DNA of 64,000 bases, from the IMG/VR virus record IMGVR_UViG_3300030202_002001, positions 1 through 64,000 of that record; one strand, given 5' to 3'. Positions 1 to 64,000 of this stretch are shown one piece after another. The stretch's first letter is position 1, and each line of letters opens with the position of its first letter. The DNA comes from a virus. The translations under genes and the position numbers were made by a program. The notes under the pieces are model-generated. The model searched no databases, had not been told where the DNA came from, and worked only from the letters and a program-made list of their open reading frames with translations.

Positions 1-564
1 GGATCAGGTGGATCTGGCGGTGGCGGTGGATCAGGTGGTCCCGCTGGATATAATGGCGGTGGCGGCACTGGCGGTGTAAAGGGCGTAGGTGCTCCTGGCC
101 GTGGGTGGAACTACAAGACAGGCAACATAACTGGTCAACCTGGCACTCCTGGAACCCCTGGAACCCCTGGTGGTGGCGGTGGATCTGGAACACCTGGTGG
201 TAGCGGTGGTAGCGGATCTCCTGGTGGTTCTGGAACTCCTGGAGGCAGCGGACAACCTGGAGGTTCTGGAACCCCTGCAGGATGCTCTGCGGGTAGTCCT
301 GGAACACCTGGTGGTAAGGGTGGAAGTGGACAACCTGGAACACCTGGTGGTAGAGGATCATCTGGTCAACCTGGACAACCTGGAACCCCTGGAAATGCTG
401 GTGGACCTGGACAACCTGGTCAACCTGGACAACCTGGTGGATCTGGTGGAGATTGGGGTCAACCCGCGTTCGGTGGTGCTGCTGGTGGACAGGGTGGACG
501 CGCTGTTAATGGTGACAAGTATCAAGTCATTCCTAATGGTGGAGACATTAAAGTAATTTTCTAA
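1..564 (+). CDS. Collagen-like glycine-rich virion protein, C-terminal part (5' truncated by window edge)
   Basis: Frame 1 is open from the first base to the TAA at 562-564, so the gene begins outside the window. The 187 visible residues are mostly Gly-X-Y collagen-like triplets (GTP, GQP, GGS, GSG), which suggest an extended or triple-helical fibre segment. The last ~35 residues switch to a compact tail (GGAAGGQGGRAV..., then ...NGGDIKVIF). That resembles the Gly-rich C-terminal tips of phage tail-fibre and adhesin proteins, as in T-even adhesins. No catalytic motif is visible. It ends 6 bp before the 2OG oxygenase gene. I infer a tail-fibre or capsid-surface protein exposed to the host; the exact virion position cannot be told from this fragment. 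Confidence 0.75.
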   Translation, partial: GSGGSGGGGGSGGPAGYNGGGGTGGVKGVGAPGRGWNYKTGNITGQPGTPGTPGTPGGGGGSGTPGGSGGSGSPGGSGTPGGSGQPGGSGTPAGCSAGSPGTPGGKGGSGQPGTPGGRGSSGQPGQPGTPGNAGGPGQPGQPGQPGGSGGDWGQPAFGGAAGGQGGRAVNGDKYQVIPNGGDIKVIF

Positions 565-570
565 TTTGTT

Positions 571-1173
571 ATGTCAATCTATCGTTTATGCCCCCCACCC
601 AATTTTGGTATGGGGGAAATCTTGTATGAGTCTTGGGAAGATGGATTTTCACCTGAAGAATGTGATCGAATCATTCATTATGGTGAGTCATTAAATCCTG
701 AGCAGTCTATTGTAGGCCCTGATGAAGAATCACAGGAAATAGAAGAAAGTATTAGAAAGTCAAGAAACTCATGGATTGCATTAAATGAGGATACTGAGTG
801 GTTATATGAAAAACTAGGCAAAATTCTTAGATGTATGAATGGCATGCATTGGAGATTTGATATCACTGGATTCCATGAACATTTGCAGTACACGGTATAT
901 CATGATGACAAATCATTTTATCGTTGGCATGTAGATAATATGTTGCTTGGTGATATGCCACCTAGAAAGTTGAGCATGTCAGTACAACTTAGTGACCCTG
1001 ATGATTATGAAGGTGGAGAGTTACAGATTAACGATGGAAATATACATACAACAGCGAATGATCGTGGAATAGTTACTGTTTTTCCTAGTTATGCTCTGCA
1101 TCGTGTCACACCTGTGACTCATGGGACTCGCCGCTCTCTCGTAGTATGGGCGAACGGTCCTGGGTTCAGATGA
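571..1173 (+). CDS. 2OG-Fe(II) oxygenase (prolyl-4-hydroxylase / PKHD type)
   Basis: This 200-aa protein has the double-stranded beta-helix signature of Fe(II)/2-oxoglutarate dioxygenases. The HxD pair is H120-V-D122 (context YRWHVDN), the distal iron ligand is H177 (ALHRVTPV), and R188 (RRSLVVW) is placed to bind 2-oxoglutarate. The segment SDPDDYEGGEL before the distal His is typical of the PiuC/PKHD hydroxylase subgroup. Such enzymes couple O2 and 2-oxoglutarate to substrate hydroxylation and are common in T4-like cyanophages. The substrate is unknown; modification of a protein or of the neighbouring fibre are possibilities only. The start ATG lies 6 bp after the upstream stop, and the length is normal for a stand-alone domain. 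Confidence 0.88.
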   Translation: MSIYRLCPPPNFGMGEILYESWEDGFSPEECDRIIHYGESLNPEQSIVGPDEESQEIEESIRKSRNSWIALNEDTEWLYEKLGKILRCMNGMHWRFDITGFHEHLQYTVYHDDKSFYRWHVDNMLLGDMPPRKLSMSVQLSDPDDYEGGELQINDGNIHTTANDRGIVTVFPSYALHRVTPVTHGTRRSLVVWANGPGFR

Positions 1174-1214
1174 CAAACTGGCACACTCAATCCCCCATAA
1201 CCCCTGTCAGGGCC

Positions 1215-1220
1215 TATAAT
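1215..1220 (+). promoter_or_regulatory. Sigma70-like -10 box (TATAAT) directly before the ligase-like gene
   Basis: A perfect TATAAT followed by AAGGGT sits only 6 bp upstream of the ATG at 1227. Transcription from it would give an almost leaderless mRNA. The motif with its AAGGG-type downstream bases recurs at 7813. No convincing -35 hexamer is visible at the usual spacing. Confidence 0.45.
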
Positions 1221-1226
1221 AAGGGT

Positions 1227-2405
1227 ATGAAAAACACACACCTTGAGCACCTGGAAGACGAGATCCTGAACAGCGGCACCGCTGGCGGGTTCAATGCTAT
1301 TACCTTCCTTCGTCAGTTCAGTGACCTGTTGTCTGGACAATCTAGCGATCTAAGTATCACTACCAAGTGGGATGGTGCTCCTGCAGTTATTTGCGGTACT
1401 GATCCTGTTACTGGTCGTTTCTTTGTTGGCACTAAATCTGTATTCAACAAAGTCAATCCTAAGATTTGCTTTGATGATACTGATGTTGACCGATTCTACA
1501 ATGGTCAACTTGCTAAGAAACTAAAAGATTGCCTGCAGTATCTGCCACAGGTTAATATTACTGGTATTGTTCAAGGTGACTTACTATACACTGCCGAAGA
1601 TAAGAGAAGCGGTATTGTCGGTGGAAACAGAGTTATTTGTTTCACTCCTAATACTATTACTTACGCTATTGATCGTAATTCCAAGACGGGCAATGTCGTT
1701 CATCTCACAAAGATGGGCATCGTCTTTCACACAGTTTACAAGGGCGATAGTCTTGCAACTGCACAAGTTGTACCGCAAAAACAAGCACCTAAGTATTCTT
1801 CTACTCAAGATGTTTTTGTTGCCAGTGCGAATTTTAATGATGCCACTGGTGCTACTCTATTTGATCAAGGAGATCTCTATACTTTCAATGCACAAATCAA
1901 CAAGGCACAAGGAGCACTGAAGCAGTGTTCTAAGTTTCTTGATATCATCCAAACTGAGGGTAAGTCACAGTTTATGATGAGTATGCTGCTCAAGCGTTTC
2001 TTCAATCAGCGTATTCGTGCAGGCCGTGGTGTTATGAACGCCCGCAAGATTGTTATCGAGTTTGCAAAGTTCTATGAGCAGACTGTTGATACTGAGAAAG
2101 CAAAGAAGAAAACTGTTGCTACTCAGAAAAAGTATGATGAGATGAAGAAACTCGGTCTCAAGTTCATCAGTAAGTATCAGTCACAGTTATATTTCTTGAT
2201 TGCTGCATATATTTCTATCCGTACTGCTAAGAAGATGGTCATCAACCAACTTAACAAGGTTGGCACCGTCAAGACATTTATCGGTCGTGTTCCCACATCA
2301 CCTGAGGGTTATGTTGTTCACAATGACAGTTCAATGATGAAGTTTGTTGACGATGAGTTTCGTCTTGCTAACATCACGGTTGACAAGGCATGGGCAACCA
2401 AGTAG
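1227..2405 (+). CDS. Putative nucleotidyltransferase / ligase-like protein (KxDG motif)
   Basis: 392 aa from ATG 1227. An in-frame start at 1146 would overlap the previous gene, and 1227 follows a -10 box, so I prefer 1227. The sequence shows the collinear motifs of the covalent nucleotidyltransferase superfamily (ATP-dependent ligases, capping enzymes). Motif I is KWDG with K47 as candidate nucleophile. A GRFFVGTKS segment follows (~63-71). GIVQGDLLY (~113-121) could be motif III, PEGYVV (359-364) could be motif IV, and MKFV (371-374) could be motif V. A helical, Lys-rich insert (~225-345) separates III from IV. Homologues occur in many cyanophages as uncharacterised proteins. The ligase-like reading is my inference from motif order; no substrate can be named. 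Confidence 0.6.
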   Translation: MKNTHLEHLEDEILNSGTAGGFNAITFLRQFSDLLSGQSSDLSITTKWDGAPAVICGTDPVTGRFFVGTKSVFNKVNPKICFDDTDVDRFYNGQLAKKLKDCLQYLPQVNITGIVQGDLLYTAEDKRSGIVGGNRVICFTPNTITYAIDRNSKTGNVVHLTKMGIVFHTVYKGDSLATAQVVPQKQAPKYSSTQDVFVASANFNDATGATLFDQGDLYTFNAQINKAQGALKQCSKFLDIIQTEGKSQFMMSMLLKRFFNQRIRAGRGVMNARKIVIEFAKFYEQTVDTEKAKKKTVATQKKYDEMKKLGLKFISKYQSQLYFLIAAYISIRTAKKMVINQLNKVGTVKTFIGRVPTSPEGYVVHNDSSMMKFVDDEFRLANITVDKAWATK

Positions 2406-2439
2406 ACTAACTTTGTCGAAGTTCACCACAATTGTAGCT

Positions 2440-2604
2440 ATGAGTTCAATGAAGTTTGCTGTTGAATGGAAGCGCCAAAAGAACAAAGGTTATTCATCAT
2501 CACAGAGAGCAGTTTTCTTTGAGGATAAGGATGTTCTCTGGTGGATTGATGAGTTAAAAAAACAAGGAATTGAGGAGTATGATATTTTTCCTGTAATGAA
2601 CTAA
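2440..2604 (+). CDS. Small conserved-type protein of unknown function (54 aa)
   Basis: ATG 2440, or possibly 2449 (MKFAVEWKRQ), to TAA 2604. The protein is short and charged (EWKRQKNKGYSSSQRAVFFEDK, split here only by description), with a WWIDELKKQGI helix and an FPVMN end. It lies between two larger genes with no room for another frame, and codon usage resembles the neighbours. I recognise no domain. Confidence 0.5.
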   Translation: MSSMKFAVEWKRQKNKGYSSSQRAVFFEDKDVLWWIDELKKQGIEEYDIFPVMN

Positions 2605-2607
2605 ATA
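2600..2607 (+). promoter_or_regulatory. Late-promoter-like motif ACTAAATA
   Basis: ACTAAATA overlaps the stop codon of the 54-aa gene, 25 bp before the halogenase-like ATG at 2633. The form matches the (C/A)TAAATA motifs seen in front of the structural genes of this window. Confidence 0.4.
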
Positions 2608-2632
2608 ACGACGATAGTATATTTCTAAAAGC

Positions 2633-4045
2633 ATGGGAAGGAAAATTGCTGTGATCGGTGCTGGTGCTGACGCTGTTGCTACGGTTGCACAACTTATTTC
2701 TGCCAGAGACATGCAAGATAGCAATTGGCAAGATGATGAAATTACATGGATACGGGATTGCTCGCATAAAGTTGACAACTTCGGGGTGCAAGTCAATTCA
2801 CTTTGGCTTACTGTTATTTCTACGAACACCACAATTAGTACACTCGACTTTCATAAGAGATTTGATGCAACTCAAAAACTTGGATTAAAGTTTATTGGGT
2901 TTGGTAATCGTACTGATAAAAACTTCTTTGTCATGTTCGATCCCACTGAAGTATCCATGCATATTGATGAGGGTAAGTTTGTTGAATTCTATTGGGATAA
3001 TGTCAAAAATCAACATTACAAACTCAATCAAGTTGATAAGCGAGTAGAATCACTCACATTTGAGGATAAGAAAGCATATATTGATGGAGAAGAATTTGAC
3101 TTCGTAATTGATTGTGTGCGTGGCGGATTGTTTGATAAAGATGCATACAAGGATGCGTTATTTAATCCAACTGATACTAAATTAACAGTTAATCGTAAGA
3201 TCCCTGGTGATTGGGATTACACTGCATATATTGCAACTGAGCATGGATATCTGACTGGTATTCCTACACAAGATGCACAGACTTGGGTCTATTCATATGA
3301 CAGTGACATGACAACTGAGGAGGAAGCAGTAGAAGATTTCAATGCACATTGTGCTGTCAAGAAACACTGTTCTTACAAAAAGTTAGAGTCAGATCATAAA
3401 ACATCTGAGTATTGTATTCATGAGAATAGATTATATGCTAGATGTGGACGCGCATTAGGTCTTAATGATGATCTAACTGGGTTTAATAATTATATTGAGA
3501 CTGATATTGGTGAGGCACTGGGTGAGTTTATCTTTGGTGATAATGATAGGCCCTGTAATAATTTGCAGCGTCTTGAAGTAGAAGATAGGTGGAGAGATGC
3601 ACAGATTGATCAAGGATCACTGATGTCATTCTATATGCAGTTTGGTACAAAGTACCGTCAATCTGACTTTTGGATTTCTACTAGAGACAAAGCATGTAGA
3701 CTACTTGAAGATAAGTATTTGCACTCAACTGAGCGTAGAGAAGTATATGAGAAGTTGGAAACTATTCCTGATGAAGAGAACATTAGACTCGATTATTTCA
3801 GACATCAAGCAGAAGCAGATGATAAATTCTTCTTGCGTCAGAGAATGACAGACGAGTCAGATGAACCATATAGAATGATTGGACCTTATCAAAGTTTCTG
3901 TCAAGCAGTATATGGACTTGGCGCACCTTATGCATCTCAATTCCCTTTAATGTCACCATTATGGGAACCTAGTGAGAAAGGTGGTGAGATTGTATTAGAT
4001 TCACTGATGGATGGACACTTCAAGAAGCGTCCTAAGAAGAAGTGA
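2633..4045 (+). CDS. Divergent flavin-dependent tryptophan-halogenase-like protein
   Basis: This 470-aa protein starts with a Rossmann dinucleotide-binding strand-turn-helix (KIAVIGAGADAVATVAQL, residues 4-21), where the third Gly of GxGxxG is Ala. Downstream, TQKLGLKF (80-87) matches the halogenase block around the catalytic Lys, here K82. HGYLTGIPTQ (204-213) followed by WVYSY (218-222) aligns in position with the family's GWxWxIP ... GYVYSS block. The Trp residues of the WxWxIP signature are therefore missing. The C-terminus is basic (KKRPKKK). Cyanophages are known to carry prnA-like genes. FADH2-dependent halogenation is the known family reaction, but the altered signature makes the true activity uncertain; another flavoenzyme function is possible. 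Confidence 0.68.
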   Translation: MGRKIAVIGAGADAVATVAQLISARDMQDSNWQDDEITWIRDCSHKVDNFGVQVNSLWLTVISTNTTISTLDFHKRFDATQKLGLKFIGFGNRTDKNFFVMFDPTEVSMHIDEGKFVEFYWDNVKNQHYKLNQVDKRVESLTFEDKKAYIDGEEFDFVIDCVRGGLFDKDAYKDALFNPTDTKLTVNRKIPGDWDYTAYIATEHGYLTGIPTQDAQTWVYSYDSDMTTEEEAVEDFNAHCAVKKHCSYKKLESDHKTSEYCIHENRLYARCGRALGLNDDLTGFNNYIETDIGEALGEFIFGDNDRPCNNLQRLEVEDRWRDAQIDQGSLMSFYMQFGTKYRQSDFWISTRDKACRLLEDKYLHSTERREVYEKLETIPDEENIRLDYFRHQAEADDKFFLRQRMTDESDEPYRMIGPYQSFCQAVYGLGAPYASQFPLMSPLWEPSEKGGEIVLDSLMDGHFKKRPKKK

Positions 4046-4063
4046 TTCGTCTGTTTCGTTCGC

Positions 4064-4069
4064 TATAAT
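4064..4069 (+). promoter_or_regulatory. TATAAT -10 box abutting a start codon
   Basis: TATAAT ends one base before the ATG at 4070. If it is used, transcription would begin inside the annotated reading frame and translation could start at the second ATG (4091, residue 8). No good -35 hexamer is seen. Confidence 0.35.
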
Positions 4070-4798
4070 ATGAACAACAACAGATCACGCATGAACGCAA
4101 CTGAAGCAGGACGAATCGCCAAGGCTGAGGGTCATGCATTTGAGCATGATTTGCCATCCTATTTGAATGAATGGTTCGGTGGTGATCATGTTGTTGATGG
4201 TCGTCCACAGACTAAAGTTGACATCTATGACAATGAGACTGCTAATGCATACTCTGTCAAAAATGTAAGCAAAAACCACACACAAGTGGCGTTACTATCG
4301 TCACGCAAGTTTATTGAATACTTCGACCTTAAGGACACTTTTGTTGCTACTTTTATCCGTATGTTCTTTGGTGTTCCTAACAATCTTGGTCAGTCTTTGG
4401 TTCATCTTAAGCATAAAGATCTACCTCTGAGTGACGCTGAGAGACGCCAAAATCGCGTCTACGCTAACAACATCCCGAAACTGATTAGAGACGCCTTCAT
4501 GGACTTCATGAACGCTAATAAGTCCATTATATTTGATATCATCGTGCGTAAGGGTTTAGATTATAACGCTACACCCGTTAATTATATGATTTGGAACAAT
4601 AAAAAGACAGGTGCAATGAAGATTCTTGACATTGATTGTCTTGCTGATAAGATTGATGGCGGTGAGTGGAAACTTAACAACACAACTCTAGAGTTTCGCA
4701 CTGAAGAAGGTAACAAGTTGTTTCATTTACAGATGAAAGGATCTGGCAAAAAATATAATTCAGGTTATCATGGTATGATGTTCCACATTTATCAATAA
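4070..4798 (+). CDS. Uncharacterised protein with possible PD-(D/E)XK nuclease-like core
   Basis: 242 aa. After a short N-terminus, residues 20-25 (EGHAFE) form a helix with two Glu. The strand PQTKVDI (46-52, D51) follows, then ten residues later SVK (62-64) in the strand AYSVKNVS. An acidic helix, then D ... (E/S/Q)xK on adjacent strands, is the arrangement of type II restriction-like nucleases, although the middle acid is Ser here. The rest, including IDCLADKIDGGEW and the terminal MKGSGKKYNSGYHGMMFH, is unrecognised. A phage nuclease acting on host DNA is a hypothesis. The gene ends in TAATG, overlapping the next ATG. Translation could alternatively begin at 4091. Confidence 0.5.
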   Translation: MNNNRSRMNATEAGRIAKAEGHAFEHDLPSYLNEWFGGDHVVDGRPQTKVDIYDNETANAYSVKNVSKNHTQVALLSSRKFIEYFDLKDTFVATFIRMFFGVPNNLGQSLVHLKHKDLPLSDAERRQNRVYANNIPKLIRDAFMDFMNANKSIIFDIIVRKGLDYNATPVNYMIWNNKKTGAMKILDIDCLADKIDGGEWKLNNTTLEFRTEEGNKLFHLQMKGSGKKYNSGYHGMMFHIYQ

Positions 4799-5004
4799 TG
4801 GAAAAGATCACACCCCAAACATATATCGATATGAATGAGGAATTTATCAGAGAGGGCACAATGGTAAGGATTGAAGTTCCTACACAGGAACAAATTAATT
4901 CACGGAAAGATCGTATTGATCCAGATATGCATAAAAGAACTGTAGAACCTAAAGATATGGTTCAGGAAATGTGGGATGCAATTGGAGGAAGACCTAATGA
5001 CTGA
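4798..5004 (+). CDS. Small protein of unknown function (68 aa)
   Basis: The ATG overlaps the previous stop (TAATG). The protein is acidic and helical, with an N-terminal YIDMNEEFIREGTMVRIEVP segment followed by a charged tail. It is the first of six overlapping small genes (4798-5924) that read as a translationally coupled operon. No domain is recognised. Confidence 0.65.
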   Translation: MEKITPQTYIDMNEEFIREGTMVRIEVPTQEQINSRKDRIDPDMHKRTVEPKDMVQEMWDAIGGRPND

Positions 5005-5179
5005 AGATTGGAGAGAGGCAACTAATCAGGTTATTGCAAACAATTTAGTAGATAGCATTGGCAAACTATTAAATGCAAAGAGCGTTAGATATTTCAGTTG
5101 TTCTGACTTACATAGTGAGCACAAGAAAATTGAAATAATTTATGATCACAAGCAAAAGAACAATGGCAAAGAATTATGA
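4997..5179 (+). CDS. Small protein of unknown function (60 aa)
   Basis: I chose ATG 4997 (MTEDWREATNQ) over ATG 4976 because GGAGGAAG sits at the right distance upstream of 4997. The gene overlaps both neighbours by 8-17 bp. An amphipathic helix (NQVIANNLVDSIGKLLNA) is followed by a short His- and Lys-rich end. Function unknown. Confidence 0.6.
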   Translation: MTEDWREATNQVIANNLVDSIGKLLNAKSVRYFSCSDLHSEHKKIEIIYDHKQKNNGKEL

Positions 5180-5432
5180 GGGTCCACTATATGCACCATG
5201 GAGTGCTGTGGTGAAGGGTAGAGGATTTGATCCAATAGAGCGTAGAAAGTATGAATTTGGTGGATTAGAAAGATCCTCTCCTAATATTGCGCGTCTTATC
5301 AGTGAATTAGAAGGGTCATATCATCTGCTTAAATGTCTTGGTTTTAAGGAAGATATGGACCTCATTCAATCCATAAAAGGAAAGTATTATAAACTATACT
5401 TTGGCGCTGTTAAATCAGAAAAACATGACTAG
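5163..5432 (+). CDS. Small protein of unknown function (89 aa)
   Basis: ATG 5163 (MAKNYEGPLYAPW) lies inside the end of the preceding gene and is preferred to the upstream 5142 start. The protein contains PIERRKYEFGGLERSSPN and a C-terminal helical pair, and has no known motif. It belongs to the coupled small-gene operon. Confidence 0.6.
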   Translation: MAKNYEGPLYAPWSAVVKGRGFDPIERRKYEFGGLERSSPNIARLISELEGSYHLLKCLGFKEDMDLIQSIKGKYYKLYFGAVKSEKHD

Positions 5433-5598
5433 AGAGAATGAAGTTGCCTGGGCCTTACACACTGCGGCAAAACTGTTGGGGGAAGATTATACTATTCAAG
5501 AAAAGACTGTCACCACACGCACCACAATCCATGATGAGGTTGTGATAGAATACAACCATCGAAAAAAGGAAGATGACGCAACTGATTCAACCCAGTGA
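5425..5598 (+). CDS. Small protein of unknown function (57 aa)
   Basis: ATG 5425 (MTRENEVAWALHT) overlaps the previous stop by 8 bp. A TTG at 5401 in the same frame is less likely. A predicted helix is followed by beta strands rich in Thr (TVTTRTTIHDEVVIEYN). No family recognised. Confidence 0.55.
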   Translation: MTRENEVAWALHTAAKLLGEDYTIQEKTVTTRTTIHDEVVIEYNHRKKEDDATDSTQ

Positions 5599-5773
5599 CC
5601 CCAATTATTTCACATGCACATCACCTGAACCATATGATAGGCATAACTATAGAGTTGTGATGTCAGATAATCAACATGTTGATGTTGATTCATGGGATAT
5701 TGCACAATCAATATGGTTTCAACATCCTGCACGGTTTCTCTCACATATCGAGGTATTAGACAAGAATGACTGA
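5573..5773 (+). CDS. Small protein of unknown function (66 aa)
   Basis: The ATG lies 26 bp inside the preceding gene. Sequence features are a YDRHNYRVVM strand, DVDSWDIAQSIWF and a HIEVLDKND end. I recognise no motif. The gene is coupled to the next small gene by an 8-bp overlap. Confidence 0.55.
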   Translation: MTQLIQPSDPNYFTCTSPEPYDRHNYRVVMSDNQHVDVDSWDIAQSIWFQHPARFLSHIEVLDKND

Positions 5774-5924
5774 CGAAGCACAAATGTGGAAAGAGAGATA
5801 TGAATCTCTCAAAAGATGGGTAGAAAATAATATGGATCAAAAAACAGAGTGGGAGCACCCGTGGTGGAGGACAGTTGGCAAAGCGTCTGAAGGGCATGTG
5901 CGGAAGGATATGGATCTGCTATAA
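5766..5924 (+). CDS. Small Trp-rich protein (52 aa)
   Basis: Reads from ATG 5766 to TAA 5922-5924. It is rich in Trp and charged residues (MWKERYESLKRW, EWEHPWWRTVGKA). It overlaps the preceding stop by 8 bp, and its own stop codon is embedded in the TATAAT box that probably serves the helicase gene. Unknown function; the chain of overlaps is the main support. Confidence 0.5.
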   Translation: MTDEAQMWKERYESLKRWVENNMDQKTEWEHPWWRTVGKASEGHVRKDMDLL

Positions 5925-5925
5925 T
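5920..5925 (+). promoter_or_regulatory. TATAAT -10 box upstream of the helicase gene
   Basis: Perfect -10 hexamer ending 24 bp before ATG 5950 and overlapping the stop codon of the 52-aa gene. The spacing is compatible with a short leader. Confidence 0.45.
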
Positions 5926-5949
5926 TACAGAGTAATCGAAAGAGACCTG

Positions 5950-7218
5950 ATGCAACTCCGACCCCACCAGCAACGCGCATTGACTGCTATTGCTGATACT
6001 AACAAGGGTTGCGTCTATGTTCCTACAGGTGGCGGCAAAACTGTCATCATGATGGAAGATTGTGTGCGTCGTCTCGATGCTGCTATTGATGCTCAAACTG
6101 TCGTTATTGTTGCTCCTCGTATTCTATTAGCCTCGCAACTTTCTAGCGAGTTTATGCAGTATTTGCAGAATCGTGACGGTTACGAGTACAACAACAATTT
6201 CACTGTGATGCATGTTCACAGTGGTGAGACTGAGCATTTCAAGACTACTAAAGTCGCTGAGATTCAGCGTCATAATGATGTTTGCATGCATGTATGTGTA
6301 CATCAACTGATCTTCACTACTTACAACAGTCTTCACAAGATTGTTGATTCTGGCATCAATGTTGATGTTTTATATTGTGACGAGGCACACAATGCAGTAC
6401 AAAAGAATCACTTTGTCGGTGTTGCTGCAACATCCATGGTTGCATCTAATGCTTATTTCTTCACTGCCACACCAAAGTACAATCGCAATCCTTTTGCTAA
6501 CGGCATGAACAATAAGGTTGTGTTTGGTGATACTCTTGAGACTGTTCCTGCTCCAGAACTTGTCAACAATGGCAGCATCATTCCTCCTGAGTTAGTTGTG
6601 CATGAGACAGAACTTATTCGTAACAAGCACAACGCACATGACATCGATCGTGAGATGGTGCTAGACATCATTGACGAACTTGATGAAGAACAATCAGCAA
6701 AGATTCTAGTTGCTGCTCCTAATACTCGTGTTCTGTGGGCAATGCTATCGCGTACAGACATTCTCGATAGTCTCAACGCTATGGGTTATGATATCTTGCA
6801 TATCACATCCAAGCATGGTGCATATATCAATCGAGAGAAGGTCGGTCGTGACAAGTTCTTTGAGACTTTGACTGATTGGGGCAAAGATGATGATAAAAAG
6901 TTCATCATCTTCCATTATTCTATTCTGTCTGAGGGTATCAATGTTCCTGGTTTGACTCATACTATTTTGCTCCGCAATCTTCCTGTCATTGAGATGGCAC
7001 AGACTATCGGTCGTGTCATTCGTCTACATAAAGATGATGCACAAGATATTGCTGAAGGCAAGATTATCCCTGGTGATCTCGTTAACTATCGTAAATCTCA
7101 TGGTGTTGTGACTGTCCCTCTGTGTGGCAAAGCATCACAGGCAACACGCAATCGTCTACAAAAAGTTATTGAACTCATCTTTGTTGATGGTCTTCCCGCT
7201 CACTCATTCGCAAACTAA
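5950..7218 (+). CDS. SF2 DEAH-box helicase
   Basis: 422 aa from ATG 5950 (MQLRPHQQRALTAI). In-frame starts further upstream would bury the promoter and the previous gene. Superfamily 2 motifs appear in order: a Q-like PHQ at 5-7, motif I VPTGGGKT (~25-32), motif Ia VIVAPRIL, motif II DEAH (~146), motif III FTATP, motif V EGINVPGLTH and motif VI QTIGRVIRLHK. These are ATP-driven translocases on double-stranded nucleic acid. T4 UvsW is longer and has a different N-terminal domain, so I do not assign it as UvsW. It is more likely the second, restriction-helicase-like SF2 enzyme found in cyanophages. The stop overlaps the next start (TAATG). Confidence 0.9.
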   Translation: MQLRPHQQRALTAIADTNKGCVYVPTGGGKTVIMMEDCVRRLDAAIDAQTVVIVAPRILLASQLSSEFMQYLQNRDGYEYNNNFTVMHVHSGETEHFKTTKVAEIQRHNDVCMHVCVHQLIFTTYNSLHKIVDSGINVDVLYCDEAHNAVQKNHFVGVAATSMVASNAYFFTATPKYNRNPFANGMNNKVVFGDTLETVPAPELVNNGSIIPPELVVHETELIRNKHNAHDIDREMVLDIIDELDEEQSAKILVAAPNTRVLWAMLSRTDILDSLNAMGYDILHITSKHGAYINREKVGRDKFFETLTDWGKDDDKKFIIFHYSILSEGINVPGLTHTILLRNLPVIEMAQTIGRVIRLHKDDAQDIAEGKIIPGDLVNYRKSHGVVTVPLCGKASQATRNRLQKVIELIFVDGLPAHSFAN

Positions 7219-7379
7219 TGAAGCACAAGCATACAATCTCCTATCAAATTGATGGACACGGCCCCACACTAGAAATGGTAATCCTTGCTGAGGATAGAAA
7301 CATTGCCGAGGAACAATTTACTAATGATGTTCCTAACGGTAGAATCAAAGTCATTATGACTACCGTCCCCTCTACCTAA
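7218..7379 (+). CDS. Small protein of unknown function (53 aa)
   Basis: Starts in the TAATG overlap with the helicase stop. Reads MKHKHTISYQIDGHG..., then helix NIAEEQFTNDV and strand RIKVIMTTV. The beta-alpha-beta alternation suggests a tiny folded domain. The same layout occurs in the next gene (YGDVQIMRV), so the two may be related. No named family. Confidence 0.5.
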   Translation: MKHKHTISYQIDGHGPTLEMVILAEDRNIAEEQFTNDVPNGRIKVIMTTVPST

Positions 7380-7395
7380 TTCTTCTTTTTTTATC

Positions 7396-7557
7396 ATGTT
7401 TGGAAACAACAATCGTTCTGCTGAAGTGACATTCTATGCTGCTAACACGGGTATGCAAACCGTGCAAGTACAGTGTCAAGATCCACAAGGTGCAAAGCAA
7501 CTAGTTGAGTCTCAATACGGTGATGTTCAAATTATGCGTGTGAACATGAATGTCTGA
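7396..7557 (+). CDS. Small protein of unknown function (53 aa)
   Basis: ATG 7396 to TGA 7557. Begins MFGNNNRSAEVTFYAAN, then a QTVQVQCQDPQGAK strand-turn and a C-terminal VQIMRVNMNV strand. Beta-alpha-beta in outline and overlapping the next gene by 8 bp. Function unknown. Confidence 0.5.
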   Translation: MFGNNNRSAEVTFYAANTGMQTVQVQCQDPQGAKQLVESQYGDVQIMRVNMNV

Positions 7558-7801
7558 TAATTATCAGTCATTCTATGCCACTAATTCACTCATATTAGAG
7601 GCAAAGGTCAGTTTTAGTGGTTATGTCAGCAAAGATGGCACAGTTGCCGCTGTGCCCCTTTCAAATAGCAAAAAATTCATTGTTATACACAACGGCGGTC
7701 AATTTAAGACCTGCCGCAATTATCATTCTGCCTTATCTCTCTGCAAAAAGTTAGAGAAGGCCGCCAGTAAACAAACTGGCACAGGAACCCTGCCGCTCTA
7801 G
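7550..7801 (+). CDS. Small protein of unknown function (83 aa)
   Basis: The ATG overlaps the previous TGA (ATGAATGTCTGA arrangement). Contains beta strands (AKVSFSGYVSKDGTVAAVPL, KKFIVIHNGG) and an SALSLCKKLEKAASK helix. No recognised domain. Followed by a -10 box at 7813, so it probably closes an operon. Confidence 0.6.
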   Translation: MSDNYQSFYATNSLILEAKVSFSGYVSKDGTVAAVPLSNSKKFIVIHNGGQFKTCRNYHSALSLCKKLEKAASKQTGTGTLPL

Positions 7802-7812
7802 TGGTGGGGTAT

Positions 7813-7818
7813 TATAAT
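7813..7818 (+). promoter_or_regulatory. TATAAT -10 box with AAGAGGG downstream motif
   Basis: TATAATAAGAGGGT lies 25 bp before ATG 7844, and a good ribosome-binding site (AAGGGAGAA) lies between. The downstream AAGAGGG resembles AAGAGAG at 9142 and AAGAGTG at 13406. Confidence 0.5.
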
Positions 7819-7843
7819 AAGAGGGTAAACAAGGGAGAACCCC

Positions 7844-8215
7844 ATGACCCAAACCCTCGCTGAGTTCGCTGCACAACGAGACGCACAAAACACAATCAGA
7901 CTTAATGTCCGTAAGCATACTCTGACTCTGTGTGATCGTTTGATGGAAGATTTCAAGCGTCGTAATAACAACAAAGATGATGGTTATAAGTTTTATATTG
8001 AGTCAGGTCGTAAGTATCACAAAATCATCATGGAAACTCATGGCGGATCTCGTTCCGTGCATGCATTTGTTGATCAAAAGACAGGTGAAGTTTACAAAGC
8101 AGCATCATTCAAAGCACCTGCAAAGATTGTTCGCTATCGTTTGCTTGAGATTGCGTCTCGTGAAGAGTGCTTCAATCGCGCAGATTGGGCAGGTGGTTAC
8201 CTTTACATCCGTTGA
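7844..8215 (+). CDS. Conserved cyanophage-type protein of unknown function (123 aa)
   Basis: Strong ribosome-binding site (AAGGGAGAACCCC) before ATG 7844. An N-terminal helix (LAEFAAQRDAQNTIRLNVRK) leads to KFYIESGRKYHKIIM and a conserved-looking segment, VHAFVDQKTGEVYKAASFKAPAK, described here in pieces. It ends REECFNRADWAGGYLYIR. I remember similar proteins in other T4-like cyanophages, without known function. Its own promoter and strong RBS suggest high early expression. Confidence 0.75.
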   Translation: MTQTLAEFAAQRDAQNTIRLNVRKHTLTLCDRLMEDFKRRNNNKDDGYKFYIESGRKYHKIIMETHGGSRSVHAFVDQKTGEVYKAASFKAPAKIVRYRLLEIASREECFNRADWAGGYLYIR

Positions 8216-8216
8216 T

Positions 8217-8402
8217 ATGTCTGCTAAAATACACAAGGATCTGCGTAAATTGATGAAATCTTATGATTTCACTCTTTATCGTGATGGCAATCACTATTCA
8301 TGGCATGGTCCTAATGGTGCCGTTGTTGTAACATCAAAGACGCCAGGAAAAGCGCGTTGGTTGAAAGAAATTGAGAAGAACATCAGGAGACAAATTGCAT
8401 GA
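8217..8402 (+). CDS. HicA-like small protein (61 aa)
   Basis: ATG 8217 lies 1 bp after the previous stop. The fold cues match the HicA/YcfA toxin family: helix KDLRKLMKSYDFTLYR, then a GxH loop (DGNHYSWHGPNG, H26) in the position of HicA's catalytic GSHxxF, strand AVVVTSK, and a final helix LKEIEKNIRRQ. HicA proteins are mRNA interferases with a double-stranded-RNA-binding-like fold. No HicB antitoxin is adjacent. A regulatory or RNA-binding use by the phage is possible. The assignment is pattern-based. Confidence 0.5.
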   Translation: MSAKIHKDLRKLMKSYDFTLYRDGNHYSWHGPNGAVVVTSKTPGKARWLKEIEKNIRRQIA

Positions 8403-8611
8403 AAATTGATGTCATTGCAAGAGCAATAGGTAGTTTTCTAGTTATTATCTCCTACTTCGTAATTCTTCATGTGAGTGCAACAGTAGGTGCTATGATGATG
8501 TTAACGGCCGACGCTATTTCGGTGCCGTACTTTATAAGAACTAAATCATGGGATGTGGTTCTTATGTTAACATTTTTACTTTGTATTTCATCTAGCAAGT
8601 TAATTTTATGA
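8399..8611 (+). CDS. Small membrane protein (70 aa, two to three TM segments)
   Basis: ATG overlaps the previous stop (GCATGA). Hydrophobic segments lie at ~9-27 (AIGSFLVIISYFVILHVSA), ~29-45 and ~52-69 (VVLMLTFLLCISSSKLIL), with a charged PYFIRTKSWD loop between them. This suits an inner or thylakoid membrane protein. Similar proteins are widespread in cyanophages; function unknown. It overlaps the lysozyme-like gene by 4 bp. Confidence 0.7.
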   Translation: MKIDVIARAIGSFLVIISYFVILHVSATVGAMMMLTADAISVPYFIRTKSWDVVLMLTFLLCISSSKLIL

Positions 8612-9117
8612 TTTTGTACGATCTCCCCCCCGCTCCAATTGTTCAATGTGTTGATTGCACACCGAACGAGAAAAGAACACTTGAGTTTCTCCAAACAAGA
8701 GGAATTCGCAGCAAAAATGCACTTGCTGTTGTGATGGGTAATATTCAACAAGAGTCTAGATTTGACACTCTTATTTGTGAAGGTGGATTTAGAACTGGTT
8801 ATCATGATTGTCACCGTGGTGGGTTTGGTTTGATTCAGTGGACTACACCTAATCGTTATCGTGGTTTAGGTAAGTTTGCTGAAAAGTATGGTGGCAATGT
8901 TAATGTGATCGACACACAATTGCGTTACATGGTTAACGAACCTCAGTGGACTCGTTATGAACTTTATCTCAAAAGTGAAGATCAATCAATCGGTTTCTAT
9001 ATGAAACATGCATATAATTGGTTGGGTTGGGGTATTCATGGAAACCGTACTTTATACTCTAAACAATACTTAAATCGTTTCAGTGTGACAGTGCCCGAAC
9101 TGTCCACTATCGGTTGA
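8608..9117 (+). CDS. Phage tail lysozyme-like protein
   Basis: 169 aa. Residues ~27-90 carry the tail-lysozyme pattern: a helix (TLEFLQTRGIRSKNALAVVM), GNIQQESRF with E49 as candidate catalytic acid, then GGFGLIQWTTPNRY (71-84), where GLIQW is typical of lysozyme-fold peptidoglycan hydrolases. The remainder is helical with an aromatic YNWLGWGIHGN segment. No signal peptide is present. Such domains cut peptidoglycan for DNA entry or release. Here it is coupled to a membrane protein rather than to baseplate genes, so either a tail role or a lysis role fits. The gene overlaps the previous one (ATGA). Confidence 0.75.
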   Translation: MILYDLPPAPIVQCVDCTPNEKRTLEFLQTRGIRSKNALAVVMGNIQQESRFDTLICEGGFRTGYHDCHRGGFGLIQWTTPNRYRGLGKFAEKYGGNVNVIDTQLRYMVNEPQWTRYELYLKSEDQSIGFYMKHAYNWLGWGIHGNRTLYSKQYLNRFSVTVPELSTIG

Positions 9118-9141
9118 AACGCTCCCGTTTTCCTGTATTAT
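9114..9141 (+). promoter_or_regulatory. Sigma70-like promoter TTGAAA-16-TATTAT
   Basis: -35 TTGAAA (9114-9119), 16-bp spacer, -10 TATTAT (9136-9141) followed by AAGAGAG. The -35 overlaps the stop of the lysozyme-like gene. The RBS AAAGGA and ATG 9166 follow. Confidence 0.6.
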
Positions 9142-9165
9142 AAGAGAGTCAAAGGAACACACCTC

Positions 9166-9432
9166 ATGCAACTCACAAACTCCGCCACCATCGTTGATTT
9201 CTTCCCTGAGGCATTTATTGCCGAGGCTGATGACAACAAAGGCATGAAAGTTGTGATCAAGCGTTTTAACAAGCGTGTTACTTTCCGCGCTACTGGTCAA
9301 AAATCATACAGCACAGTTGTTATGACTGATGCTAAAAATGAGTGGTGTGAGCGTATTGCTAACGGTGCTGAGGTTACTAACTACAACACCGAAAAAATGC
9401 CTCGCTCTGAATATATGCCAATGGCATGCTGA
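9166..9432 (+). CDS. Small protein of unknown function (88 aa)
   Basis: Good RBS (AAAGGAACACACCTC before ATG 9166). Sequence elements are TIVDFFPEAFIAEADD, a basic strand pair KVVIKRFNKRVTFRAT and a C-terminal YMPMAC. Own promoter at 9114. No domain recognised. Confidence 0.65.
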   Translation: MQLTNSATIVDFFPEAFIAEADDNKGMKVVIKRFNKRVTFRATGQKSYSTVVMTDAKNEWCERIANGAEVTNYNTEKMPRSEYMPMAC

Positions 9433-9462
9433 TTAAATACTATTGTCTTTCTATTTCGATCA

Positions 9463-9621
9463 ATGACAACCGACACATTTAGCACTATTGAGTTGACCTC
9501 TGGTCAAGCAGATTTGATTCTGTGGTGCATTGAACAAATGTATATCGATCTGAGTGATGCTGAAGAGCAGGATCTTAGACCAATCATGTCCAAACTAGCA
9601 GAGATTTCTGATCATGAGTAA
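9463..9621 (+). CDS. Small acidic protein (52 aa)
   Basis: Reads from ATG 9463 to TAA 9621. Two predicted helices (SGQADLILWCIEQMYIDL and RPIMSKLAEISDH). It overlaps the next ATG by 8 bp. A GATTAAATA motif lies ~25 bp upstream. Unknown function. Confidence 0.5.
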   Translation: MTTDTFSTIELTSGQADLILWCIEQMYIDLSDAEEQDLRPIMSKLAEISDHE

Positions 9622-9778
9622 CATTCAAGATGTGACAGATTCTGCCGCTGATTGGCAAGATTTCTGGGAGAATGAAGATGAGGTGTCAACAGATCTTGAA
9701 GGTTGGCAAAAGCGTTATGTTGAGTCTGCCATTAATGGCGGCGTTATTTGTAAGCGTGAGTCAATGCTATCTGACTAA
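9614..9778 (+). CDS. Small acidic protein (54 aa)
   Basis: ATG 9614 to TAA 9778. Helical and acidic (ADWQDFWENEDEVSTDLEGW), ending CKRESMLSD. Directly abuts the next start (TAAATGG). No domain recognised. Confidence 0.5.
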   Translation: MSNIQDVTDSAADWQDFWENEDEVSTDLEGWQKRYVESAINGGVICKRESMLSD

Positions 9779-10069
9779 ATGGAACTAGAATTACCGCCTG
9801 ATTTTATTCATGAACCGCCCGAAGGATATTCATACTCCGTCAAATCTTTCAAAAATGGTGTGCTGGGTATTTGGTTATTGCATCATCGTGAGTACATTTT
9901 TAGTAGCGATGCAGTTAGCACAATCTGGGGCTTTTATGCCACAAAGAAACAACAATACCATGCACCCATTAATGCAAAGAAAGTAGGCAAGATTGTGAAC
10001 ATTGATGATACAACACCATTCACCGCAATGCAACTTAACCTAAATCCGCTCATGGAAGCGTTCAGCTAA
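9779..10069 (+). CDS. Conserved cyanophage-type protein of unknown function (96 aa)
   Basis: Begins MELELPPDFIHEPPEGY with no gap after the previous stop. Features are VLGIWLLHHREYIFSSD, TIWGFYATKKQQYHAPIN, and an end TPFTAMQLNLNPL that I remember as conserved in cyanophage homologues. Function unknown. A strong terminator 24 bp after the stop makes this the last gene of its operon. Confidence 0.7.
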   Translation: MELELPPDFIHEPPEGYSYSVKSFKNGVLGIWLLHHREYIFSSDAVSTIWGFYATKKQQYHAPINAKKVGKIVNIDDTTPFTAMQLNLNPLMEAFS

Positions 10070-10092
10070 GACAGTTGACAGAGTGTCCACTA

Positions 10093-10115
10093 ACCGCCCC
10101 ACGGGCGGTTTTTTT
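10093..10115 (+). terminator. Rho-independent terminator
   Basis: Perfect 7-bp stem ACCGCCC / GGGCGGT with a 3-base loop (CAC), followed by a run of seven T. It ends the operon containing 9779-10069 and is only 3 bp from the palindrome at 10119. Confidence 0.9.
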
Positions 10116-10118
10116 GTG

Positions 10119-10135
10119 CCATACTAACAGTATGG
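10119..10135. promoter_or_regulatory. Perfect palindrome CCATACT-AAC-AGTATGG, operator candidate (copy 1)
   Basis: A 7-bp perfect inverted repeat with a 3-bp centre, located at the start of the transcription unit of the 54-aa gene. It is repeated at 10855 with the same half sites and a different centre. The flanking GTGTCCACT at 10083-10091 is also conserved. It could bind a dimeric regulator or form a short hairpin in the leader. Confidence 0.6.
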
Positions 10136-10155
10136 AAAACAAAGGAACCCGCACC

Positions 10156-10320
10156 ATGACCAAACGAGAAGCAAAAGCAAATTTCCTCGCTGTCTCTGTT
10201 GAGGAAAAACTCAACGACAAACCCGCAATGCGCTTCGCTTGGGGTGTATATACCGATCTACTTTGTAGAGAAGGTTATATCACCATGAAGCAATATGAAT
10301 CATGGGTTTGCCCTTTCTGA
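10156..10320 (+). CDS. Small protein with C-terminal LLxxGxIT...W motif (54 aa)
   Basis: RBS AAAGGAACC precedes ATG 10156. An in-frame ATG at 10132 lies inside the palindrome and is less likely. Basic N-terminus (TKREAKANFLAVSVEEKL), then FAWGVYTDLLCREGYITMKQYESWVCPF, given here as a described motif. The last part matches the end of the protein at 10506 (LL-x2-G-x-I-x3-Q-x3-W). Unknown function; early gene behind the palindrome and terminator. Confidence 0.6.
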   Translation: MTKREAKANFLAVSVEEKLNDKPAMRFAWGVYTDLLCREGYITMKQYESWVCPF

Positions 10321-10344
10321 TCACAATTCACTCTCTTTTTTATT

Positions 10345-10503
10345 ATGAACAAAGCAGTCGAAAAGCATCTCTCAGACCCATACAATCGCCTTCGCTATTT
10401 GTATGATTTTCTAGACAGAGATGATGATGACATGGATGCAAAATGTTATCCACGAATCTATCACTATCTCTCATTTGTAACTGACTCTGAATCTCACTAT
10501 TGA
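10345..10503 (+). CDS. Small acidic protein (52 aa)
   Basis: ATG 10345 to TGA 10503. Two helices (LRYLYDFLDRDDDDMD, PRIYHYLSFVTD). The stop is linked to the next start through TGATCATG. No domain. Confidence 0.5.
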   Translation: MNKAVEKHLSDPYNRLRYLYDFLDRDDDDMDAKCYPRIYHYLSFVTDSESHY

Positions 10504-10505
10504 TC

Positions 10506-10673
10506 ATGCTTAAAAAAAATCTCATTCGCGTAGTTGGTGACACTGCAAGAGGTGTTGATCCTAATATGTCACGATTAGATAAGTTTGAAGTTTTCTGCCG
10601 TGTTTGTGATGGTCTACTGGAAGACGGTAGAATATCATCAGCACAACATTCATCCTGGACAAACATTTTTTGA
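10506..10673 (+). CDS. Small protein with C-terminal LLxxGxIS...W motif (55 aa)
   Basis: ATG 10506 in TGATCATG. Ends FCRVCDGLLEDGRISSAQHSSWTNIF (described), sharing a pattern with the 10156 protein: aromatic, LL, G, I, Q, W, final F. The two may be diverged paralogues of a helical microprotein. Function unknown. Confidence 0.5.
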   Translation: MLKKNLIRVVGDTARGVDPNMSRLDKFEVFCRVCDGLLEDGRISSAQHSSWTNIF

Positions 10674-10675
10674 TC

Positions 10676-10807
10676 ATGCGTATTATCTTCACTCTTCTCA
10701 TTGTTATTCTTGGGGCTAATTTTGTTGTTGATCTCATGGATTCTAGTTTAGTTGATGTCATTCAAGAGCGTAACGAAACAATCGAGAAAATGATGCAAGA
10801 CATGTGA
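10676..10807 (+). CDS. Single-TM microprotein (43 aa)
   Basis: ATG 10676 again in TGATCATG. Residues 2-18 (RIIFTLLIVILGANFVV) form one membrane segment or signal anchor, followed by an acidic helix VIQERNETIEKMMQDM. Read directly from sequence; supported by tight spacing. Confidence 0.45.
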   Translation: MRIIFTLLIVILGANFVVDLMDSSLVDVIQERNETIEKMMQDM

Positions 10808-10854
10808 CACCGCACAAGGTGTCCACTCATCGCCCCAAAACCCCAAAATCTGTG

Positions 10855-10871
10855 CCATACTTACAGTATGG
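10855..10871. promoter_or_regulatory. Perfect palindrome CCATACT-TAC-AGTATGG, operator candidate (copy 2)
   Basis: Same half sites as the palindrome at 10119, and again 27-28 bp downstream of a conserved GTGTCCACT. The terminator hairpin between the two elements in copy 1 is replaced here by a C/A-rich stretch (CGCCCCAAAACCCCAAAATC). Confidence 0.6.
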
Positions 10872-10885
10872 AAAACAAAGCAAAC

Positions 10886-11104
10886 ATGATCACCAAAGGC
10901 ATCGTAGGCAAGATCGCAACCGATCCCGCTTTTCTCTCTGCTCTAGAGGGTCTCGATTCTTTCGTTTTTGATAACTCTGCCGATCTTGATATGGCATATG
11001 ATTGGATCGCTGATCAAACTGGAATCGATTCTTTTGTTTATGACAAAAAAGCATTTGATCTCTTCTATGATGCTTTCGACGCTACACAATCACTCGATGA
11101 CTAA
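10886..11104 (+). CDS. Small acidic protein of unknown function (72 aa)
   Basis: ATG 10886 (MITKGIVGKIATDP) is preferred over ATG 10868, which lies inside the palindrome. Aromatic and acidic (LDSFVFDNSADLDMAYDW, AFDLFYDAFDATQ). Helical. The last codons overlap the next ATG (GATGACTAA). Unknown function. Confidence 0.6.
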   Translation: MITKGIVGKIATDPAFLSALEGLDSFVFDNSADLDMAYDWIADQTGIDSFVYDKKAFDLFYDAFDATQSLDD

Positions 11105-11315
11105 AACTTACACACTTTTCTCTGATTTACACAAAATGACTATTTCAAACCCTTATGTTGAAACTCTCGTCGAAATGGGATATGATCGACAAGATGTAGA
11201 AGTTGCTTCTACAATGTTTCAAAAGAAAACTTTCCCTTGTGTTATTCACGGTCGTCAATTTGACACCGAAGAACAATATCATCAAGAGTTGCACGACTTC
11301 ATGAACGGTATGTGA
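11097..11315 (+). CDS. Conserved cyanophage-type small protein (72 aa)
   Basis: ATG 11097 overlaps the previous stop; an internal ATG at 11136 is the alternative. The core YVETLVEMGYDRQDVEVAS looks like a three-helix UBA-type segment. It is followed by MFQKKTFPCVIHGRQFDTEEQY and ends LHDFMNGM. I remember similar proteins in cyanophages. A protein-interaction role is a guess. Confidence 0.6.
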   Translation: MTKTYTLFSDLHKMTISNPYVETLVEMGYDRQDVEVASTMFQKKTFPCVIHGRQFDTEEQYHQELHDFMNGM

Positions 11316-11317
11316 TT

Positions 11318-11524
11318 ATGTCTCTTATCAAACAACATTTGCACGATCAATTAATGTCACAAGATCAACTGACTGAGATGCTCACACTCTCCGAACAAAT
11401 TCAGGAGAATATACAAGTTGCGGGAGAATTGTGGGAGATGAGTGATTTTGAGGTTTCTGCCCTTTGTGGTATGGTAGCCGATGCATTTTACGACAAAGGC
11501 ATCACAATGGAAAGTCTGATCTAA
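11318..11524 (+). CDS. Small helical protein (68 aa)
   Basis: ATG 11318 (MSLIKQHLHDQL); a GTG at 11312 is the alternative. Entirely helical and acidic with heptad-like spacing (QDQLTEMLTLSEQIQENIQ). Unknown function. It ends the operon before the promoter at 11552. Confidence 0.55.
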   Translation: MSLIKQHLHDQLMSQDQLTEMLTLSEQIQENIQVAGELWEMSDFEVSALCGMVADAFYDKGITMESLI

Positions 11525-11551
11525 CCAGTTGGCAAAGTGGCACACACCCCC

Positions 11552-11580
11552 TTGTGAAATGCTGCCAAAGCGGTTATATT
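11552..11580 (+). promoter_or_regulatory. Sigma70-like promoter TTGTGA-17-TATATT
   Basis: -35 TTGTGA (11552-11557), 17-bp spacer, -10 TATATT (11575-11580), overlapping TATTAT. A preceding AGTTGGCAAAGTGGCACAC (from 11528) resembles AGTTGACAGAGTGTCCAC at 10073. A leader of ~50 bases precedes ATG 11639. Confidence 0.6.
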
Positions 11581-11638
11581 ATAGAAGTGGAGGGGACAGC
11601 ACCTCTCCCGCCTCTTAACTCTCTTCTCTTCTCTCATC

Positions 11639-11986
11639 ATGCGTAAAATCGAAACCAACATGAACGCCGCTGTTCAAAGCAACCGCGACTGGTCATCATC
11701 TAACACAACTGTTCATTTTAACGAAGAAACTCAGACTTCTATTGTTCGACTTCATGGCAACAAAATTGCAGAGGTTACTGATGACACCATGACGATCTTT
11801 GATGGCGGTTGGCAGTCCAACACCACAAAATCTCGCCTTAATGCACTTTGCGATGAATTCTGCATTGCTGGTGAAGGTGTATTTCAGAAAGATTTTATCT
11901 GGTATGTAAGAAAGTTTGCAGGTGCTATCAACGGCAAAAATGTATATGTCAATGAGAAGTTTGAATCTGGTTACACCTTCGCTTGA
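11639..11986 (+). CDS. Conserved cyanophage-type protein of unknown function (115 aa)
   Basis: Begins MRKIETNMNAAVQSNRDW, then beta strands (TVHFNEETQTSIVRLHGNKIAEV), a FDGGWQSNTTKSRLNAL segment and GEGVFQKDFIWYVRKFAG. I remember this block as shared by many T4-like cyanophages, with no assigned role. Its own promoter lies at 11552. A second ATG at 11660 (MNAAVQ) cannot be excluded. Confidence 0.7.
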   Translation: MRKIETNMNAAVQSNRDWSSSNTTVHFNEETQTSIVRLHGNKIAEVTDDTMTIFDGGWQSNTTKSRLNALCDEFCIAGEGVFQKDFIWYVRKFAGAINGKNVYVNEKFESGYTFA

Positions 11987-12024
11987 TTTAATTGTTTCAC
12001 CTTAACCTCTACATTCAAGATCCA

Positions 12025-12342
12025 ATGGCAAAATCACACGCAATCATCATGTCCCACAAAGGCAAACTCTCAATCGAAAAACTATCTCAAGGGATCGATT
12101 TTCATTCTGATTCTTTTGCTGAGGTTGCGATTGAATTTGATAATGATAGCGTCACACGAGTTTCTAACTTTATCGCTAAATATGAAGAGTTCATCAATCT
12201 CAGTATTCTGAGGTTTGATAGTCCTGCATTTGTATTCAAACTCGGTGCATCCTCACAAAAGGAAATCGCCCGCATTTGTGATATAATGCTAGAGGATATC
12301 GATGTTATCGATTTGGAAATTCTTTCAACAGAGGGGAACTAA
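12025..12342 (+). CDS. Protein of unknown function (105 aa)
   Basis: ATG 12025 (MAKSHAIIMSHKGKL); an upstream TTG at 11992 is possible but weaker. Alternating strands and helices (IEFDNDSVTRVSNFIAKYEEF, VFKLGASSQKEIARICDIMLEDIDVIDLEIL, described). No motif known. A TATAAT at 12282-12287 inside the gene may serve the next small genes. Confidence 0.6.
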   Translation: MAKSHAIIMSHKGKLSIEKLSQGIDFHSDSFAEVAIEFDNDSVTRVSNFIAKYEEFINLSILRFDSPAFVFKLGASSQKEIARICDIMLEDIDVIDLEILSTEGN

Positions 12343-12344
12343 CC

Positions 12345-12512
12345 ATGAGCAAAATCGACAAACTTTTTGATCAGCATATCGAAGCACTCATGGATGACAT
12401 TCCAGAAGAGATGTGGTATAATAAACAAGGGCAAACAATTCTAGACGAAGATATCTCCGTTGAAGAATCTGTGCCCTCGTTTGTTAAACTTGAATGTCTC
12501 TCATCATGGTAA
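12345..12512 (+). CDS. Small acidic protein (55 aa)
   Basis: ATG 12345, 2 bp after the previous stop, with RBS AGAGGGGA. Reads MSKIDKLFDQHIEALMDDIPEEMW..., ending VKLECLSSW. Helical and acidic. Unknown function. Confidence 0.55.
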   Translation: MSKIDKLFDQHIEALMDDIPEEMWYNKQGQTILDEDISVEESVPSFVKLECLSSW

Positions 12513-12670
12513 AGCCCCCGATGATTAATTACGATCAAGAGTTATACAAACAGATCGTCATCTATTATCAACAATTGGACAGCGCCAAAAATGACACAAC
12601 CCTTACAGGTCAAAGTAGAACTATCTCACACTCAGTTGAGTATGCTGAGAGCACTGATCATTCAGTATAG
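12506..12670 (+). CDS. Doubtful small ORF (54 aa)
   Basis: ATG 12506 overlaps the previous stop. It begins MVKPPMINYDQELYKQIVIYY, which looks like coding sequence. It then overlaps the next gene by 80 bp in another frame, and the C-terminal part is low in character. It may be genuine only in its first half. Confidence 0.3.
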   Translation: MVKPPMINYDQELYKQIVIYYQQLDSAKNDTTLTGQSRTISHSVEYAESTDHSV

Positions 12671-12800
12671 ACAGACCTGGCAATCTAGAGGGGAATTGCC
12701 AACACATATCACAGACTTATTAGACTCAACAGATCATCAGCTAGTGGCATCATGTTCACCATCGGAGAGTCAGTTTCCTATGACGGATTGGACGGCGTAA
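12591..12800 (+). CDS. Small helical protein of unknown function (69 aa)
   Basis: ATG 12591 (MTQPLQVKVELSHTQLSML). A long amphipathic helix is followed by a second (LPTHITDLLDSTDHQLVAS) and a less regular C-terminus that overlaps the next gene. No recognised domain. Confidence 0.5.
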   Translation: MTQPLQVKVELSHTQLSMLRALIIQYRQTWQSRGELPTHITDLLDSTDHQLVASCSPSESQFPMTDWTA

Positions 12801-12937
12801 TTAACTTCATTTCTGAAGAATATGTCACCGTCTGTGTTAAACGCTATCCGTCCAATGGTAGATACGGAGAGACACAAGTGTGCCTCTGTGTGTACCCTGC
12901 GTATCAAGATAAGATAAGTCGTAGAGAGACCAATTAA
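12752..12937 (+). CDS. Small beta-rich (SH3-like?) protein (61 aa)
   Basis: Starts MFTIGESVSYDGLDGVINFIS with strands in the pattern of a small SH3-like barrel (GESVSY, GVINFI, YVTVCVK, VCLCVYP). A YQDKISRRETN tail follows. I remember MFTIGE-type proteins in other cyanophages. Overlaps the previous gene by 49 bp. Function unknown. Confidence 0.65.
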   Translation: MFTIGESVSYDGLDGVINFISEEYVTVCVKRYPSNGRYGETQVCLCVYPAYQDKISRRETN

Positions 12938-12944
12938 ATGCTCT

Positions 12945-12959
12945 CTGAGTGTCACTGAA
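12945..12959. repeat. 15-mer repeat CTGAGTGTCACTGAA (copy 1)
   Basis: First of three related 15-mers in the gene-free region. It differs from the copy at 13243 at two positions. Confidence 0.6.
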
Positions 12960-13138
12960 GTGCCTCTGAGTGAGTGATGCGGAAATTAAATAAATGTATT
13001 AAAAAATATATGTGTGTGTTTTGTTCGTTGAGTTAAATCTTTGAATTAATGTGCTCTCACGATGTTAGCTAAGCGAGCGTACCATGAGACTCGCAGTCTG
13101 TCAAGTATCAGGATTTTTATGTTACAGACAGGACACAA

Positions 13139-13168
13139 TTGGCAATCAGGCAGTCATCATGGTATAAT
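13139..13168 (+). promoter_or_regulatory. Sigma70-like promoter TTGGCA-18-TATAAT
   Basis: -35 TTGGCA (13139-13144), 18-bp spacer, perfect -10 TATAAT (13163-13168). The next gene starts 260 bp downstream, so the transcript would begin with a long untranslated or noncoding part. Confidence 0.6.
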
Positions 13169-13242
13169 AGGGAGGACATCACCCAGAACATCCAATCTCA
13201 TGCCAGCCAACTAACACAAACTCATAGACAATCTGAGACATT

Positions 13243-13257
13243 CTGAGTATCACTGAG
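13243..13257. repeat. 15-mer repeat CTGAGTATCACTGAG (copy 2)
   Basis: Part of the three-copy set. It lies 36 bp before copy 3, downstream of the promoter at 13139. Confidence 0.65.
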
Positions 13258-13278
13258 GGGGACCTACATCATGACACT

Positions 13279-13293
13279 CTGAGTATCACTTAG
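13279..13293. repeat. 15-mer repeat CTGAGTATCACTTAG (copy 3)
   Basis: One mismatch from copy 2. Copies 2 and 3 share the 12-mer CTGAGTATCACT, preceded by TT or CT. Confidence 0.65.
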
Positions 13294-13429
13294 TGCCACA
13301 CAGTTGTTATCAGACAGTGGTTTAAATTCGATGGGTCCTTGTAACCTACAACGAACCGAATTCGACCTCTCAATATCAAGTGAATAAAAAAAAATTCTGA
13401 TATATAAGAGTGACTCCCAGGTCCACTGT

Positions 13430-13609
13430 ATGGAAAAAAAATCGCATAGAATTTCAACTACTGTAAGGATCGATCCTGTAACGGATGAATATGTCGTGAG
13501 TCTGCCAGAGTCTTTCTGTAATGAGTTAGATTGGTATGAGGGTACGGAGATTGTGATGAATCTAGATGTTGATGGAGTGTTCCTTGAAGAGGACTATGAT
13601 GATGAGTGA
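13430..13609 (+). CDS. AbrB/MazE-like small protein (59 aa)
   Basis: Read directly from ATG 13430 to TGA 13609. Residues ~11-53 fit the SpoVT/AbrB swapped-hairpin pattern: TTVRIDPVTDEYVVSLPESF, then a helix NELDWYEGTEI, then VMNLDVDGVFLEE. The xVxLP...LxWxxGTxV arrangement is the family signature. Such domains bind DNA or act as antitoxins. No toxin is recognisable next to it. TATATAAGAG at 13401 could be its -10. It overlaps the next gene by 8 bp. Confidence 0.6.
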   Translation: MEKKSHRISTTVRIDPVTDEYVVSLPESFCNELDWYEGTEIVMNLDVDGVFLEEDYDDE

Positions 13610-13763
13610 GACAATCTTCCATGTTTATGATGGAGAGAAGTGTATCTTTGCAAGTCTGACCCCAGACGAATTAAAGAAGAAAATTATTAATAGTGAAATC
13701 GACCTGACAGACCACGAAGTCGAGATGGTCCGAGGCCCTGTTGACCCAGATTCGTCCTATTGA
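13602..13763 (+). CDS. Small protein of unknown function (53 aa)
   Basis: ATG 13602 (MSETIFHVYDGEKCIFAS) overlaps the AbrB-like stop and is preferred over an in-frame upstream start at 13566. A beta hairpin is followed by SLTPDELKKKI and EVEMVRGPVDPDSSY. Tight coupling suggests it works with the AbrB-like protein. Function unknown. Confidence 0.6.
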   Translation: MSETIFHVYDGEKCIFASLTPDELKKKIINSEIDLTDHEVEMVRGPVDPDSSY

Positions 13764-13809
13764 CTAGGACTATATAAACTGTTAGAATGATGAAGCGTAA
13801 TTAATCATT

Positions 13810-14568
13810 ATGGCTAAAGGATTTACTGTAAAAGCAAAAGCGCCCCAGAAGAAAGACGCAGAACCTGAATGGGATTATGATGCTGCCCGCGAGATGCTTA
13901 GGGGGAAAGCAATTGTATTCTGTCTTCCTGGTAGGGGTTGTTCATATACATTCATGAAGTCGTTCCTTCAACTGAGTTTTGACTTGGTTCAGATGGGCGC
14001 GAGTATTCAGATCTCACAAGACTACAGCAGTATGGTGAACTTCGCCCGCTGTAAGTGCTTGGGAGCAAATGTCCTTCGGGGTCCTGATCAGGTTCCCTGG
14101 GACGGCAAGTTGAAGTATGACTATCAACTTTGGATTGACTCGGATATTGTTTTCAATACTGAGAAGTTCCTGCAACTTGTTCTGATGGATCAGGACATTG
14201 CTGCTGGTTGGTACATGACTGAAGACGGTCGTACTACATCTGTTGCTCATTGGTTGGATGAAGGCGACTTCCGTAATAACGGTGGCGTCATGAACCACGA
14301 AACTGGTGAGACAATGACGAAGCGTAAGAAGCCCTTCACCGTAGACTACACAGGTTTCGGATGGGTGCTCATTAAGAATGGAGTCTTTGAGCATGAGGAG
14401 ATGAAGTATCCTTGGTTCGCTCCTAAGATGCAAGTCTTTGAGTCTGGCGATGTACAAGACATGTGTGGAGAGGATGTGAGTTTCTGTCTCGATGCAATCG
14501 AAGCAGGATTTGAGATCTGGTGTGATCCCCGTATCAGGGTCGGTCACGAGAAGACTCGGGTTATCTGA
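13810..14568 (+). CDS. GT-A family glycosyltransferase-like protein
   Basis: 252 aa. After a basic, probably flexible N-terminus (1-25), the core shows a Rossmann-like strand (KAIVFCLPGRG, 33-43). A DxD-type metal/nucleotide-sugar motif follows in LWIDSDIVF (D110-S-D112). GED (220-222) precedes a helix where GT2 enzymes keep the catalytic base, and VGHEKTR (244-250) matches a C-terminal metal-binding His. Such enzymes transfer a sugar from a nucleotide sugar. The target here is unknown and may be a virion protein, host envelope glycan or DNA. It lies just ahead of the baseplate operon. Confidence 0.7.
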   Translation: MAKGFTVKAKAPQKKDAEPEWDYDAAREMLRGKAIVFCLPGRGCSYTFMKSFLQLSFDLVQMGASIQISQDYSSMVNFARCKCLGANVLRGPDQVPWDGKLKYDYQLWIDSDIVFNTEKFLQLVLMDQDIAAGWYMTEDGRTTSVAHWLDEGDFRNNGGVMNHETGETMTKRKKPFTVDYTGFGWVLIKNGVFEHEEMKYPWFAPKMQVFESGDVQDMCGEDVSFCLDAIEAGFEIWCDPRIRVGHEKTRVI

Positions 14569-14573
14569 TAACG

Positions 14574-14741
14574 ATGACAGTCTACACAATCTATGTTGAT
14601 GGTGCTGAGAGGCACACCGATGTGAGTGAAGACGAGTTCATGGATATAATGGATGAGTATGCCTACTCTTATTATCAGACAGGCACTCCTCATCCAAGCA
14701 ACATTTCACATATTATGAAGGAGACACATGGCCAAGATTAA
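14574..14741 (+). CDS. Small acidic protein (55 aa)
   Basis: ATG 14574, 5 bp after the glycosyltransferase stop. MTVYTIYVDGAERHTDVSEDEF begins with a beta hairpin, then a helix DIMDEYAYSYYQ. It overlaps the next gene by 14 bp. No domain recognised. Confidence 0.55.
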   Translation: MTVYTIYVDGAERHTDVSEDEFMDIMDEYAYSYYQTGTPHPSNISHIMKETHGQD

Positions 14742-14877
14742 AAAATCGATGCTCGGTGGCACATTTATTGAAGCAACCCCCAAAAAAACTCGGCAGGGTA
14801 ACGGTAAGCATACAAAACTTAGCGCGACGAGCGCGAACGCGGCTCGTAAAAGGTATCGTGGACAAGGTAAAAAATGA
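14728..14877 (+). CDS. Small very basic protein (49 aa)
   Basis: ATG 14728 to TGA 14877. Rich in Lys and Arg (MAKIKKSMLGG, TPKKTRQGNGKHTKL, ANAARKRYRGQGKK), the composition of a nucleic-acid-binding or internal head peptide. Similar MAKIKKS-type proteins are, as far as I remember, common in cyanophages. Its stop overlaps the next start (ATGA). Confidence 0.6.
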   Translation: MAKIKKSMLGGTFIEATPKKTRQGNGKHTKLSATSANAARKRYRGQGKK

Positions 14878-15596
14878 GTCAACTTATCATCAATCTTCCT
14901 TCACAAAAGGTCTGGGTTCGTAAAGAATACCTTAGAGATCTTAAAGATGGATTTGGTGAGTTTGTAGAGGGCGTTTGGGTATCGTGTAAATCGATTCCTG
15001 GACGCGCTTTTTATTTTGAGACATACTTACCTGAGTATGGAGCAATGTTTGACAAACTCCCTATCTCTGCATTCTTGTCGCGCCCCGAAACGCCGACGCC
15101 CGATCTGGATCTCCCTAACCTACAGTTCTGGAACTGCATGGACTATGGCGTCAGATGCCTTGAGAAGCAGTTTATCGGGTCAATGGACTTCGAGGTACGC
15201 ACACGCAACTTTGGATCAATGAGGGGCGAATACTGCTTCACTCTGGACAACTATCATCCAGATTGTGATACTACAAATAGTAATGTGAGTGAAGTTCCTG
15301 ACGAACACAAATCACATAACTGTATTGAGTTGGATAATGGCCAGTTCTGTTTGTATCCCAATAACCGAACTCGGATCTATGATCTGTCAATTACACCAGA
15401 GAATCCTAAGACACCTGATTTTAAGGTAAGTACAAAATACTTCCAAGTAGAGAATGGTATTAGATGGGGTCGCTTAGGCGATACTGATGAGTATTTCTGG
15501 GAGACAGAAGAGGAACAACGATCTAATGATAATCTGATGGCAGATATTGATGATCAATACTCTCATCATTTTGATCATGACAACCCAAATAAATAG
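14874..15596 (+). CDS. Conserved cyanophage-type protein of unknown function (240 aa)
   Basis: ATGA overlap with the basic protein. Begins MSQLIINLPSQKVWVRKEYL, then alternating beta structure with many aromatic and acidic residues (ETYLPEYGAMFDKLP, GEYCFTLDNYHPD). The C-terminus is Asp-, His- and Asn-rich (FDHDNPNK). No catalytic motif identified. Its place just before gp25 suggests a virion or assembly role, but that is context only. Confidence 0.6.
   Translation: MSQLIINLPSQKVWVRKEYLRDLKDGFGEFVEGVWVSCKSIPGRAFYFETYLPEYGAMFDKLPISAFLSRPETPTPDLDLPNLQFWNCMDYGVRCLEKQFIGSMDFEVRTRNFGSMRGEYCFTLDNYHPDCDTTNSNVSEVPDEHKSHNCIELDNGQFCLYPNNRTRIYDLSITPENPKTPDFKVSTKYFQVENGIRWGRLGDTDEYFWETEEEQRSNDNLMADIDDQYSHHFDHDNPNK
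15588..15595 (+). promoter_or_regulatory. Late promoter motif AATAAATA
   Basis: Overlaps the stop codon of the 240-aa gene, 20 bp before the next ATG (15615). T4-type late promoter core. Confidence 0.55.
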
Positions 15597-15614
15597 CAAA
15601 ATAGGAATCTAACT

Positions 15615-15764
15615 ATGACAGAACCAAAAAGCGACTTTTTAGACAATCTTGCTGCCCATCAGCATGAGAAATTGCTTCGCGAAGTAGTGGGTGAAGGCAA
15701 AAAAGATCTCAAAAGACAAACCTTATTGTCCGAAGAGGTAGATACTGACCTAGAGACCCTATAA
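15615..15764 (+). CDS. Small charged protein (49 aa)
   Basis: Read directly from ATG 15615 to TAA 15764 (MTEPKSDFLDNLAAHQHEKLL..., ending VDTDLETL). Helical and highly charged. The late promoter for gp25 overlaps its stop. Function unknown. Confidence 0.55.
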   Translation: MTEPKSDFLDNLAAHQHEKLLREVVGEGKKDLKRQTLLSEEVDTDLETL

Positions 15765-15767
15765 ATA
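15760..15767 (+). promoter_or_regulatory. T4-type late promoter TATAAATA (baseplate operon)
   Basis: Perfect TATAAATA, 24 bp before the gp25 ATG. It is the probable start of the gp25-gp6-(gp7 slot) late transcript. Confidence 0.8.
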
Positions 15768-15790
15768 AGCTTGAAATATAGTGTCATTTC

Positions 15791-16189
15791 ATGCCTGAAA
15801 CCAATTCACAGGCGTTTCAGGACATTAGTTTGTCCTTTAAAGCACACCCTGTAACTGGTGACATCCAAGTTCTTAGGAATGAGGATGCGATTAAGCGTGC
15901 TGTGAGGAATTTGGTCCAAACAATCCCTGGAGAAAGACCTTTTCAGGATACTGTTGGTACTGATGTTACCAGTTCACTGTTTGATTTTGTTGATTTTGGT
16001 TCAGCGAACCTAATTTCTCAACAAATTTTTGATGTTTTGAGTAATTATGAGTCTAGGATAGCAAATACTAAGGTCGTAGTGCGTCCAAATCCTGATGATA
16101 ATGCATTTGATATCTTAATTAACTACGATATTGTTGGTGATGAGTTCCCTAGGCAAGAATTTCAGTTTATTTTAGAGCCAACTAGGTAA
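15791..16189 (+). CDS. gp25: Baseplate wedge subunit gp25
   Basis: 132 aa, the same length as T4 gp25, with the GPW/gp25 lysozyme-like-fold signature: a disordered start, VRNLVQTIPGERPFQ (~39-53), SSLFDFVDF (~61-69), then the NYDIVGDEFPRQEFQF end strand. In T4, gp25 joins the wedge to the inner baseplate and nucleates sheath assembly. It is followed after 4 bp by gp6, and expression is from the TATAAATA at 15760. Confidence 0.95.
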   Translation: MPETNSQAFQDISLSFKAHPVTGDIQVLRNEDAIKRAVRNLVQTIPGERPFQDTVGTDVTSSLFDFVDFGSANLISQQIFDVLSNYESRIANTKVVVRPNPDDNAFDILINYDIVGDEFPRQEFQFILEPTR

Positions 16190-16193
16190 GAAA

Positions 16194-18113
16194 ATGCCAT
16201 CTTTTAAGTACACTAATCTAAATTTCGACCAAATTAAGGGTTCTATTAAGGATTACTTGAGGTCAAACTCAGAATTTGCTGATTTTGACTTTGAGGGATC
16301 GAATATGTCCCTGTTAATTGATATTTTAGCGTACAATACTTACATTACGGCATTCAATAGCAATATGGTTGCCAATGAATCCTTCTTGGATTCAGCAACT
16401 TTGAGAGAAAATGTCGTTTCTCTTGCAAGAAACATCGGGTATGTTCCCAGATCGCGTAAAGCAGCGGAATGTATCATCAATTTAGAGTTTAAATTCAACG
16501 GAAACAGCACAACTGTCAGTCTGAAGAATGGATTAGTTGTTGTTGGTAGTGTTGATAATACGGCTTATGTGTTTTCTATCCCAGAAGACATCGTTGCAAG
16601 CAGTCCAATCGACGCAGGAGGCACTGCTGGGTCAAATCCTCCGCGTACAGCAAACTTTAATAATATTACAGTCTTTCAAGGATCGTTTTTAACAAAATCT
16701 TTCCTCGTAAACGGAAGCACAGATCAAAGATTTATCATTGACAACTCAAATGTTGACATTGACACTCTTAGAGTCAATGTTAAAAAGTCTGGAGCAACTG
16801 CTGGACTGTCATTTTCCAAAGTTGACAACATTATTGGCGTTACGAAAGACTCAAATATATTTTTAACACAAGAAGCACCAAATGAGACCTACGAATTACT
16901 ATTCGGAGACGGTCTTTTTGGTTCAAAGTTAGAACAGGGCGATACAGTCGAAATTAGTTACATTGTCACCGATGGAAAATTCGGTAATGAAGGCAAAAAC
17001 TTCATATTTTCGGGTGATGTTCGTGATGATGCCGATAATTCTTTGGTATCTACCAATATAGTCAATGTAACGACTGTTCAGAGCGCCCGTAGTGGCGGTG
17101 AGATCGAGCCAGTTGACTCTATACGATACTTTGCACCTAGAATGTACTCCGCGCAGAACAGGGCGGTTACACCTAGGGACTATGAGGCCATCATTCAGAG
17201 AATTTACGCAAATACAGAGTCAGTTTCTGTTGTTGGTGGTGAAGAGTTGGACCCTCCAGAGTTCGGAACGGTGGTTTTGAGCATCAAACCCGTAAATGGC
17301 ACATTCTTGTCTGACTTTACTAAGCAGAATATCTTGAATGGTCTGAAGAGTTATGCAATTGCTGGTATTAATCAAAGAATCGAAGATCTGAAGATCTTAT
17401 ACATCGAACTTGACACTTCAGTTTACTACAATAACACAATTTTTGATAATAAGAACGAATTGAAAGCAGAAGTTACCGCTTCTTTGGAAACTTATGGTAA
17501 ATCTACAAATTTAAATAAGTTTGGAGGTAGATTTAAATATTCTGAAGCGCAAAATATCATCGATAGCACAAATAATTCAATTACATCCAATATTACAAAG
17601 GTAACAATTCGTAGAGATCTTAAAGTTCTTGCCGATACGACTGCTCAATATGAATTATGCTTCGGAAACCAATTCCATATCTTACCTGGAGGGGGAACAG
17701 TCAAGTCTACGGGATTCACAATTGCAGGTGATCCTGAATTTGTATATTTGACCGATATCCCTAGAGGTGATGGTCAATTTGGAGATATTGCTATTTTCAA
17801 ACCCGCAAAACTGGAAGGTGAATCTGAAGAGGTTGTTATCAAATCTGCAGGAACAGTAGATTACTTAAAAGGTGAAATTTTACTTAACGCCGTCACTATT
17901 ACCTCTACAGTCAAAAATGATAACATTGTTGAAGTGCAGGCATACCCAGAATCTAATGATGTTATCGGATTGAAAGATATTTACCTCAGTCTAGATCTAT
18001 CAAATTCTGAGATAAATATCGTGAGAGACACGATTTCTTCTGGCCAGCAAATTTCTGGCATTGGATACCAAATCACATCTAGCTACTCCAACGGATCGCT
18101 AATCAGACAGTAG
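16194..18113 (+). CDS. gp6: Baseplate wedge subunit gp6
   Basis: 639 aa against 660 in T4. The N-terminus (FKYTNLNFDQIKGSIKDYL), NMSLLIDILAYNTYITAFNSNM, described in pieces, and LARNIGYVPRSRKAA are typical gp6/J-like baseplate features. AVTPRDYEAIIQRIY (~321-335) is the common baseplate-J motif. gp6 dimers form the ring of heterotrimeric wedges (gp6-gp6-gp7) that opens during contraction. It is sandwiched between gp25 (4-bp gap) and the gp7-slot gene (1-bp gap). Confidence 0.95.
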   Translation: MPSFKYTNLNFDQIKGSIKDYLRSNSEFADFDFEGSNMSLLIDILAYNTYITAFNSNMVANESFLDSATLRENVVSLARNIGYVPRSRKAAECIINLEFKFNGNSTTVSLKNGLVVVGSVDNTAYVFSIPEDIVASSPIDAGGTAGSNPPRTANFNNITVFQGSFLTKSFLVNGSTDQRFIIDNSNVDIDTLRVNVKKSGATAGLSFSKVDNIIGVTKDSNIFLTQEAPNETYELLFGDGLFGSKLEQGDTVEISYIVTDGKFGNEGKNFIFSGDVRDDADNSLVSTNIVNVTTVQSARSGGEIEPVDSIRYFAPRMYSAQNRAVTPRDYEAIIQRIYANTESVSVVGGEELDPPEFGTVVLSIKPVNGTFLSDFTKQNILNGLKSYAIAGINQRIEDLKILYIELDTSVYYNNTIFDNKNELKAEVTASLETYGKSTNLNKFGGRFKYSEAQNIIDSTNNSITSNITKVTIRRDLKVLADTTAQYELCFGNQFHILPGGGTVKSTGFTIAGDPEFVYLTDIPRGDGQFGDIAIFKPAKLEGESEEVVIKSAGTVDYLKGEILLNAVTITSTVKNDNIVEVQAYPESNDVIGLKDIYLSLDLSNSEINIVRDTISSGQQISGIGYQITSSYSNGSLIRQ

Positions 18114-18114
18114 G

Positions 18115-21100
18115 ATGATAGAAACAAACTCCCCATTAAGCCCACGGGTAAAGACATATCAGACTATTTCTGAATCTATACCCGAATTTGCGATATCGGA
18201 AAATCCAAAGTTTGTTGATTTTTTAACTCAGTATTATATCTCACAGGATTACCAAGGTGGACCTGCAGATATTGCTGAGAATATTGATGCATACATCAAA
18301 ATTGATAATCTTACTGTAGATGTAATTAGAGGCGGGACAACACTAACAAATACCATTTCTGCAACTGATGATGTACTCACAGTAGAAAGCACGGATGGAT
18401 ATCCCGATAAACATGGTCTAATTAAGATTGATAATGAGATTATAACCTATGACCAAAAAACTCAAACTAGTTTTACTGGATGTACGAGAGGGTTCAGCGG
18501 GATTAGTTCCTACTCTGCACCTAATAATCCTGGGAATTTAGTCTGGCAGCAAACTGTTGCTGCAGAGCATCTTAGTGGTGCCGCTGCTCAGAATGTTAGT
18601 GCTCTTTTCCTAAAAGAGTTCTACAAGAAATTGAAGTCCATGTATGCTCCTGGTTTAGAAGGAGTGAACCTGTCACCTCAACTGGATATTAATAATTTCA
18701 TTAAAGAAGCGAGAAGTTTATATGAATCAAAGGGAACTGAGGATTCTTTCAAGATTCTCTTCAAAGCGTTATTTGGAATTGACCCCAAAATCAACGATCT
18801 TGAGAAATATCTCATCAAACCCTCATATGCAAACTATGTAAGGAGAAAAACACTCTCTCTTGAGTTAATTTCTGGAGACCCCGCAAAACTTGTAGGTGAA
18901 ACTCTCTATCAGGACAATGATCCACTGAACGATAAGTTCAATGCGGCATCTGGTCCTATTTCTGAAGTTTCCAACATCAGAGACAACTATTTTAAATTAT
19001 CACTCTTTACTGGTTTTGATGAAAGATCACTTACTGATGGTATTTTCGTAGTTCCTGGTAAAACTAGAAATATTGGTGACATTGGTATTGGTGCGTCTGT
19101 ACTTACAGTTGATTCCACAATCGGATTCTCTAGCACAGGCACTCTGTCTATTGGAGCAACAACTTACACTTATGGACAGAAGAGTATTAATCAGTTCTTT
19201 GAGGTATCTCCACCAGTTAAGGATACAATTAAAAATAATACTGATATTTCTGCTCCTAACATCGTTTATGGTTTTGAGGAAGGAGATTCTAGTAAAAGAG
19301 TAGAATTTAAGGTCACTGGTGTACTTAACAAATTCCTCTCAAACGAGGTTTTGACAAGCCTTGATGATGACTCATCTATTAGAATTAGAAACCTGGGTAG
19401 ATTGATCGATAACCCAGAAATCAACAGAGGATACGAAGAAATTTTCTTCAATTCCTGGGTTTACAATACATCTACTAGATATGAGATTGATTCCTTCGGT
19501 GGATCCAGTTTTCTTCTGACTGGAACCCTTGATAAGAGTAGTTTGCGTAAAAATGATAAAGTTGATATTGTTAATAGAAATTCTGAGTTAGTTGCAGCAA
19601 CTGGACTGACTGTTGCGTCGGTGAATACTTCTACAAACACTGTTACTCTTTCTGGTAACATTCCTACACTGGATTCTTCATTAAAATACGATATTCGTCG
19701 AGTCCAATTCAAAGCAAGTTCTTCAACCGTCCCTATTAAGGGTGGACAAGATCAATTATTGGCAGATATTAATAATTCTTATATTGAAACTGAAAATGAA
19801 TCTGCAACTGGCAAAAGAGAGGGTTATGTAGCGTCTAGTTCTCTTCCTAGTTATCTTATTAATTCAGATAAAATTAGATCCACATTAATTGCCCCTACTG
19901 TCGCTCTTGGAAACTTTGACAACTACAATAGTGTAGAAGATGCATACTCTACACTTGCATTTACCAATGATGTTCCGTTTAGAACTGGTGACGAGATTAC
20001 ATATGTTCCTTCAGAGGGAACAGTTGCTATTAGTGGTCTTGAGCAAAAGAATTACTTTGTAAAAGTACTTAATCCTGCTAATAGGATTGAATTGTACACA
20101 TCTCGTGCCTTTATTAAGGCACAATTACCCGAATACTTCAATCCAATCGGATCTGGAGGAACTCATGACTTTATTCTTGCATCTCAAGGAAAAAGAGAGA
20201 TTTTTCCATCTAGACCTATTCGTAGATTTACTCTAGAGCAAAATCTCAAGAGTGGAAAAGAAGCACAGACAACATCTGAGGTTACTGCAGATGGTAATAC
20301 GGGTATGCTTGTTAATGGCCTTGAAATTCTCAATTATAAGGGAGAAGATCAGGTTTTCTATGGTCCTTTAAGTGCCATTAATGTTTTAAGTGGTGGTACT
20401 GGATATGATGTTCAAAATCCTCCAAATATCACTATTACTGATTCTACAGTTAGTGTAGCGAATACTGCTGGAGGTATTGTTTCTGTTGCAGGGACGGTTT
20501 CTGCCGTTTTTGTTGATCCAGTAGACTTTGACATTGATAAAGTTATTAGTGTTCAAATATTTGGAGGTAATGGTTCTGGAGCGCGTGGTAGAGCATTACT
20601 TGAGGAAAGATACCGTGAGATTCCCTTTAGCGGCATCAGCACCCTTTCTGGAGGCAATGTAGAGGCAGTTAATGACAGGTTTACCTTTGGATCCAATCAC
20701 AATTTAGTAACTGGCAATAGAATTGTTTATGACAGCAATGGAAATAGCAATTTAGGTATTGCTACTACTGGTGGATCAAAAGATGAGTTGACCCTAATGA
20801 GTGGTCAAGATTACTATGTAAGATCTTCTGGCAATCTCTCTCTATTCCTTCATTACTCAAAATCCGACTCTGTTCTAGGAATCAATACAATTTCTATCTC
20901 AGAAGATGCTGCATCTAGCAATAGTGGTCAGCATATCTTCAGAACTTTTGAGAAGAAGAAAACAATCTCTAGAATCAATATTGAGGATAGTGGTAGTGGA
21001 TATGCAAGTAGAAAATTATATGTAAAACCCGTAGGTATCAATACATTTGCTGATAGTGTGTATTTTGAGAATCACGGATTTGTCGATGGAGATATTGTAA

Positions 21101-24100
21101 ATTATTCCTTTGAAACCACTGGTATCACTGGATTAAGCACAACAAAACAATATAAAGTATTGAGATTAAGCGACTCTTCTTTTAGATTAGCAGAGTCTGG
21201 TAATAAGGGCGATGTATTACCTACTGATACGAATTACGATAAGAGAATCCATGCATTCTTAGATTCTCATGGATCTGGTCTTCAAAGATTTGAATATCCC
21301 GAAATTCAATGTACTGTTAAGGTATTAACCGAAGATCAGCAGGAACAGGAACTCACAGCAACACCAATTGTAAGAGGTGATATTACAGATGTAGTTCTGT
21401 ACGAACCAGGAGCTAATTATGGTTCTACAATTATTAATTTCCTCAATCCGCCAACTATTTCTGTTCCTAGAGGATCTTTAGGTCAAATTGGTCTGATTTT
21501 CTCTAATGGTAGAATTATTACCGCATTTGTTCAAGCTGGTGGTAGTGGTTACTCTGGTCCTCCTGATATTCAAGTTTCTAGTGCTAGCACAGAGGCTAAC
21601 GGTGCCGTTCTCAGAGCAATTGTAAATGACACTGGTAATATTACTGAGGTTAAGGTAATTTCTGGCGGTGTTGGATATGCTGCTAGTACTACTTCAGTAG
21701 CAATCACTCCAGTAGGAAGCAACTTAAGACTTGAGGCAGCATTAAGACCATTATTGATTAATAAGTCATATGGACTCAATGATACCGAATTAGATTACCT
21801 TGCCCCCTTTGGGGATGGTGTTGCAGTCAACTATATTGGTTATGGTAACTCTATCAGAAATTTCTTTGAGGATGATGGATCTAGCCACTCTCCTATCATT
21901 GGTTGGGCATATGATGGCAATCCAATTTACGGTCCATATGGATTAGAAGATCCTGATAACATCCAGTCTGATGTTAAGAGACAAGTGACTAGTTATAATA
22001 TTAATGCTACAAATATTGAAAATCGTCCTCCTATTTCAGAGTTTCCGTATGGATCACTGATTGAGGATTATGTTTACGACGGATCTGGAGATCTTGATGA
22101 ACATAATGGTAAGTTCACCAAAACTCCCGACTTTCCTAAAGGCGTTTATGCATATTTTGCGTCTGTAGATAATATCAATAAACCACTCTTCCCATATTTC
22201 ATCGGAGATACTTTCCGTAGTTTTGCCATTCCAGAAAACACTGTTAGGGGTTTGGTAATTGATCAGACCAACTTTGACTTTGAAAGTTCTAAGTTGGTAA
22301 GAAACACCTTCCCATATAACATCTTTGGCGATGGTAAGGTATATGATTATGTCTTCCAACCTTACAAAACCAATAACCAAGAAGCAAGACCAGATAGTTT
22401 AGGTGTTGGTTCAATTACCAGTATTGATGTATCTTTCCGTGGATCTGGTTATAGTGTAAATGATAAACTTGTTTTTGATGAGACTGGAACTAATGGCGGC
22501 GGAGTTTCTGCAGAAGTTCAACAAATTTTTGGAGCGGATATTGCTAAAGTAAGTAGTCAGATTGTATCTTTCTCGAATATGCCGTTTAAGGTAGGAAGAG
22601 AAAGAACAACATTTAAAATCTCCCCATATCATGAGTTTAAGGAAAATGATTTTGTAAGAATTACTGGTGTCAGCACATTTGTTTCTGGTATAGAAGAATT
22701 CCACAAAATTTCTGTAACTCCTTATTTTACAAATCTTGAGCAAGATGGATATTCTGGAATTGTTACTGATTTAAAAGTCAATCTTGTTCCACCAAATGTT
22801 TCCGCTGGTGATTCTATCGGGATTGGAACAGAAACAATGCGTATTCTTAACGCATTCCCAAGTGAAAAAATTCTTAGAGTAGAAAGGTATGCTGGATTTG
22901 CTACAGCTGCTGTAGGTGCTGCTGTTACCTATTTTACTAGCGAGTTTAGTTTCCCACTTAAAGAAACTACCCCAATTGATTCTAGATTCCAAGAATTTTA
23001 TTATTTCAATCCTAAAGAGTCTGTTGGAGTTGGAACCACAGTTGGTTTCTCCACATCCGTAAATGTTTCATTGAATGGAGTAACTAAAACTAGATCAATT
23101 ATCTCACAATCTATTCATATTGGTGAGCATGATCTTAAAACTAATGATTTAGTCACATTCAGTAAAAATGGAAATGCAGTAATCAATGCTACTGATTCAA
23201 TTAGTCCTTATACTGCTCCCAGTGCTCTTGGATCAAGTCTATATGCAGTTCGTAAGACTTCCACTACGATTGGTCTTAAGACCTCTCCTGATGGCGCAGA
23301 GCTCTTCTTCACTAACACTGGTGATGATGCTGCAAATTATTATTTCCAGACAAATTATAATCAGGAAACTTCTGATGTTGAAAGAGGTGAATTAACTGTT
23401 CAAACCACTGGCGCACATAATCTTAGTATTGGTGATAGAGTAAACCTCACAGTAAAACCTGGTCTTACCACTGGAATTGGACCAAATGAAGATATTACAG
23501 TCAAACTATTAGATAATAACTTAATTATTAATCCTATTGATCTACCCACAACGGGTGTCAATACGGTAACAAATACTTTCACTATTTCTGATCATGGTTT
23601 GGAAACTGGATTCAAAGTCTTGGCCTATGGTGCTTTGGGTATTGAGGATACTCTTCCCGATAGGTTATTCCAAAGAGCATACTTTGTCCTGAAGGTTGAT
23701 AATGATCAGTTCCAATTATCAGATTCTAGAAGTCAGTTATTCTTAGATCCTCCAGAAGTTGTAAATGTAACTGGCGTTGGATCTACGGGACAAACAATAA
23801 ATCCAATCAATCCACCTCTACAGATAACTAAAAATAATAATGTAGTATTTAATTTGAACGATCCATCACTTCTTGGTGGTAAATTAAAAATCTTCTACGA
23901 TAGCAATTACTTCAATGAGTTTGTAGGAAGTGGAACTACGGATAATTTAGAGGTTGTCAATGTCAATACGGTTGGACTTGGAACTACAGTTCCATCTGAC
24001 ATGGCTAAATTGACATTAAATTATAATAATTCGTTTACAAGCGAAGTTTATTATGGTTTGGAAAAAGGTGGTTATATGTCAACCTCGGATACTGGGGTTG

Positions 24101-27100
24101 TAGCATATAACAAGATTGGTTTCATTGATAGTGCATTTAATGGAAAATATAATGTAACTGGTGTTGCGGGGACAGAGTTTACGACAACTCTCTCTGTGGA
24201 TCCAGAAAAATCTAATTACTCTGTAGGAGATTGCACTGACCTTTTCTACACCACAACATCTATTGGTGCAACTGGTGGTATCTCAAAGATTCGTTTGATT
24301 AATAATGGATTTGGTTATCAGAAGATTCCTGCAGTTACATCTATTGGAAACAGTGGAATTAGTGCTAATCTCCTCCTTTCTGGACCAGACATCAACAGAA
24401 TGGATAGCGTGACTGTTCCTACGGATGTTTACGGTTATCCCTCTGATAATACTCTGAAACCAGACGCATTCTTACCTAGAACAGTATTTGTAAAAAATGC
24501 AAATAGAGTAATTGATGTTGAAGTTACTTTTGGTGGTAAATCCTACTTGAACGCACCTTCTCTTGCGTTGTATGATAAGTCAACGGGAGAAATTGTACAA
24601 AATGGTTTGCTTACTTGCGATCTTAGTGATTCCGCTGTAAACACGGCTCAAGTTGTTGTACAACCTAGAGGATTGACAGGAAACGACTATGGTGTCGCTC
24701 CTCTGCAAAACAGTAACGGAATTTCTATTATTCAGGCATTCTCCGATGTTGGTGTTCTTACATGTAAGATTACTACACCTGTTCTTGGTTATGTCAATGA
24801 ACCATTTACTGTTGGTGAAACAGTATTCCTTGAGGGTATTCAGTTTAATGGTGATGGTGATGGATTTAACTCTGGAGACTATAAGTTTGTCAATTTTCAA
24901 ATTGATGATTATAACTCGGCAACAAACCCAAGAGAAGTATCATTTAAATATACTGGACTCACAACAAATGTTGGTACTGGTGCAACTGTAGTTCCTGGTT
25001 TTGGTCAAATTGTAAAGGCAGGCAACTTAGCACAATTTAGTTGCTCTAAAGCTTTCTCACCTTTCTCTAAAAACGAACCTCTCAGAAGAAATGATGACCC
25101 ATCTACTGATCTGATTTTGAGATCTATTGATACCAATACTGGTATTATGATTATTGAGGGTGCTAGACCTCTGGAAGCAGACGATCTTCTCGTAGGAACC
25201 AATAGTGGTGACCGTGCTGAAGTTGATAGTGTCACTGTATTCGATGGTTATTATGATATCGATTCTACAATTGATACTGCTATTGGATGGTCTGATAACA
25301 TTGGATTGATCGGTGATAGTAATCAATTCCTTCCCGATAATGATTATTATCAAAACTTGTCATATGCAATTGAAAGTGATAAGACATACGAAGAGATTAT
25401 TACCTATGTAAATGATATTGTCCACCCCGCTGGACTGAAAAACTTTGCTAATACTCAAATTCTATCTGTTGGTGATGCTGGAGAATCAACAAGACCCGCA
25501 GATGATGCTGGTGGATTTGTTCTTGACTTTATTAGCGATCCGTTAAGAGTTGATGCAATTTATGGTTTTGACCTTGCTAGAGATGTAGATTCTTCTAATA
25601 ATGTTTCCAAGTTCGTAGAACTAAGATCTACCAGACTTGCAGATTTTATTCTCAATAAGACAAATAGAGTTCTTATCCATGATGACATCAGTCCTCAGTT
25701 TGTTAGCAACGAATCTAATGATTTAAGCGATGATAGAACTATCGCCGCGGCCGTTGCTGGTAGAAACTTTGCAAGATATCTGATTCTCACTTCTCATGAT
25801 GCTGAGAATCCACTCAACAATCAATATCAGTTCAACGAAGTTGTTCTAGTTGCAATTGAAGGCAATACTTATCTACTTCAGAAATCTCAGATAAACAATA
25901 CTAACAATGTTGGACTTGCGACTGGATATGCAGAGTTCTTTGCCTTCTTTAATGCAAATGACAATATTACTGAGGTAAGAATCAAACCTTATGAGACATT
26001 TGACACCAACTATGATATTAAGGCATTCCAGCAAGGATTTGCTTCTGATGTAGGTATTGGTTCAGTCAATACTGGCAATGTAGTAAACTCTTCTGCTAAT
26101 GTTACCGTTTCTGCTGGAACAACAACAGAAATCACTGGATTTAGTACAGATACATTTGTTGCTGGTATTGGGCACTTTGTTATCGTAGACAATGCCGATA
26201 ATAAGGTAGATTATGTTGAGTTGGCTCTGCAACATGATGGAACAGATACCTATCTGACCGAGTTGGCATCATTCAATACTCGTCAGAGTCTTGGTGGTCT
26301 TTCTTCCCCAACATTCATGGGAACATTCACTTCTTCAATCGAAAGTGGAGTTGTCAAGATCAATTATATTCATAATGAGTTAATTCCATTATCTGTTAGA
26401 AGTAAATTTGTATCTTTTGAGAATGTTGGACTTGGTACAACCACAGTCAGACACCTTAATCTAGAATTTACTCCAGAAGGAACAGAAAGGACCGCAAGAG
26501 TAGTTGTGGGATCCTCAGCAACTACAGGTATTTCCACGGTTGTTGGAGTTACTAGTTTTACCGATCTTGCGTTCAAATCAACAGTTCATGTTGCTTTTGG
26601 ATCTACACAGACATTACATCAAGTTTATGTAATGTCCGATCCCGAAAAAGGAGACACATTTATTTCACAGCAACCAATTGCTGCCATTGGAACAACTACT
26701 GGAATCGGTACATTTGGTGCTGAGTTTAGTGGAACCCAATTAAATCTAGAATTCTATCCAGATGCAGGTGTATCTGGAATGGTAAGCATTTATTCTTACA
26801 ACGAAGTTCTTTATAAAGATGCTGATCCTAACGGTACTCTTGCTGGTATTGGTTCATTTGATTACGGTAAGGTATTTGAAAATGTTACTCAGAACACATA
26901 TCTGGGTATCAACAATAGAAATCTCAGAAGCTTTGATCTTAAATATCAGGGAACTCCAATCTATGAGAGAAATCTAAACCCACAAAACCCCAATCAACTT
27001 GATTTTGGCACGGGTCTAATCAGTTTCAAACACTTCTTCTCTAATACTGAAGAAGTTTCTTACAATCCAGGATCAAATATCGTTGGTGTTGCTGCCAGTG

Positions 27101-30100
27101 CATTGCAATATGTTACTGGATATGGACATACATCTCTACCTGGCACGGTCTTTATTGTTAAGAACAATAATAACCAGTTCTTCATCTCTACCAATATTAC
27201 CGATGCTAGACAGGGTATTGCAGTAACATTCCAACCTGGAACTGCTGCTGGTAACCAGCATAGATTCACAATGAACAAGAGAGATGAAAAGACCGTCATC
27301 GCTCTTAATGGTATTGTTCAAAAACCAATTTCATTTACAAGCATCATTTATGATTTGGATGTTGCTGTAAATGGTGTTGTTACATCTTTCGCTCTTAGTG
27401 GATTGAGCACTGTTACTTCTGGTGACCTTCTTAAGATTGAAGAAGAATACTCTATTGTAAGAACTGTTGGTTTTGCAACTCAACCATCTGGTCCTATTAC
27501 TGGTATTGGAACCTGGAGTATTGTTGAAGTAGAAAGGGGTGCTGTTGGATCTGCTGCTACAGATCACTCTGCTGGTACTGTAGCAAGAATCCATAGAGGT
27601 GCCTTCCAGATTCTCAATAGCGAAATTCACTTTACTGAGGCACCTTTAGGTGGTGACCTCGGAATTATCAACCCTGCTAATCTTCCTTATCCTAGAGCAT
27701 CCTTCGGCGGTAGAACATATCTAAGAAATGATTACAGAACTAATGAATTGTTTGATGATTTCTCAGACAAGTTTGATGGTCTTGAGAATACATTCCCACT
27801 TACAGCAACTGGTGCTGCTGTAACTGGTATTGGTTCTACTGGCGGTAATGGCGTTCTGTTTATTAACGGTATCTTCCAAGCACCGTTTGGTGAGAATAAT
27901 GAGGGGGTATCCAACTTTAAGATTCTTGAGAATCCCGTTTCTACTGCTGCTAGTGTTCAGTTTAGCGGTATCACATCGGTTGGATTTACGGATCTAATTA
28001 TTGATGAAGATGATATTAATCAAAACCAACTTCCTAGAGGTGGTGTAATTGTTTCGGTTGCTTCTACACCTGGACTTGGTTATGCACCTTTTAATGGTGC
28101 AGCAGTCAAAGTTAATGTAAACACTGCAGGAACAATTACTGAGATTGTTGGTGTTTCTACAACAGGAACGGCAGTGAATATTATTGATGCTGCTTATGAT
28201 AATAAGACTGGCATCATGACAGTTTCACTTGCAGATAATCATAAACTTGTCCTTGAAGATCAAGTCAAGTTAGTTGGCCTTGAGTTCACATGTCCTAAGG
28301 TTCCTGTCGGAACTCCTGATGGGTTTACTTATGATCCTTCTACAGGTATTTCTACCATCTCGTTTGCAAGTCCTCATGGACTAGTAAATGGAGATGCAAT
28401 CTCTATTGAAGCGAACAGCATTACATTTACATGTACACAGGGTCCTGGTAACCACACATATCCCCGCGTAACTGATCCTGCATTCAATCAGTACCTCACA
28501 ATTTCGGGTGTAACTGCAAATTCATTCAAAGTCAATGTCGGGACTGGTGGCACAGGTACATCTCCACATACATTCGTCAGTGCTGATACTGATTCTATTA
28601 AAACTCTGAATTATCAGGGTATCACTACTACAACATTCCCAGATCATAATGATCCCTTCTATGTTGTTGGTGTTACATCCGCAACAACATTTAAGGTTCA
28701 GGTTGGTGCATCTACCATTCCTCATACTTATGTGAGTGGTGGAACTGCCGCAGAATTCTTCCCACTTACATTTGGTTCTGGATACAGAACTACATTAGGT
28801 ACAATTGGGATTGCAATCACTGATCGTGCATATAATCACAAGTTTGTATCTGCTGGGGTCAATTCAATCTTTGATAATACGGGAGCAAGATATACTGCTA
28901 CCAATGCTAGATATACCTCTAGTACAGGTAAATTAGTTCTTACCCTTCCTTCACATGGTTTGACCACCAGTAATACCATTGGTATTGATACTGGATCTCT
29001 TGGATTGTCTTGCTCTAAAGATAACTATCTAAGCGTAAATCTGTATCCTAGATCAACTGATCCTGTTGCTGGTATTTTCACCGCAATTGCTTCTACTACT
29101 GTAAATACCGTCACAGTCAATGTTGGACCTGGTGGTGGTGCTGGAACAGGAGCAGATGTTTCTGCAGTTGTTGGTGTTGGTGGTAGCCTCGTATTTACAA
29201 TTAATTCTGGTGGATCTGGATATCGTGATCCCGATGCATTACCTCCAGAACCCAATGGAGAAAACCTTCCCATCGTAGGTGTTTCTAGAATTGGTCTTGG
29301 TGCTACTACACTAACTGGTGTTGGTTGTTCTATCGCTGTCCAAATCGCAGGTGTATCTACAGCAACTGGAATTGGTTCAACTCTGTTTGAGGTGTCCGAT
29401 TTTGACTTTGTTAAAAAGGGATATGGATTCAAGCGTGGAGACAAATTTACAGTCACTGGTCTTTCTACTGATCCAACTGCAGGTGATGACTTTAGACAGT
29501 TTGAACTTGAAGTAATTGATGTATTTACTGACCAAGTTTCTTCCTGGCAGTTCGGTAACATTGATTATCTTGACAACATCAAACCATTCCAAAATGGAAA
29601 TCAAAAGAGATTCCTTCTCTACTATCAGTCTTCATTGGTCAGTTTTGAGATTGATAGAGGTGACTTGGATTCTAAAGAAATTGACCTTTCTGCAGTTCTA
29701 TTAATCTTCATCAACGGTGTTATTCAAGAACCAAACATCAACTATTCATTCGATGGTGGATCAGTTATTGAATTCAATAGTGCTCCAACTGCTGAAGATA
29801 ATGTTGTTATCTTCTTCTATAGAGGAACTATCGGTCAAGATAGTTTCCTGAATGATATCAATGAAGTTATTAAAGTTGGCGACAACTTGAAACTAAGAAA
29901 GAGTGCCCAAATTGAATTGAATCAAGTTCCTGCAGAAACAGGAAACCTTTCCCAAAGTGCTAATAGAATTGTCAAGAGGATTGATAGTGCTGCTACGGTA
30001 GAAACTGCATTCTATCGTGGTGTAGGTATCAGCAACGATAACTACAAACCTATGGATTGGATCAAGCAGAAGAAGGACATTCTGGTTGATGGTTCATTGG

Positions 30101-30876
30101 TATCTAAAGCAAGAGATTCTATTGAGGCTCAAATCAACCCTATCGCTAATGTTATTGGTGTCTTAAGCACAACTGATGCTTTCGTATATGTTGATAACAC
30201 GGCAATGTTTAGAGACACTGATGACGGGTTAACTGGTTCATTCAGTCTCGCATATATTGCAGAAGTTGGATTTGGAACAACTGCAGTTTATGGTATCAAC
30301 TATGAGAACATAACTGGCATCGAACCTCTCGTTGCTAATGTTCAAGGATTTATCGGAGTTGTTACAGGAATTAGCACCTGTCCTGGAATTGGAACCGATC
30401 TCGGTCTCCTTATCCAATTCGATGCTGCAGAATATGTTAATGATGGAAACAGCACTGCTGGATTACAGATTGGACAACCAATCAAACTTTATGGATCTGG
30501 ATTCAATACTGCTGGTGTTGCAGTTACTAGTATTGATACTCATGATACCGATATTGTGGGTATTACCACATTCAATGGTGACAACATTTACTATGTACAT
30601 TCAGTATCTACAAGAAATGGTGGTCGCGTAGGTGTTCTTACCTGCAACATCGCTTCATACACTAACACTAGTGATTTTGTAGGTGTTGGTTCTACTTCTG
30701 GACCTTACTGCAACTTTACCTGGGGTAAATTCAGTGGTCTCACTAGAGATGCAGGTAATCCTGTTTTTGCAGACCTCAAGGGTTTAAACTTTGACCCTGA
30801 TTTGACCAACTATCCTATTGTTCAAAGGCGTGGAGTTGGTCTAAGAGGAACTGGCGGCTTGCCGAAGCTATTATAA
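18115..30876 (+). CDS. Giant virion structural protein in the gp7 position, YHYH domain, 4253 aa
   Basis: One uninterrupted frame of 12.76 kb, over four times T4 gp7 (1032 aa) whose slot it occupies. A wedge-like N-terminus (1-70) leads to a CTRGF-type hairpin domain (~85-130). About eight Gly-Tyr modules follow (GGTGYDV, GGSGYSG, GGVGYAA, NNGFGYQ and others). A YHYH domain begins near residue 1257 (HSPIIGWAYDGNPIYGP), and there are many HGL-x3-D-x-V hairpins. Three INGxxQxP strands lie in the last third, and an RG...H..GT.V unit near 3140. The composition is Ser/Thr/Gly/Asn-rich beta. I infer a baseplate wedge or fibre scaffold, with the N-terminus perhaps replacing gp7. Starts 1 bp after gp6; a late promoter overlaps its end. 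Confidence 0.85.
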   Translation: MIETNSPLSPRVKTYQTISESIPEFAISENPKFVDFLTQYYISQDYQGGPADIAENIDAYIKIDNLTVDVIRGGTTLTNTISATDDVLTVESTDGYPDKHGLIKIDNEIITYDQKTQTSFTGCTRGFSGISSYSAPNNPGNLVWQQTVAAEHLSGAAAQNVSALFLKEFYKKLKSMYAPGLEGVNLSPQLDINNFIKEARSLYESKGTEDSFKILFKALFGIDPKINDLEKYLIKPSYANYVRRKTLSLELISGDPAKLVGETLYQDNDPLNDKFNAASGPISEVSNIRDNYFKLSLFTGFDERSLTDGIFVVPGKTRNIGDIGIGASVLTVDSTIGFSSTGTLSIGATTYTYGQKSINQFFEVSPPVKDTIKNNTDISAPNIVYGFEEGDSSKRVEFKVTGVLNKFLSNEVLTSLDDDSSIRIRNLGRLIDNPEINRGYEEIFFNSWVYNTSTRYEIDSFGGSSFLLTGTLDKSSLRKNDKVDIVNRNSELVAATGLTVASVNTSTNTVTLSGNIPTLDSSLKYDIRRVQFKASSSTVPIKGGQDQLLADINNSYIETENESATGKREGYVASSSLPSYLINSDKIRSTLIAPTVALGNFDNYNSVEDAYSTLAFTNDVPFRTGDEITYVPSEGTVAISGLEQKNYFVKVLNPANRIELYTSRAFIKAQLPEYFNPIGSGGTHDFILASQGKREIFPSRPIRRFTLEQNLKSGKEAQTTSEVTADGNTGMLVNGLEILNYKGEDQVFYGPLSAINVLSGGTGYDVQNPPNITITDSTVSVANTAGGIVSVAGTVSAVFVDPVDFDIDKVISVQIFGGNGSGARGRALLEERYREIPFSGISTLSGGNVEAVNDRFTFGSNHNLVTGNRIVYDSNGNSNLGIATTGGSKDELTLMSGQDYYVRSSGNLSLFLHYSKSDSVLGINTISISEDAASSNSGQHIFRTFEKKKTISRINIEDSGSGYASRKLYVKPVGINTFADSVYFENHGFVDGDIVNYSFETTGITGLSTTKQYKVLRLSDSSFRLAESGNKGDVLPTDTNYDKRIHAFLDSHGSGLQRFEYPEIQCTVKVLTEDQQEQELTATPIVRGDITDVVLYEPGANYGSTIINFLNPPTISVPRGSLGQIGLIFSNGRIITAFVQAGGSGYSGPPDIQVSSASTEANGAVLRAIVNDTGNITEVKVISGGVGYAASTTSVAITPVGSNLRLEAALRPLLINKSYGLNDTELDYLAPFGDGVAVNYIGYGNSIRNFFEDDGSSHSPIIGWAYDGNPIYGPYGLEDPDNIQSDVKRQVTSYNINATNIENRPPISEFPYGSLIEDYVYDGSGDLDEHNGKFTKTPDFPKGVYAYFASVDNINKPLFPYFIGDTFRSFAIPENTVRGLVIDQTNFDFESSKLVRNTFPYNIFGDGKVYDYVFQPYKTNNQEARPDSLGVGSITSIDVSFRGSGYSVNDKLVFDETGTNGGGVSAEVQQIFGADIAKVSSQIVSFSNMPFKVGRERTTFKISPYHEFKENDFVRITGVSTFVSGIEEFHKISVTPYFTNLEQDGYSGIVTDLKVNLVPPNVSAGDSIGIGTETMRILNAFPSEKILRVERYAGFATAAVGAAVTYFTSEFSFPLKETTPIDSRFQEFYYFNPKESVGVGTTVGFSTSVNVSLNGVTKTRSIISQSIHIGEHDLKTNDLVTFSKNGNAVINATDSISPYTAPSALGSSLYAVRKTSTTIGLKTSPDGAELFFTNTGDDAANYYFQTNYNQETSDVERGELTVQTTGAHNLSIGDRVNLTVKPGLTTGIGPNEDITVKLLDNNLIINPIDLPTTGVNTVTNTFTISDHGLETGFKVLAYGALGIEDTLPDRLFQRAYFVLKVDNDQFQLSDSRSQLFLDPPEVVNVTGVGSTGQTINPINPPLQITKNNNVVFNLNDPSLLGGKLKIFYDSNYFNEFVGSGTTDNLEVVNVNTVGLGTTVPSDMAKLTLNYNNSFTSEVYYGLEKGGYMSTSDTGVVAYNKIGFIDSAFNGKYNVTGVAGTEFTTTLSVDPEKSNYSVGDCTDLFYTTTSIGATGGISKIRLINNGFGYQKIPAVTSIGNSGISANLLLSGPDINRMDSVTVPTDVYGYPSDNTLKPDAFLPRTVFVKNANRVIDVEVTFGGKSYLNAPSLALYDKSTGEIVQNGLLTCDLSDSAVNTAQVVVQPRGLTGNDYGVAPLQNSNGISIIQAFSDVGVLTCKITTPVLGYVNEPFTVGETVFLEGIQFNGDGDGFNSGDYKFVNFQIDDYNSATNPREVSFKYTGLTTNVGTGATVVPGFGQIVKAGNLAQFSCSKAFSPFSKNEPLRRNDDPSTDLILRSIDTNTGIMIIEGARPLEADDLLVGTNSGDRAEVDSVTVFDGYYDIDSTIDTAIGWSDNIGLIGDSNQFLPDNDYYQNLSYAIESDKTYEEIITYVNDIVHPAGLKNFANTQILSVGDAGESTRPADDAGGFVLDFISDPLRVDAIYGFDLARDVDSSNNVSKFVELRSTRLADFILNKTNRVLIHDDISPQFVSNESNDLSDDRTIAAAVAGRNFARYLILTSHDAENPLNNQYQFNEVVLVAIEGNTYLLQKSQINNTNNVGLATGYAEFFAFFNANDNITEVRIKPYETFDTNYDIKAFQQGFASDVGIGSVNTGNVVNSSANVTVSAGTTTEITGFSTDTFVAGIGHFVIVDNADNKVDYVELALQHDGTDTYLTELASFNTRQSLGGLSSPTFMGTFTSSIESGVVKINYIHNELIPLSVRSKFVSFENVGLGTTTVRHLNLEFTPEGTERTARVVVGSSATTGISTVVGVTSFTDLAFKSTVHVAFGSTQTLHQVYVMSDPEKGDTFISQQPIAAIGTTTGIGTFGAEFSGTQLNLEFYPDAGVSGMVSIYSYNEVLYKDADPNGTLAGIGSFDYGKVFENVTQNTYLGINNRNLRSFDLKYQGTPIYERNLNPQNPNQLDFGTGLISFKHFFSNTEEVSYNPGSNIVGVAASALQYVTGYGHTSLPGTVFIVKNNNNQFFISTNITDARQGIAVTFQPGTAAGNQHRFTMNKRDEKTVIALNGIVQKPISFTSIIYDLDVAVNGVVTSFALSGLSTVTSGDLLKIEEEYSIVRTVGFATQPSGPITGIGTWSIVEVERGAVGSAATDHSAGTVARIHRGAFQILNSEIHFTEAPLGGDLGIINPANLPYPRASFGGRTYLRNDYRTNELFDDFSDKFDGLENTFPLTATGAAVTGIGSTGGNGVLFINGIFQAPFGENNEGVSNFKILENPVSTAASVQFSGITSVGFTDLIIDEDDINQNQLPRGGVIVSVASTPGLGYAPFNGAAVKVNVNTAGTITEIVGVSTTGTAVNIIDAAYDNKTGIMTVSLADNHKLVLEDQVKLVGLEFTCPKVPVGTPDGFTYDPSTGISTISFASPHGLVNGDAISIEANSITFTCTQGPGNHTYPRVTDPAFNQYLTISGVTANSFKVNVGTGGTGTSPHTFVSADTDSIKTLNYQGITTTTFPDHNDPFYVVGVTSATTFKVQVGASTIPHTYVSGGTAAEFFPLTFGSGYRTTLGTIGIAITDRAYNHKFVSAGVNSIFDNTGARYTATNARYTSSTGKLVLTLPSHGLTTSNTIGIDTGSLGLSCSKDNYLSVNLYPRSTDPVAGIFTAIASTTVNTVTVNVGPGGGAGTGADVSAVVGVGGSLVFTINSGGSGYRDPDALPPEPNGENLPIVGVSRIGLGATTLTGVGCSIAVQIAGVSTATGIGSTLFEVSDFDFVKKGYGFKRGDKFTVTGLSTDPTAGDDFRQFELEVIDVFTDQVSSWQFGNIDYLDNIKPFQNGNQKRFLLYYQSSLVSFEIDRGDLDSKEIDLSAVLLIFINGVIQEPNINYSFDGGSVIEFNSAPTAEDNVVIFFYRGTIGQDSFLNDINEVIKVGDNLKLRKSAQIELNQVPAETGNLSQSANRIVKRIDSAATVETAFYRGVGISNDNYKPMDWIKQKKDILVDGSLVSKARDSIEAQINPIANVIGVLSTTDAFVYVDNTAMFRDTDDGLTGSFSLAYIAEVGFGTTAVYGINYENITGIEPLVANVQGFIGVVTGISTCPGIGTDLGLLIQFDAAEYVNDGNSTAGLQIGQPIKLYGSGFNTAGVAVTSIDTHDTDIVGITTFNGDNIYYVHSVSTRNGGRVGVLTCNIASYTNTSDFVGVGSTSGPYCNFTWGKFSGLTRDAGNPVFADLKGLNFDPDLTNYPIVQRRGVGLRGTGGLPKLL

Positions 30877-30879
30877 ATA
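30872..30879 (+). promoter_or_regulatory. T4-type late promoter TATAAATA before gp8
   Basis: Perfect TATAAATA overlapping the stop codon of the giant gene, 34 bp before ATG 30913. Confidence 0.75.
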
Positions 30880-30912
30880 CAAAAAAGTTAGACCTTCCGC
30901 CCGTTTATAATA

Positions 30913-32487
30913 ATGGCAGCCATTATCACAGACCAGTTTAGGGTCATTAATGCGAATAACTTTGTAGACTCTGTAATTGATGGTAGTAATTCCTATTTTA
31001 CTTTTTTGAGTCTTGCAAACCCGACTATCACGGGTTATGGAAGAACTAGTACTTGGAATAGTACGACGGTACAACCACCGTCTCCTATTGACAATATTAG
31101 TTACATTAATCATGTATATGACACCATGCTTTTCGGAAGAAAAGTACTTCCTGGTGATGTAAGAAGATTAGTCCGAAAGGTACAGTGGACTAAAGGTACA
31201 TCGTATGACATGTATCGTCATGACTACGATACCAATGAAAGATCTCTCGTATCTAACTCTAGTAGATTGTATTCTTCAAACTACTATGTGATCAATAAAG
31301 ACTTTAGAGTCTATATTTGTATTAATAATGGATCTGCTGGAATTACCTCTACAGCAAACGCATCTCTCGATGAACCTACATTTACTGATCTGGAACCATC
31401 CGCTGCTGGGACAAGTGGTGACGGATATCTATGGAAATATCTCTTTACTGTACCTCCCGCCGACATCGTTAAATTTGACTCAACCGAATATGTAGCGGTT
31501 CCTAACTCATGGTCAACTTCATTAGAAAATGAAATTAAGGTAGTTCGGGATAATGGAGACTCTACAATCAATAACAACCAAATTAAGGTTGTGTCGATTG
31601 ATGAACAGGGTGAGGGATATTCATTTCTATCATCTCCAATCGAATTAGATATTCTAGGAGATGGTACTGGTGGCAAAGTTAGGGTACAAACAAATACTAA
31701 CGGACAAATTATTTCCGCAACTGTAACTGCTGGAGGCCAGGGTTATAGTTTTGGACGAGTAAATCTTTCCAGTATTAACAGTGCTGCAACTAAGTTTGCA
31801 AGATTAACTCCAATCATTCCTCCTTCCAGAGGACATGGTTTTGACTTGTACAAGGAACTTGGAACTGATAAGGTTCTAATTTACTCTAGATTTGATAATT
31901 CTTCTTACGACTTTATCTCTGACACCACTTTTGCTCAAATTGGTGTTATTAAAAACCCAGTTTCTGCAGGTGCTGGTTCTACAGCAGTTATTAACACATC
32001 CGAATTTTCTTCTACAAAATCTCTTAAATTCACTGGCAATACTACACAAACTCTTGCCATTGGATCTCAGATTCAGCAGGATATTTCTGGGGTAGGAACT
32101 GCAAAGGCATATGTCGCCTCTTATGATACTAGCACTAGAGTAATTAAGTATTTCCAAGATAGAAACCTCTATCTCAACCCAAATCTTTATGATTCTACCG
32201 ATAGTATCGGTGTTGGTGGAGATGCTGATGTTTTGGACTTTAGTTCAACTGGAAACGCTGTCACGGGTCCTAGTGGTTTCAGCGTTAACATCGACTCTGG
32301 GTTTACTGGCATCTCAACAACTACACCAGCAGGTAAGGTTGTTGACTTGGGAGTACAATTTACTAATGGTCTTGCTCCAGAGGAAATAAATAAAAGGACT
32401 GGTGAGATACTTTACCTTGATAATAGACCATCTATTACAAGAAATGAGCGTCAAAAAGAAGACATCAAAATCGTTTTAGAATTCTAA
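30913..32487 (+). CDS. gp8: Baseplate wedge subunit gp8
   Basis: 524 aa, longer than T4 gp8 (334). The conserved start MAAIITDQFRVINANNFVDSV, FLSLANPTITGYG, VYDTMLFGRKVLPGDVRRLVRKVQW (described) and the ending RPSITRNERQKEDIKIVLEF mark the family. An insert around residues 225-285 carries two Gly-Tyr modules (DEQGEGYSF, TAGGQGYSF), like those of the neighbouring giant proteins, and explains part of the extra length. gp8 binds gp7 and gp10 in the T4 wedge. Followed by the 2440-aa gene after 4 bp. Confidence 0.92.
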   Translation: MAAIITDQFRVINANNFVDSVIDGSNSYFTFLSLANPTITGYGRTSTWNSTTVQPPSPIDNISYINHVYDTMLFGRKVLPGDVRRLVRKVQWTKGTSYDMYRHDYDTNERSLVSNSSRLYSSNYYVINKDFRVYICINNGSAGITSTANASLDEPTFTDLEPSAAGTSGDGYLWKYLFTVPPADIVKFDSTEYVAVPNSWSTSLENEIKVVRDNGDSTINNNQIKVVSIDEQGEGYSFLSSPIELDILGDGTGGKVRVQTNTNGQIISATVTAGGQGYSFGRVNLSSINSAATKFARLTPIIPPSRGHGFDLYKELGTDKVLIYSRFDNSSYDFISDTTFAQIGVIKNPVSAGAGSTAVINTSEFSSTKSLKFTGNTTQTLAIGSQIQQDISGVGTAKAYVASYDTSTRVIKYFQDRNLYLNPNLYDSTDSIGVGGDADVLDFSSTGNAVTGPSGFSVNIDSGFTGISTTTPAGKVVDLGVQFTNGLAPEEINKRTGEILYLDNRPSITRNERQKEDIKIVLEF

Positions 32488-32491
32488 GAAG

Positions 32492-35400
32492 ATGCCACAA
32501 CAGACTAACCTCAATGTAAGTCCGTATTATGATGATTTTGACCCTAATAAGGGCTATCATCGTGTCCTGTTTAAACCAGGATTTCCAGTACAGGCTAGAG
32601 AACTTTCTACCTTACAGTCTATCCTGCAGAATCAGGTAGAAAAATTTGGTAGTCATATCTTCAAAGAAGGATCCATCGTAGTTCCAGGATCCGTAACTTT
32701 TGATGGACAATATTATGCAGTTCAGGTCAATCCAACCCACCTAGGAACTGATATTGGTGTATATGCCGATAAGGTAATTGGGAAAATTATTAAGGGACAG
32801 ACTACAGGAACAACTGCAAAAGTAATTAACTTTATTAGTGCTTCACAGTCAGATAATGACTATGACACTTTTTATGTTAAGTACATTAATTCAGCATCCA
32901 CTGGAGATTTTAATTTCTTCTCTGATGGTGAAATTTTAGTTGCAGAAGAATCATTTACATATGGTGGCACAACTATTAATGTCGGTGGTACTTTTGCTTC
33001 TACTATTGATTTAGATGCGTGTAGTATTGGTTCTGCTGCATCTGTTGATGAAGGTATCTATTTTCTTAGAGGTTGTTTTGTAAAGGTAGAAAAGCAAACA
33101 ATTATTCTAGATCAATACAACCCACAACCATCCTTTAGGGTTGGATTGAGAGTAGTCGAGACAAATGTATCTGCTAAATCCGACGAGAGCCTTTACGATA
33201 ATGCAAAGGGATTTTCTAACTTTGCTGCTCCTGGGGCAGATAGGCTTAAAATTAATCTTGTCTTAGATAAAAAAGCAGTATCAGATTTTAACGATACGGA
33301 TTTCGTAGAGATTTTACGAGTTAGCAACGGCGAAATCTTATCCATTAAGAGAGAAACAGAATATTCTAAAATTAGAGAGTATCTCGCAAAAAGAACTTTT
33401 GACGAGTCTGGTGACTATACTGTTAACAAATTCCTGTTAAACATTACAGAGTGTCTTAATGACAGGAAAGGTAATAATGGAGTTTATTTCTCTGATCAAA
33501 CAACCTTTGATGGGAATCAACCAGATGATGATCTTGCTTGCTTAAAAATTAGTGCTGGTAAGGCATATGTCAAAGGATATGAAGTATCAACTGATGGTCC
33601 TACAACCATCGACTTCTTCAAACCAAGAGAAACTGGAGAAGTAAAGAACAAGTCTTTCCCATTTGAGATGGGAAATAAGTTTATTGTCAATAATGTAAGT
33701 GGTATTAGTACCTTTACCAACAGAATTAATCTGATGGGAGGTCCCAATAGTGGTGGTAGTGCTAATGTAGCAGGCACTGCATCTAAAATTGGTGATGCTA
33801 AAGTATATAATCTTGGTTTAAGAGATAGAGTATATAAAGACGCATCTACGGAATTCGATATGTATCTGTATGATATACAGACATATACGACTCTGCAACT
33901 GAACGACTATGTTAGTAATTCTGAGTTAAACGAATCAGCATTTATTGTTGGTAAGGAAAGTGGAGCAAACGCATTTGCAGTAACCGCAGGTGCTGGTTCT
34001 AGTACCATTCAAGTTACTCAGACATCTGGTACTTTCAGGAGAGGAGAAGAAATTCTCATTAATGGAACTGATGCTACTCCTAGAACTATTGAGGGTGTAA
34101 CCCCTTACGGCATCAATGATGTTTTCTCCTTCGCTCAAAGTGGTAATAGTTTTACTGCTAACAAGAAGTTAACCGATAGGATTCCTCCTAGATTAGGAAA
34201 TGGTAATGTAAAAATTACAAAGGCTGGTGCAACAGCAACTGTCACCGCACCTAGAATTGACAGTTTCCAGAGATTCAAACCTGGAGATGTTATCAGGTTT
34301 GTGGAAGGTGGTAATCAATATCAGAATGTCGTATTGACAATTGCTGCTGACCTACAGTCCATGACTGTTGGTGCAATGACAACAGTTGCAAATTTATTTG
34401 AGGGAACTGTTAAGACCTTTGAGGGACCAATCACTATTGGATCTCAAGATGGTAGTGATCAAAATGCATCTCTCATTACAGTAATTCCAGATCTCAATGT
34501 TTCTAATGTTGACTTTACTGGATCTACATTATTACTTTCTACTCAGATTCAAAACGAATCAACTAATGCTCTTGGGCAGTTAGTTATTCCTATTTCTTCA
34601 GTAGACATTCCAGATACATCATTTGCTGGATTTGATGAGGAAAGGTATCAAGTACAATATTCAAACGGCAATATCGGTGTAATTGAGGATGATCAGGTAA
34701 CAGTTACTGGTACACAGGTAACTATTACTGGTCTTCTTCCTTCGCAAACTGGGATGACTGTTAATGTCACAGTTATCAAAGCAGTTGTCAAGAATAAAGT
34801 AAAAGAGTTTAAGAGGTGCCAACAAGTCGCTGTCACAAGATCTAAAAACAAGAGATCTGGCACTGATCCAGCCACAAGTATCAATGATGGTTTGAATCAT
34901 AGTGCTCTATATGGACTGAGAGTTCAAGATAGAGATATCTCTCTTAACGAACCAGATGCAGTTGATATTGTTGCTATCTACGAATCTTTAGATTCATCTG
35001 CTCCTATTCCAGATAAGTTAAGTTTTAGTTCTACTGATGATGTCTTTACAAGTGCTATCATCGGTGAAAATATTTTCGGATCTACAAGCAAAGCAATTGC
35101 AAAGGTAGTTTCTGTTGATGCTGGTAATAGTCAGATTGATATTGTTTATCTGACTAATGATAGATTCACTGTATTGGAACCACTGAAGTTTGAAGAGTCT
35201 AATACTACTGCTGTTCTCCAAGGATTCACCCCTGGAAAATATAGAGATATTACCAGCAGTTACATGCTGGATAAAGGTCAGAGAAATCAATATTATGATT
35301 ATTCTAGAATTGTAAGAAACAGAGGAGCATACATTCCTCATAGACAACTTCTTATAATCTATAACAGATATGATGTTCCCACTGGAGACACTGGGGATGT

Positions 35401-38400
35401 ATTCACAGTTAATAGTTATAACGAAGAAAGATATACCAAGGATATTCCTCAAATTGGAAACTTCCGTATTGAAGCGCATGATTGTTTAGACTTTAGACCT
35501 AGAGTTTCTTCTTACAATCCAGCCTCTGGATCAGTATCTCCCTTCTTCTATACTGCAAGAGACTTTGACGGCAAACCCGATAGAATTTTGACTCCTAATG
35601 AGTCAATGACATTTGACTATGATTTCTATCTTCCTAGAATTGATAAAGTAGTTCTTCTTCCAGACGGCAACTTTGATCTACTGAAAGGAAAGCCAGCAAG
35701 GCAACCAGTTCCTCCAGTTGTATCTGGACCTGGAATGGAAATTGGTACAATTCTTCTTCCCGCATATCTTAGAGATACTGATGAAGCAAGAGTTTATCTG
35801 AAGGATAATCGTCGGTACACGATGAGAGATATTGGTGATCTTGCAGATAGAATTGAAAATCTGGAAGTTGTTACCAGTCTCAACCTTTTGGAAAAGAGTG
35901 CTGAGTCTTTACAAATCAGAGATTCGCAAGGTCTTACTAGATTTAAGTCTGGTTTCTTTGTAGATAACTTCAAGACCTTTGACTTTATGCATCCAAGTTC
36001 CCCATGTGAAATTGATAGGGATCTTGGTGAATTAAGACCACTCAGAGAATTTGAATCTTCTGCACTGCAAGTCGCTGCTAAAGATGACCTTCCAGTATCT
36101 CAAATCGACTACAGTTCAAACTTCCTGTTGCTTGATGAATTAAACACTCAAAAAACAGGTAATCTTCTGTCTTTGAAATATGAGGAAGTTCAGTATATTA
36201 AGCAGGAATTTGCCACAAGAGTAAACAACATCAACCCATTCCATGTTGTTGCATTTACTGGTGAACTAAGACTTAATCCATCTATCGATAACTGGATCAA
36301 TACCAGAGAGACTCAGAATGTTATCCGTAATACTATTGGTATTACAGTATTTAATAACCAAGTTGCTGCAAACTTCAGTCTGACTAGAGGTGGTGCTCTT
36401 GGTGGTTCTGCTTCTGTAACTACTAGAGAAACTGGTAGAACTGTACAGAGAGATGACATCAGATCTGAGAACACCTTTATTGCTGAAGAAACTTTTGATC
36501 CATTCTGTCGTTCCAGAAATATTGAATTCAATGCGATTGGTTTAAAACCATTCACTAACTTCTTCCCGTTCTTTGACAATCAAGGGGGTGTAGATATTAT
36601 CCCCAAACTGTTAGAAGTTGCCAATGTATCTGGTTCCTTCCAAACAGGAGAGACAATTAGAGGTTCTATTATTGGTACAGGTGGTGGAACATCATTTGAA
36701 TTTAGACTTGCTGCTCCAAATCATAAGAATGGACCGTTCAATGCTCCCACAACAACATATACGGTAAATCCCTACGATCCCACATCCACACTTCCTAATG
36801 GATATTCGCAGGCATCTACTGTCCTGAATATTGACATAACATCACTTTCTGCTCAAGCACAAGGTGCCTTCTTTGGATTCGCTCCTACTGGAATGCTCAT
36901 TAGAGGTCTTACCAGTGGTGCTCAAGCGGTTGTAGCGGGTGTTAGATTAGTGTCTGATGACTTTGGTGATCTTTTCGGCTCTATCTTCCTGAGAGATCCT
37001 AACCAAACACCTACACCTCAAGTAAGAATTAGATCTGGTAACAGAGACTTTAGATTAACATCAAGTCAGTCTAATGAAAATCCAGCACCAGGTTCTACTT
37101 TAATTTCTCATGCTACTGGTCGCTACACAGCAACTGGTACTACAAGAGTTGTCCAAACTGATATTAGAATCACAACTCTTGAAACTACAACGATTACTAA
37201 TCTCTCTACAATTGATATTAGAGGAACAGTACCTGAGCCACCTCCGCCGCCGCCCCCAGTTATTATCAACAACACCAGAGTTATTGATAGAACTAGAACG
37301 GTCATTAGAAACCGTACTAGAGTTATTGATAGGACTCGTACTATTCGTGTAAGAGAAAGAGATCCTTTAGCACAAACAATCGTAACTGGACCTGAGGGAG
37401 CATGGATTACATCTCTTGACTTGTTTTTTGCAACTAAGAATGCAGGAACAACACCCGTAAGAATTGAAGTTAGAACAGTTGAACTGGGTACTCCTACTCT
37501 GTTTATTATTGACAGAGCTGCTCAAGCAACTATTCGTCCTTCGGATATTCAAACATCTAAAGATGGTTCTGTTGCAACTAATATCAAATTTGATACTCCA
37601 TTCTACTTAGATCCAGATGAATCCTATGCTATTGTTATCCTGTCGGATAGTGATGAATATGAAGTATTCTGTGGAGAGATGGGTCAGAAGGCCCTGAACG
37701 CACAATCGCTGCCTTCTGCTAAGGGTAAGATTTACTCACAGCAGTTTGCTATGGGTTCATTGTTCAAGTCACAAAACGGTGCAACTTGGACTCCTACTCA
37801 GTTTGAAGACCTTACATTTACTCTGTATAGAGCGAAGTACACATCAAGTCAAGGTCTGTTAACATTCTTCAACCCACCAGTAGAACCTAATAACGGTTTA
37901 CTTCCTCCCCTTCCATTCGATCCTATTACTGCCCTTCCCAAGAAAGGTAAGTTGGGTATTGTTACAACCACAAATGCTGGTTTAATTGGTACAGTCTTTG
38001 CTCCTGGTCGTAAGATTAGTGAACAGACTTCTACATATCGCTATGGACATATTGAAAACAAAGGTGGTCCTGCTACTGGTGTTGTCGGAATTCTGACATC
38101 TGGTAGTAACTATGGTACTCCTACCAACCCTGTCAGTACATACAATATTACTGGTGATGGTTCTGGACTGACACTAAATGCAACTGTTGGTTCTGGTATT
38201 TCTGCGATTACTGCAGTTACTATTGTTGGTGCTGGTAGAGGTTATAAAGTCGGTGATGTTGTTGGAATTGTTACTGCTGATATTGGTGGATCTGGTTCTG
38301 GTGTTCGCATCGGTATCAACTCTATTAATGGCATTGACACTCTGTATTTGACTGATGTTCAGGCAGAAACATTTGACACCACATCAGGTAACGAAGCCAC

Positions 38401-39814
38401 TTATTATCATGAGGCAGGTTCAATTGTTGACACTGGTTTAGATATTATCAGTTTTGACAATACTGGAAGTGTTTACACTGGAGAATACTTCAGAGTAAGT
38501 CATCGTAATCATGGCATGCACAGTGTTCTGAACAAAGTAATTCTGAGTGATATTCAATCGGATGTTTTACCAACGGAACTGTCGGTAGATGTTGCCTCAA
38601 ATGAAACCTCAATTTCTATTGCATCAACTGAGCAATTCAATACTTTTGAAGGGGCTTTGGTTAGTGCTGCAAACACTGGTTATGCATTAATTAACAGTGA
38701 GATTCTTTCATACACTAGTGTTGGCGTCTCTAGTTTGGGTGGTGTTGTAAGAGGTGTAGATTCCACTAACGCATTGAATCATCTTAAGGATGAAATTGTT
38801 CAAAAATATGAATATGCTGGTGTCTCTCTCTTAAAAGTGAATACTGAGCATGATGTACAAAGCATCCTTAGAGGTATTGATAACTACTATCTTAGAATTG
38901 ACAGAGGATCTAGTAGATCTGTTGATGACAATGCCAACAATATTCCTCAGGTATCCTTTAAGGAAGAGGCTGCTGGTGGTGGTCAAGATGTACATGCTTC
39001 TAAGAACATCCAATTCGATGCTGTGAGACCCCTTCTCGATGCTTCAACCTTTGGACCCACGGACTTCATCTCTCTGCAGATGAGAAGCGTTACAGGTACA
39101 TCTGTTGATGGTAGTGAGACATCATTTGTTGACAACGGATTTGAAGATCTGAACCTCAATAGAATTAATATTCTTGAGACAACAAGACTTCTTGCTGCTA
39201 GAACTAACGAGTCAGCTAGACTTGGATCATTACCAAGAAATAAGTCATTTACATTCACAGTCGAACTTGCAAATAGTGGAGATGAGTTTAACTCACCTAC
39301 AGTCAACCTGGAAGGAGCAAATGCACTCTTCTATGAGAATAGACTGAACAACCCAATTGAGGATTACAGAATTGATCCTAGAGTCAAATCTAGATTCAAT
39401 GATCCTCATGCTTCTTATTATATGTCTCAACCGATCTATATTAAGAACCCTGCAACTTCATTGAAAGTTGTATTTGAAGCTCGCAGACCAATCGAATGTG
39501 ATTTCCGTGTTCTCTACAGTATTCTCAAAACAGACTCTAGTGAAGTAACTCCTGACTTTGAATTATTCCCTGGACATTTCAATCTAATTGATACTGATGG
39601 CGATGGCCTTGGGGATCAAGTTATTGATGTTACCGAAAATGATGGTAGACCCGATGCCTTTGTTGCTGCGAATGAGATGACTTACAGGGAATATACATAC
39701 TCTGTAGATGACCTGCCAAGTTTCAACGGTTTCCAAATTAAGATCGTATTCACTGGAACAAATCAGGCAAAACATCCTGTACTGAAGAATTTGAGAGCAA
39801 TCGCTGTAGCATGA
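32492..39814 (+). CDS. Large virion structural protein, DUF4815-type N-terminus, 2440 aa
   Basis: The N-terminal ~150 residues (YDDFDPNKGYHRVLFKPG, ELSTLQSILQNQVEKFG, IFKEGSIVVPGS) match the DUF4815 virion family. The middle is beta-rich. Near residue 1583 there is a polyproline run (PEPPPPPPP), followed to ~1625 by Arg-Thr repeats (RTRTVIRNRTRVIDRTRT). This is an unusual linker before a GPEGAWITSLDLFFATK domain. Gly-Tyr modules (GSNYGTP, GAGRGYKVGD) and an EILSY ... VRGV ... HL unit follow at ~1860-2110. It occupies the T4 gp9-gp12 interval and probably connects baseplate and fibres. Late structural gene; 4-bp overlap with the next gene. Confidence 0.85.
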   Translation: MPQQTNLNVSPYYDDFDPNKGYHRVLFKPGFPVQARELSTLQSILQNQVEKFGSHIFKEGSIVVPGSVTFDGQYYAVQVNPTHLGTDIGVYADKVIGKIIKGQTTGTTAKVINFISASQSDNDYDTFYVKYINSASTGDFNFFSDGEILVAEESFTYGGTTINVGGTFASTIDLDACSIGSAASVDEGIYFLRGCFVKVEKQTIILDQYNPQPSFRVGLRVVETNVSAKSDESLYDNAKGFSNFAAPGADRLKINLVLDKKAVSDFNDTDFVEILRVSNGEILSIKRETEYSKIREYLAKRTFDESGDYTVNKFLLNITECLNDRKGNNGVYFSDQTTFDGNQPDDDLACLKISAGKAYVKGYEVSTDGPTTIDFFKPRETGEVKNKSFPFEMGNKFIVNNVSGISTFTNRINLMGGPNSGGSANVAGTASKIGDAKVYNLGLRDRVYKDASTEFDMYLYDIQTYTTLQLNDYVSNSELNESAFIVGKESGANAFAVTAGAGSSTIQVTQTSGTFRRGEEILINGTDATPRTIEGVTPYGINDVFSFAQSGNSFTANKKLTDRIPPRLGNGNVKITKAGATATVTAPRIDSFQRFKPGDVIRFVEGGNQYQNVVLTIAADLQSMTVGAMTTVANLFEGTVKTFEGPITIGSQDGSDQNASLITVIPDLNVSNVDFTGSTLLLSTQIQNESTNALGQLVIPISSVDIPDTSFAGFDEERYQVQYSNGNIGVIEDDQVTVTGTQVTITGLLPSQTGMTVNVTVIKAVVKNKVKEFKRCQQVAVTRSKNKRSGTDPATSINDGLNHSALYGLRVQDRDISLNEPDAVDIVAIYESLDSSAPIPDKLSFSSTDDVFTSAIIGENIFGSTSKAIAKVVSVDAGNSQIDIVYLTNDRFTVLEPLKFEESNTTAVLQGFTPGKYRDITSSYMLDKGQRNQYYDYSRIVRNRGAYIPHRQLLIIYNRYDVPTGDTGDVFTVNSYNEERYTKDIPQIGNFRIEAHDCLDFRPRVSSYNPASGSVSPFFYTARDFDGKPDRILTPNESMTFDYDFYLPRIDKVVLLPDGNFDLLKGKPARQPVPPVVSGPGMEIGTILLPAYLRDTDEARVYLKDNRRYTMRDIGDLADRIENLEVVTSLNLLEKSAESLQIRDSQGLTRFKSGFFVDNFKTFDFMHPSSPCEIDRDLGELRPLREFESSALQVAAKDDLPVSQIDYSSNFLLLDELNTQKTGNLLSLKYEEVQYIKQEFATRVNNINPFHVVAFTGELRLNPSIDNWINTRETQNVIRNTIGITVFNNQVAANFSLTRGGALGGSASVTTRETGRTVQRDDIRSENTFIAEETFDPFCRSRNIEFNAIGLKPFTNFFPFFDNQGGVDIIPKLLEVANVSGSFQTGETIRGSIIGTGGGTSFEFRLAAPNHKNGPFNAPTTTYTVNPYDPTSTLPNGYSQASTVLNIDITSLSAQAQGAFFGFAPTGMLIRGLTSGAQAVVAGVRLVSDDFGDLFGSIFLRDPNQTPTPQVRIRSGNRDFRLTSSQSNENPAPGSTLISHATGRYTATGTTRVVQTDIRITTLETTTITNLSTIDIRGTVPEPPPPPPPVIINNTRVIDRTRTVIRNRTRVIDRTRTIRVRERDPLAQTIVTGPEGAWITSLDLFFATKNAGTTPVRIEVRTVELGTPTLFIIDRAAQATIRPSDIQTSKDGSVATNIKFDTPFYLDPDESYAIVILSDSDEYEVFCGEMGQKALNAQSLPSAKGKIYSQQFAMGSLFKSQNGATWTPTQFEDLTFTLYRAKYTSSQGLLTFFNPPVEPNNGLLPPLPFDPITALPKKGKLGIVTTTNAGLIGTVFAPGRKISEQTSTYRYGHIENKGGPATGVVGILTSGSNYGTPTNPVSTYNITGDGSGLTLNATVGSGISAITAVTIVGAGRGYKVGDVVGIVTADIGGSGSGVRIGINSINGIDTLYLTDVQAETFDTTSGNEATYYHEAGSIVDTGLDIISFDNTGSVYTGEYFRVSHRNHGMHSVLNKVILSDIQSDVLPTELSVDVASNETSISIASTEQFNTFEGALVSAANTGYALINSEILSYTSVGVSSLGGVVRGVDSTNALNHLKDEIVQKYEYAGVSLLKVNTEHDVQSILRGIDNYYLRIDRGSSRSVDDNANNIPQVSFKEEAAGGGQDVHASKNIQFDAVRPLLDASTFGPTDFISLQMRSVTGTSVDGSETSFVDNGFEDLNLNRINILETTRLLAARTNESARLGSLPRNKSFTFTVELANSGDEFNSPTVNLEGANALFYENRLNNPIEDYRIDPRVKSRFNDPHASYYMSQPIYIKNPATSLKVVFEARRPIECDFRVLYSILKTDSSEVTPDFELFPGHFNLIDTDGDGLGDQVIDVTENDGRPDAFVAANEMTYREYTYSVDDLPSFNGFQIKIVFTGTNQAKHPVLKNLRAIAVA

Positions 39815-40014
39815 GTTTGATTCCTGTAGAAGGACATTCTAGTCTTTATAGAGATTCTGATACTGGTGCCATCGTTAATACCGATGACTCCAGTTATCAT
39901 GCTTATTTGAGACAAAAGAATGCCAAAAAAAGTGAGAAAGAAGAACTTGATGAAATGAAGAAGGATATTGATGACATTAAAAAAATGTTAAGTAAAATAG
40001 TGGAAAAATTATGA
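39811..40014 (+). CDS. Small coiled-coil protein (67 aa)
   Basis: The ATG overlaps the previous stop (ATGA). N-terminal RDSDTGAIVNTDDSSYHAYL, then a Lys/Glu-rich coiled coil (KSEKEELDEMKKDIDDIKKML). The TGAIxNxD motif with a C-terminal coil recurs in small cyanophage virion or assembly proteins. Overlaps the next gene by 4 bp. Confidence 0.7.
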   Translation: MSLIPVEGHSSLYRDSDTGAIVNTDDSSYHAYLRQKNAKKSEKEELDEMKKDIDDIKKMLSKIVEKL

Positions 40015-40175
40015 GTAGAAATCCTCACTCTGAATTTTTAAAATATCATGGCTTTGAATCACAATCCATAGATGATATCTCATCTAATGACATCGAAATG
40101 CTAAAAGCAGATGTTCTAGAAATCAAAATGACCATGCAGTCTATATTACAGGAACTAAGGAAACTAAATACCTAA
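40011..40175 (+). CDS. Small coiled-coil protein (54 aa)
   Basis: Read directly from ATG 40011 to TAA 40175. SEFLKYHGFESQSIDDIS, then a helix LKADVLEIKMTMQSILQEL with heptads. Probably a partner of the preceding coiled-coil protein. A late promoter motif overlaps its 3' end. Confidence 0.6.
   Translation: MSRNPHSEFLKYHGFESQSIDDISSNDIEMLKADVLEIKMTMQSILQELRKLNT
40163..40170 (+). promoter_or_regulatory. Late-promoter-like ACTAAATA
   Basis: Overlaps the end of the 54-aa gene, 29 bp before ATG 40199. It probably drives the fibre genes. Confidence 0.5.
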
Positions 40176-40198
40176 TAGGATAATCCGTGATGTAAAGA

Positions 40199-40537
40199 AT
40201 GGCAGTTTACATTGCTAATCTCTCAGTCGATACAGGTGTTGATTTTCAACATGGGTTCAGTCTAGGAGATAACGACACAGGCACTTTTTTGAACTTAACA
40301 AACTATACCTGCACCTCTCAACTAAGAAAGTGGGCGGGGAGCTCTACTGCTGTTTCGTTTGCATCTACAGTCACCGATCCCGAAGCAGGTCAGATCCAGA
40401 TATCTCTGGCATCTACGCTTACAGCTGATATTAAGCCAGGGCGATATGTATATGATGTGAATCTTGAAGACTCTGGTGGATTTAAATACAAGGTCGTTGA
40501 AGGAATGGTCCTAGTCAGAGCAGGAGTAACAAGGTAA
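40199..40537 (+). CDS. Beta-sandwich virion protein (112 aa)
   Basis: MAVYIANLSVDTGVDFQHGF..., followed by NLTNYTCTSQLRKW, then strands GQIQISLAS, GRYVYDVNL, VVEGMVLVRAGVTR. The DTG-x-DF ... NLT ... start resembles the N-terminal domain of baseplate upper proteins such as BppU, and the pattern fits a small beta sandwich. Coupled to the next gene by an overlapping stop/start. A fibre or baseplate attachment role is inferred from context. Confidence 0.65.
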   Translation: MAVYIANLSVDTGVDFQHGFSLGDNDTGTFLNLTNYTCTSQLRKWAGSSTAVSFASTVTDPEAGQIQISLASTLTADIKPGRYVYDVNLEDSGGFKYKVVEGMVLVRAGVTR

Positions 40538-40749
40538 TGCCATCATTACGAATAGGCACATCTAATCAAGTAAAAGTTATTGCCAGCGGTGCCCTCGGAG
40601 GTGGCTCTGGCGGTAGACTGACATTGCTTGCTGATGTTGATGCATCAACACTAGAGGATGGAAGCATCCTGGTATATGAAGCGGCGTCGAACGCCTTCAA
40701 AACAACAAAAAATTTCCCTGCTGCCATCATTGACGGAGGTGTCTTCTAA
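40537..40749 (+). CDS. Small fibre-associated protein (70 aa)
   Basis: The ATG overlaps the previous stop. MPSLRIGTSNQVKVIASGALGG, then LTLLADVDASTLEDGSILVYE, resembling the repeat at the start of many phage fibre proteins (DV.....DG..L.Y). It may be a separately encoded fibre N-terminal domain. The stop overlaps the start of the large fibre gene. Confidence 0.6.
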   Translation: MPSLRIGTSNQVKVIASGALGGGSGGRLTLLADVDASTLEDGSILVYEAASNAFKTTKNFPAAIIDGGVF

Positions 40750-43700
40750 TGTCCGCAACGATTCTCTTAAAAAGGACACTTGGAACATCCCCACCGAATA
40801 TTGCACCAGTTGGTACTGGAGTCTCATTTGGTGAACTTGTTTACGCATACGATACTAGCGATGTAGGTGCTGGTAAGTCGTACAAGAAATTATATATTGG
40901 TAGTCCATCAGGTCCTGGTTTCGCACCTATTCCTATTGGTGGTGAATATTACACCAGCCTGTTCAATGACAATCCTTCCGATTACGGAAAACCTCAAGCA
41001 TCTAAAGTCTTAATCTTAGATGATCAAGCAAAGGTTGCTTCCTGGTTTGTTGTAGATGATTTCTACACAGCAGGTGTTGGTACAGTTGCTGGAAACTTTA
41101 CTGTTGGTGGCAACCTTAATGTAACAGGAGACCTCGTTTATGATGAGGCAAATGCTAGAAACTGGAATGTAACTGGCATTGCAACTGCTGCTACATTAGA
41201 TGTTGGTGCTGCAGGATTCTCTACCCTAGGTGTAACTGACTTCCGTGCAGTTACTGGTGTTGTAACCACTCTTAGTGGTACAAGTGCTGACTACTACGAA
41301 GTAAATGTAGGACACGCACTTACTGCAAATAATGTAGAAGTTACTGGGGTATCATCCTTCAGTAATATTACATTCTCCAATGATATTATTAGAGTTGGTC
41401 GTGATGCTGCCGTAGGTCTTAGCAGTGCCGACTCTTCAATCTTTATTGGTGACTTTGCTGGGGCTGGTATTGGACAAACTGTCCTTAACCGTCGTAATAT
41501 TGCGATTGGTGCCAGTGCAATGCAATATGCTGGTATTCTTTCCAGCAGTGACGAGTTAGAATCTAACATCGTCATGGGTAACTTTGCAGGCTATCGCTTG
41601 CAAGGTACTAAGAACTTGATGATTGGTGATAAGGTAGGTTTTGCCTTATCTTCTAGCGGCAACGATGAGAACATCGCTCTGGGTAACCAGTCGATGTATG
41701 GTGAGACTTTCCCTGTTGTTGATGGGGTAACTCTCAGCGTAACTGTCGGAGAACAAACTGCTGTTGCAAATTATGATCAGACAGAAGATGTAACCGAAAC
41801 CAGTGGATCTGGTGTTGGACTCTTAGTTAGATTACAGACTGGTAATACTGGTCTGATTACTAACATCGAAATCATGGCCCCTGGCGATGGTTATGAGGTT
41901 GGTGATACATTCACCATGCCGTTTGGTTTCCAGACTCTTACAGGTAGCGTAACTAGCAAGAATGGTCGCTTCCTAGGTGGTGGTACAGGAACCAGACAGC
42001 AGCAAAGAAACATTGCTATTGGTCCTTACACTCTCTTCAGTGTAGACGGTAGTAAGAACATTGCCATTGGTTACTCTGCTGGTAACGACACTCTTGGTAG
42101 TGGCAATGTCATCATCGGTTATGAACGAAATGTTGCTATCGGAGATAGCGACAACCAGCTCGTAATTGGTAATCAAAATATTAATTGGATCGACGGTAAC
42201 CAACTTGGTTATGTCGGCATCGGCACCACACGACCATTCGGGTTGTTAGATGTTGGTGGTGTAGTAATTGTTGATAAAGGCACTGGTAACACAGTAATCG
42301 CTGGCGTAACATCTGTTCCGCAAATTGATGCTAATGATATTGGTGTTGAGGACATTAAGGTCACTGCTGGTTTAGCAACTGACTTTGCAATTACCAACGC
42401 TAAGATTCAGTCAGGTATTATTACTGACACTGTTGGTACTGCTGCAACTATTACGAATGTAGATTTCGTAAATGCAGACATTGAAGATGTCAAGATCACT
42501 GTTGGTCTTGCTACTGACTTTGCAGTAACTAATCTGAGATCTCAGGTTGCGATTGCAACTAACGCTTATATTGATGTAGGTGTTGTAACATCATTGGTTG
42601 GCACCTATGCCACAATCACAACCTTCGATTCTAACGAAGGTGATATCAATACCCTGAAGACAGTTGCTGGTGTCGTTACATCACTGACTGGTTTTGGTGT
42701 AACTTACAATACAGCAGACTTTGAGAATCTTGACGCATTTGATGCGAAGATTACAACTGGTATTATTACATCTTTGGTTGGTACATATGTAACCTTCCAA
42801 GATGCTGACTTCCAGAAAGATGTCAGAGTTGGTGGAGCCCTTACTGTTGTTGGTGATCTGACCGTCAATGGAACTACAAGTTTCGTTCAGAGTTCGGTTG
42901 TTCAAATCACCGATAAGAACATTGAACTTGGTTTCAGTTCTACTGGTGGACATGCTGATGCTACGGCCGATAATGGCGGTATCATCGTTAAGGGAACAAC
43001 TGACAAAGAATTCTTATACGATCAAGCAAGAGAAGCATGGGAGTCTAATCTCAAGTTTACTCCTAGTGCAGATGGAACTCTGGATATCGGTACTACTGAT
43101 AGAGAGTGGAAAGACATCTACATTGATGGTACAGCACATCTTGACGCTGCTGACATCCTTGATGCCAAAATCACTGCTGGTATTATCACCAGTCAGGTTG
43201 GCACCTATGCAACCATTGGCACCGTTGATATCGAGACTCTCGATGCCAAGGATGTAAACATCACTGGTCTTGCTGTAACCGATATTGTCGGTACTGCAGC
43301 AACAATCACGACCATCGATGCTACAGAAGGTGATATTGTTAATGCAAAGATTACCGCTGGTATTATTACCAGTTTGGTTGGTACTGCTGCTACTATCGGT
43401 GATGTTAATATCACTGGAGACCTCAGAGTTGGTGGAGCTACAACCTTTACTGGCAATGTAACCTTCAATGGCGGTACAATCGGCCTTGGTGATTCCACTA
43501 CTGATAACATCGTCTTTACTGGTGAAGTTGACTCTGATATCGTTCCTGATGATGACGATACCTTTGATCTTGGTAGTGCCGCTAAAGAGTGGAAAGACAT
43601 TTATATCGATGGCGTTGCTCGTGTTGATGACCTGATTGTTGATTCAACAGTCGGTACATATGCGACAATCACAACTGCTGATATCGATGTACTCGATGCA

Positions 43701-46700
43701 AGACAGACAAATATTACTGGATTAGCAGTCACCGATATTGTCGGTACTGCTGCTACTATCACGACAATTGATGCCACAGAAGGCGATATTGTCAACGCTA
43801 AGATCACTGCTGGTGTTGTAACCTCACTGGTTGGCACCTACGCTACGATCACCACGGTCGATATTGAGACCCTGGATGCAAAGCAAACAAATATTACTGG
43901 ATTAGCAGTTACTGACATTGTTGGTACTGCAGCAACTATCACTACGGTTGACTTTGAAGTTGCAGACATTCTAAATGCAACTGTCTCGGTTGGTATTGCA
44001 ACCTCTGCATTCGTACAAGCTGGTTTCATTACCTCACTGTATGACTCCACTGGTGTAGTTGGTCTCAATACTCAGCACATGCTGAGCACCAATCCTGATG
44101 GCACAATCACCTGGCGTGAACCTGCACAGATTGGTATCGCTACAATCAATGCCAAGTTGGATACATGGTTTGTATCTACTAATGGTGTTGACGATGATGA
44201 TGCATCTCGTGGACGCACAGCAGAGAGGCCGTATAGAACTGTTGCATATGCTCTTTCACGAATTTCTCAGGTTGGTCCCAACGATGTCCTAAACATCTCC
44301 GCTGGTGTTTATGAAGAAGTCTTCCCACTGACTGTTCCAGCTGGTCTGACAGTCAAGGGTGCTGGTCTCCGTGCAACCAAGATTGTTCCTACCACTGCTA
44401 CTAAGCAGAAGGACTGCTTCTTGATGAATGACAGATCAGTCGTCGAAGATATCACTATTGGTGATATGTTCTTTGACACTGCTGGCAATCAGGGTTATGC
44501 GTTTAAGTTTGCTCCTGGTATTGCGATTACAAGCAGATCACCTTATGTTCAGAGAGTCACTGTATTCAACAAAGGTAGTAATACTACTGCTGCTGATCCT
44601 TATGGTTATGGATCTGCTGATTCTGCACCTTCCTCCTACATCGCTGGTGGTGGTGCATACATCGACGGTTCTGAGGTAGCATCAGGATCTCTTGAGGCTG
44701 CGTTCCTGTTCAATGAAGTTACTTTCATTGTACCGAACAGCAAAGGTCTGATTATGACCAACGGTGCTCGTACTGAGTACCTGAACTGTTTCTCTTACTT
44801 TGCTGCTGAAGCAATCAAGGGTACTTCTGGATCTCTTGGTATTAGTTCTGCTGGTGAGACAAGACTAAGACTGACTGGTATCACTACTGTTGGTGTTGGT
44901 AACACGATTACTGTCTTTGATACTGACGGAACTACTGGCGTTGCGACTGCTATTGTTGCTTCTTATGACGGCACTTACATAGGTGTAACTGGTAAGCAAA
45001 CTGGTTTTGAACTTCTGAATGCTAGAACTGCTAAGGCAGTTACATTCAACGATGGTGCTCAATTAGACACAACTGTCAAGAAGTTTGGTAGTGCATCACT
45101 CGCACTTGACGGAACCAATGATTCTATCAGCGTTCCTTCTAGTGGTGATATTGGCTTTGGCACTAATATAGACTTCACGATTGAATTCTGGGCATACGCA
45201 AATACAACTGGTCTGACTAGCGCAACTCTCTTTGACTTGAGAGATAACGGCACCGATGCTGAAGGTATCAGTGTTGCATTCCGTGCTGCTGGTGAAGTTG
45301 ATATGCGGGTTGGTACTACCACCGCTATCACTGGATCTGGTGCAGGCATCGCTACAGGCGTCTGGAAGCACTATGCACTTGCTAGAGACGGCACAAACAC
45401 TAGATTATTCGTTGACGGTACTCAGAGGGGCATCAAGACCTCAGATACAACTGACTACGGTGCGTCTAAAGGTATTGTAATTGGTGCTGATTTTGATGGT
45501 GCAAGTCAAAATGTCACTGGTTGGATTGACGATTTCAGAATTGAAAGAGGAGTTGCCAAGTACACCGCTAACTTTACTGCTCCTACTGCTGCACATACTG
45601 GCGATAAGGACACTGTTCTCTTACTCGACTTTGATGGTGCAAGTGGAGTAACCACAACCACTGACAATGTAATCCGCAATCAAGATATCCGCATCACTCA
45701 AGCGGGTGGCGGTATCGGAACTGCAACTAAGGTTATCCTTGCTGACTACAGCGAGTTCGGTGCGGACATGCGTTCGGTCGGATGTGCTGTTGAATATGGT
45801 CAGAAGGGTGTCATCGCTGATGGTGATGGCGTAAGTCTGAGAATGTTTGCCCTGAACTTCAACCATGTTGGTTCTGGTGGCGACTTCACAAACGATCCTA
45901 ACCTGGCAATTCAGGCGAACGAAGTCACTGAACTAAACAACGGTGATGTATCTTTCGTAAGTATTGATCAAAGAGGAGACTTCAGAGTTGGTGACGCATT
46001 CTTCGTTGATCAAGAAAACGGTACGGTATCGTTCTCACAGCAGGTAACCAGCCTCCAAGCACTTTCTTCTCTCCAAATTACTGACGGAACTAACAGCAGC
46101 ACTGTTACTCCTACAAGCGGTACATTCGGTAATATCCAGATCTCTGGAAACAACATTGAATCTACCTCAGGTGATATCAACATTGACCCTGCTGGTGCTG
46201 GTGATATCAACATCACTGGTGATGTCAATGTCCTGGGTATCCTAACTGCGACAACTATCCAACTTGACTCTTTCCAGAAGAACGATACTTCTATCGCTCT
46301 GGATGATTCTGGCGCTAACGGCACTATCAGATTCAATACTGATAATGTTGAGGGTATGCGTCTCGACGCTAATCAGAAGTTGGGTATCGGCACAGCCGCA
46401 CCTAGACAAAGATTAGATGTTCTTGACACTGCTAAGTTTGAAAGACTTGATGTAACTGGCGTATCTACATTTGCTGAAAGAGTTGATTTCAACCTCAGCA
46501 TTGACGCAGTTGACGCAAAGATTACTGCAGGTGTTGTAACATCGCTGGTTGGTACATTTGCCACCATCACTACTTTTGATACTGAGACCCTAGATGCTAA
46601 AGATGTAAACATCACTGGTCTTGCTGTAACAGACATTGTTGGTACTGCTGCAACAATCACAACAATTGATGCAGAAGCACTTGATGCTTTTGACGCAAAA

Positions 46701-47516
46701 CTCACTGGTATTGCTGTTACAAACGCAGTATTCACTGGCATTGCATCCTTTAAAGATAATGCCAAACTGCACTTCGGTGATGATGATGACCTCTCCATTT
46801 ACCACGATGAGAATAATTCATACATCGATGATTCTGGAACTGGCACCCTTGCAATCCGTTCTAATCAGGTAGAACTTCAGAAGTACACTGGCGAAACTCT
46901 TGCCAACTTTACTGCTGATGGTGCTGTTACTCTATTCTATAACAACGGCATTAAGTTCGAGACATTAGCAATTGGTGCTAGTATTCGTGGCGTAACTCAG
47001 ACTGGAACAATCGATGTTGCTACTAATGCAAACATCCATTCCACTCTGACTGTAGATCAAGGAACAATTCTTACAGGAATTGTAACTAGTTCTGCTGGTA
47101 TTGAAGCAATCAACATTAATGTCTCTGGCATTCTCACCACTAACAACTTTAGAGTTACTGGTGTAACAACGATCTCCGATGTCACGATTGGCGCTGGCTC
47201 TTCCTCAACCAAAATAAATACCAATACTGGAGAACTTGTTCTTGATTCTGCTGCTGGTCAGGTAACTGTCCAAGACAATCTGAGCATAATCGGTTACGGA
47301 ACATTCCGTGACGGTCTATATTACAGATCGGATCAAGGCGGAATCAATGGTATTGGATATAGCGGACCTAACGGTGTTGCATTCTTTGAAGCAGATGGAA
47401 GACTGGTTAGCGGTCTTAGCACTGTAGGATTCTTAACAACCTCCAATTACATGCTAACCACAGATGAGAACAACATTCCAATTTGGTCTAACAGTGTTGA
47501 TGGAGGAACATTCTGA
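40749..47516 (+). CDS. Large tail-fibre-like adhesin, 2255 aa (YadA-like, pectin-lyase-like and LamG-like domains)
   Basis: Domains in order: N-terminal attachment (1-130). YadA-head-like left-handed parallel beta repeats rich in NIAIG, NIVMG, NLMIG and NVAIG (~245-485), containing one Gly-Tyr module (GDGYEVGD). A long stretch of ~45-residue repeats built on LAVTDIVGTAATITT and AKITAGIITSLVGT (~520-1090, again ~1915-1985). A pectin-lyase-like solenoid start (DDDASRGRTAERPYRTVAYAL, ~1145). A LamG/concanavalin-like jelly roll (~1447-1620, with FTIEFWAY and WKHYALARDG). The C-terminal tip starts near 2180. No intramolecular chaperone is obvious. It suits a host-binding fibre with a glycan-binding LamG domain. 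Confidence 0.85.
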   Translation: MSATILLKRTLGTSPPNIAPVGTGVSFGELVYAYDTSDVGAGKSYKKLYIGSPSGPGFAPIPIGGEYYTSLFNDNPSDYGKPQASKVLILDDQAKVASWFVVDDFYTAGVGTVAGNFTVGGNLNVTGDLVYDEANARNWNVTGIATAATLDVGAAGFSTLGVTDFRAVTGVVTTLSGTSADYYEVNVGHALTANNVEVTGVSSFSNITFSNDIIRVGRDAAVGLSSADSSIFIGDFAGAGIGQTVLNRRNIAIGASAMQYAGILSSSDELESNIVMGNFAGYRLQGTKNLMIGDKVGFALSSSGNDENIALGNQSMYGETFPVVDGVTLSVTVGEQTAVANYDQTEDVTETSGSGVGLLVRLQTGNTGLITNIEIMAPGDGYEVGDTFTMPFGFQTLTGSVTSKNGRFLGGGTGTRQQQRNIAIGPYTLFSVDGSKNIAIGYSAGNDTLGSGNVIIGYERNVAIGDSDNQLVIGNQNINWIDGNQLGYVGIGTTRPFGLLDVGGVVIVDKGTGNTVIAGVTSVPQIDANDIGVEDIKVTAGLATDFAITNAKIQSGIITDTVGTAATITNVDFVNADIEDVKITVGLATDFAVTNLRSQVAIATNAYIDVGVVTSLVGTYATITTFDSNEGDINTLKTVAGVVTSLTGFGVTYNTADFENLDAFDAKITTGIITSLVGTYVTFQDADFQKDVRVGGALTVVGDLTVNGTTSFVQSSVVQITDKNIELGFSSTGGHADATADNGGIIVKGTTDKEFLYDQAREAWESNLKFTPSADGTLDIGTTDREWKDIYIDGTAHLDAADILDAKITAGIITSQVGTYATIGTVDIETLDAKDVNITGLAVTDIVGTAATITTIDATEGDIVNAKITAGIITSLVGTAATIGDVNITGDLRVGGATTFTGNVTFNGGTIGLGDSTTDNIVFTGEVDSDIVPDDDDTFDLGSAAKEWKDIYIDGVARVDDLIVDSTVGTYATITTADIDVLDARQTNITGLAVTDIVGTAATITTIDATEGDIVNAKITAGVVTSLVGTYATITTVDIETLDAKQTNITGLAVTDIVGTAATITTVDFEVADILNATVSVGIATSAFVQAGFITSLYDSTGVVGLNTQHMLSTNPDGTITWREPAQIGIATINAKLDTWFVSTNGVDDDDASRGRTAERPYRTVAYALSRISQVGPNDVLNISAGVYEEVFPLTVPAGLTVKGAGLRATKIVPTTATKQKDCFLMNDRSVVEDITIGDMFFDTAGNQGYAFKFAPGIAITSRSPYVQRVTVFNKGSNTTAADPYGYGSADSAPSSYIAGGGAYIDGSEVASGSLEAAFLFNEVTFIVPNSKGLIMTNGARTEYLNCFSYFAAEAIKGTSGSLGISSAGETRLRLTGITTVGVGNTITVFDTDGTTGVATAIVASYDGTYIGVTGKQTGFELLNARTAKAVTFNDGAQLDTTVKKFGSASLALDGTNDSISVPSSGDIGFGTNIDFTIEFWAYANTTGLTSATLFDLRDNGTDAEGISVAFRAAGEVDMRVGTTTAITGSGAGIATGVWKHYALARDGTNTRLFVDGTQRGIKTSDTTDYGASKGIVIGADFDGASQNVTGWIDDFRIERGVAKYTANFTAPTAAHTGDKDTVLLLDFDGASGVTTTTDNVIRNQDIRITQAGGGIGTATKVILADYSEFGADMRSVGCAVEYGQKGVIADGDGVSLRMFALNFNHVGSGGDFTNDPNLAIQANEVTELNNGDVSFVSIDQRGDFRVGDAFFVDQENGTVSFSQQVTSLQALSSLQITDGTNSSTVTPTSGTFGNIQISGNNIESTSGDINIDPAGAGDINITGDVNVLGILTATTIQLDSFQKNDTSIALDDSGANGTIRFNTDNVEGMRLDANQKLGIGTAAPRQRLDVLDTAKFERLDVTGVSTFAERVDFNLSIDAVDAKITAGVVTSLVGTFATITTFDTETLDAKDVNITGLAVTDIVGTAATITTIDAEALDAFDAKLTGIAVTNAVFTGIASFKDNAKLHFGDDDDLSIYHDENNSYIDDSGTGTLAIRSNQVELQKYTGETLANFTADGAVTLFYNNGIKFETLAIGASIRGVTQTGTIDVATNANIHSTLTVDQGTILTGIVTSSAGIEAININVSGILTTNNFRVTGVTTISDVTIGAGSSSTKINTNTGELVLDSAAGQVTVQDNLSIIGYGTFRDGLYYRSDQGGINGIGYSGPNGVAFFEADGRLVSGLSTVGFLTTSNYMLTTDENNIPIWSNSVDGGTF

Positions 47517-48337
47517 TGGCAAAACCAACAACTAGACAGGAACTCAAGGATTATGCCCTAAGGCAACTTGGGTATCCTGTCTTAGAGATCAATGTAGCTG
47601 ATGAGCAAGTAGACGATCATTTAGATGATGCCCTTCAATTATTTTATGAGCGTCATTTTGATGGCGTAGAAAGAGTTCTTCTTAAGTACAAAATCTCCGA
47701 AGATGACATCAAACGAGGCAGAGCAAGAGGCGCAAGCAACACTCTTGGTATTACTACTTCTACTACAACATCTGGAGACTTTGAAGAAAATTCAAATTTC
47801 TTAAATTTACCCGATGCAGTTATTGGTGTTGAGAAACTTTATCTTTTTGATTCTAGTTTCATTGCCAACAACATGTTCAGTTTCAAATATCAATTGTTTT
47901 TGAATGATGTTGCATTTAATCTTGGATATAGTGGCCTTCTCAGTTATGCGATGACGAAAACATATATTGAAGATATTGATTTCTTACTATCTACAAACAA
48001 ACAGATCAGATATAACAAAAGAAATAATCGACTTTACTTAGATGTAGATTGGGGTGCTATTTCTGCAGGAACCTACATAATTATTGACTGCCAAAGAATC
48101 ATGGATCCTGCAAATTATGCTGGCGTCTATAACGATTCTTTCCTCAAAAAATATTTCACATATCTCGTTAAGAGACAGTGGGGTCAAAATCTTATAAAAT
48201 TCCAAGGAGTCAAACTTCCTGGAGGTGTTGAATTAAATGGTAGACAAATTTATGAGGATGCTGTAATGGAACTACAACGCATCGAAGATAAGATGCTTTC
48301 CACATATGAAGTCCCACCTCTTGATCTTATTGGGTAA
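47516..48337 (+). CDS. gp13: Neck protein gp13
   Basis: 273 aa (T4 gp13 309). KPTTRQELKDYALRQLGYPVL and ADEQVDDHLDDALQLFYERHFDG are typical of gp13 head-completion proteins. SFLKKYFTYLVKRQWGQNLIKF and a C-terminal GRQIYEDAVMELQRIEDKM complete the pattern. gp13 and gp14 seal the portal vertex and join head to tail. Overlapping stop/start with gp14. Confidence 0.9.
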   Translation: MAKPTTRQELKDYALRQLGYPVLEINVADEQVDDHLDDALQLFYERHFDGVERVLLKYKISEDDIKRGRARGASNTLGITTSTTTSGDFEENSNFLNLPDAVIGVEKLYLFDSSFIANNMFSFKYQLFLNDVAFNLGYSGLLSYAMTKTYIEDIDFLLSTNKQIRYNKRNNRLYLDVDWGAISAGTYIIIDCQRIMDPANYAGVYNDSFLKKYFTYLVKRQWGQNLIKFQGVKLPGGVELNGRQIYEDAVMELQRIEDKMLSTYEVPPLDLIG

Positions 48338-49767
48338 TGGCGTTAAATCCTTTCTTTCTTCAAGGATCTCCTAATGAGCAAAATCTCATTCAGGAGATCA
48401 TAGACGAACACCTAAAAATGTTCGGTCTTGATTGCTATTATATTCCTAGAAAGATGATTGTCACCGATGATGTTCTCGGTGAGGTGCAGTCATCCAAATT
48501 TAATGATGCATATATTTTAGAAGCATATCTCAATAACTACGAGGGATATGCTAAAGGTAGCGATATCATGACTAAGTTTGGTATCAATCTTCAAAATGAA
48601 ATTACTCTAACTATTTCTAGGGAAAGATACGAAGACTTTATCGCTCCATTTGTAGTTACCCATAATGCAAAAAACGCTGGAAATGATATTGTTTTTGGTG
48701 AAAGACCTAAAGAAGGAGATTTAATCTACTTCCCGCTCGGTGAAAGATTATTTGAAATCAAACATGTAGAGTTTGAGAATCCATTCTATCAACTTGGTAA
48801 GAATTATATCTACGAACTTAACTGTGAACTATTCCGTTATGAAGACGAATACATCGATACTGGCGTATCCACTATTGATGAGAGAGGAATGGAAGAGGGT
48901 GAGACAACCACTGTTATTCTTGCTGGTATTGGTTCTACTGCAACTGCAATTGTTGACTCCTTCGCTAGCCAAGGTGCATTAGGACAAATTTTCCTTAACG
49001 ATGATGGATATGGTTATACTAGTGCGCCGACCGTCACTATCGCACCTTCTCCTGCTGGTGTTACTTCATCTAGGGCAGGTGCGTTCGCGTTTACAACAGA
49101 AAGATCAGGTTTGTATTCTGTCGAACAAGTAGTCCTACAAAACCCTGGATTTGCATACACAGAATCACCAGCGTTCACATTTGGCGGTCCTGGTGTAGGT
49201 GCCGCGGCCACAGCATCACTTACAAATAGTGGTATTACTTCTATTCGTATTACTGATCTTGGGACAAATTATGTATCTCCTCCCATCATTACTATTCAAC
49301 ACCCCTCGGATGTTGGCATTGGTACATCAGGCGCTACGGTCGGTGTAAAAGCGGGTCAAGTACAAGCAACTGCAATTTCTATTCTTGATGGGGATAGTAT
49401 TAGTAGAATATTCTTGACTAACGCTGGATCTGGATATGAGGGTGTACCAGAAATTAGTATTGGCGACCCATTATCGCTTGGTGTGGGAACATATTTCTTC
49501 AATGAAAGGGTGGTTGGATCGCAATCTGGAGTAGAAGGATATGTGAGATCATTCAATACAACTGATAGAAAACTAGAAGTTTCAATAAATACTGGTAAAT
49601 TCTTCCCTGGTGAATTTATTACTGGAACGGCATCTTCTGCAAGATATCAAATATTAAGTCATAGTGGAATTGATACTACTACCAATTTTACATTCAATGA
49701 TGAGTTTGAGACTGAGGCAGATTCAATTCTAGATTTCACTGAAATTAATCCGTTTGGTACTTTCTGA
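48337..49767 (+). CDS. gp14: Neck protein gp14 with Gly-Tyr repeat insertion
   Basis: 476 aa, nearly twice T4 gp14 (256). Residues 1-190 carry the gp14 core: NEQNLIQEIIDEHLKMFGLD, YYIPRKMIVTDDVLGE, RPKEGDLIYFPLGERLFEIKHVEF, described in pieces, and YELNCELFRYEDE. After residue ~205 comes a run of four Gly-Tyr modules (DDGYGYTSAPTVTI, NPGFAYTESPAFTF, LGTNYVSPPIITI, NAGSGYEGVPEISI). The family-like C-terminus follows (EADSILDFTEINPFGTF). The insert may decorate the neck. Overlaps gp13 and gp15 by one base each. Confidence 0.88.
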   Translation: MALNPFFLQGSPNEQNLIQEIIDEHLKMFGLDCYYIPRKMIVTDDVLGEVQSSKFNDAYILEAYLNNYEGYAKGSDIMTKFGINLQNEITLTISRERYEDFIAPFVVTHNAKNAGNDIVFGERPKEGDLIYFPLGERLFEIKHVEFENPFYQLGKNYIYELNCELFRYEDEYIDTGVSTIDERGMEEGETTTVILAGIGSTATAIVDSFASQGALGQIFLNDDGYGYTSAPTVTIAPSPAGVTSSRAGAFAFTTERSGLYSVEQVVLQNPGFAYTESPAFTFGGPGVGAAATASLTNSGITSIRITDLGTNYVSPPIITIQHPSDVGIGTSGATVGVKAGQVQATAISILDGDSISRIFLTNAGSGYEGVPEISIGDPLSLGVGTYFFNERVVGSQSGVEGYVRSFNTTDRKLEVSINTGKFFPGEFITGTASSARYQILSHSGIDTTTNFTFNDEFETEADSILDFTEINPFGTF

Positions 49768-50567
49768 TGTTAGGCACTTATTTTTATCACGAGATTTTAC
49801 GAAAGACTGTTATTGCTTTCGGAACTCTATTTAACGAAGTCCACATCCAAAAAGAGGATAAAAGTGGAAATACAATCAGTGATCTGAAAGTTCCTTTAGC
49901 GTATGGTCCTAGATCAAAGTTTCTTGCAAAACTTGAACAGCAGCAAGAACTTGCAAAGGCAACTGCAATCACTCTTCCTAGAATGTCATTTGAGATGAAT
50001 AGTCTCTCATATGATCCTACTAGGAAAACTTCAGTAACTAAAACATTTAAAGCCGTTGATAATAAAGATAGAGTAAAGAAAGTATTCCTCCCAGTTCCAT
50101 ACAATGTTGGGTTTGAACTTAACATAATGACTAAGTTGAATGATGATGCTCTACAAATTGTTGAACAAATTTTACCATTTTTTCAACCATCTTTTAATGT
50201 TACTGTAGATTTAATAAACTCTATTGGTGAGAAAAGAGATATTCCAATTGTATTAGAGAATCTTACATTCACAGATGAGTATGAGGGTGATTTTTCTACA
50301 AGAAGAGTTCTCACATATACTTTGAATTTTAGTGCAAAAACATATCTATTCGGTCCTATTGCCGAGAGTACAGATGGACTTATCAGAAAAGTACAAGTGG
50401 ACTACTACTCTGATACTGATAGACAGACTGCTAAGAGGGAAATGAGGTACACTGCTGAACCAGATCCAATCACAGCAGAACCAGGTGATGACTTTGGATT
50501 CAGTGAAACTAATACATTCTTTGATGATGGTAAAGTCTACAGTCCTACTAGGCAGGAGGATGTATGA
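49767..50567 (+). CDS. gp15: Tail sheath stabilizer/completion protein gp15
   Basis: 266 aa (T4 gp15 272). MLGTYFYHEILRKTVIAFGTLF, ALPRMSF-type ITLPRMSFEMNSLSYDP and VPYNVGFELNIMTKLNDDALQIVEQI, described, are characteristic. gp15 forms the hexamer capping the tail and binding gp3, gp18 and the neck. Overlaps gp16 by 4 bp. Confidence 0.93.
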   Translation: MLGTYFYHEILRKTVIAFGTLFNEVHIQKEDKSGNTISDLKVPLAYGPRSKFLAKLEQQQELAKATAITLPRMSFEMNSLSYDPTRKTSVTKTFKAVDNKDRVKKVFLPVPYNVGFELNIMTKLNDDALQIVEQILPFFQPSFNVTVDLINSIGEKRDIPIVLENLTFTDEYEGDFSTRRVLTYTLNFSAKTYLFGPIAESTDGLIRKVQVDYYSDTDRQTAKREMRYTAEPDPITAEPGDDFGFSETNTFFDDGKVYSPTRQEDV

Positions 50568-50971
50568 ATGACTTTACTAAAATCGATGAGTCTTTAAATA
50601 CGACTAGTGAACCCATCGATGTTACTCCCATAAAAAAAGAAAAACCAGATCGTCTTACTAAAGATGATATTACTAAAGATTACGAGTACACTAGGTCAAA
50701 TCTATATTCTTTAATTGAGAAGGGACAAGAAGTATTGAACGGTATTATGGAACTTGCTGAGGAGACATCATCTCCTAGGGCATATGAAGTTGCTGGTCAA
50801 TTACTAAAGAATGTCGCTGACAACACAGACAAATTAATGAAACTCCAAAAAGACAAGAAGGAAGTAAATGAAGAAGTTAAAGGTCCAACTAGTGTGACAA
50901 ACAATGCTATGTTTGTTGGTAGCACTGCAGAGTTACAAAAGATGTTGAAAGAAATGAATAAAAAGTCATGA
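50564..50971 (+). CDS. gp16: Terminase small subunit gp16
   Basis: 135 aa (T4 gp16 164). KDDITKDYEYTRSNLYSLIEKGQEVLNGIMELA (described) is the gp16 central helical region, and SPRAYEVAGQLLKNVADNTDKLM is the second helix. It forms rings that stimulate the gp17 motor. In T4, genes 16 and 17 overlap; here about 5 kb of other genes separate them. ATGA overlap with the next gene. Confidence 0.9.
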   Translation: MNDFTKIDESLNTTSEPIDVTPIKKEKPDRLTKDDITKDYEYTRSNLYSLIEKGQEVLNGIMELAEETSSPRAYEVAGQLLKNVADNTDKLMKLQKDKKEVNEEVKGPTSVTNNAMFVGSTAELQKMLKEMNKKS

Positions 50972-51186
50972 ATGGCTTAGACCCAGATGAGTGGTATTGT
51001 AGTGTAAATATGGGGATAGATGAAGTAAGAGCAATGTATTCTCATCTAGTATATTCTTTACAGATGTGGCCAGGTTCTCCTGCAAGACCAGCAGAGGAGC
51101 AGGAATTTTTAATAGCGATGAAAGAGAAGTATTTTGCTATGTTGATGGAATATAACTTCTCCGAAAACGATCCTATCGATAAATAA
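50968..51186 (+). CDS. Small protein of unknown function (72 aa)
   Basis: Coupled to gp16 by ATGA. MNGLDPDEWYCSVNMGIDEVRAM, helical and aromatic, with an MWPGSPARPAEEQEFL turn. First gene of the cargo block. A late promoter overlaps its stop. No domain recognised. Confidence 0.65.
   Translation: MNGLDPDEWYCSVNMGIDEVRAMYSHLVYSLQMWPGSPARPAEEQEFLIAMKEKYFAMLMEYNFSENDPIDK
51178..51185 (+). promoter_or_regulatory. Late promoter motif GATAAATA
   Basis: Overlaps the stop codon of the 72-aa gene, 21 bp before ATG 51207. Confidence 0.55.
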
Positions 51187-51206
51187 AAATGCCTCATTAA
51201 TTAAAT

Positions 51207-51635
51207 ATGCCAGAAGAAGTCAAGAAGGAAGAACCTAAAAAGAAAAGTCTTCTGGGTAAAATCAAGGAAGCAGCAGATGACAAGGAAGAACAGCTTGCAA
51301 TTCTCTCTACTTTTGTCCGCCTTGGTATTCTTGTCTGGTCTGGGGGAATACTCACGCTGGCGTATATCAAACTTCCACCAGCACTCGGTATTCCAGAACA
51401 AAAACTAGATCCGACTTTCATAGCCAGTGTTTTTACTGGGGTTTTAGCTACTTTTGGTGTCCAGGCAGCAAAGGGTAAAGGAGAAGGTGGAGGTAATGGT
51501 GGTGGTATCACCAAAGAACAGATGGAAAGACTGATCGAGAAGGCAGCACAAACTGCGCCATCACAGACCATTCGTTTTGAGCAGGGACCAATCAAAATTA
51601 CTACTTCGGAATCGGACGAAAAATTTAAGATGTAG
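51207..51635 (+). CDS. Two-TM membrane protein, holin-like candidate (142 aa)
   Basis: Basic/acidic N-terminus (PEEVKKEEPKKKSLLGKIKEAADDKEE, described), TM1 ~34-52 (STFVRLGILVWSGGILTLAY), a short PPALGIPEQKLD loop, TM2 ~68-84 (FIASVFTGVLATFGVQAA), then a Gly-rich hinge and a polar C-terminal tail. Two close TMs with charged ends fit a class II holin, but the long soluble tail is unusual, and no lysin is adjacent. Membrane protein certain; holin role uncertain. Confidence 0.55.
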   Translation: MPEEVKKEEPKKKSLLGKIKEAADDKEEQLAILSTFVRLGILVWSGGILTLAYIKLPPALGIPEQKLDPTFIASVFTGVLATFGVQAAKGKGEGGGNGGGITKEQMERLIEKAAQTAPSQTIRFEQGPIKITTSESDEKFKM

Positions 51636-51645
51636 AGGGAGTATT

Positions 51646-51653
51646 ACTAAATA
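51646..51653 (+). promoter_or_regulatory. Late-promoter-like ACTAAATA
   Basis: Located 28 bp before ATG 51681. Confidence 0.5.
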
Positions 51654-51680
51654 GTAGGCAGGAAGTTGCTTACTATAAGC

Positions 51681-52382
51681 ATGTCTATCAAATATTCTGA
51701 AATCTCTGCTTTTTTAACAGAGGCGAAAAAAAAGAAACCTCTAACTACAGGCGATTGTGATGCACCTGGGGTAGACGATTCTGTCGCAAAAATTACTGAA
51801 GAGACAGACATGAGGTACTGTCCTAAGTGTGAGAAGATGGAAGTTAGGGAAGAATGTTCTTATGGTCCCGATTATTGGGATTCATTTGCTATTAAGAATG
51901 TCTCTCAGAAAGTAGAAGAGGGCATTGTTAATGAATTTGTTGGTGGCAAACCTGGGGACGGATATATTGGTCACCCCAATCTAGATATTAAAAATCCACT
52001 TGCTAGGAAACAGGTTAAAGGTCCCACTGGTAATAAAGGACTTGCTGGAAAACTTGGTGATAGAAAGATGAGGATGGATTCCATGATGAAGCAGCTCAAT
52101 CAATCTTTTGATCCTGAAGGTGAGACTATTGAAGAGAAGTCTGCTGCATGGCAACGCAGTTCTGGTAAGAACAAAGAAGGTGGACTTAACGAGAAAGGTC
52201 GTAAGTCTTATGAGCGGGCGAATCCTGGTAGCGACTTAAAGGCACCTCAACCTGAAGGTGGTTCTAGAAAGAAATCATTCTGTGCCAGAATGGGCGGAAT
52301 GAAGAAAAAACTTACAAGTTCCAAGACAGCTAATGATCCTGATAGCAGGATCAATAAGGCTTTACGCAAGTGGAAATGCTGA
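51681..52382 (+). CDS. DUF6321-like protein (233 aa)
   Basis: I chose ATG 51681 (MSIKYSEISAFLTEAKKKK), which sits after a late promoter; a start at 51666 would have no RBS. A zinc-ribbon-like CPKC ... EEC lies at ~46-60. The last ~80 residues (GGLNEKGRKSYERANPGSDL ... SFCARMGGMKKKLTSSKT ... SRINKALRKWKC) match, from memory, the DUF6321 block seen in cyanophages. It is basic and Cys-containing. Role unknown; late expression and the EFVGGKPGDG segment hint at a virion component. Stop overlaps the next ATG. Confidence 0.65.
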   Translation: MSIKYSEISAFLTEAKKKKPLTTGDCDAPGVDDSVAKITEETDMRYCPKCEKMEVREECSYGPDYWDSFAIKNVSQKVEEGIVNEFVGGKPGDGYIGHPNLDIKNPLARKQVKGPTGNKGLAGKLGDRKMRMDSMMKQLNQSFDPEGETIEEKSAAWQRSSGKNKEGGLNEKGRKSYERANPGSDLKAPQPEGGSRKKSFCARMGGMKKKLTSSKTANDPDSRINKALRKWKC

Positions 52383-52534
52383 TGAAAACTTTTAAAGATT
52401 TTTGCCTAGAGGCTAAGAAAGAAAAAAAGAAATATCATTTGAAATTTGCTCCTATAGATATGAATTATAGGAAATATAATATGCCGACAGCGCCTCGTGG
52501 AGATTACAAACCACCTAAGACTGTGGATGTGTAG
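52382..52534 (+). CDS. Small basic protein (50 aa)
   Basis: ATG 52382 overlaps the previous TGA. MKTFKDFCLEAKKEKKKYHL..., ending RGDYKPPKTVDV. The F-x-x-F-x-x-EA-K start resembles the start of the preceding protein and of other prohead-packaged phage proteins. Function unknown. Confidence 0.55.
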   Translation: MKTFKDFCLEAKKEKKKYHLKFAPIDMNYRKYNMPTAPRGDYKPPKTVDV

Positions 52535-52569
52535 ACAGATACCTCTAAATAGACCTATAATGTATCTGT
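52535..52569. promoter_or_regulatory. Inverted repeat ACAGATAC ... GTATCTGT enclosing promoter motifs
   Basis: Perfect 8-bp inverted repeat with a 19-base centre that contains both CTCTAAATA (late-type) and TATAA (host-type). It starts one base after a stop codon and ends 22 bp before ATG 52592. It may be a hairpin (transcription attenuation) or an operator over the promoter. Confidence 0.5.
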
Positions 52570-52591
52570 AGGATAACCTATAGGAGTAATG

Positions 52592-52900
52592 ATGTCTGAC
52601 AAAGAATTTTCAGATTTTAAATTAGAGCGTAAAGAGTGTGAAAAGTGTGGAGCAACCTGGATCAATGGGACTCATATCTGGCGTGGCACTGGCGGTTCAT
52701 CTAATACTAGTGAGCTTGACCTTGCTGGTCTTGTTTGTAATAAACTAGGTGATGAGAAATGTATTAATCCCAAGAAGGGACAAGACGGAGGTCAGACTTG
52801 GGAGTATAGGATGGGATACATTGACGGAGTAATGAAGGAGAAAAAAGAGTCAATGGAGAGAATGAGAGACTTAGGAAATGATATGGGATTTGAGTTCTGA
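52592..52900 (+). CDS. Conserved cyanophage-type Cys-containing protein (102 aa)
   Basis: ATG 52592 gives better RBS spacing (AGGAG at 52582) than ATG 52589. CEKCGATWINGTHIW, then LDLAGLVCNKLGDEKCINP, offers four Cys (CxxC ... C ... C) for a zinc knuckle. A C-terminal charged helix (VMKEKKESMERMRDLGND) follows. I remember similar proteins in cyanophages. Unknown function. Confidence 0.65.
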   Translation: MSDKEFSDFKLERKECEKCGATWINGTHIWRGTGGSSNTSELDLAGLVCNKLGDEKCINPKKGQDGGQTWEYRMGYIDGVMKEKKESMERMRDLGNDMGFEF

Positions 52901-52964
52901 AACGCTGATATTTTCCTAGTGAAAGTATAAAAAGAGTGCTAGATAGTATAGTTGCAAACACTCA

Positions 52965-53288
52965 ATGAAGTTATTTTTTGCACTACTAGCTACACTCTTT
53001 TTTGCTGCGCCTGTATGGGCAGTAGATGTGACTATGGGATCCAATGGAAACCTAGTATTTGAACCAAACGAAATTACAATTAAAGCAGGAGAAACCATCC
53101 ACTTCGTAAATGGTATGCTCCCACCACACAATATTATTGTTGAGGGTCGAGCAGACCTTTCCAGAGAATCTTTAATGTTTAGTCCTGGTGAATTACAAGA
53201 TATCAAATTTGCCGATGCTGGAGACTACGATTTTTTCTGTGGTCCTCATCAGGGAGCAGGTATGGTTGGCACAATTCATGTAGACTAA
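52965..53288 (+). CDS. petE: Plastocyanin
   Basis: 107 aa with a signal peptide ([19 protein letters not shown], cleavage after A19) for export to the thylakoid lumen, then a cupredoxin domain. All four type I copper ligands are present: H55 (PPHN), C92, H95 and M100 (CGPHQGAGM). Plastocyanin carries electrons from cytochrome b6f to photosystem I. In cyanophages it is an auxiliary metabolic gene thought to sustain electron flow during infection. The mature domain is slightly shorter than host proteins. The 64-bp upstream gap contains a TAGTAT (-10-like) but no clear late motif. Only 4 bp separate it from petF. Confidence 0.95.
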
Positions 53289-53292
53289 TAAA

Positions 53293-53583
53293 ATGTATTC
53301 AATTTTAATCAAGAAAGCAGACGGCACCGAAACCTCTTTCGATTGCCCAGATGATGTTTATATTCTTGATGAGGCTGAGGATCAGGGTATTGATTTACCA
53401 TACTCTTGTCGCGCTGGTGCATGCTCCTCATGTGCTGGTAAACTTGAGTCTGGAACCGTCAATCAAGAAGAACAATCATTTTTAGACGACGATCAGATGG
53501 CAGCAGGGTTTGCACTATTATGTGTTTCATATCCTACCTCTGATTGTGTAATCAAAGCGGAGGCAGAAGAAGAACTCTACTAG
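53293..53583 (+). CDS. petF: Plant-type [2Fe-2S] ferredoxin
   Basis: 96 aa, full length. Cluster ligands are C39, C44, C47 ([10 protein letters not shown]) and C77 (ALLCVSYP). It accepts electrons from photosystem I and passes them to FNR, bilin reductases or other enzymes, and is soluble. Next to petE it brackets photosystem I on both sides, donor and acceptor. An extra Cys at 18 and 85 is outside the cluster motif. No signal peptide. Probably cotranscribed with petE. Confidence 0.96.
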
Positions 53584-53620
53584 AATAGGAATGCTATGAA
53601 AATGACCAGTGTCACATAGA

Positions 53621-53824
53621 ATGACTGAAATTAAACCTAGTCACTATCTGACAGAAGAAAAATGTCAGGAGATGATCGATGACGCAATTCGTAAGCACAA
53701 CCGCAATGCTGGAATTATTTCTATGTGCGTGGGTTGGGTTGTTCTCGCTCTTTTTGCTGAGGGTCTCCTCAGGCTCATAGGAGTGATTGATCCACTCTTA
53801 CCATGGTTAAAAATTACACTATAA
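53621..53824 (+). CDS. Small membrane protein (67 aa)
   Basis: ATG 53621 (MTEIKPSHYLTEEKCQEMIDD); a GTG at 53609 is less likely. A soluble N-terminal helix, then one or two TM segments (GIISMCVGWVVLALFAEGLL, LIGVIDPLLPWL). It follows petF by 37 bp and ends 4 bp before the next gene. Unknown function; possibly a membrane partner of the photosynthesis genes, by position only. Confidence 0.6.
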   Translation: MTEIKPSHYLTEEKCQEMIDDAIRKHNRNAGIISMCVGWVVLALFAEGLLRLIGVIDPLLPWLKITL

Positions 53825-53828
53825 TGTT

Positions 53829-54299
53829 ATGAAAGTAGGAATGATTGGTTTAGGTCGTACTGGTGAAGGTATGGCCCGCCGTATGCTTGCAAAGGGAATT
53901 GAAGTCTGGGGTTACAGTAGTACTAACTACGAGAATGCCTGCGGACAATATGAGGCAGGATACATCAGTGGATGTGTAACTTCACTAGAGTATCTTGTTC
54001 AAGCAGTTAAATCTGATGGACTTGTTCATACTAGTGCTGGTAAAATTCCTGGCATCTTTCAAATTACACTCCCAGAGCAAAAGGCAGAAGACACACTTGA
54101 TGAGTTGCTACCTTTACTTCAGGAGGGTGATATCATTATTGATCATAGTACCAGTGACATAGAAAAATGTCAGGAACTTGAGAAGTATTGCTCCAAGTTA
54201 GGTATCTCATACATTTTCTCTGGTACATATGGAGCAAATCATGCTATCAATGTTTGCTCTAAAATTTTCCAGAGTTTATCCCCAGGTAATGTTAAATGA
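53829..54299 (+). CDS. Truncated 6-phosphogluconate dehydrogenase-like Rossmann protein (156 aa)
   Basis: MKVGMIGLGRTGEGMARRML carries the GxGxxG dinucleotide-binding motif of 6PGDH / hydroxyacid dehydrogenases. IIIDHSTSDIEKCQELEKY and SGTYGANHA correspond in position to the family's DGGNS... and SGGxxGA blocks. The protein then stops at 156 aa, so the all-alpha domain and its catalytic Lys are missing (full enzymes are ~300-480 aa). I found no continuation in other frames downstream. It is either a degenerated metabolic gene or a stand-alone NAD(P)-binding protein. The parent reaction is oxidation of 6-phosphogluconate. Overlaps the next gene (ATGA). Confidence 0.7.
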   Translation: MKVGMIGLGRTGEGMARRMLAKGIEVWGYSSTNYENACGQYEAGYISGCVTSLEYLVQAVKSDGLVHTSAGKIPGIFQITLPEQKAEDTLDELLPLLQEGDIIIDHSTSDIEKCQELEKYCSKLGISYIFSGTYGANHAINVCSKIFQSLSPGNVK

Positions 54300-54496
54300 T
54301 TTTAGCTGATGTACTTATTTGGATCACTATTCCATTTGTATTGATCACCCTTTGTTTTGGTTTCATCAAAGGCGATAATGTCTATTATGAATCGGATGCC
54401 TATGATGGTAATGGGACAGCACATCCTGTCCTATTTGAAAAGACCACCTGCGAAAGGAGGGAAACCACAAATGGATCAAGAAGAAATCAAGCATAG
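54296..54496 (+). CDS. Single-TM small protein (66 aa)
   Basis: ATGA overlap. TM at ~3-23 (LADVLIWITIPFVLITLCFGF), then FIKGDNVYYESDAYDGNGTAH and a polar tail that overlaps the next gene by 26 bp. The NVYYESDAYDGNG segment recurs, as I remember, in cyanophage microproteins. Unknown function. Confidence 0.55.
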   Translation: MILADVLIWITIPFVLITLCFGFIKGDNVYYESDAYDGNGTAHPVLFEKTTCERRETTNGSRRNQA

Positions 54497-54674
54497 ATAT
54501 GGATTTGCGATGTGTGCATTTGCAAGAATGTACGGTGTTCCAACTGTCAATGGTTCAGAATCTGTACATAAATTTTGTAAGAGATGGGCCGAATCTGAGG
54601 AGGATACTCCATCAGGGACACTAACAGAAGTCAACTTCTACTTTAAGGACAGATGGGATGTCTGGGGAAAATAA
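54471..54674 (+). CDS. Small protein of unknown function (67 aa)
   Basis: ATG 54471 has a strong RBS (AAAGGAGG at 54453) and is preferred over in-frame starts from 54357. Reads MDQEEIKHRYGFAMCAFARMYGV, ..., TEVNFYFKDRWDVWGK. Alpha/beta; no known domain. Confidence 0.6.
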   Translation: MDQEEIKHRYGFAMCAFARMYGVPTVNGSESVHKFCKRWAESEEDTPSGTLTEVNFYFKDRWDVWGK

Positions 54675-54769
54675 AAAAATCAAAAAGACAAGATGGATTA
54701 GGAGTGCTGTTTGTGGGAGCATACCTTTCATACCAGACTCCGAATACAATGGTTCCATATGTGAGTTAA
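54653..54769 (+). CDS. Single-TM microprotein (38 aa)
   Basis: Read directly: ATG 54653 (MGCLGKIKKSKRQDGLG), RBS AAGGA 8 bp upstream, basic N-terminus followed by a TM (GLGVLFVGAYLSY) and a short VPYVS end. Overlaps the previous stop by 22 bp. An alternative frame (54658-54798) has no hydrophobic segment and seems worse. Confidence 0.4.
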   Translation: MGCLGKIKKSKRQDGLGVLFVGAYLSYQTPNTMVPYVS

Positions 54770-54787
54770 CTTGTAATGTAAAACAAA

Positions 54788-54976
54788 ATGAGCCTTAAAA
54801 AAGAAAATCGCAAATTGCGAGAAGAAAATTTTATGTTAAAACTTGAGATTTGGAAATTAGAAACAAAATTAGAAAGTTTAAAATCCGATAAATGGGGTCA
54901 TTGGAAACACCCAAAATCATGTCTACATAATAAAGATCCATGGGAAAACTGGGACTATCTAAAAGATGAGAAATGA
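54788..54976 (+). CDS. Coiled-coil microprotein (62 aa)
   Basis: MSLKKENRKLREENFMLKLE with leucine heptads continuing to residue ~33 (IWKLETKLESLKSDKW), then a Trp/His-rich end (GHWKHP, WENWDYL). A basic zipper-like dimer is plausible. Overlaps the next ATG by 11 bp. Unknown function. Confidence 0.55.
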   Translation: MSLKKENRKLREENFMLKLEIWKLETKLESLKSDKWGHWKHPKSCLHNKDPWENWDYLKDEK

Positions 54977-55169
54977 AATTTTAAGAGCTCTTAAAGCAAA
55001 TGCCACTGGTAACATTGAGAAGGCAAGACTCAATATTGAGATCTACCTCAAAAATCCTGTAGGCATTGGTGAGCATCCAGATGTTCTTGCTGCAATTCAA
55101 GATCAGGTTGATCTAATTGCTCATGAAGAAGAGCGTATTGAAGTCCTTCAAAAATATTTCGACTCGTAA
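54966..55169 (+). CDS. Conserved cyanophage-type helical protein (67 aa)
   Basis: MRNEILRALKANATGNIEKARLN, IEIYLKNPVGIGEHPDVLAAI, ..., IEVLQKYFDS. The helix - NPxGIGEHxD - helix pattern is one I remember from many cyanophages. Probably a helical hairpin dimer. Function unknown. Confidence 0.7.
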   Translation: MRNEILRALKANATGNIEKARLNIEIYLKNPVGIGEHPDVLAAIQDQVDLIAHEEERIEVLQKYFDS

Positions 55170-55170
55170 A

Positions 55171-55323
55171 ATGCTATTACAATTTGCAAGATTTTGCGGA
55201 ACTGTATTAAACAACCCATGGGGATGTGGACTAATGGCCTGGTGCCTAGTCTTCGTTCCCATTCTTGGTATGTGGGCAGTACATAATTATGGATGGCAAC
55301 ATTGGGAACCCTTTAAAAAGTGA
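55171..55323 (+). CDS. Single-TM microprotein (50 aa)
   Basis: ATG 55171 (MLLQFARFCGTVLNNPWGCG), TM ~18-38 (CGLMAWCLVFVPILGMWAV), Trp-rich end (YGWQHWEPFKK). The stop overlaps the GTG of the next gene. Unknown function. Confidence 0.5.
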   Translation: MLLQFARFCGTVLNNPWGCGLMAWCLVFVPILGMWAVHNYGWQHWEPFKK

Positions 55324-55529
55324 ATTTAGTATTGCGTCCTCTTGATAGTGTTACTGACCCAGTATGGTCAGTAATCATTATGGTAATTCTAGCTGTAGCG
55401 TTAGCAATGGTATTCGTTGTCTACATATTAAGAGAAGCATTTGCAGAGTTAGAAGATGGGAGCAATGACACCGCCGAGCAGAAAGAGCTGCTACAACTTC
55501 CGAGTGACGGAGATCAATCGTGTCCTTGA
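55320..55529 (+). CDS. Single-TM microprotein (69 aa, GTG start)
   Basis: GTG 55320 overlaps the previous TGA. TM ~18-38 (SVIIMVILAVALAMVFVVYIL), then an acidic tail (EAFAELEDGSNDTAEQKELL) that overlaps the nuclease gene by 74 bp. Function unknown. Confidence 0.5.
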   Translation: MNLVLRPLDSVTDPVWSVIIMVILAVALAMVFVVYILREAFAELEDGSNDTAEQKELLQLPSDGDQSCP

Positions 55530-55917
55530 TGGTGATACTATCGATGTCACTATTGACCTCGGGTTTGATTTATACAAGAAAGAAAGAGTTAGAATTGCAG
55601 GCGTTGATACGCCAGAGAAGAGGACGAGGAACTTAGAGGAGAAAGAACTTGGAATCGACGCAACCGAATGGCTCAAAGCAAAACTGGAAGGTACTTTGGC
55701 TGGTGATGATGAGTTGTCTATTAGGACTGAACTTGTTGGTGGCGTCGGCAAATATGGCCGTCTTCTTGGTTGGTTATACATTGGGGACGAGTCAGTGTCA
55801 CTCAACGAACAAATGATTGAGCAAGGATATGCTCACGCATATGATGGTGGCACCAAGGATATGAATCTTGAAGCACTACGAGAAATCAGAAGAGCACATG
55901 GAACATTGGTAGATTGA
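55456..55917 (+). CDS. Thermonuclease (SNase) family endonuclease
   Basis: 153 aa. Staphylococcal-nuclease residues are in place: D25 and D27 (VLDGDTID) for calcium, R46 ... D51, T52, E54 (RIAGVDTPE), and R102 in KYGRLLGWLYI. This is the catalytic set D21, R35, D40, T41, E43, R87 of SNase. It cleaves DNA/RNA phosphodiesters. No signal peptide, so cytoplasmic use such as host DNA degradation or trimming is likely. ATG 55465 is an alternative start. Followed 1 bp later by gp17. Confidence 0.88.
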   Translation: MGAMTPPSRKSCYNFRVTEINRVLDGDTIDVTIDLGFDLYKKERVRIAGVDTPEKRTRNLEEKELGIDATEWLKAKLEGTLAGDDELSIRTELVGGVGKYGRLLGWLYIGDESVSLNEQMIEQGYAHAYDGGTKDMNLEALREIRRAHGTLVD

Positions 55918-55918
55918 T

Positions 55919-57583
55919 ATGAGTAGTAACGAAATATACTTAGGTAATCCTAATCTAAAAAAAGCAAATACCCCGATTGAATTCTCACCAGAGAATGTTC
56001 AGGAGTATTTGAAGTGCAAAAATGATCCTGTATATTTTGCTAAAAATTATGTAAAGATTGTTTCTCTTGACGAGGGTCTTGTACCATTCAAGATGTGGGA
56101 TTTCCAAGAGAAATTAATCAGAAATTTTCACGAGAAACGATTTAATATCTGTAAAATGCCTAGGCAGACAGGTAAGTCTACTACATGCGTGTCTTATCTC
56201 CTACATTATATTGTCTTTAACGATAGCGTCAATGTTGGTATCCTAGCAAACAAAGCAGCGACGGCAAGGGAACTTCTCAGTAGGTTACAAACTGCATATG
56301 AGAACTTGCCTAAATGGATGCAACAGGGTATTCTATCCTGGAACAAAGGTTCTATGGAGTTAGAAAATGGCAGTAAAATATTGGCAGCATCTACATCTGC
56401 AAGTGCTGTCCGAGGTATGTCGTTTAACATCATCTTCCTCGATGAGTTTGCGTTCGTTCCAAACCATATTGCAGAGTCGTTCTTTGCCTCTGTTTATCCT
56501 ACTATTACTTCTGGTAAAAGCACAAAGGTAATTATGGTTTCAACGCCTCACGGCATGAACCATTTCTACAGATATTGGCACGACGCACAAAGAGGGAAGA
56601 ACGAATATACAGCCACAGAAGTTCACTGGTCTGAAGTCCCTGGTAGGGATTCTAAATGGAAAGCACAGACCATTGCTAACACCTCAGAGCAGCAGTTCAA
56701 AGTTGAGTTTGAGTGCGAATTCCTTGGATCTGTTGACACTTTGATTAGTGTTGCTAAATTAAGAAACCTTGTTTTTGATGATCCAATACAGAATAATGGA
56801 AAGGGCCTCGTGGTATATGAAAAACCACAGAAGGATCGTGATTACATTGTAACTGTTGACACTGCGCGTGGCATTGATCATGACTATTCTGCCTTTGTTG
56901 TTTTTGATATCTCAGAGTTTCCGTATAAGACGGCAGCAAGATATAAAAATAATGAAATTAAACCTATGCTGTTTCCAAATATTATTTTGGATATGGCGAA
57001 GGCATATAATAATGCTTATGTATTAGTAGAAGTTAATGACATTGGAGAACAGGTTGCGACAATTTTACAATACGATTTAGAATATGAGAATATGCTGATG
57101 TGTTCTATGAGAGGTAGAGCTGGTCAGCAAGTAGGCACAGGTTTCAGTGGCAAAAAAACTCAGTTAGGGGTCAGGATGACTGCTGCTGTTAAGAAAACTG
57201 GATGCTCAAACTTAAAAGCATTAGTGGAGGAAGATAAGTTAGTAACTAGCGACTATGATATCATTGCTGAACTGACAACATTCATTCAGAAGAAACAATC
57301 GTGGGAGGCAGAAGATGGTTGTCACGATGACCTTGCAATGTGTTTGGTTATCTTTGCATGGTTAGTTGCTCAAGATTACTTTAGAGAAATGACGGACAAT
57401 GATGTCCGTAAAAGAATCTATGAGGATCAGAAAGAACAAATTGAACAAGACATGGCACCATTTGGATTTATTAGTGATGGTCTAGATGATGAGTCGTTTA
57501 TGGAAGGTGGTGATAGATGGACTGTAGATAAGGAGGCTACGGCAACATATGGTGATATGTCATACATGTGGGAATATAATTAA
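55919..57583 (+). CDS. gp17: Terminase large subunit gp17 (ATPase/nuclease)
   Basis: 554 aa (T4 gp17 610). ATPase: Walker A RQTGKST (82-88), Walker B IIFLDEF with D175/E176, coupling motif STPHG (208-212). RNase H-fold nuclease: D314 (VTVDTARG), E371 and D374 (VEVNDIGE), D470/D471 (CHDDLAM). This motor packages DNA into the prohead and cuts concatemers. Separated from gp16 by the cargo block. The stop overlaps the next ATG by one base. Confidence 0.97.
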   Translation: MSSNEIYLGNPNLKKANTPIEFSPENVQEYLKCKNDPVYFAKNYVKIVSLDEGLVPFKMWDFQEKLIRNFHEKRFNICKMPRQTGKSTTCVSYLLHYIVFNDSVNVGILANKAATARELLSRLQTAYENLPKWMQQGILSWNKGSMELENGSKILAASTSASAVRGMSFNIIFLDEFAFVPNHIAESFFASVYPTITSGKSTKVIMVSTPHGMNHFYRYWHDAQRGKNEYTATEVHWSEVPGRDSKWKAQTIANTSEQQFKVEFECEFLGSVDTLISVAKLRNLVFDDPIQNNGKGLVVYEKPQKDRDYIVTVDTARGIDHDYSAFVVFDISEFPYKTAARYKNNEIKPMLFPNIILDMAKAYNNAYVLVEVNDIGEQVATILQYDLEYENMLMCSMRGRAGQQVGTGFSGKKTQLGVRMTAAVKKTGCSNLKALVEEDKLVTSDYDIIAELTTFIQKKQSWEAEDGCHDDLAMCLVIFAWLVAQDYFREMTDNDVRKRIYEDQKEQIEQDMAPFGFISDGLDDESFMEGGDRWTVDKEATATYGDMSYMWEYN

Positions 57584-57813
57584 TGGATCTGGGGGATGAG
57601 TTTGAATATGGTCACTTGTTTCTGACGGAAAGAAAATGTAGAGCATGTGGAAAAACAAAAAATCTCATGAGTGATTTTTATAGAACTCATAAAGATAGAG
57701 GAGATACCCCATCAGCATATTCGTATGAATGTAAGATGTGTACTAAAGAAAGAGTAGTAGAATATAGGAGAAATAAAGAAAAAAGAAGGGATTGGTTGTA
57801 TCCAGATTGGTAG
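57583..57813 (+). CDS. Small zinc-binding protein (76 aa)
   Basis: Two CxxC pairs (CRACGK at ~19-24, CKMC at ~50-53) 28 residues apart form a treble-clef or HNH-like zinc site. The C-terminus is basic (KERVVEYRRNKEKRRDW). No HNH catalytic His-Asn pattern is visible. It lies between gp17 and gp18, coupled to gp17. It may bind DNA or RNA during packaging, or be the remnant of a homing endonuclease. Confidence 0.7.
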   Translation: MDLGDEFEYGHLFLTERKCRACGKTKNLMSDFYRTHKDRGDTPSAYSYECKMCTKERVVEYRRNKEKRRDWLYPDW

Positions 57814-57852
57814 TGTTCATGACCAGTTTCCCCACTCAAAAAGGTCTAAACT

Positions 57853-57859
57853 CTAAATA
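57853..57859 (+). promoter_or_regulatory. Late promoter motif CTAAATA before gp18
   Basis: CTAAATA in the 82-bp gap between the zinc protein and gp18, 36 bp before the sheath ATG. GGGAG RBS follows. Confidence 0.55.
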
Positions 57860-57895
57860 TTAGTAGACAAATTTGGATTCTATTGGGAGTTAAAG

Positions 57896-60262
57896 ATGCC
57901 GCTCAACCTAGCATCTCCTGGAATTGTCGTAAGGGAAGTTGACCTGACCCAAGGTAGAGTAGATCCTACTTCTACCAAAGCTGCAGGTCTCGTAGCTCCC
58001 TTTGCAAAAGGACCAGTCGAGAAACCCACACTTATTGAAACCGAAGCGGATCTCCTGGAGACCTTTGGTTCACCATACAGAGACAGTAATCATTACGAAT
58101 ACTGGCTTACAGCATCTTCGTATCTTTCATACGGTGGTGTTCTTAGAGTTGTCAGATCTGCTGACAGTCAGTTTAAGAACGCTTTCGTTGGAAGTGCAAG
58201 TAGCGTTATCATCAAAAGCGTAGATGATTATATTGATAAAGGTTATTCTGAGAATAACATTTCCAGTGTAGTTGTTGCTGCTAGAAACCCTGGATCTTGG
58301 GCAAACGGAATTAAAGTTGCCCTTTTAGATGGTCTAGCGGATCAAACCCTTACGGGTCTTGATACAACCGCTATCCTTGGATTCTCTTCTACTGCCAATG
58401 GCGGCCTTGCTGCTGTTGCTGGTTATGAAGACGGTATTTCACCAATTGACCTCACTGTAGGTCTTGGCATTACTCAAGCAGTTCCTTCTGGAACAGTTGT
58501 TGCTGGAGTAGGTGCAACTTCACTTCTTGACGGATACCTTAAGGGTGTCATTACTGAAGTTGGATCTGGCGAGGTATCAGTTAAAGTAGTATCTCATGTC
58601 AGTGCTGCTGGTACAGAAACTGCAGTTGACTACACACCAGGTGGAGTTTATGAATTCCAGAATTCTGGTTCATTCTCTTTGCATGTTCAATCTGCTGTCG
58701 GATCTGGTCAACTTGGATGGACTGCTAGCACCGTTTCTTACGGATCTAGTTTCGCCAATGCAGACTTCCTTACCGCTCTAACTGGTGCTGGTGTCACTGC
58801 TGGTGATGCTCGCTATGTTGCTGCTGCAGCATATGACGGTAATGTAGATTACAGTGGAGCAAAGGATTGGTTTGATAATCAATCAATCACTCTTAGCAAC
58901 GGCAACACTATTGCTTGGAACTCTCTCGCAGATAGACCTGGAACTTCCTCGTTTGCTGCAGCAAGAAGTGCTAAAAATGATGAGGTTCATGTAGCTCTAA
59001 TTGATGACGCTGGTAAGATTACTGGCAATGCTGGAACACTCCTTGAAAAGTATATTTCTGCTTCTAAAGGTAAAGATTCGGTTTACTCTGCTGGTTCACC
59101 TTCTTATTGGAGAAAACTTCTTGAAATCGCTAGCCAATATGCATTTGGTGGTGGAGCTCCTTCTGGTGTAGTTACGACAGATCTTGATGCAAACTTTGAT
59201 CCTAAGACCGATGTTGCATGGGATCAAGACACCGAGAATGTCTCCTTCGCTGCTATTGGTAACTATCAAGCATCATTTGCGGGTGGATTGGATTATGGCG
59301 GTAAGACCTCAATCAGTGCTACTGATGCTTTGAAGGTAACCGTTGGTGATCTTTCTACTGGTTACGATCTCCTTGCTAATAAAGATGCATACGAACTAGA
59401 CTTCTTGATGATGGGTTCTGCTGCTCATGGCAGAGAAGCCTCGCAAGCACTTGCAAACAAACTTATTTCAGTCGCAGAACTTAGAAAGGACTGCGTAGCA
59501 TGTATCTCGCCGTTTAGAGGTGCTTTCCTTGCTACATCTGGTGATGGAGAGGATCTTACTCTTAAGTCCGATACAATTACTTCAGCGGTAACTGCATTCT
59601 ACTCTTCTATCACATCATCTTCTTACGCTATCCTTGATAGTGGTTACAAGTACATGTATGATCGCTTCAGTAAAGCGTTCCGCTATGTACCTCTGAATGG
59701 TGACATTGCTGGCGTTTGTGCTAGAAATGACATCAACAACTTCCCTTGGTTCTCACCAGGTGGTACGACAAGAGGCGCAATCCTCAATGCTGTAAAACTT
59801 GCATATAATCCTTCACAGGCAGAGAGAGACAAGTTGTACTCTTCAAGAGTCAACCCAGTAATCTTCTCGCCTGGTGCTGGTATTATTCTGTTTGGTGATA
59901 AGACTGGTCTTGGCAAGTCTTCCGCTTTCGACAGAATCAATGTTCGCCGTCTCTTCATCTTCCTTGAAAAAGCAATTTCTGCAGCGGCAAGAGACCAACT
60001 CTTTGAGTTTAATGATGAAATTACGAGACTTAACTTCTTGAACATTGTAGAACCTTTCCTCAGAGATGTACAATCTAAGAGAGGTATTACCGATTTCGTT
60101 GCAGTTTGTGACGAAACAAACAACACTGCAGCGGTAATCGACAACAACGAATTCGTTGCTGACATCTTTATCAAACCTGCTAGGTCGATTAACTTCATCG
60201 GTCTAACATTCGTTGCTACTCGCACGGGCGTTAGTTTTGAAGAAGTTATTGGTCGAGTTTGA
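57896..60262 (+). CDS. gp18: Tail sheath protein gp18
   Basis: 788 aa (T4 gp18 659). N-terminus LASPGIVVREVDLTQGRVDP, GLVAPFAKGPVEKPTLI and SYLSYGGVLRVVRSAD are canonical. The conserved C-terminal sheath core is also clear (YKYMYDRFSKAFRYVPLNGDIAG, described; NVRRLFIFLEKAI; FIGLTFVATRTGVSF). About 130 extra residues around 155-290 (Gly/Ser/Val-rich) form an additional surface domain. Contracts around the gp19 tube during infection. Own late promoter and RBS. Confidence 0.97.
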   Translation: MPLNLASPGIVVREVDLTQGRVDPTSTKAAGLVAPFAKGPVEKPTLIETEADLLETFGSPYRDSNHYEYWLTASSYLSYGGVLRVVRSADSQFKNAFVGSASSVIIKSVDDYIDKGYSENNISSVVVAARNPGSWANGIKVALLDGLADQTLTGLDTTAILGFSSTANGGLAAVAGYEDGISPIDLTVGLGITQAVPSGTVVAGVGATSLLDGYLKGVITEVGSGEVSVKVVSHVSAAGTETAVDYTPGGVYEFQNSGSFSLHVQSAVGSGQLGWTASTVSYGSSFANADFLTALTGAGVTAGDARYVAAAAYDGNVDYSGAKDWFDNQSITLSNGNTIAWNSLADRPGTSSFAAARSAKNDEVHVALIDDAGKITGNAGTLLEKYISASKGKDSVYSAGSPSYWRKLLEIASQYAFGGGAPSGVVTTDLDANFDPKTDVAWDQDTENVSFAAIGNYQASFAGGLDYGGKTSISATDALKVTVGDLSTGYDLLANKDAYELDFLMMGSAAHGREASQALANKLISVAELRKDCVACISPFRGAFLATSGDGEDLTLKSDTITSAVTAFYSSITSSSYAILDSGYKYMYDRFSKAFRYVPLNGDIAGVCARNDINNFPWFSPGGTTRGAILNAVKLAYNPSQAERDKLYSSRVNPVIFSPGAGIILFGDKTGLGKSSAFDRINVRRLFIFLEKAISAAARDQLFEFNDEITRLNFLNIVEPFLRDVQSKRGITDFVAVCDETNNTAAVIDNNEFVADIFIKPARSINFIGLTFVATRTGVSFEEVIGRV

Positions 60263-60298
60263 TCGCCTTAATAATAAACTCAAAGGAGAACCCAACTA

Positions 60299-60919
60299 AT
60301 GGCTATCAATTCACAAAATCCGCCAAAGACCGCCGACAGGACTATTGACAAGTTTAAGTCGAGACTGTCTGGCGGTATTGCAAGACCCAATCTCTTTGAG
60401 GTTGTTCTTGCTTTCCCAGATGGAGTAGTAGATGATTCTGTAAGTGATCTTGATGCTAAAGCAAGATTTCTTGTAAAGGCAGCAGCACTTCCTGCATCAA
60501 ACATTGCTCCCATTAGCGTTCCTTTCAGAGGGCGCACCTTAAAAATTGCTGGTGACAGAACATTCGATGAATGGACTATCACTGTTATTAATGATACCGA
60601 CTTTGCTATCCGTTCCTCTTTTGAGAGATGGATGAACTCTATGTCGAAAGTATCCGACAACTCTGGTACTACTAACCCAGAGGATTATACTAGAGACGCA
60701 TATGTCTATCAACTTGGTAGATCTGCAGTAGCACCTGGTTCTCAGGAATCTGATCAGAATCTGCCTGTTCTTAGAACATATAAATTCTATAGTGTGTTCC
60801 CAACAAATATTTCTCAACTTGATCTGTCGTATGATTCTGCAGATCAAACCGAGGAGTTTACAGTAAGCCTCCAAGTACAATGGTGGGAAGCTGCTGGAAA
60901 TGGTGGAGATGTCGCTTGA
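60299..60919 (+). CDS. gp19: Tail tube protein gp19
   Basis: 206 aa (T4 gp19 163). Strong RBS (AAAGGAGAA). DKFKSRLSGGIARPNLFEVVL, PFRGRTLKIAGDRTFDEWTITVIND (described), and the C-terminal DQTEEFTVSLQVQWWE match the tube fold. Polymerises as hexameric rings inside the sheath. A late promoter for gp20 overlaps its stop. Confidence 0.95.
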   Translation: MAINSQNPPKTADRTIDKFKSRLSGGIARPNLFEVVLAFPDGVVDDSVSDLDAKARFLVKAAALPASNIAPISVPFRGRTLKIAGDRTFDEWTITVINDTDFAIRSSFERWMNSMSKVSDNSGTTNPEDYTRDAYVYQLGRSAVAPGSQESDQNLPVLRTYKFYSVFPTNISQLDLSYDSADQTEEFTVSLQVQWWEAAGNGGDVA

Positions 60920-60925
60920 TAAATA
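60918..60925 (+). promoter_or_regulatory. Late promoter motif GATAAATA before gp20
   Basis: Overlaps the gp19 stop codon, 31 bp before ATG 60956. Confidence 0.6.
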
Positions 60926-60955
60926 GTCTTTGAATACAAAGACTCTATATTTGAA

Positions 60956-62620
60956 ATGTCGAAACTCTTCGGATTTTCTATTGATGATAACGAAAAGACT
61001 CCTAAGGGTGTAGTCAGTCCCATCCCCACTACTGGTGAGGGCGGGGCTGATTACTATATCCAAGGGGGTTTTTCTAGTCAAGTTGTAGATATTGAAGGGA
61101 TCTACAAATCAGAACATGAACTTATTAGAAGATATAGGGAGATGGCACTCCACCCAGAGGTGGACAATGCTATTGAAGATGTTGTTAATGAGGCAATTGT
61201 TTCTGATCAGAATGATTCCCCTGTAGAAATTGATCTGGAGAATCTAAACTCTAGCGATGGTATTAAAAATATTATCCGCAAAGAATTTAAGCATATCAAA
61301 GATCTTCTTGATTTTGATATCAAATCCCATGAAATTTTTAGGAACTGGTATGTTGATGGTAGACTATACTACAACAAAGTAATTGACATCCAGAATCCAC
61401 AAGAAGGATTACAAGAACTAAGGTATATCGATCCTCTCAAAATGCGCTATGTGCGTAAAGAGAAGAAAAAGGATGATAGAAACGATATCTTTAATAGTGG
61501 TGGTGTAAGGGAAGAGCAGAAAGTTTACTTCCCAGAAATCGAAGAGTACTTTATGTACACTCCGAAACCACAATACCCAACAAACATTGCTGCTCCTGGT
61601 GGTAGCACTGCTATGAAGGGAATCAAGATTGCAAAAGATGCAATCACATATTGCACCTCTGGTCTTGTAGATAGAAATAAGGGTGCAGGACTTTCATATC
61701 TTCATAAGGCAATCAAGTCACTCAATCAACTTCGTATGATTGAAGACTCTCTAGTTATCTACAGATTGTCACGCGCACCAGAGCGTCGTATTTTCTACAT
61801 TGATGTTGGTAATCTTCCTAAGGTAAAAGCAGAGCAATACCTTCGTGAAGTCATGATGCGCTACCGTAATAAGTTGGTGTATGATTCCAACAGCGGTGAG
61901 ATTCGTGACGACAAAAAGATGATGAGTATGCTAGAAGACTTCTGGCTTCCTCGTCGTGAAGGTGGTCGTGGTACAGAAATTACTACACTACCTGGTGGAC
62001 AGAATCTTGGTGAACTTGCTGATATTGAATACTTCCAATCTAAACTCTACAGATCTTTAGGTGTACCTGAGTCTAGAATCGCTGGTTCTGGAGATGGTTT
62101 TAACCTTGGTCGCTCTAGTGAAATCTTGAGAGACGAACTTAAGTTCTCCAAGTTTGTTGGTCGTTTGCGTAAGCGTTTCAGTGCAATGTTCCTTGACATG
62201 CTGAAGACGCAATTGCTTTTGAAAAATGTTGTTACTCCCCAAGATTGGGAAGTGATGTCTGAGCATATTCAGTTTGACTTCTTATATGATAATCACTTTG
62301 CAGAACTGAAAGATAAAGAATTGCTTGAAGGTCGCCTTGGTCTTCTTGCAATGATTGAACCTTATGCTGGTCGCTATTATTCTACGGAATATATTCGCCG
62401 TCAAGTTCTGCGTCAGCGTGATCAAGAAATCGTTGAGATTGACTCTCAGATTGAAGAAGAAATTGCTAGTGGTGTTCTCCCAGATCCTAACCAGCAGATG
62501 CTTGAAATGGAAGCTATGGGAGCTGAAGATCCAATGATGCAGGGACAAGAAGACCCCAATGCACTGCCAGGTCAAGCTCCGCAACCTCAGTTGCCAAAAG
62601 CATCAGAAGGGGAGATCTAA
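60956..62620 (+). CDS. gp20: Portal vertex protein gp20
   Basis: 554 aa (T4 gp20 524). Characteristic blocks: REMALHPEVDNAIEDVVNEAI, LRYIDPLKMRYVRK, DAITYCTSGLVDRNKGAGLSYLHKAIK (described), RLSRAPERRIFYIDVGNLPK, KAEQYLREVM, and LRDELKFSKFVGRLRKRFS. The C-terminus is acidic and Gln/Pro-rich. Forms the dodecameric DNA portal, and is the usual marker gene of cyanomyoviruses. Confidence 0.97.
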   Translation: MSKLFGFSIDDNEKTPKGVVSPIPTTGEGGADYYIQGGFSSQVVDIEGIYKSEHELIRRYREMALHPEVDNAIEDVVNEAIVSDQNDSPVEIDLENLNSSDGIKNIIRKEFKHIKDLLDFDIKSHEIFRNWYVDGRLYYNKVIDIQNPQEGLQELRYIDPLKMRYVRKEKKKDDRNDIFNSGGVREEQKVYFPEIEEYFMYTPKPQYPTNIAAPGGSTAMKGIKIAKDAITYCTSGLVDRNKGAGLSYLHKAIKSLNQLRMIEDSLVIYRLSRAPERRIFYIDVGNLPKVKAEQYLREVMMRYRNKLVYDSNSGEIRDDKKMMSMLEDFWLPRREGGRGTEITTLPGGQNLGELADIEYFQSKLYRSLGVPESRIAGSGDGFNLGRSSEILRDELKFSKFVGRLRKRFSAMFLDMLKTQLLLKNVVTPQDWEVMSEHIQFDFLYDNHFAELKDKELLEGRLGLLAMIEPYAGRYYSTEYIRRQVLRQRDQEIVEIDSQIEEEIASGVLPDPNQQMLEMEAMGAEDPMMQGQEDPNALPGQAPQPQLPKASEGEI

Positions 62621-62626
62621 TAAATA
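62619..62626 (+). promoter_or_regulatory. Late promoter motif AATAAATA before gp67
   Basis: Overlaps the gp20 stop, 25 bp before ATG 62651. Confidence 0.6.
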
Positions 62627-62650
62627 AGTTTATATCTCTGATTTATATCA

Positions 62651-62821
62651 ATGGAAGAATTAATTAACATGATTGCGACGGATTCGTCAGCTGTGGATAT
62701 CAGTGATCAAATCAAAGACCTTTTATATCAGAAGGCCGCAGGTAAAGTTGACACCATGCGTCAACCAGCTGCAGCATCTCTGTTCGGAGAACCAACTCAA
62801 GAAACTGAGGATCAAGAATAA
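62651..62821 (+). CDS. Prohead core protein gp67-like (56 aa)
   Basis: Read directly from ATG 62651 to TAA 62821. MEELINMIATDSSAVDISDQ, IKDLLYQKAAGKVDTM, then an acidic Gln/Glu end. It is small, acidic and located between portal and protease, the position of T4 gp67 (80 aa), an internal core protein processed by gp21. The identification rests on synteny and composition. The stop overlaps the next ATG. Confidence 0.65.
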   Translation: MEELINMIATDSSAVDISDQIKDLLYQKAAGKVDTMRQPAAASLFGEPTQETEDQE

Positions 62822-63090
62822 TGGCAAGAACTTTATGTAAAGGTGCAGAGGCAGCTCTGCCCACAACAACTGGTGCTGCTGTTAGTTTTACTCAAGCGAC
62901 AGTTGTTCGTTTAGTTAATACTCATACTTCTGCTCATCTTGTTACTGTTGTAGAAACGAGAAGTGGAGATACTGTAGGTTCGTTTACCATGCCTGCAGGA
63001 TCTGTAGAGTATCTTGAGAAAAACCCTAACCAGTGCGTGTTTGCTGCAAATGCTGGCGTCAAAGGTGCAAAAGTAGGATTTACCGCGTAA
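62821..63090 (+). CDS. Small beta-rich head-cluster protein (89 aa)
   Basis: Overlapping start (TAATG). ATVVRLVNTHTSAHLVTVVET, GSFTMPAGSVEYLEKNPNQ and VKGAKVGFTA look like a small beta sandwich. Seated among head genes in place of T4 gp68, but not similar to the acidic gp68. A capsid decoration or core protein is possible. It ends 5 bp before gp21. Confidence 0.6.
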   Translation: MARTLCKGAEAALPTTTGAAVSFTQATVVRLVNTHTSAHLVTVVETRSGDTVGSFTMPAGSVEYLEKNPNQCVFAANAGVKGAKVGFTA

Positions 63091-63095
63091 AAACA

Positions 63096-63746
63096 ATGAA
63101 ACTTATCACGGAAGAAATCGAACAGGTCGAACTTATCGTTGAAGAACGAAACGGTAAGAAGTCCATGTATATCGAAGGAGTATTCCTTCAGGGAGACATC
63201 AAGAACCGCAATGGTCGGATGTATCCTATGGATACCCTTCGTAGAGAGGTAGGCCGTTACAACGAAAGTTTTGTCCTGAAAGGCAGAGCTCTCGGTGAAC
63301 TGGGTCATCCCGAAGGACCGACTTTGAACCTGGATCGTGTCTCACATAAAATTACTTCTCTCAGAGAAGAGGGAACTAATTATATTGGAAAGGCAAAACT
63401 CCTCAACACTCCTATGGGCAAGATTGCTCAGAATCTTATTGATGAAGGAGTTAAGTTGGGTGTTTCTTCCCGTGGTCTCGGAACCTTAGCGGTTAACGAG
63501 GACGGTATTAAGATCGTTTCTACCGATTTTATGCTTGCAACTGCTGCTGATATTGTAGCAGATCCATCTGCACCTGATGCTTTTGTCTCAGGAATTATGG
63601 AAGGAAAAGATTGGGTAATGGATGGTACAGTCGTTCGCGAACGACTCGTAGAAAAGACCTACAAGCAAGTTAATACCCTTGTAGATCAAAGAGCACTTCA
63701 AGAAAACAAGTTGGCACTGTTCAATAAGTTCTTGTCAAGTCTTTAA
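63096..63746 (+). CDS. gp21: Prohead core scaffold protease gp21
   Basis: 216 aa from ATG 63096 (T4 gp21 212); an in-frame start at 63033 would overlap the previous gene. GDIKNRNGRMYPMDTLRREV, GELGHPEGP with H71 as catalytic His, and GVSSRGLG with S124/S125 as nucleophile fit peptidase family U9/S78-like prohead proteases. It cleaves scaffold and capsid proteins during maturation. Followed by a late promoter and gp22. Confidence 0.95.
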   Translation: MKLITEEIEQVELIVEERNGKKSMYIEGVFLQGDIKNRNGRMYPMDTLRREVGRYNESFVLKGRALGELGHPEGPTLNLDRVSHKITSLREEGTNYIGKAKLLNTPMGKIAQNLIDEGVKLGVSSRGLGTLAVNEDGIKIVSTDFMLATAADIVADPSAPDAFVSGIMEGKDWVMDGTVVRERLVEKTYKQVNTLVDQRALQENKLALFNKFLSSL

Positions 63747-63748
63747 AT

Positions 63749-63756
63749 TATAAATA
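63749..63756 (+). promoter_or_regulatory. T4-type late promoter TATAAATA before gp22
   Basis: Perfect TATAAATA 2 bp after the gp21 stop, 48 bp before ATG 63804. A second AAATA follows directly (63757-63761). Confidence 0.8.
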
Positions 63757-63803
63757 AATATAGATTATATCTAGAATAAACGATCTAATCGGAGAGTTCA
63801 CCA

Positions 63804-64000
63804 ATGTCCGCTAAGGAATTACAAGAAATGGAAAATCCTGTAACAAGGGGTGCGAAAGCTGCTGAGGCTATGCCTCAACTTGCTGATCCTGGAACTGGTC
63901 TGGCTGCTGTAGAAGATTTGGGTGGTCCTACCCCCGATAACTATAAGCCCGACGATGATTCCGCGAAACTCGCAGAACCCAAAGTCAAAACTGTAAGAGA
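63804..64000 (+). CDS. gp22: Prohead core scaffold protein gp22 (3' truncated by window edge)
   Basis: ATG 63804 with RBS GGAGAG. The 65 visible residues (MSAKELQEMENPVTRGAKAA, then DPGTGLAAVEDLGGPTP and KPDDDSAKLAEPKVKT) match the N-terminus I know from cyanophage gp22. Position directly after gp21 confirms it. gp22 is the main internal scaffold, degraded by gp21. Confidence 0.9.
   Translation, partial: MSAKELQEMENPVTRGAKAAEAMPQLADPGTGLAAVEDLGGPTPDNYKPDDDSAKLAEPKVKTVR

What the first reader, a model, noticed from the sequence alone, without database searches (positions are those of the whole stretch)
1227..2405. Uncharacterised phage protein with ordered nucleotidyltransferase (ligase-like) motifs
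KWDG, GTKS, GIVQGDLL, PEGYVV and MKFV occur in the order of motifs I to V of ATP-dependent ligases and capping enzymes, with a long helical insert before IV. The candidate nucleophile is K47. Such genes are usually left unnamed in cyanophages. It could be a new RNA/DNA ligase or protein AMPylase clade.
Basis: partly seen in the sequence, partly recalled or inferred. Interest (0 to 1): 0.68.

Follow-up and report, generated by a model that had tools for sequence, protein, structure and literature searches.

The report
Cryptic ligase-like enzyme of marine phages
Nearly all T4-like viruses of marine cyanobacteria carry this unnamed gene; its invariant active-site residues and predicted shape suggest an enzyme that charges itself with AMP, as DNA and RNA ligases do, which makes it a candidate for the ligase these viruses were thought to lack.

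Summary
The motifs are real and at the stated coordinates (window 1227-2405, 392 aa). The protein is Pfam DUF6267 / phrog_455, function unknown, present in 470 phage records; no paper in the library names it. In 148 diverse homologues K47, D49, G50, K70, D118, H168 and T169 are invariant; E360, G361 and K372 are present in all but one truncated row. AlphaFold2 gives a confident model (pLDDT 93.5) whose strands put the motifs where ligases have them, with a helical insert before motif IV. A compact homologue's model retrieves covalent nucleotidyltransferases as its top 11 PDB hits (best E 0.012, probability 0.77), suggestive rather than significant. Sequence profiles do not join it to a known ligase family, and it lacks the OB domain. 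Context adds most: the gene is often fused to or followed by a HIGH-type nucleotidyltransferase and preceded by a restriction-enzyme-like nuclease that has been replaced repeatedly. T4-like cyanophages lack recognisable ligases, an old puzzle. Best reading: a divergent covalent nucleotidyltransferase, most likely a polynucleotide ligase in a nuclease-ligase-nucleotidyltransferase cassette. The window's copy belongs to a side lineage without a detected HIGH partner. Activity and substrate are untested.

The parts
1227..2405 (+). DUF6267 gene (392 aa), candidate covalent nucleotidyltransferase
   Evidence: Pfam PF19782 E 3.7e-115; phrog_455 E 9e-105; AlphaFold2 pLDDT 93.5
1365..1376 (+). motif I KWDG, K47 candidate nucleophile at the end of strand 43-47
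   Evidence: K, D and G 148/148; strand assignment
1428..1439 (+). GTKS, equivalent of motif Ia, K70 invariant
   Evidence: K70 148/148
1563..1586 (+). GIVQGDLL, equivalent of motif III in strand 114-122; Q116 and D118 invariant
   Evidence: strand
1725..1733 (+). FHT, position of motif IIIa in strand 163-172; H168 and T169 invariant
   Evidence: strand
1866..2261 (+). helical insert (residues 214-345) between motifs IIIa and IV; N260 and K335 invariant; shortened in compact homologues
2301..2318 (+). motif IV PEGYVV
   Evidence: E360 and G361 147/148, the exception truncated
2337..2348 (+). motif V MKFV (K372); no OB domain follows
   Evidence: K372 147/148; only residues 375-392 remain
4070..4798 (+). 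restriction-enzyme-like D...SxK (PD-(D/E)XK-type) protein, phrog_25220, kept near DUF6267 in the window's lineage
   Evidence: invariant D51, S62-V63-K64, Q72 in 4 rows; conserved in 19 rows; weak REase_II hit E 0.011; 21 loci
571..1173 (+). 2OG-Fe(II) oxygenase, immediate upstream neighbour (context only)
   Evidence: PF13640 E 1.3e-13; 27 loci carry this community directly upstream
2633..4045 (+). tryptophan-halogenase-like flavoprotein, downstream neighbour (context only)
   Evidence: phrog_2928 E 5.9e-18

Best explanation
DUF6267 is a divergent family of covalent nucleotidyltransferases of the polynucleotide ligase/capping-enzyme superfamily. K47 attacks the alpha phosphate of a nucleotide donor (ATP, or NAD+) to give lysyl-AMP, with D118, E360 and K372 in the roles of motifs III, IV and V; the AMP is then passed to a nucleic-acid 5' phosphate and strands are sealed. 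In most lineages it works as the middle member of a cassette: a restriction-enzyme-like nuclease that is often replaced, DUF6267, and a HIGH-type nucleotidyltransferase that is sometimes fused to it, usually beside the replication genes uvsX, gp41 and gp61. Shown: motif conservation, a confident predicted structure, the gene linkage and fusions, and lack of recognisable ligases in sampled Kyanoviridae. Probable: the ligase-superfamily fold. Inferred: lysyl-AMP chemistry. More weakly inferred: that the acceptor is DNA or RNA.
For: Invariant K-x-D-G, K70, D118 and H168-T169, and E-G and K372 in all untruncated rows of 148 homologues, kept down to about 24% identity in Vibrio phage EniLVp02. AlphaFold2 pLDDT 93.5 and 92.6. 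PDB Foldseek top 11 of the compact homologue all ligases or capping enzymes: 3rr5 E 0.012 prob 0.77, 2cfm prob 0.66. Best local profile match with T4 Rnl1 is motif IV-V in register (P 0.025). Five loci with DUF6267-HIGH fusions and phrog_455 itself spanning both. HIGH gene within 2.6 kb downstream in 70 of 86 long-form loci. Upstream nuclease-like families with invariant D...(S/E)xK, one matching type II restriction enzymes at E 2.2e-12, another with Holliday junction resolvases as its five weak top hits. syn9, ACG-2014j, HTVC008M and Melnitz-3 records lack PF01068, PF01653, PF09414 and PF09511. Near-universal: 371 Synechococcus and 61 Cyanophage records have DUF6267 against 376 and 61 with gp41.
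Against: No fold hit reaches E 0.001; profile comparisons with known ligases are not significant. No OB domain or motif VI, which DNA ligases and capping enzymes have. Motifs III, IIIa and V are unorthodox (QGD, [FPW]HT, K-h-V-[DN]). EniLVp02 carries hits to the gp30, Rnl1 and Rnl2 families besides DUF6267, and DLP_6 an ATP DNA ligase family hit, so it is not simply a missing ligase. The window's 95.6 kb record lacks a detectable HIGH partner.
Confidence: 0.5

Rival explanations
1. It is a lysyl-AMP nucleotidyltransferase, but the acceptor is a small molecule or a modified nucleotide: DUF6267 and the HIGH enzyme make or load a nucleotide derivative (for example for a DNA modification), and the restriction-like nuclease attacks DNA that lacks it.
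For: Fusion to a HIGH enzyme, a superfamily that activates small molecules; restriction-enzyme similarity and turnover of the upstream nuclease; no OB domain; coexistence with a full ligase set in EniLVp02.
Against: No glycosyltransferase, methyltransferase or sugar-kinase family was recognised among the common neighbour communities that were identified; position beside uvsX, gp41 and gp61 suits strand processing equally well. The window's lineage and most compact loci lack the HIGH gene.
Confidence: 0.22
2. It is the replicative DNA ligase of T4-like cyanophages, a functional replacement of T4 gp30 that seals Okazaki fragments (a narrower form of the best explanation).
For: T4-like cyanophages lack gp30 homologues (PMC2984593) and the sampled complete genomes lack known ligase families; the gene lies next to the gp41 region and is nearly universal.
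Against: EniLVp02 and DLP_6 have both a canonical ligase and DUF6267; a host ligase can substitute in T4 (PMC2984593); the window's lineage carries it outside the replication cluster; no OB domain.
Confidence: 0.15
3. It is an RNA repair ligase (T4 Rnl1-like role) that rejoins tRNA cut by host defence (a narrower form of the best explanation).
For: Ligases without an OB domain are typical of RNA ligases (established knowledge); the Rnl1 profile aligns in register at motifs IV-V.
Against: No kinase/phosphatase end-healing partner was recognised nearby; EniLVp02 also matches Rnl1 and Rnl2 families; the linked nuclease resembles DNA restriction enzymes.
Confidence: 0.13
4. Protein AMPylase or another non-nucleic-acid role, or a structural protein without catalysis.
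For: Not excluded by sequence alone.
Against: Catalytic residues are invariant over the family, and the partners are nuclease- and nucleotidyltransferase-like.
Confidence: 0.06

Closest known systems
DUF6267 (PF19782) / phrog_455
   Same: Full-length match, E 3.7e-115 and 9e-105; this is the family
   Different: Listed as unknown function; the present work proposes a function
ATP-dependent DNA ligases (archaeal Lig, Lig1, Lig4)
   Same: Best PDB fold hits of the compact homologue; motif order I, III, IV, V
   Different: No OB domain or motif VI, no DNA-binding domain; helical insert between IIIa and IV; no significant sequence similarity
NAD+-dependent DNA ligase (LigA)
   Same: Adenylation domain recurs among weak fold hits
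   Different: PF01653 finds no match in the phage records tested, which include DUF6267 carriers; Ia, zinc, HhH and BRCT domains not seen
T4 RNA ligase 1 (Rnl1)
   Same: No OB domain; motif IV-V aligns in register
   Different: PF09511 does not match the window's record or the cyanophage records; Rnl1's helical domain follows motif V (from memory), here helices precede motif IV
T4 DNA ligase gp30
   Same: Possible functional counterpart in cyanophages, which lack gp30 (PMC2984593)
   Different: No sequence relationship detected; both occur together in EniLVp02 and, by family, DLP_6
PD-(D/E)XK type II restriction enzymes (for the neighbouring genes)
   Same: D...(S/E)xK core; REase_II hit at E 2.2e-12 for one family
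   Different: Serine replaces the acidic residue in most of these families; no methyltransferase partner recognised

Membership tests
Covalent nucleotidyltransferase superfamily | motif I K-x-D-G lysine | tested here: met
   148/148
Covalent nucleotidyltransferase superfamily | motif IV E-G and motif V lysine downstream | tested here: met
   147/148, one truncated
Covalent nucleotidyltransferase superfamily | nucleotidyltransferase fold | tested here: inconclusive
   Top 11 PDB hits of the compact homologue are all ligases or capping enzymes, best E 0.012 prob 0.77, but none at E 0.001
Covalent nucleotidyltransferase superfamily | lysyl-nucleotide intermediate | not testable with these tools
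   Needs an adenylation assay
ATP-dependent DNA ligase / capping enzyme | C-terminal OB domain with motif VI | tested here: not met
   Chain ends 18 residues after motif V; the model has one C-terminal helix there
ATP-dependent DNA ligase | sequence match to PF01068 | tested here: not met
   Only DUF6267 found in the protein; no PF01068 in syn9, ACG-2014j, HTVC008M or Melnitz-3 records
NAD+-dependent DNA ligase | sequence match to PF01653 | tested here: not met
   Not found in the protein; no match in 14 records
T4 Rnl1 family | PF09511 match and C-terminal helical domain | tested here: not met
   No match in the window's record or the cyanophage records; hhalign P 0.025 over 29 columns only
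T4 Rnl2 family | PF09414 match | tested here: not met
   Not found in the protein; no match in the cyanophage records
DUF6267 | score above the Pfam gathering cut-off | tested here: met
   385.7 against 27 bits
PD-(D/E)XK nuclease (neighbour, window 4070-4798) | conserved D and (D/E)xK | tested here: inconclusive
   D and S-V-K invariant, serine in place of the acidic residue; REase_II E 0.011
Protein AMPylase (Fic, SelO) | Pfam match to a Fic or SelO domain | tested here: not met
   No Pfam match other than DUF6267; fold hits are of another class

The most novel reading that the evidence does not exclude
A phage nucleic-acid processing system of three parts (an often replaced restriction-like nuclease, a constant OB-less ligase, and a HIGH nucleotidyltransferase) is widespread in T4-like cyanophages and supplies both the strand-sealing and the host-DNA-cutting functions that these phages were reported to lack.
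Probability: 0.2. Interest if true: 0.82.

Novelty: new variant of a known kind. Interest (0 to 1): 0.62.

Why it matters
A 2010 review states that cyanomyoviruses have no homologues of T4 DNA ligase (and, except S-PM2, none of RNase H), that either distant homologues have not been identified or they are absent, and that a host-DNA degradation method may be undescribed (PMC2984593). DUF6267 is a concrete, nearly universal candidate for the distant ligase, with a named catalytic lysine, so the question becomes a one-protein assay. The linked nuclease-like genes are candidates for the second gap. It would also give a function to one of the commonest unknown genes of marine T4-like phages.

Tried and rejected
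Single-sequence and profile searches of PDB sequences gave nothing useful (where the top hits fall in the helical, lysine-rich insert). Foldseek with the window protein was blurred by the helical insert, so a compact homologue was folded instead. hhalign against T4 Rnl1, Rnl2 and gp30 and E. coli LigA gave no significant match; for Rnl1 the best local match was in register at IV-V, and for Rnl2 near motif III. No plasmid relatives. No defence-system model matches DUF6267. The HIGH partner could not be assigned to a subfamily through PDB sequences. One nuclease-family profile gave only annexins, taken as chance hits. Literature searches for DUF6267, PF19782 and phrog_455 found no paper. The simple idea that DUF6267 merely replaces gp30 was demoted because EniLVp02 has both.

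Full report
OBSERVATION. Window 1227-2405 encodes a 392-residue protein. The start at 1227 is supported because relatives begin at the same Met. A motif expression in this order matched 2 of 200,000 shuffles; since the expression was written post hoc, the weight rests on conservation.

FAMILY. The protein is DUF6267 (PF19782, E 3.7e-115) and phrog_455, both of unknown function. It matches 470 phage records: 371 Synechococcus, 61 'Cyanophage', 24 Prochlorococcus, with Methylophilales, Pelagibacter, Stenotrophomonas, Xanthomonas and Vibrio phages. The same collection has the replicative helicase gp41 in 376 Synechococcus and 61 Cyanophage records, so DUF6267 is nearly universal there (the counts are compared, not matched record by record). 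T4 lacks it. It comes in a long form of about 390-410 aa and a compact form of about 290-310 aa.

ACTIVE SITE. Across 148 rows (147 relatives filtered at 78% identity plus the window protein), K47, D49, G50, P52, K70, F73, Q116, D118, N142, Y146, H168, T169, N260 and K335 are invariant; E360, G361, K372, F378 and N382 are present in every row not truncated there. In the smaller alignment that includes the Vibrio phage EniLVp02 protein (about 24% identity), K47, D49, G50, K70, D118, H168, T169, N260, K335, E360, G361 and K372 are all invariant.

FOLD. AlphaFold2 gives pLDDT 93.5 and pTM 0.90. The order is strand 43-47 ending in K47, strand 53-58, strand 65-68 followed by TKS, helices, strand 114-122 holding QGD, strand 163-172 holding FHT, a helical insert 214-345, strand 361-365 after E360, strand 370-374 holding K372, one last helix. 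That matches the order of motifs I, Ia, III, IIIa, IV, V in the ligase superfamily (superfamily knowledge from memory). Foldseek against the PDB with this model gives only weak hits, among which LigA adenylation domains recur. A compact homologue (L202, pLDDT 92.6) gives archaeal DNA ligases, Lig4, Lig1 and capping enzymes as its top 11, best E 0.012 with probability 0.77, before any unrelated fold appears. No hit reaches E 0.001, and the TM-scores are low, so the fold assignment is probable, not proven. Sequence profiles do not reach known ligases. There is no OB domain.

NEIGHBOURHOOD. In most lineages the gene lies beside uvsX, gp41 and often mazG, with gp61 further down where annotated. 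A HIGH-type nucleotidyltransferase (phrog_395; CTP_transf_like) lies within 2.6 kb downstream in 70 of 86 long-form loci with enough flank, in 8 of 37 compact loci and in none of 23 loci of the window's lineage. Five loci carry both as one protein, and phrog_455 spans both. The gene directly upstream often belongs to one of several families that fall in separate clusters by BLAST and share an invariant D...(S/E)xK core; one matches type II restriction enzymes at E 2.2e-12, another has Holliday junction resolvases as its weak top hits. On a DUF6267 tree of 86 rows this label changes at least 37 times where 10 would do, so the nuclease is replaced while DUF6267 stays; it is a FastTree tree with some long branches, so the number is approximate. 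The same order of nuclease-like gene, DUF6267 and HIGH gene occurs in EniLVp02, HTVC008M, Melnitz-3 and DLP_6, with one or two genes before the HIGH gene in the last three.

WINDOW COPY. Here the neighbours are a collagen-like ORF, a 2OG-Fe(II) oxygenase, a halogenase-like flavoprotein, a D...SxK protein at 4070-4798 (phrog_25220) and a UvsW-like helicase. The 95.6 kb record has no detectable HIGH gene, though it may be a fragment. A restriction-like protein is thus kept near DUF6267 in a different genomic setting, seen in 21 loci.

LIGASE COMPLEMENT. syn9, ACG-2014j, HTVC008M and Melnitz-3 have no match to PF01068, PF01653, PF09414 or PF09511; T4 matches the gp30, Rnl1 and Rnl2 families, EniLVp02 likewise, and DLP_6 has an ATP ligase. 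This agrees with the 2010 review that found no g30 in cyanomyoviruses and left open distant homologues, while thinking absence more probable (PMC2984593), and that noted missing denA, denB and ndd.

READING. Lysyl-AMP chemistry at K47 is the most likely function (my estimate about 0.8). That the acceptor is DNA or RNA, i.e. that it is a ligase, is about 0.5. Okazaki-fragment sealing is one option but cannot be the whole story because EniLVp02 has DUF6267 in addition to canonical ligases. A modification pathway with the HIGH enzyme is the main rival. Nothing here tests activity.

Noticed in passing
window 1-564 and 571-1173: A collagen-like Gly-X-Y ORF (open at the window start) directly followed by a 2OG-Fe(II) oxygenase, an arrangement repeated in the window's lineage; it suggests a phage-encoded hydroxylated collagen-like fibre.
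   Followed up: partly
window 2633-4045: Tryptophan-halogenase-like flavoprotein (phrog_2928, PF04820), with two such genes side by side in some related loci (L011, L017).
   Followed up: no
window 18115-30876: A single ORF of 4253 aa with a YHYH domain at residues 1254-1352.
   Followed up: no
window 32492-39814 and 40749-47516: Two further giant ORFs, 2440 aa with DUF4815 and 2255 aa with a Laminin_G_3 domain, probably tail or fibre proteins.
   Followed up: no
L346:8679-10847: The HIGH nucleotidyltransferase of Stenotrophomonas phage DLP_6 ends in a stretch that looks by eye like a ParB-type domain; HTVC008M's ends in DUF5824.
   Followed up: no
L082:6981-7868: In Vibrio phage EniLVp02 the HIGH-like enzyme is fused behind a UvsW.1 domain (PF11637, E 7.8e-19) and is annotated as a DNA helicase, probably a misannotation.
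   Followed up: no
loci directly upstream of DUF6267, e.g. L087:5016-5966, L170:645-2039, L066:97-1431, L023:1667-2533: Nuclease-like families with D...(S/E)xK replace one another at the same position, like restriction enzymes under diversifying selection.
   Followed up: partly

Follow-up and report, generated by a model that had tools for sequence, protein, structure and literature searches.

A glycine-tyrosine repeat module common to five virion proteins of a T4-like marine cyanophage, probably an Ig-like decoration domain

The window, the whole stretch of 64,000 nucleotides analysed here, holds the structural gene cluster of a T4-like marine cyanophage and is part of a viral record of 95,560 bases. 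The genes follow each other on the + strand in the order gp6 (639 aa), a gp7-like protein, gp8, a DUF4815 protein, a fibre and gp13–gp16, then gp17–gp20. The proteins were named from Pfam, PHROGs and the annotated relative ACG-2014f, in which the orthologue of the gp7-like protein is annotated as baseplate wedge initiator. Five of the proteins carry the repeat described below:

18115..30876, + strand: 4253-aa gp7-like baseplate wedge protein (phrog_2885), with 8–9 GY units
30913..32487, + strand: gp8 baseplate wedge protein, 524 aa (Pfam PF09215, phrog_438, PDB 1n7z)
32492..39814, + strand: 2440-aa virion protein (DUF4815, phrog_358)
40749..47516, + strand: 2255-aa fibre protein
48337..49767, + strand: gp14 neck protein (head closure Hc2), 476 aa (PF11649, phrog_460, PDB 9mkb/9lu4)

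The cores of gp14 and gp8 are of the T4 type by their matches to PF11649 (6.7e-33) and PF09215 (1.4e-14), in addition to the PDB matches. Other domains were also recognised in the carriers. The 4253-aa wedge protein includes a YHYH domain at 21874-22170 of the window (Pfam 6.5e-22), which in other proteins is a predicted metal-dependent hydrolase (PMC7824862), and another recurrent stretch, HG(F/L)xxGDxV, for example at 21067-21192, with a sub-threshold Pfam match to E1_FCCH. The fibre has a Concanavalin A-like (Laminin_G_3) lectin domain at 45108-45542 (E 6e-17).

The repeat unit, called here the GY unit, is about 40 aa long, and the iterated profile converged on the consensus ATATATVSNGGITSVNITNGGSGYTSPPTVTISGP. 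Profiles detected about 17 units in total in the five proteins, at the following places:

20362..20442, + strand: unit 1 of the 4253-aa protein (unit profile, i-E 3e-5 in 15 window proteins)
20962..21009, + strand: weak unit of the 4253-aa protein, absent from the earlier list (unit profile, i-E 0.0015)
21370..21708, + strand: cluster of the 4253-aa protein, with units at 21370, 21502 and 21604 (profiles)
22399..22479, + strand: unit of GSGYSVNDKLVF type in the 4253-aa protein, absent from the earlier list (profiles)
24250..24564, + strand: unit of the 4253-aa protein at 24250-24351 and a weaker neighbour at 24496-24564 (unit profile)
29152..29229, + strand: unit of the 4253-aa protein (unit profile)
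31558..31776, + strand: pair of gp8, aa 216-288 (unit profile; hhalign against the 2440-aa module 8e-11)
38084..38320, + strand: pair of the 2440-aa protein, the second unit of GYxVGD type (2440-aa orthologue profile)
41742..41951, + strand: one clear unit (GDGYEVGDTF) of the fibre (2440-aa-orthologue profile E 7e-6; iterated 1.6e-12)
48946..49470, + strand: four units of gp14, aa 204-238, 251-285, 289-323 and 344-378 (profiles)

Each place at which a unit had been claimed in the sequence-only reading of this DNA holds one, and three places in the 4253-aa protein (20962, 22399 and 24496) are new in comparison to it. The pair of the 2440-aa protein lies at the same position in nearly all of about 50 orthologues, and also the position of the gp8 module is fixed among relatives. 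No GY units were found in the remaining 31 kb of the record.

The literal pattern by which the repeat was originally described, (G/N)-x-G-Y-x3-P-x-(V/I)-x-(V/I), was seen three times; shuffling of the five proteins produced it 0.007 times on average, and seven control virion proteins did not contain it. The pattern is thus above chance, but it fits only three of the about 17 units. The proline is missing in the second gp8 unit and in the units of the 2440-aa protein and the fibre, which end in GY-x-G or GY-x-VGD; the variant second half of the latter two proteins is GYxVGDxxxI. Because a looser literal pattern was significant in gp14 and the 4253-aa protein only, motif counting was replaced by profiles.

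The profile constructed of the four gp14 units alone found the 4253-aa protein (E 1.5e-5) and no other window ORF, in six frames, under 0.15. The iterated profile, with orthologues from 160 viral contigs and six annotated phages, found gp8 at 8e-12 and the 4253-aa protein at 1.7e-23, the best of 1895 reversed ORFs being at about 0.25. Neither the 2440-aa protein nor the fibre was significant with the unit profile as first iterated. When a profile of 2440-aa orthologues only was run against all window ORFs, it detected gp8 (1.2e-9), the fibre (7e-6) and gp14 (3e-4), the next ORF being at 0.14. Profile-profile comparison gave 8e-11 for the 2440-aa protein and gp8, 9e-6 for gp8 and gp14, and 2e-5 for the 2440-aa protein and gp14. 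All five proteins scored above the reversed and shuffled controls, and no GY units were present in the control virion proteins gp6, gp13, gp15 and gp17–gp20. Since the profiles and the profile-profile comparisons agree, one homologous module is common to all five window proteins. The proposal of a single module in wedge (gp8 and the gp7-like protein), DUF4815 protein, fibre and neck was thereby borne out by cross-profile matches, and the similarity persisted once profiles were built, those from separate orthologue sets recovering each other. That the likeness stems from convergence of low-complexity, glycine-rich beta repeats, by composition and not by descent, is hardly credible: the units are rich in G, T, S and A, the tools subtract large composition biases and the sole weak Pfam match of the consensus was to PGRS repeats (E 0.007, below the cut-off and rejected as compositional), but reversed proteins and shuffles never reach GY scores, the separate profiles find each other and the control proteins lack the unit, and on the reversed and shuffle controls this source was rejected.

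The units also account in part for differences in protein length. The gp14 of the window is 476 aa long and that of T4 256 aa; aa 3-181 align with T4 gp14, and the GY array (aa ~191-380) makes up about 190 of the 220 extra residues. The GY units, to which the extra length had been attributed, are thus the reason for most of it. The C-terminal part after the array is conserved in cyanophages and not alignable to T4. In gp8, where aa 3-203 and 488-524 align with T4 gp8, the same explanation held only in part: the units contribute about 70 of about 190 extra residues, i.e. about a third, but not the rest. The T4 structural region, gp8 and gp14 included, contained no GY units. The T4 proteins are homologous to the cyanophage gp14 and gp8 in their cores, and unlike them in being without the units.

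Outside this virus, the GY consensus matched 21 PHROG families, among them those of wedge, hub, fibre, head closure and virion structural proteins. There was no accepted match to the consensus in Pfam or NCBIfam, and the Ig-like models of these two libraries matched neither the full proteins nor a consensus triple. The unit was matched by 423 of 50,697 phage records, 393 of them cyanophages. The module is nevertheless not a cyanophage speciality, since phages of other kinds and cellular proteins also match. In bacterial and archaeal genomes 177 places matched the unit; the best 80 of the 177 belonged to Bacteroidota, Verrucomicrobiota, Planctomycetota, Chloroflexota, Actinomycetota, archaea and others. 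Up to 22 units were present in one cellular protein among the matches listed; a Pedobacter SusD protein and multicopper oxidases also carried GY pairs.

Among the other phages, coliphage ep3 had a GY pair in its tail sheath (aa 190-255), and an Arthrobacter prophage had one at the C-terminus of the tail tube protein, behind the tube domain. A Nguyenibacter prophage of the XM1/Pam3 kind had pairs in both the capsid cement and the sheath (DUF3383), in the stretches L243:4791-5543 and L243:8783-10225; here too, independently, a single module is found on two components of the same virion. A Foldseek search against BFVD produced mainly cyanophage virion proteins and was informative only as confirming the spread. 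The family thus includes added domains of wedge, neck, fibre, sheath, tube, cement and tailspike proteins, and is absent from T4 gp8 and gp14. No paper on the GY repeat was found in the literature searches made.

The AlphaFold2 models of gp14 and gp8 had poor cores (overall pTM 0.43 and 0.62, respectively). The pLDDT was 72-88 over most of the GY array of gp14 and 85-92 in the GY pair of gp8, both being all beta. In both models each unit was formed by strand, turn, strand, GxGY loop and short strand; prediction thus gave the same strand pattern for the units of both proteins. Foldseek analysis of the two whole models against PDB detected only gp14 and gp8 cores and no Ig domain. Because of this, and of the low model confidence, the assignment to an Ig-like fold rests on homology to D3*, a domain of the marine tailspike Dpo31.

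Dpo31 of Cobetia phage Carin-1 (PDB 28LX, 28MG, 8CK1; PMC13317679) resembles the window proteins as a virion protein into which two GY units, spaced by 43-45 residues, are inserted. The solved structure of D3* (aa 434-536) is described by its authors as Ig-like, protruding from the beta-helix and having a distant likeness to sugar-binding domains (PMC13317679), at a DALI Z of only about 2.9 (PMC13317679). Residues 451-505 of Dpo31 were the top PDB match of the GY pair profile, with an E of 0.03 that is weak alone. With the iterated profile the segment scored 31 bits, the maximum in 20,000 shuffles of the segment being 16.5. Beyond its own phage and Carin-5, tblastn with the segment found cyanophages only, P-RSM4 and S-TIM4 at 3e-3, and the one match inspected, that of P-RSM4, was in the protein adjoining gp6, i.e. 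in the gp7-like wedge position. In hhalign, D3* reached 4e-8 against the unit alignment and 3e-7 against gp8. In the whole of Dpo31, GY units were found only at aa 432-506, coincident with D3*, which places this domain in the family. The GY units are very probably homologous to D3*, as judged from these sequence comparisons, though not with certainty, because Dpo31 went undetected with a profile of the 2440-aa type. Unlike the window units, D3* is a single domain on a tailspike depolymerase, ending about 30 residues past the second unit, and the paper describing it draws no link to the GY repeat family (PMC13317679). A cyanobacterial lectin in PDB also matched the consensus (E 0.008); it was rejected as compositional, the alignment being without the GxGY spacing.

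The units tend to occur in pairs. Counted as one per genus and length, cellular arrays of at least two units included 75 with an even and 22 with an odd number, and those of at least three units 37 and 22, respectively (p 0.03). There are two units each in gp8, the 2440-aa protein, sheath, tube, cement and D3*, and four or two in gp14. The rule is not absolute, since the gp7-like protein has many runs of one or three units, perhaps partly because neighbouring units were missed. It seems that two GY units make one sandwich.

In a tree of 89 pairs the modules grouped by host protein, with 13 label changes in comparison to 54.5 when labels were shuffled. The gp8 modules formed one clade with a support of 99. 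The gp8, 2440-aa and fibre modules were placed together, and the gp14 modules with cellular and sheath modules; the deeper forks were weakly supported. Because of the grouping by host protein, the modules appear to be old residents and not recently mobile: inherited in place, acquired at least partly separately, and not spreading now. The idea of a mobile module that colonised several proteins therefore stands for deep time, but not for recent mobility. The number of copies still varies, from 6 to 19 units in the gp7-like proteins, and with 2 or 4 in gp14. The gp7-like proteins of S-RIM2 and S-IOM18 (L003:19539-38675 and L257:716-19879) are about 6380 aa long and have 19 units; the same count gives 6 units for the 4253-aa protein of the window.

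The GY pair is probably an Ig-like, all-beta decoration domain of virion proteins, an outward-facing accessory serving adhesion and/or stabilisation. This is supported here by the homology across five proteins, the wide distribution, the all-beta prediction, the homology to D3* and the old, fixed positions. Additional domains of sheath proteins are located away from the tube, and many of them are Ig-like (PMC9230969), and Ig-like domains are found on tube, capsid, fibre and baseplate proteins of phages (PMC9022992); they are accessory and exposed, and are thought to contact cell-surface sugars weakly or to stabilise the tail (PMC9230969, PMC9022992). By analogy with these, the GY modules would be exposed on the surface of this virion, and homology and position point to adhesion or stabilisation as their function. 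The 'decorative' character suggested in the sequence-only reading fits, because elsewhere this module is carried by proteins of sheath, tube, cement and tailspike.

The proposed arrangement is that two consecutive units of about 40 residues would fold into one small all-beta domain of Ig-like kind, each unit being laid out as strand A, turn, strand B, GxGY loop and short strand C, and that exposed loops or junctions of virion proteins would be the sites at which this domain is inserted. There would be one pair in gp8, one in the 2440-aa protein, two in gp14, several in the gp7-like protein and one in the fibre. The conserved Gly, Tyr and Pro would be structural and the rest of the surface free to diverge. 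The domain would be unnecessary for the core job of any carrier protein, because T4 gp8 and gp14 lack the units and the gp14 of relatives has either 2 or 4 of them. During adsorption it may provide low-affinity, multivalent contact with host-surface or extracellular polysaccharide, and/or it may stabilise neighbouring subunits.

The conservation of gp14 decreases from 0.78 in the core to 0.61 in the GY array. In the array, 27 positions are kept in 90% or more of the gp14 orthologues. Of these, 25 are G, A, P or Y, conserved contact residues being absent, and across the whole family only G and Y are near-invariant. Judged from this pattern, the array would be a scaffold with a free surface rather than a shared binding site.

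The main rival to the accessory reading is that the modules form a rigid beta spacer or cement, which lengthens or locks neck and wedge without any ligand. It is possible, if not favoured, and its strongest case is gp14. The C-terminal arm of T4 gp14 (aa 178-256) rearranges to bind gp15 (PMC12270204). The GY array separates the core from the C-terminal part, and its position matches the T4 core/arm junction exactly, so that it could extend or brace the joint to the gp15-binding arm. A spacer would also agree with the purely structural nature of the conserved residues and with the fixed position of the module in gp8 and the 2440-aa protein among relatives. However, relatives sharing this neck differ in the number of units in gp14, from 2 to 4, which is odd for a measured spacer, and the same module is present on cement, sheath, tube, tailspike and cell-surface proteins, which have no such joint.

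It is improbable that all copies bind one common ligand or pack into one coat on the particle, as had been suggested from the sequence. Five virion proteins of one particle carry the same module, as do two of an unrelated prophage, and both observations would suit such a role. However, the common ligand or coat is left unsupported because the conserved residues are structural (G, Y, P and A, accounting for 25 of the 27 conserved array positions), near-invariance across the family is limited to G and Y, and the modules have diverged by carrier protein. In addition, wedge, neck and fibre are far apart in a T4-like particle.

The reading of the GY pair as a decoration domain has parallels in known systems. 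According to the account in PMC9022992 (after Fraser et al. 2006), the phage Ig-like domains (Big_1, Big_2, I-set and FN3) are small accessory beta domains on tube, sheath, capsid, fibre and baseplate, and they occur, like the GY module, in unrelated phages and in bacterial surface proteins (PMC9022992). The GY module differs from these families in being a half-domain repeat with GxGY and no match to Pfam Ig-like models, and in being found in neck gp14 and wedge gp8. The BACON tandem repeats of crAss-like phages, as described in PMC6949934, are also small beta domains of virion and bacterial surface proteins. They are comparable by analogy only, BACON being a sequence family other than GY. The probable mode of working, that of a phage Ig-like decoration domain, is a known one; what is new is a sequence family outside the Pfam Ig-like families and without a model in the libraries searched.

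A wider reading, speculative and rather doubtful, is that the GY pairs represent a family of Ig-like surface modules that had no name before, extends across the domains of life and equals the known phage Ig families in its spread. In marine T4-like cyanophages, this family would make one multivalent adhesive surface, tuned to host polysaccharide, out of the neck, wedge, fibre and giant wedge proteins. If this were true, the number and surface of the GY units would contribute to cyanophage adsorption and host range.

Marine cyanophages belong to the most abundant viruses, and for most of their giant structural proteins the annotation goes no further than 'hypothetical'. The GY module, which can be tied to a solved structure, provides an annotation for segments of five proteins of the window and of 21 families of phage proteins, and gives a handle on the larger necks and wedges of cyanophages in comparison to T4. 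The catalogue of phage Ig-like decoration domains gains a family that Pfam and NCBIfam models miss. In other phages, sheath, tube and capsid cement carry this module independently. During chemostat evolution of S-PM2d, mutations arose repeatedly in gp8 and in hypothetical proteins of very large size (PMC9910659).

A second shared module, distinct from the GY unit, was also present in the window, with the consensus IIGEKIVGSSSGATAYVVSADSGSSTLEVYLTSGKFQPGETITFEESSATY and no Pfam match. The 2440-aa protein has four copies of it (32777-32851, 33941-34060, 35057-35212 and 36605-36667), gp14 one copy behind the GY array (49486-49665), and gp8 one weak copy (32059-32154).
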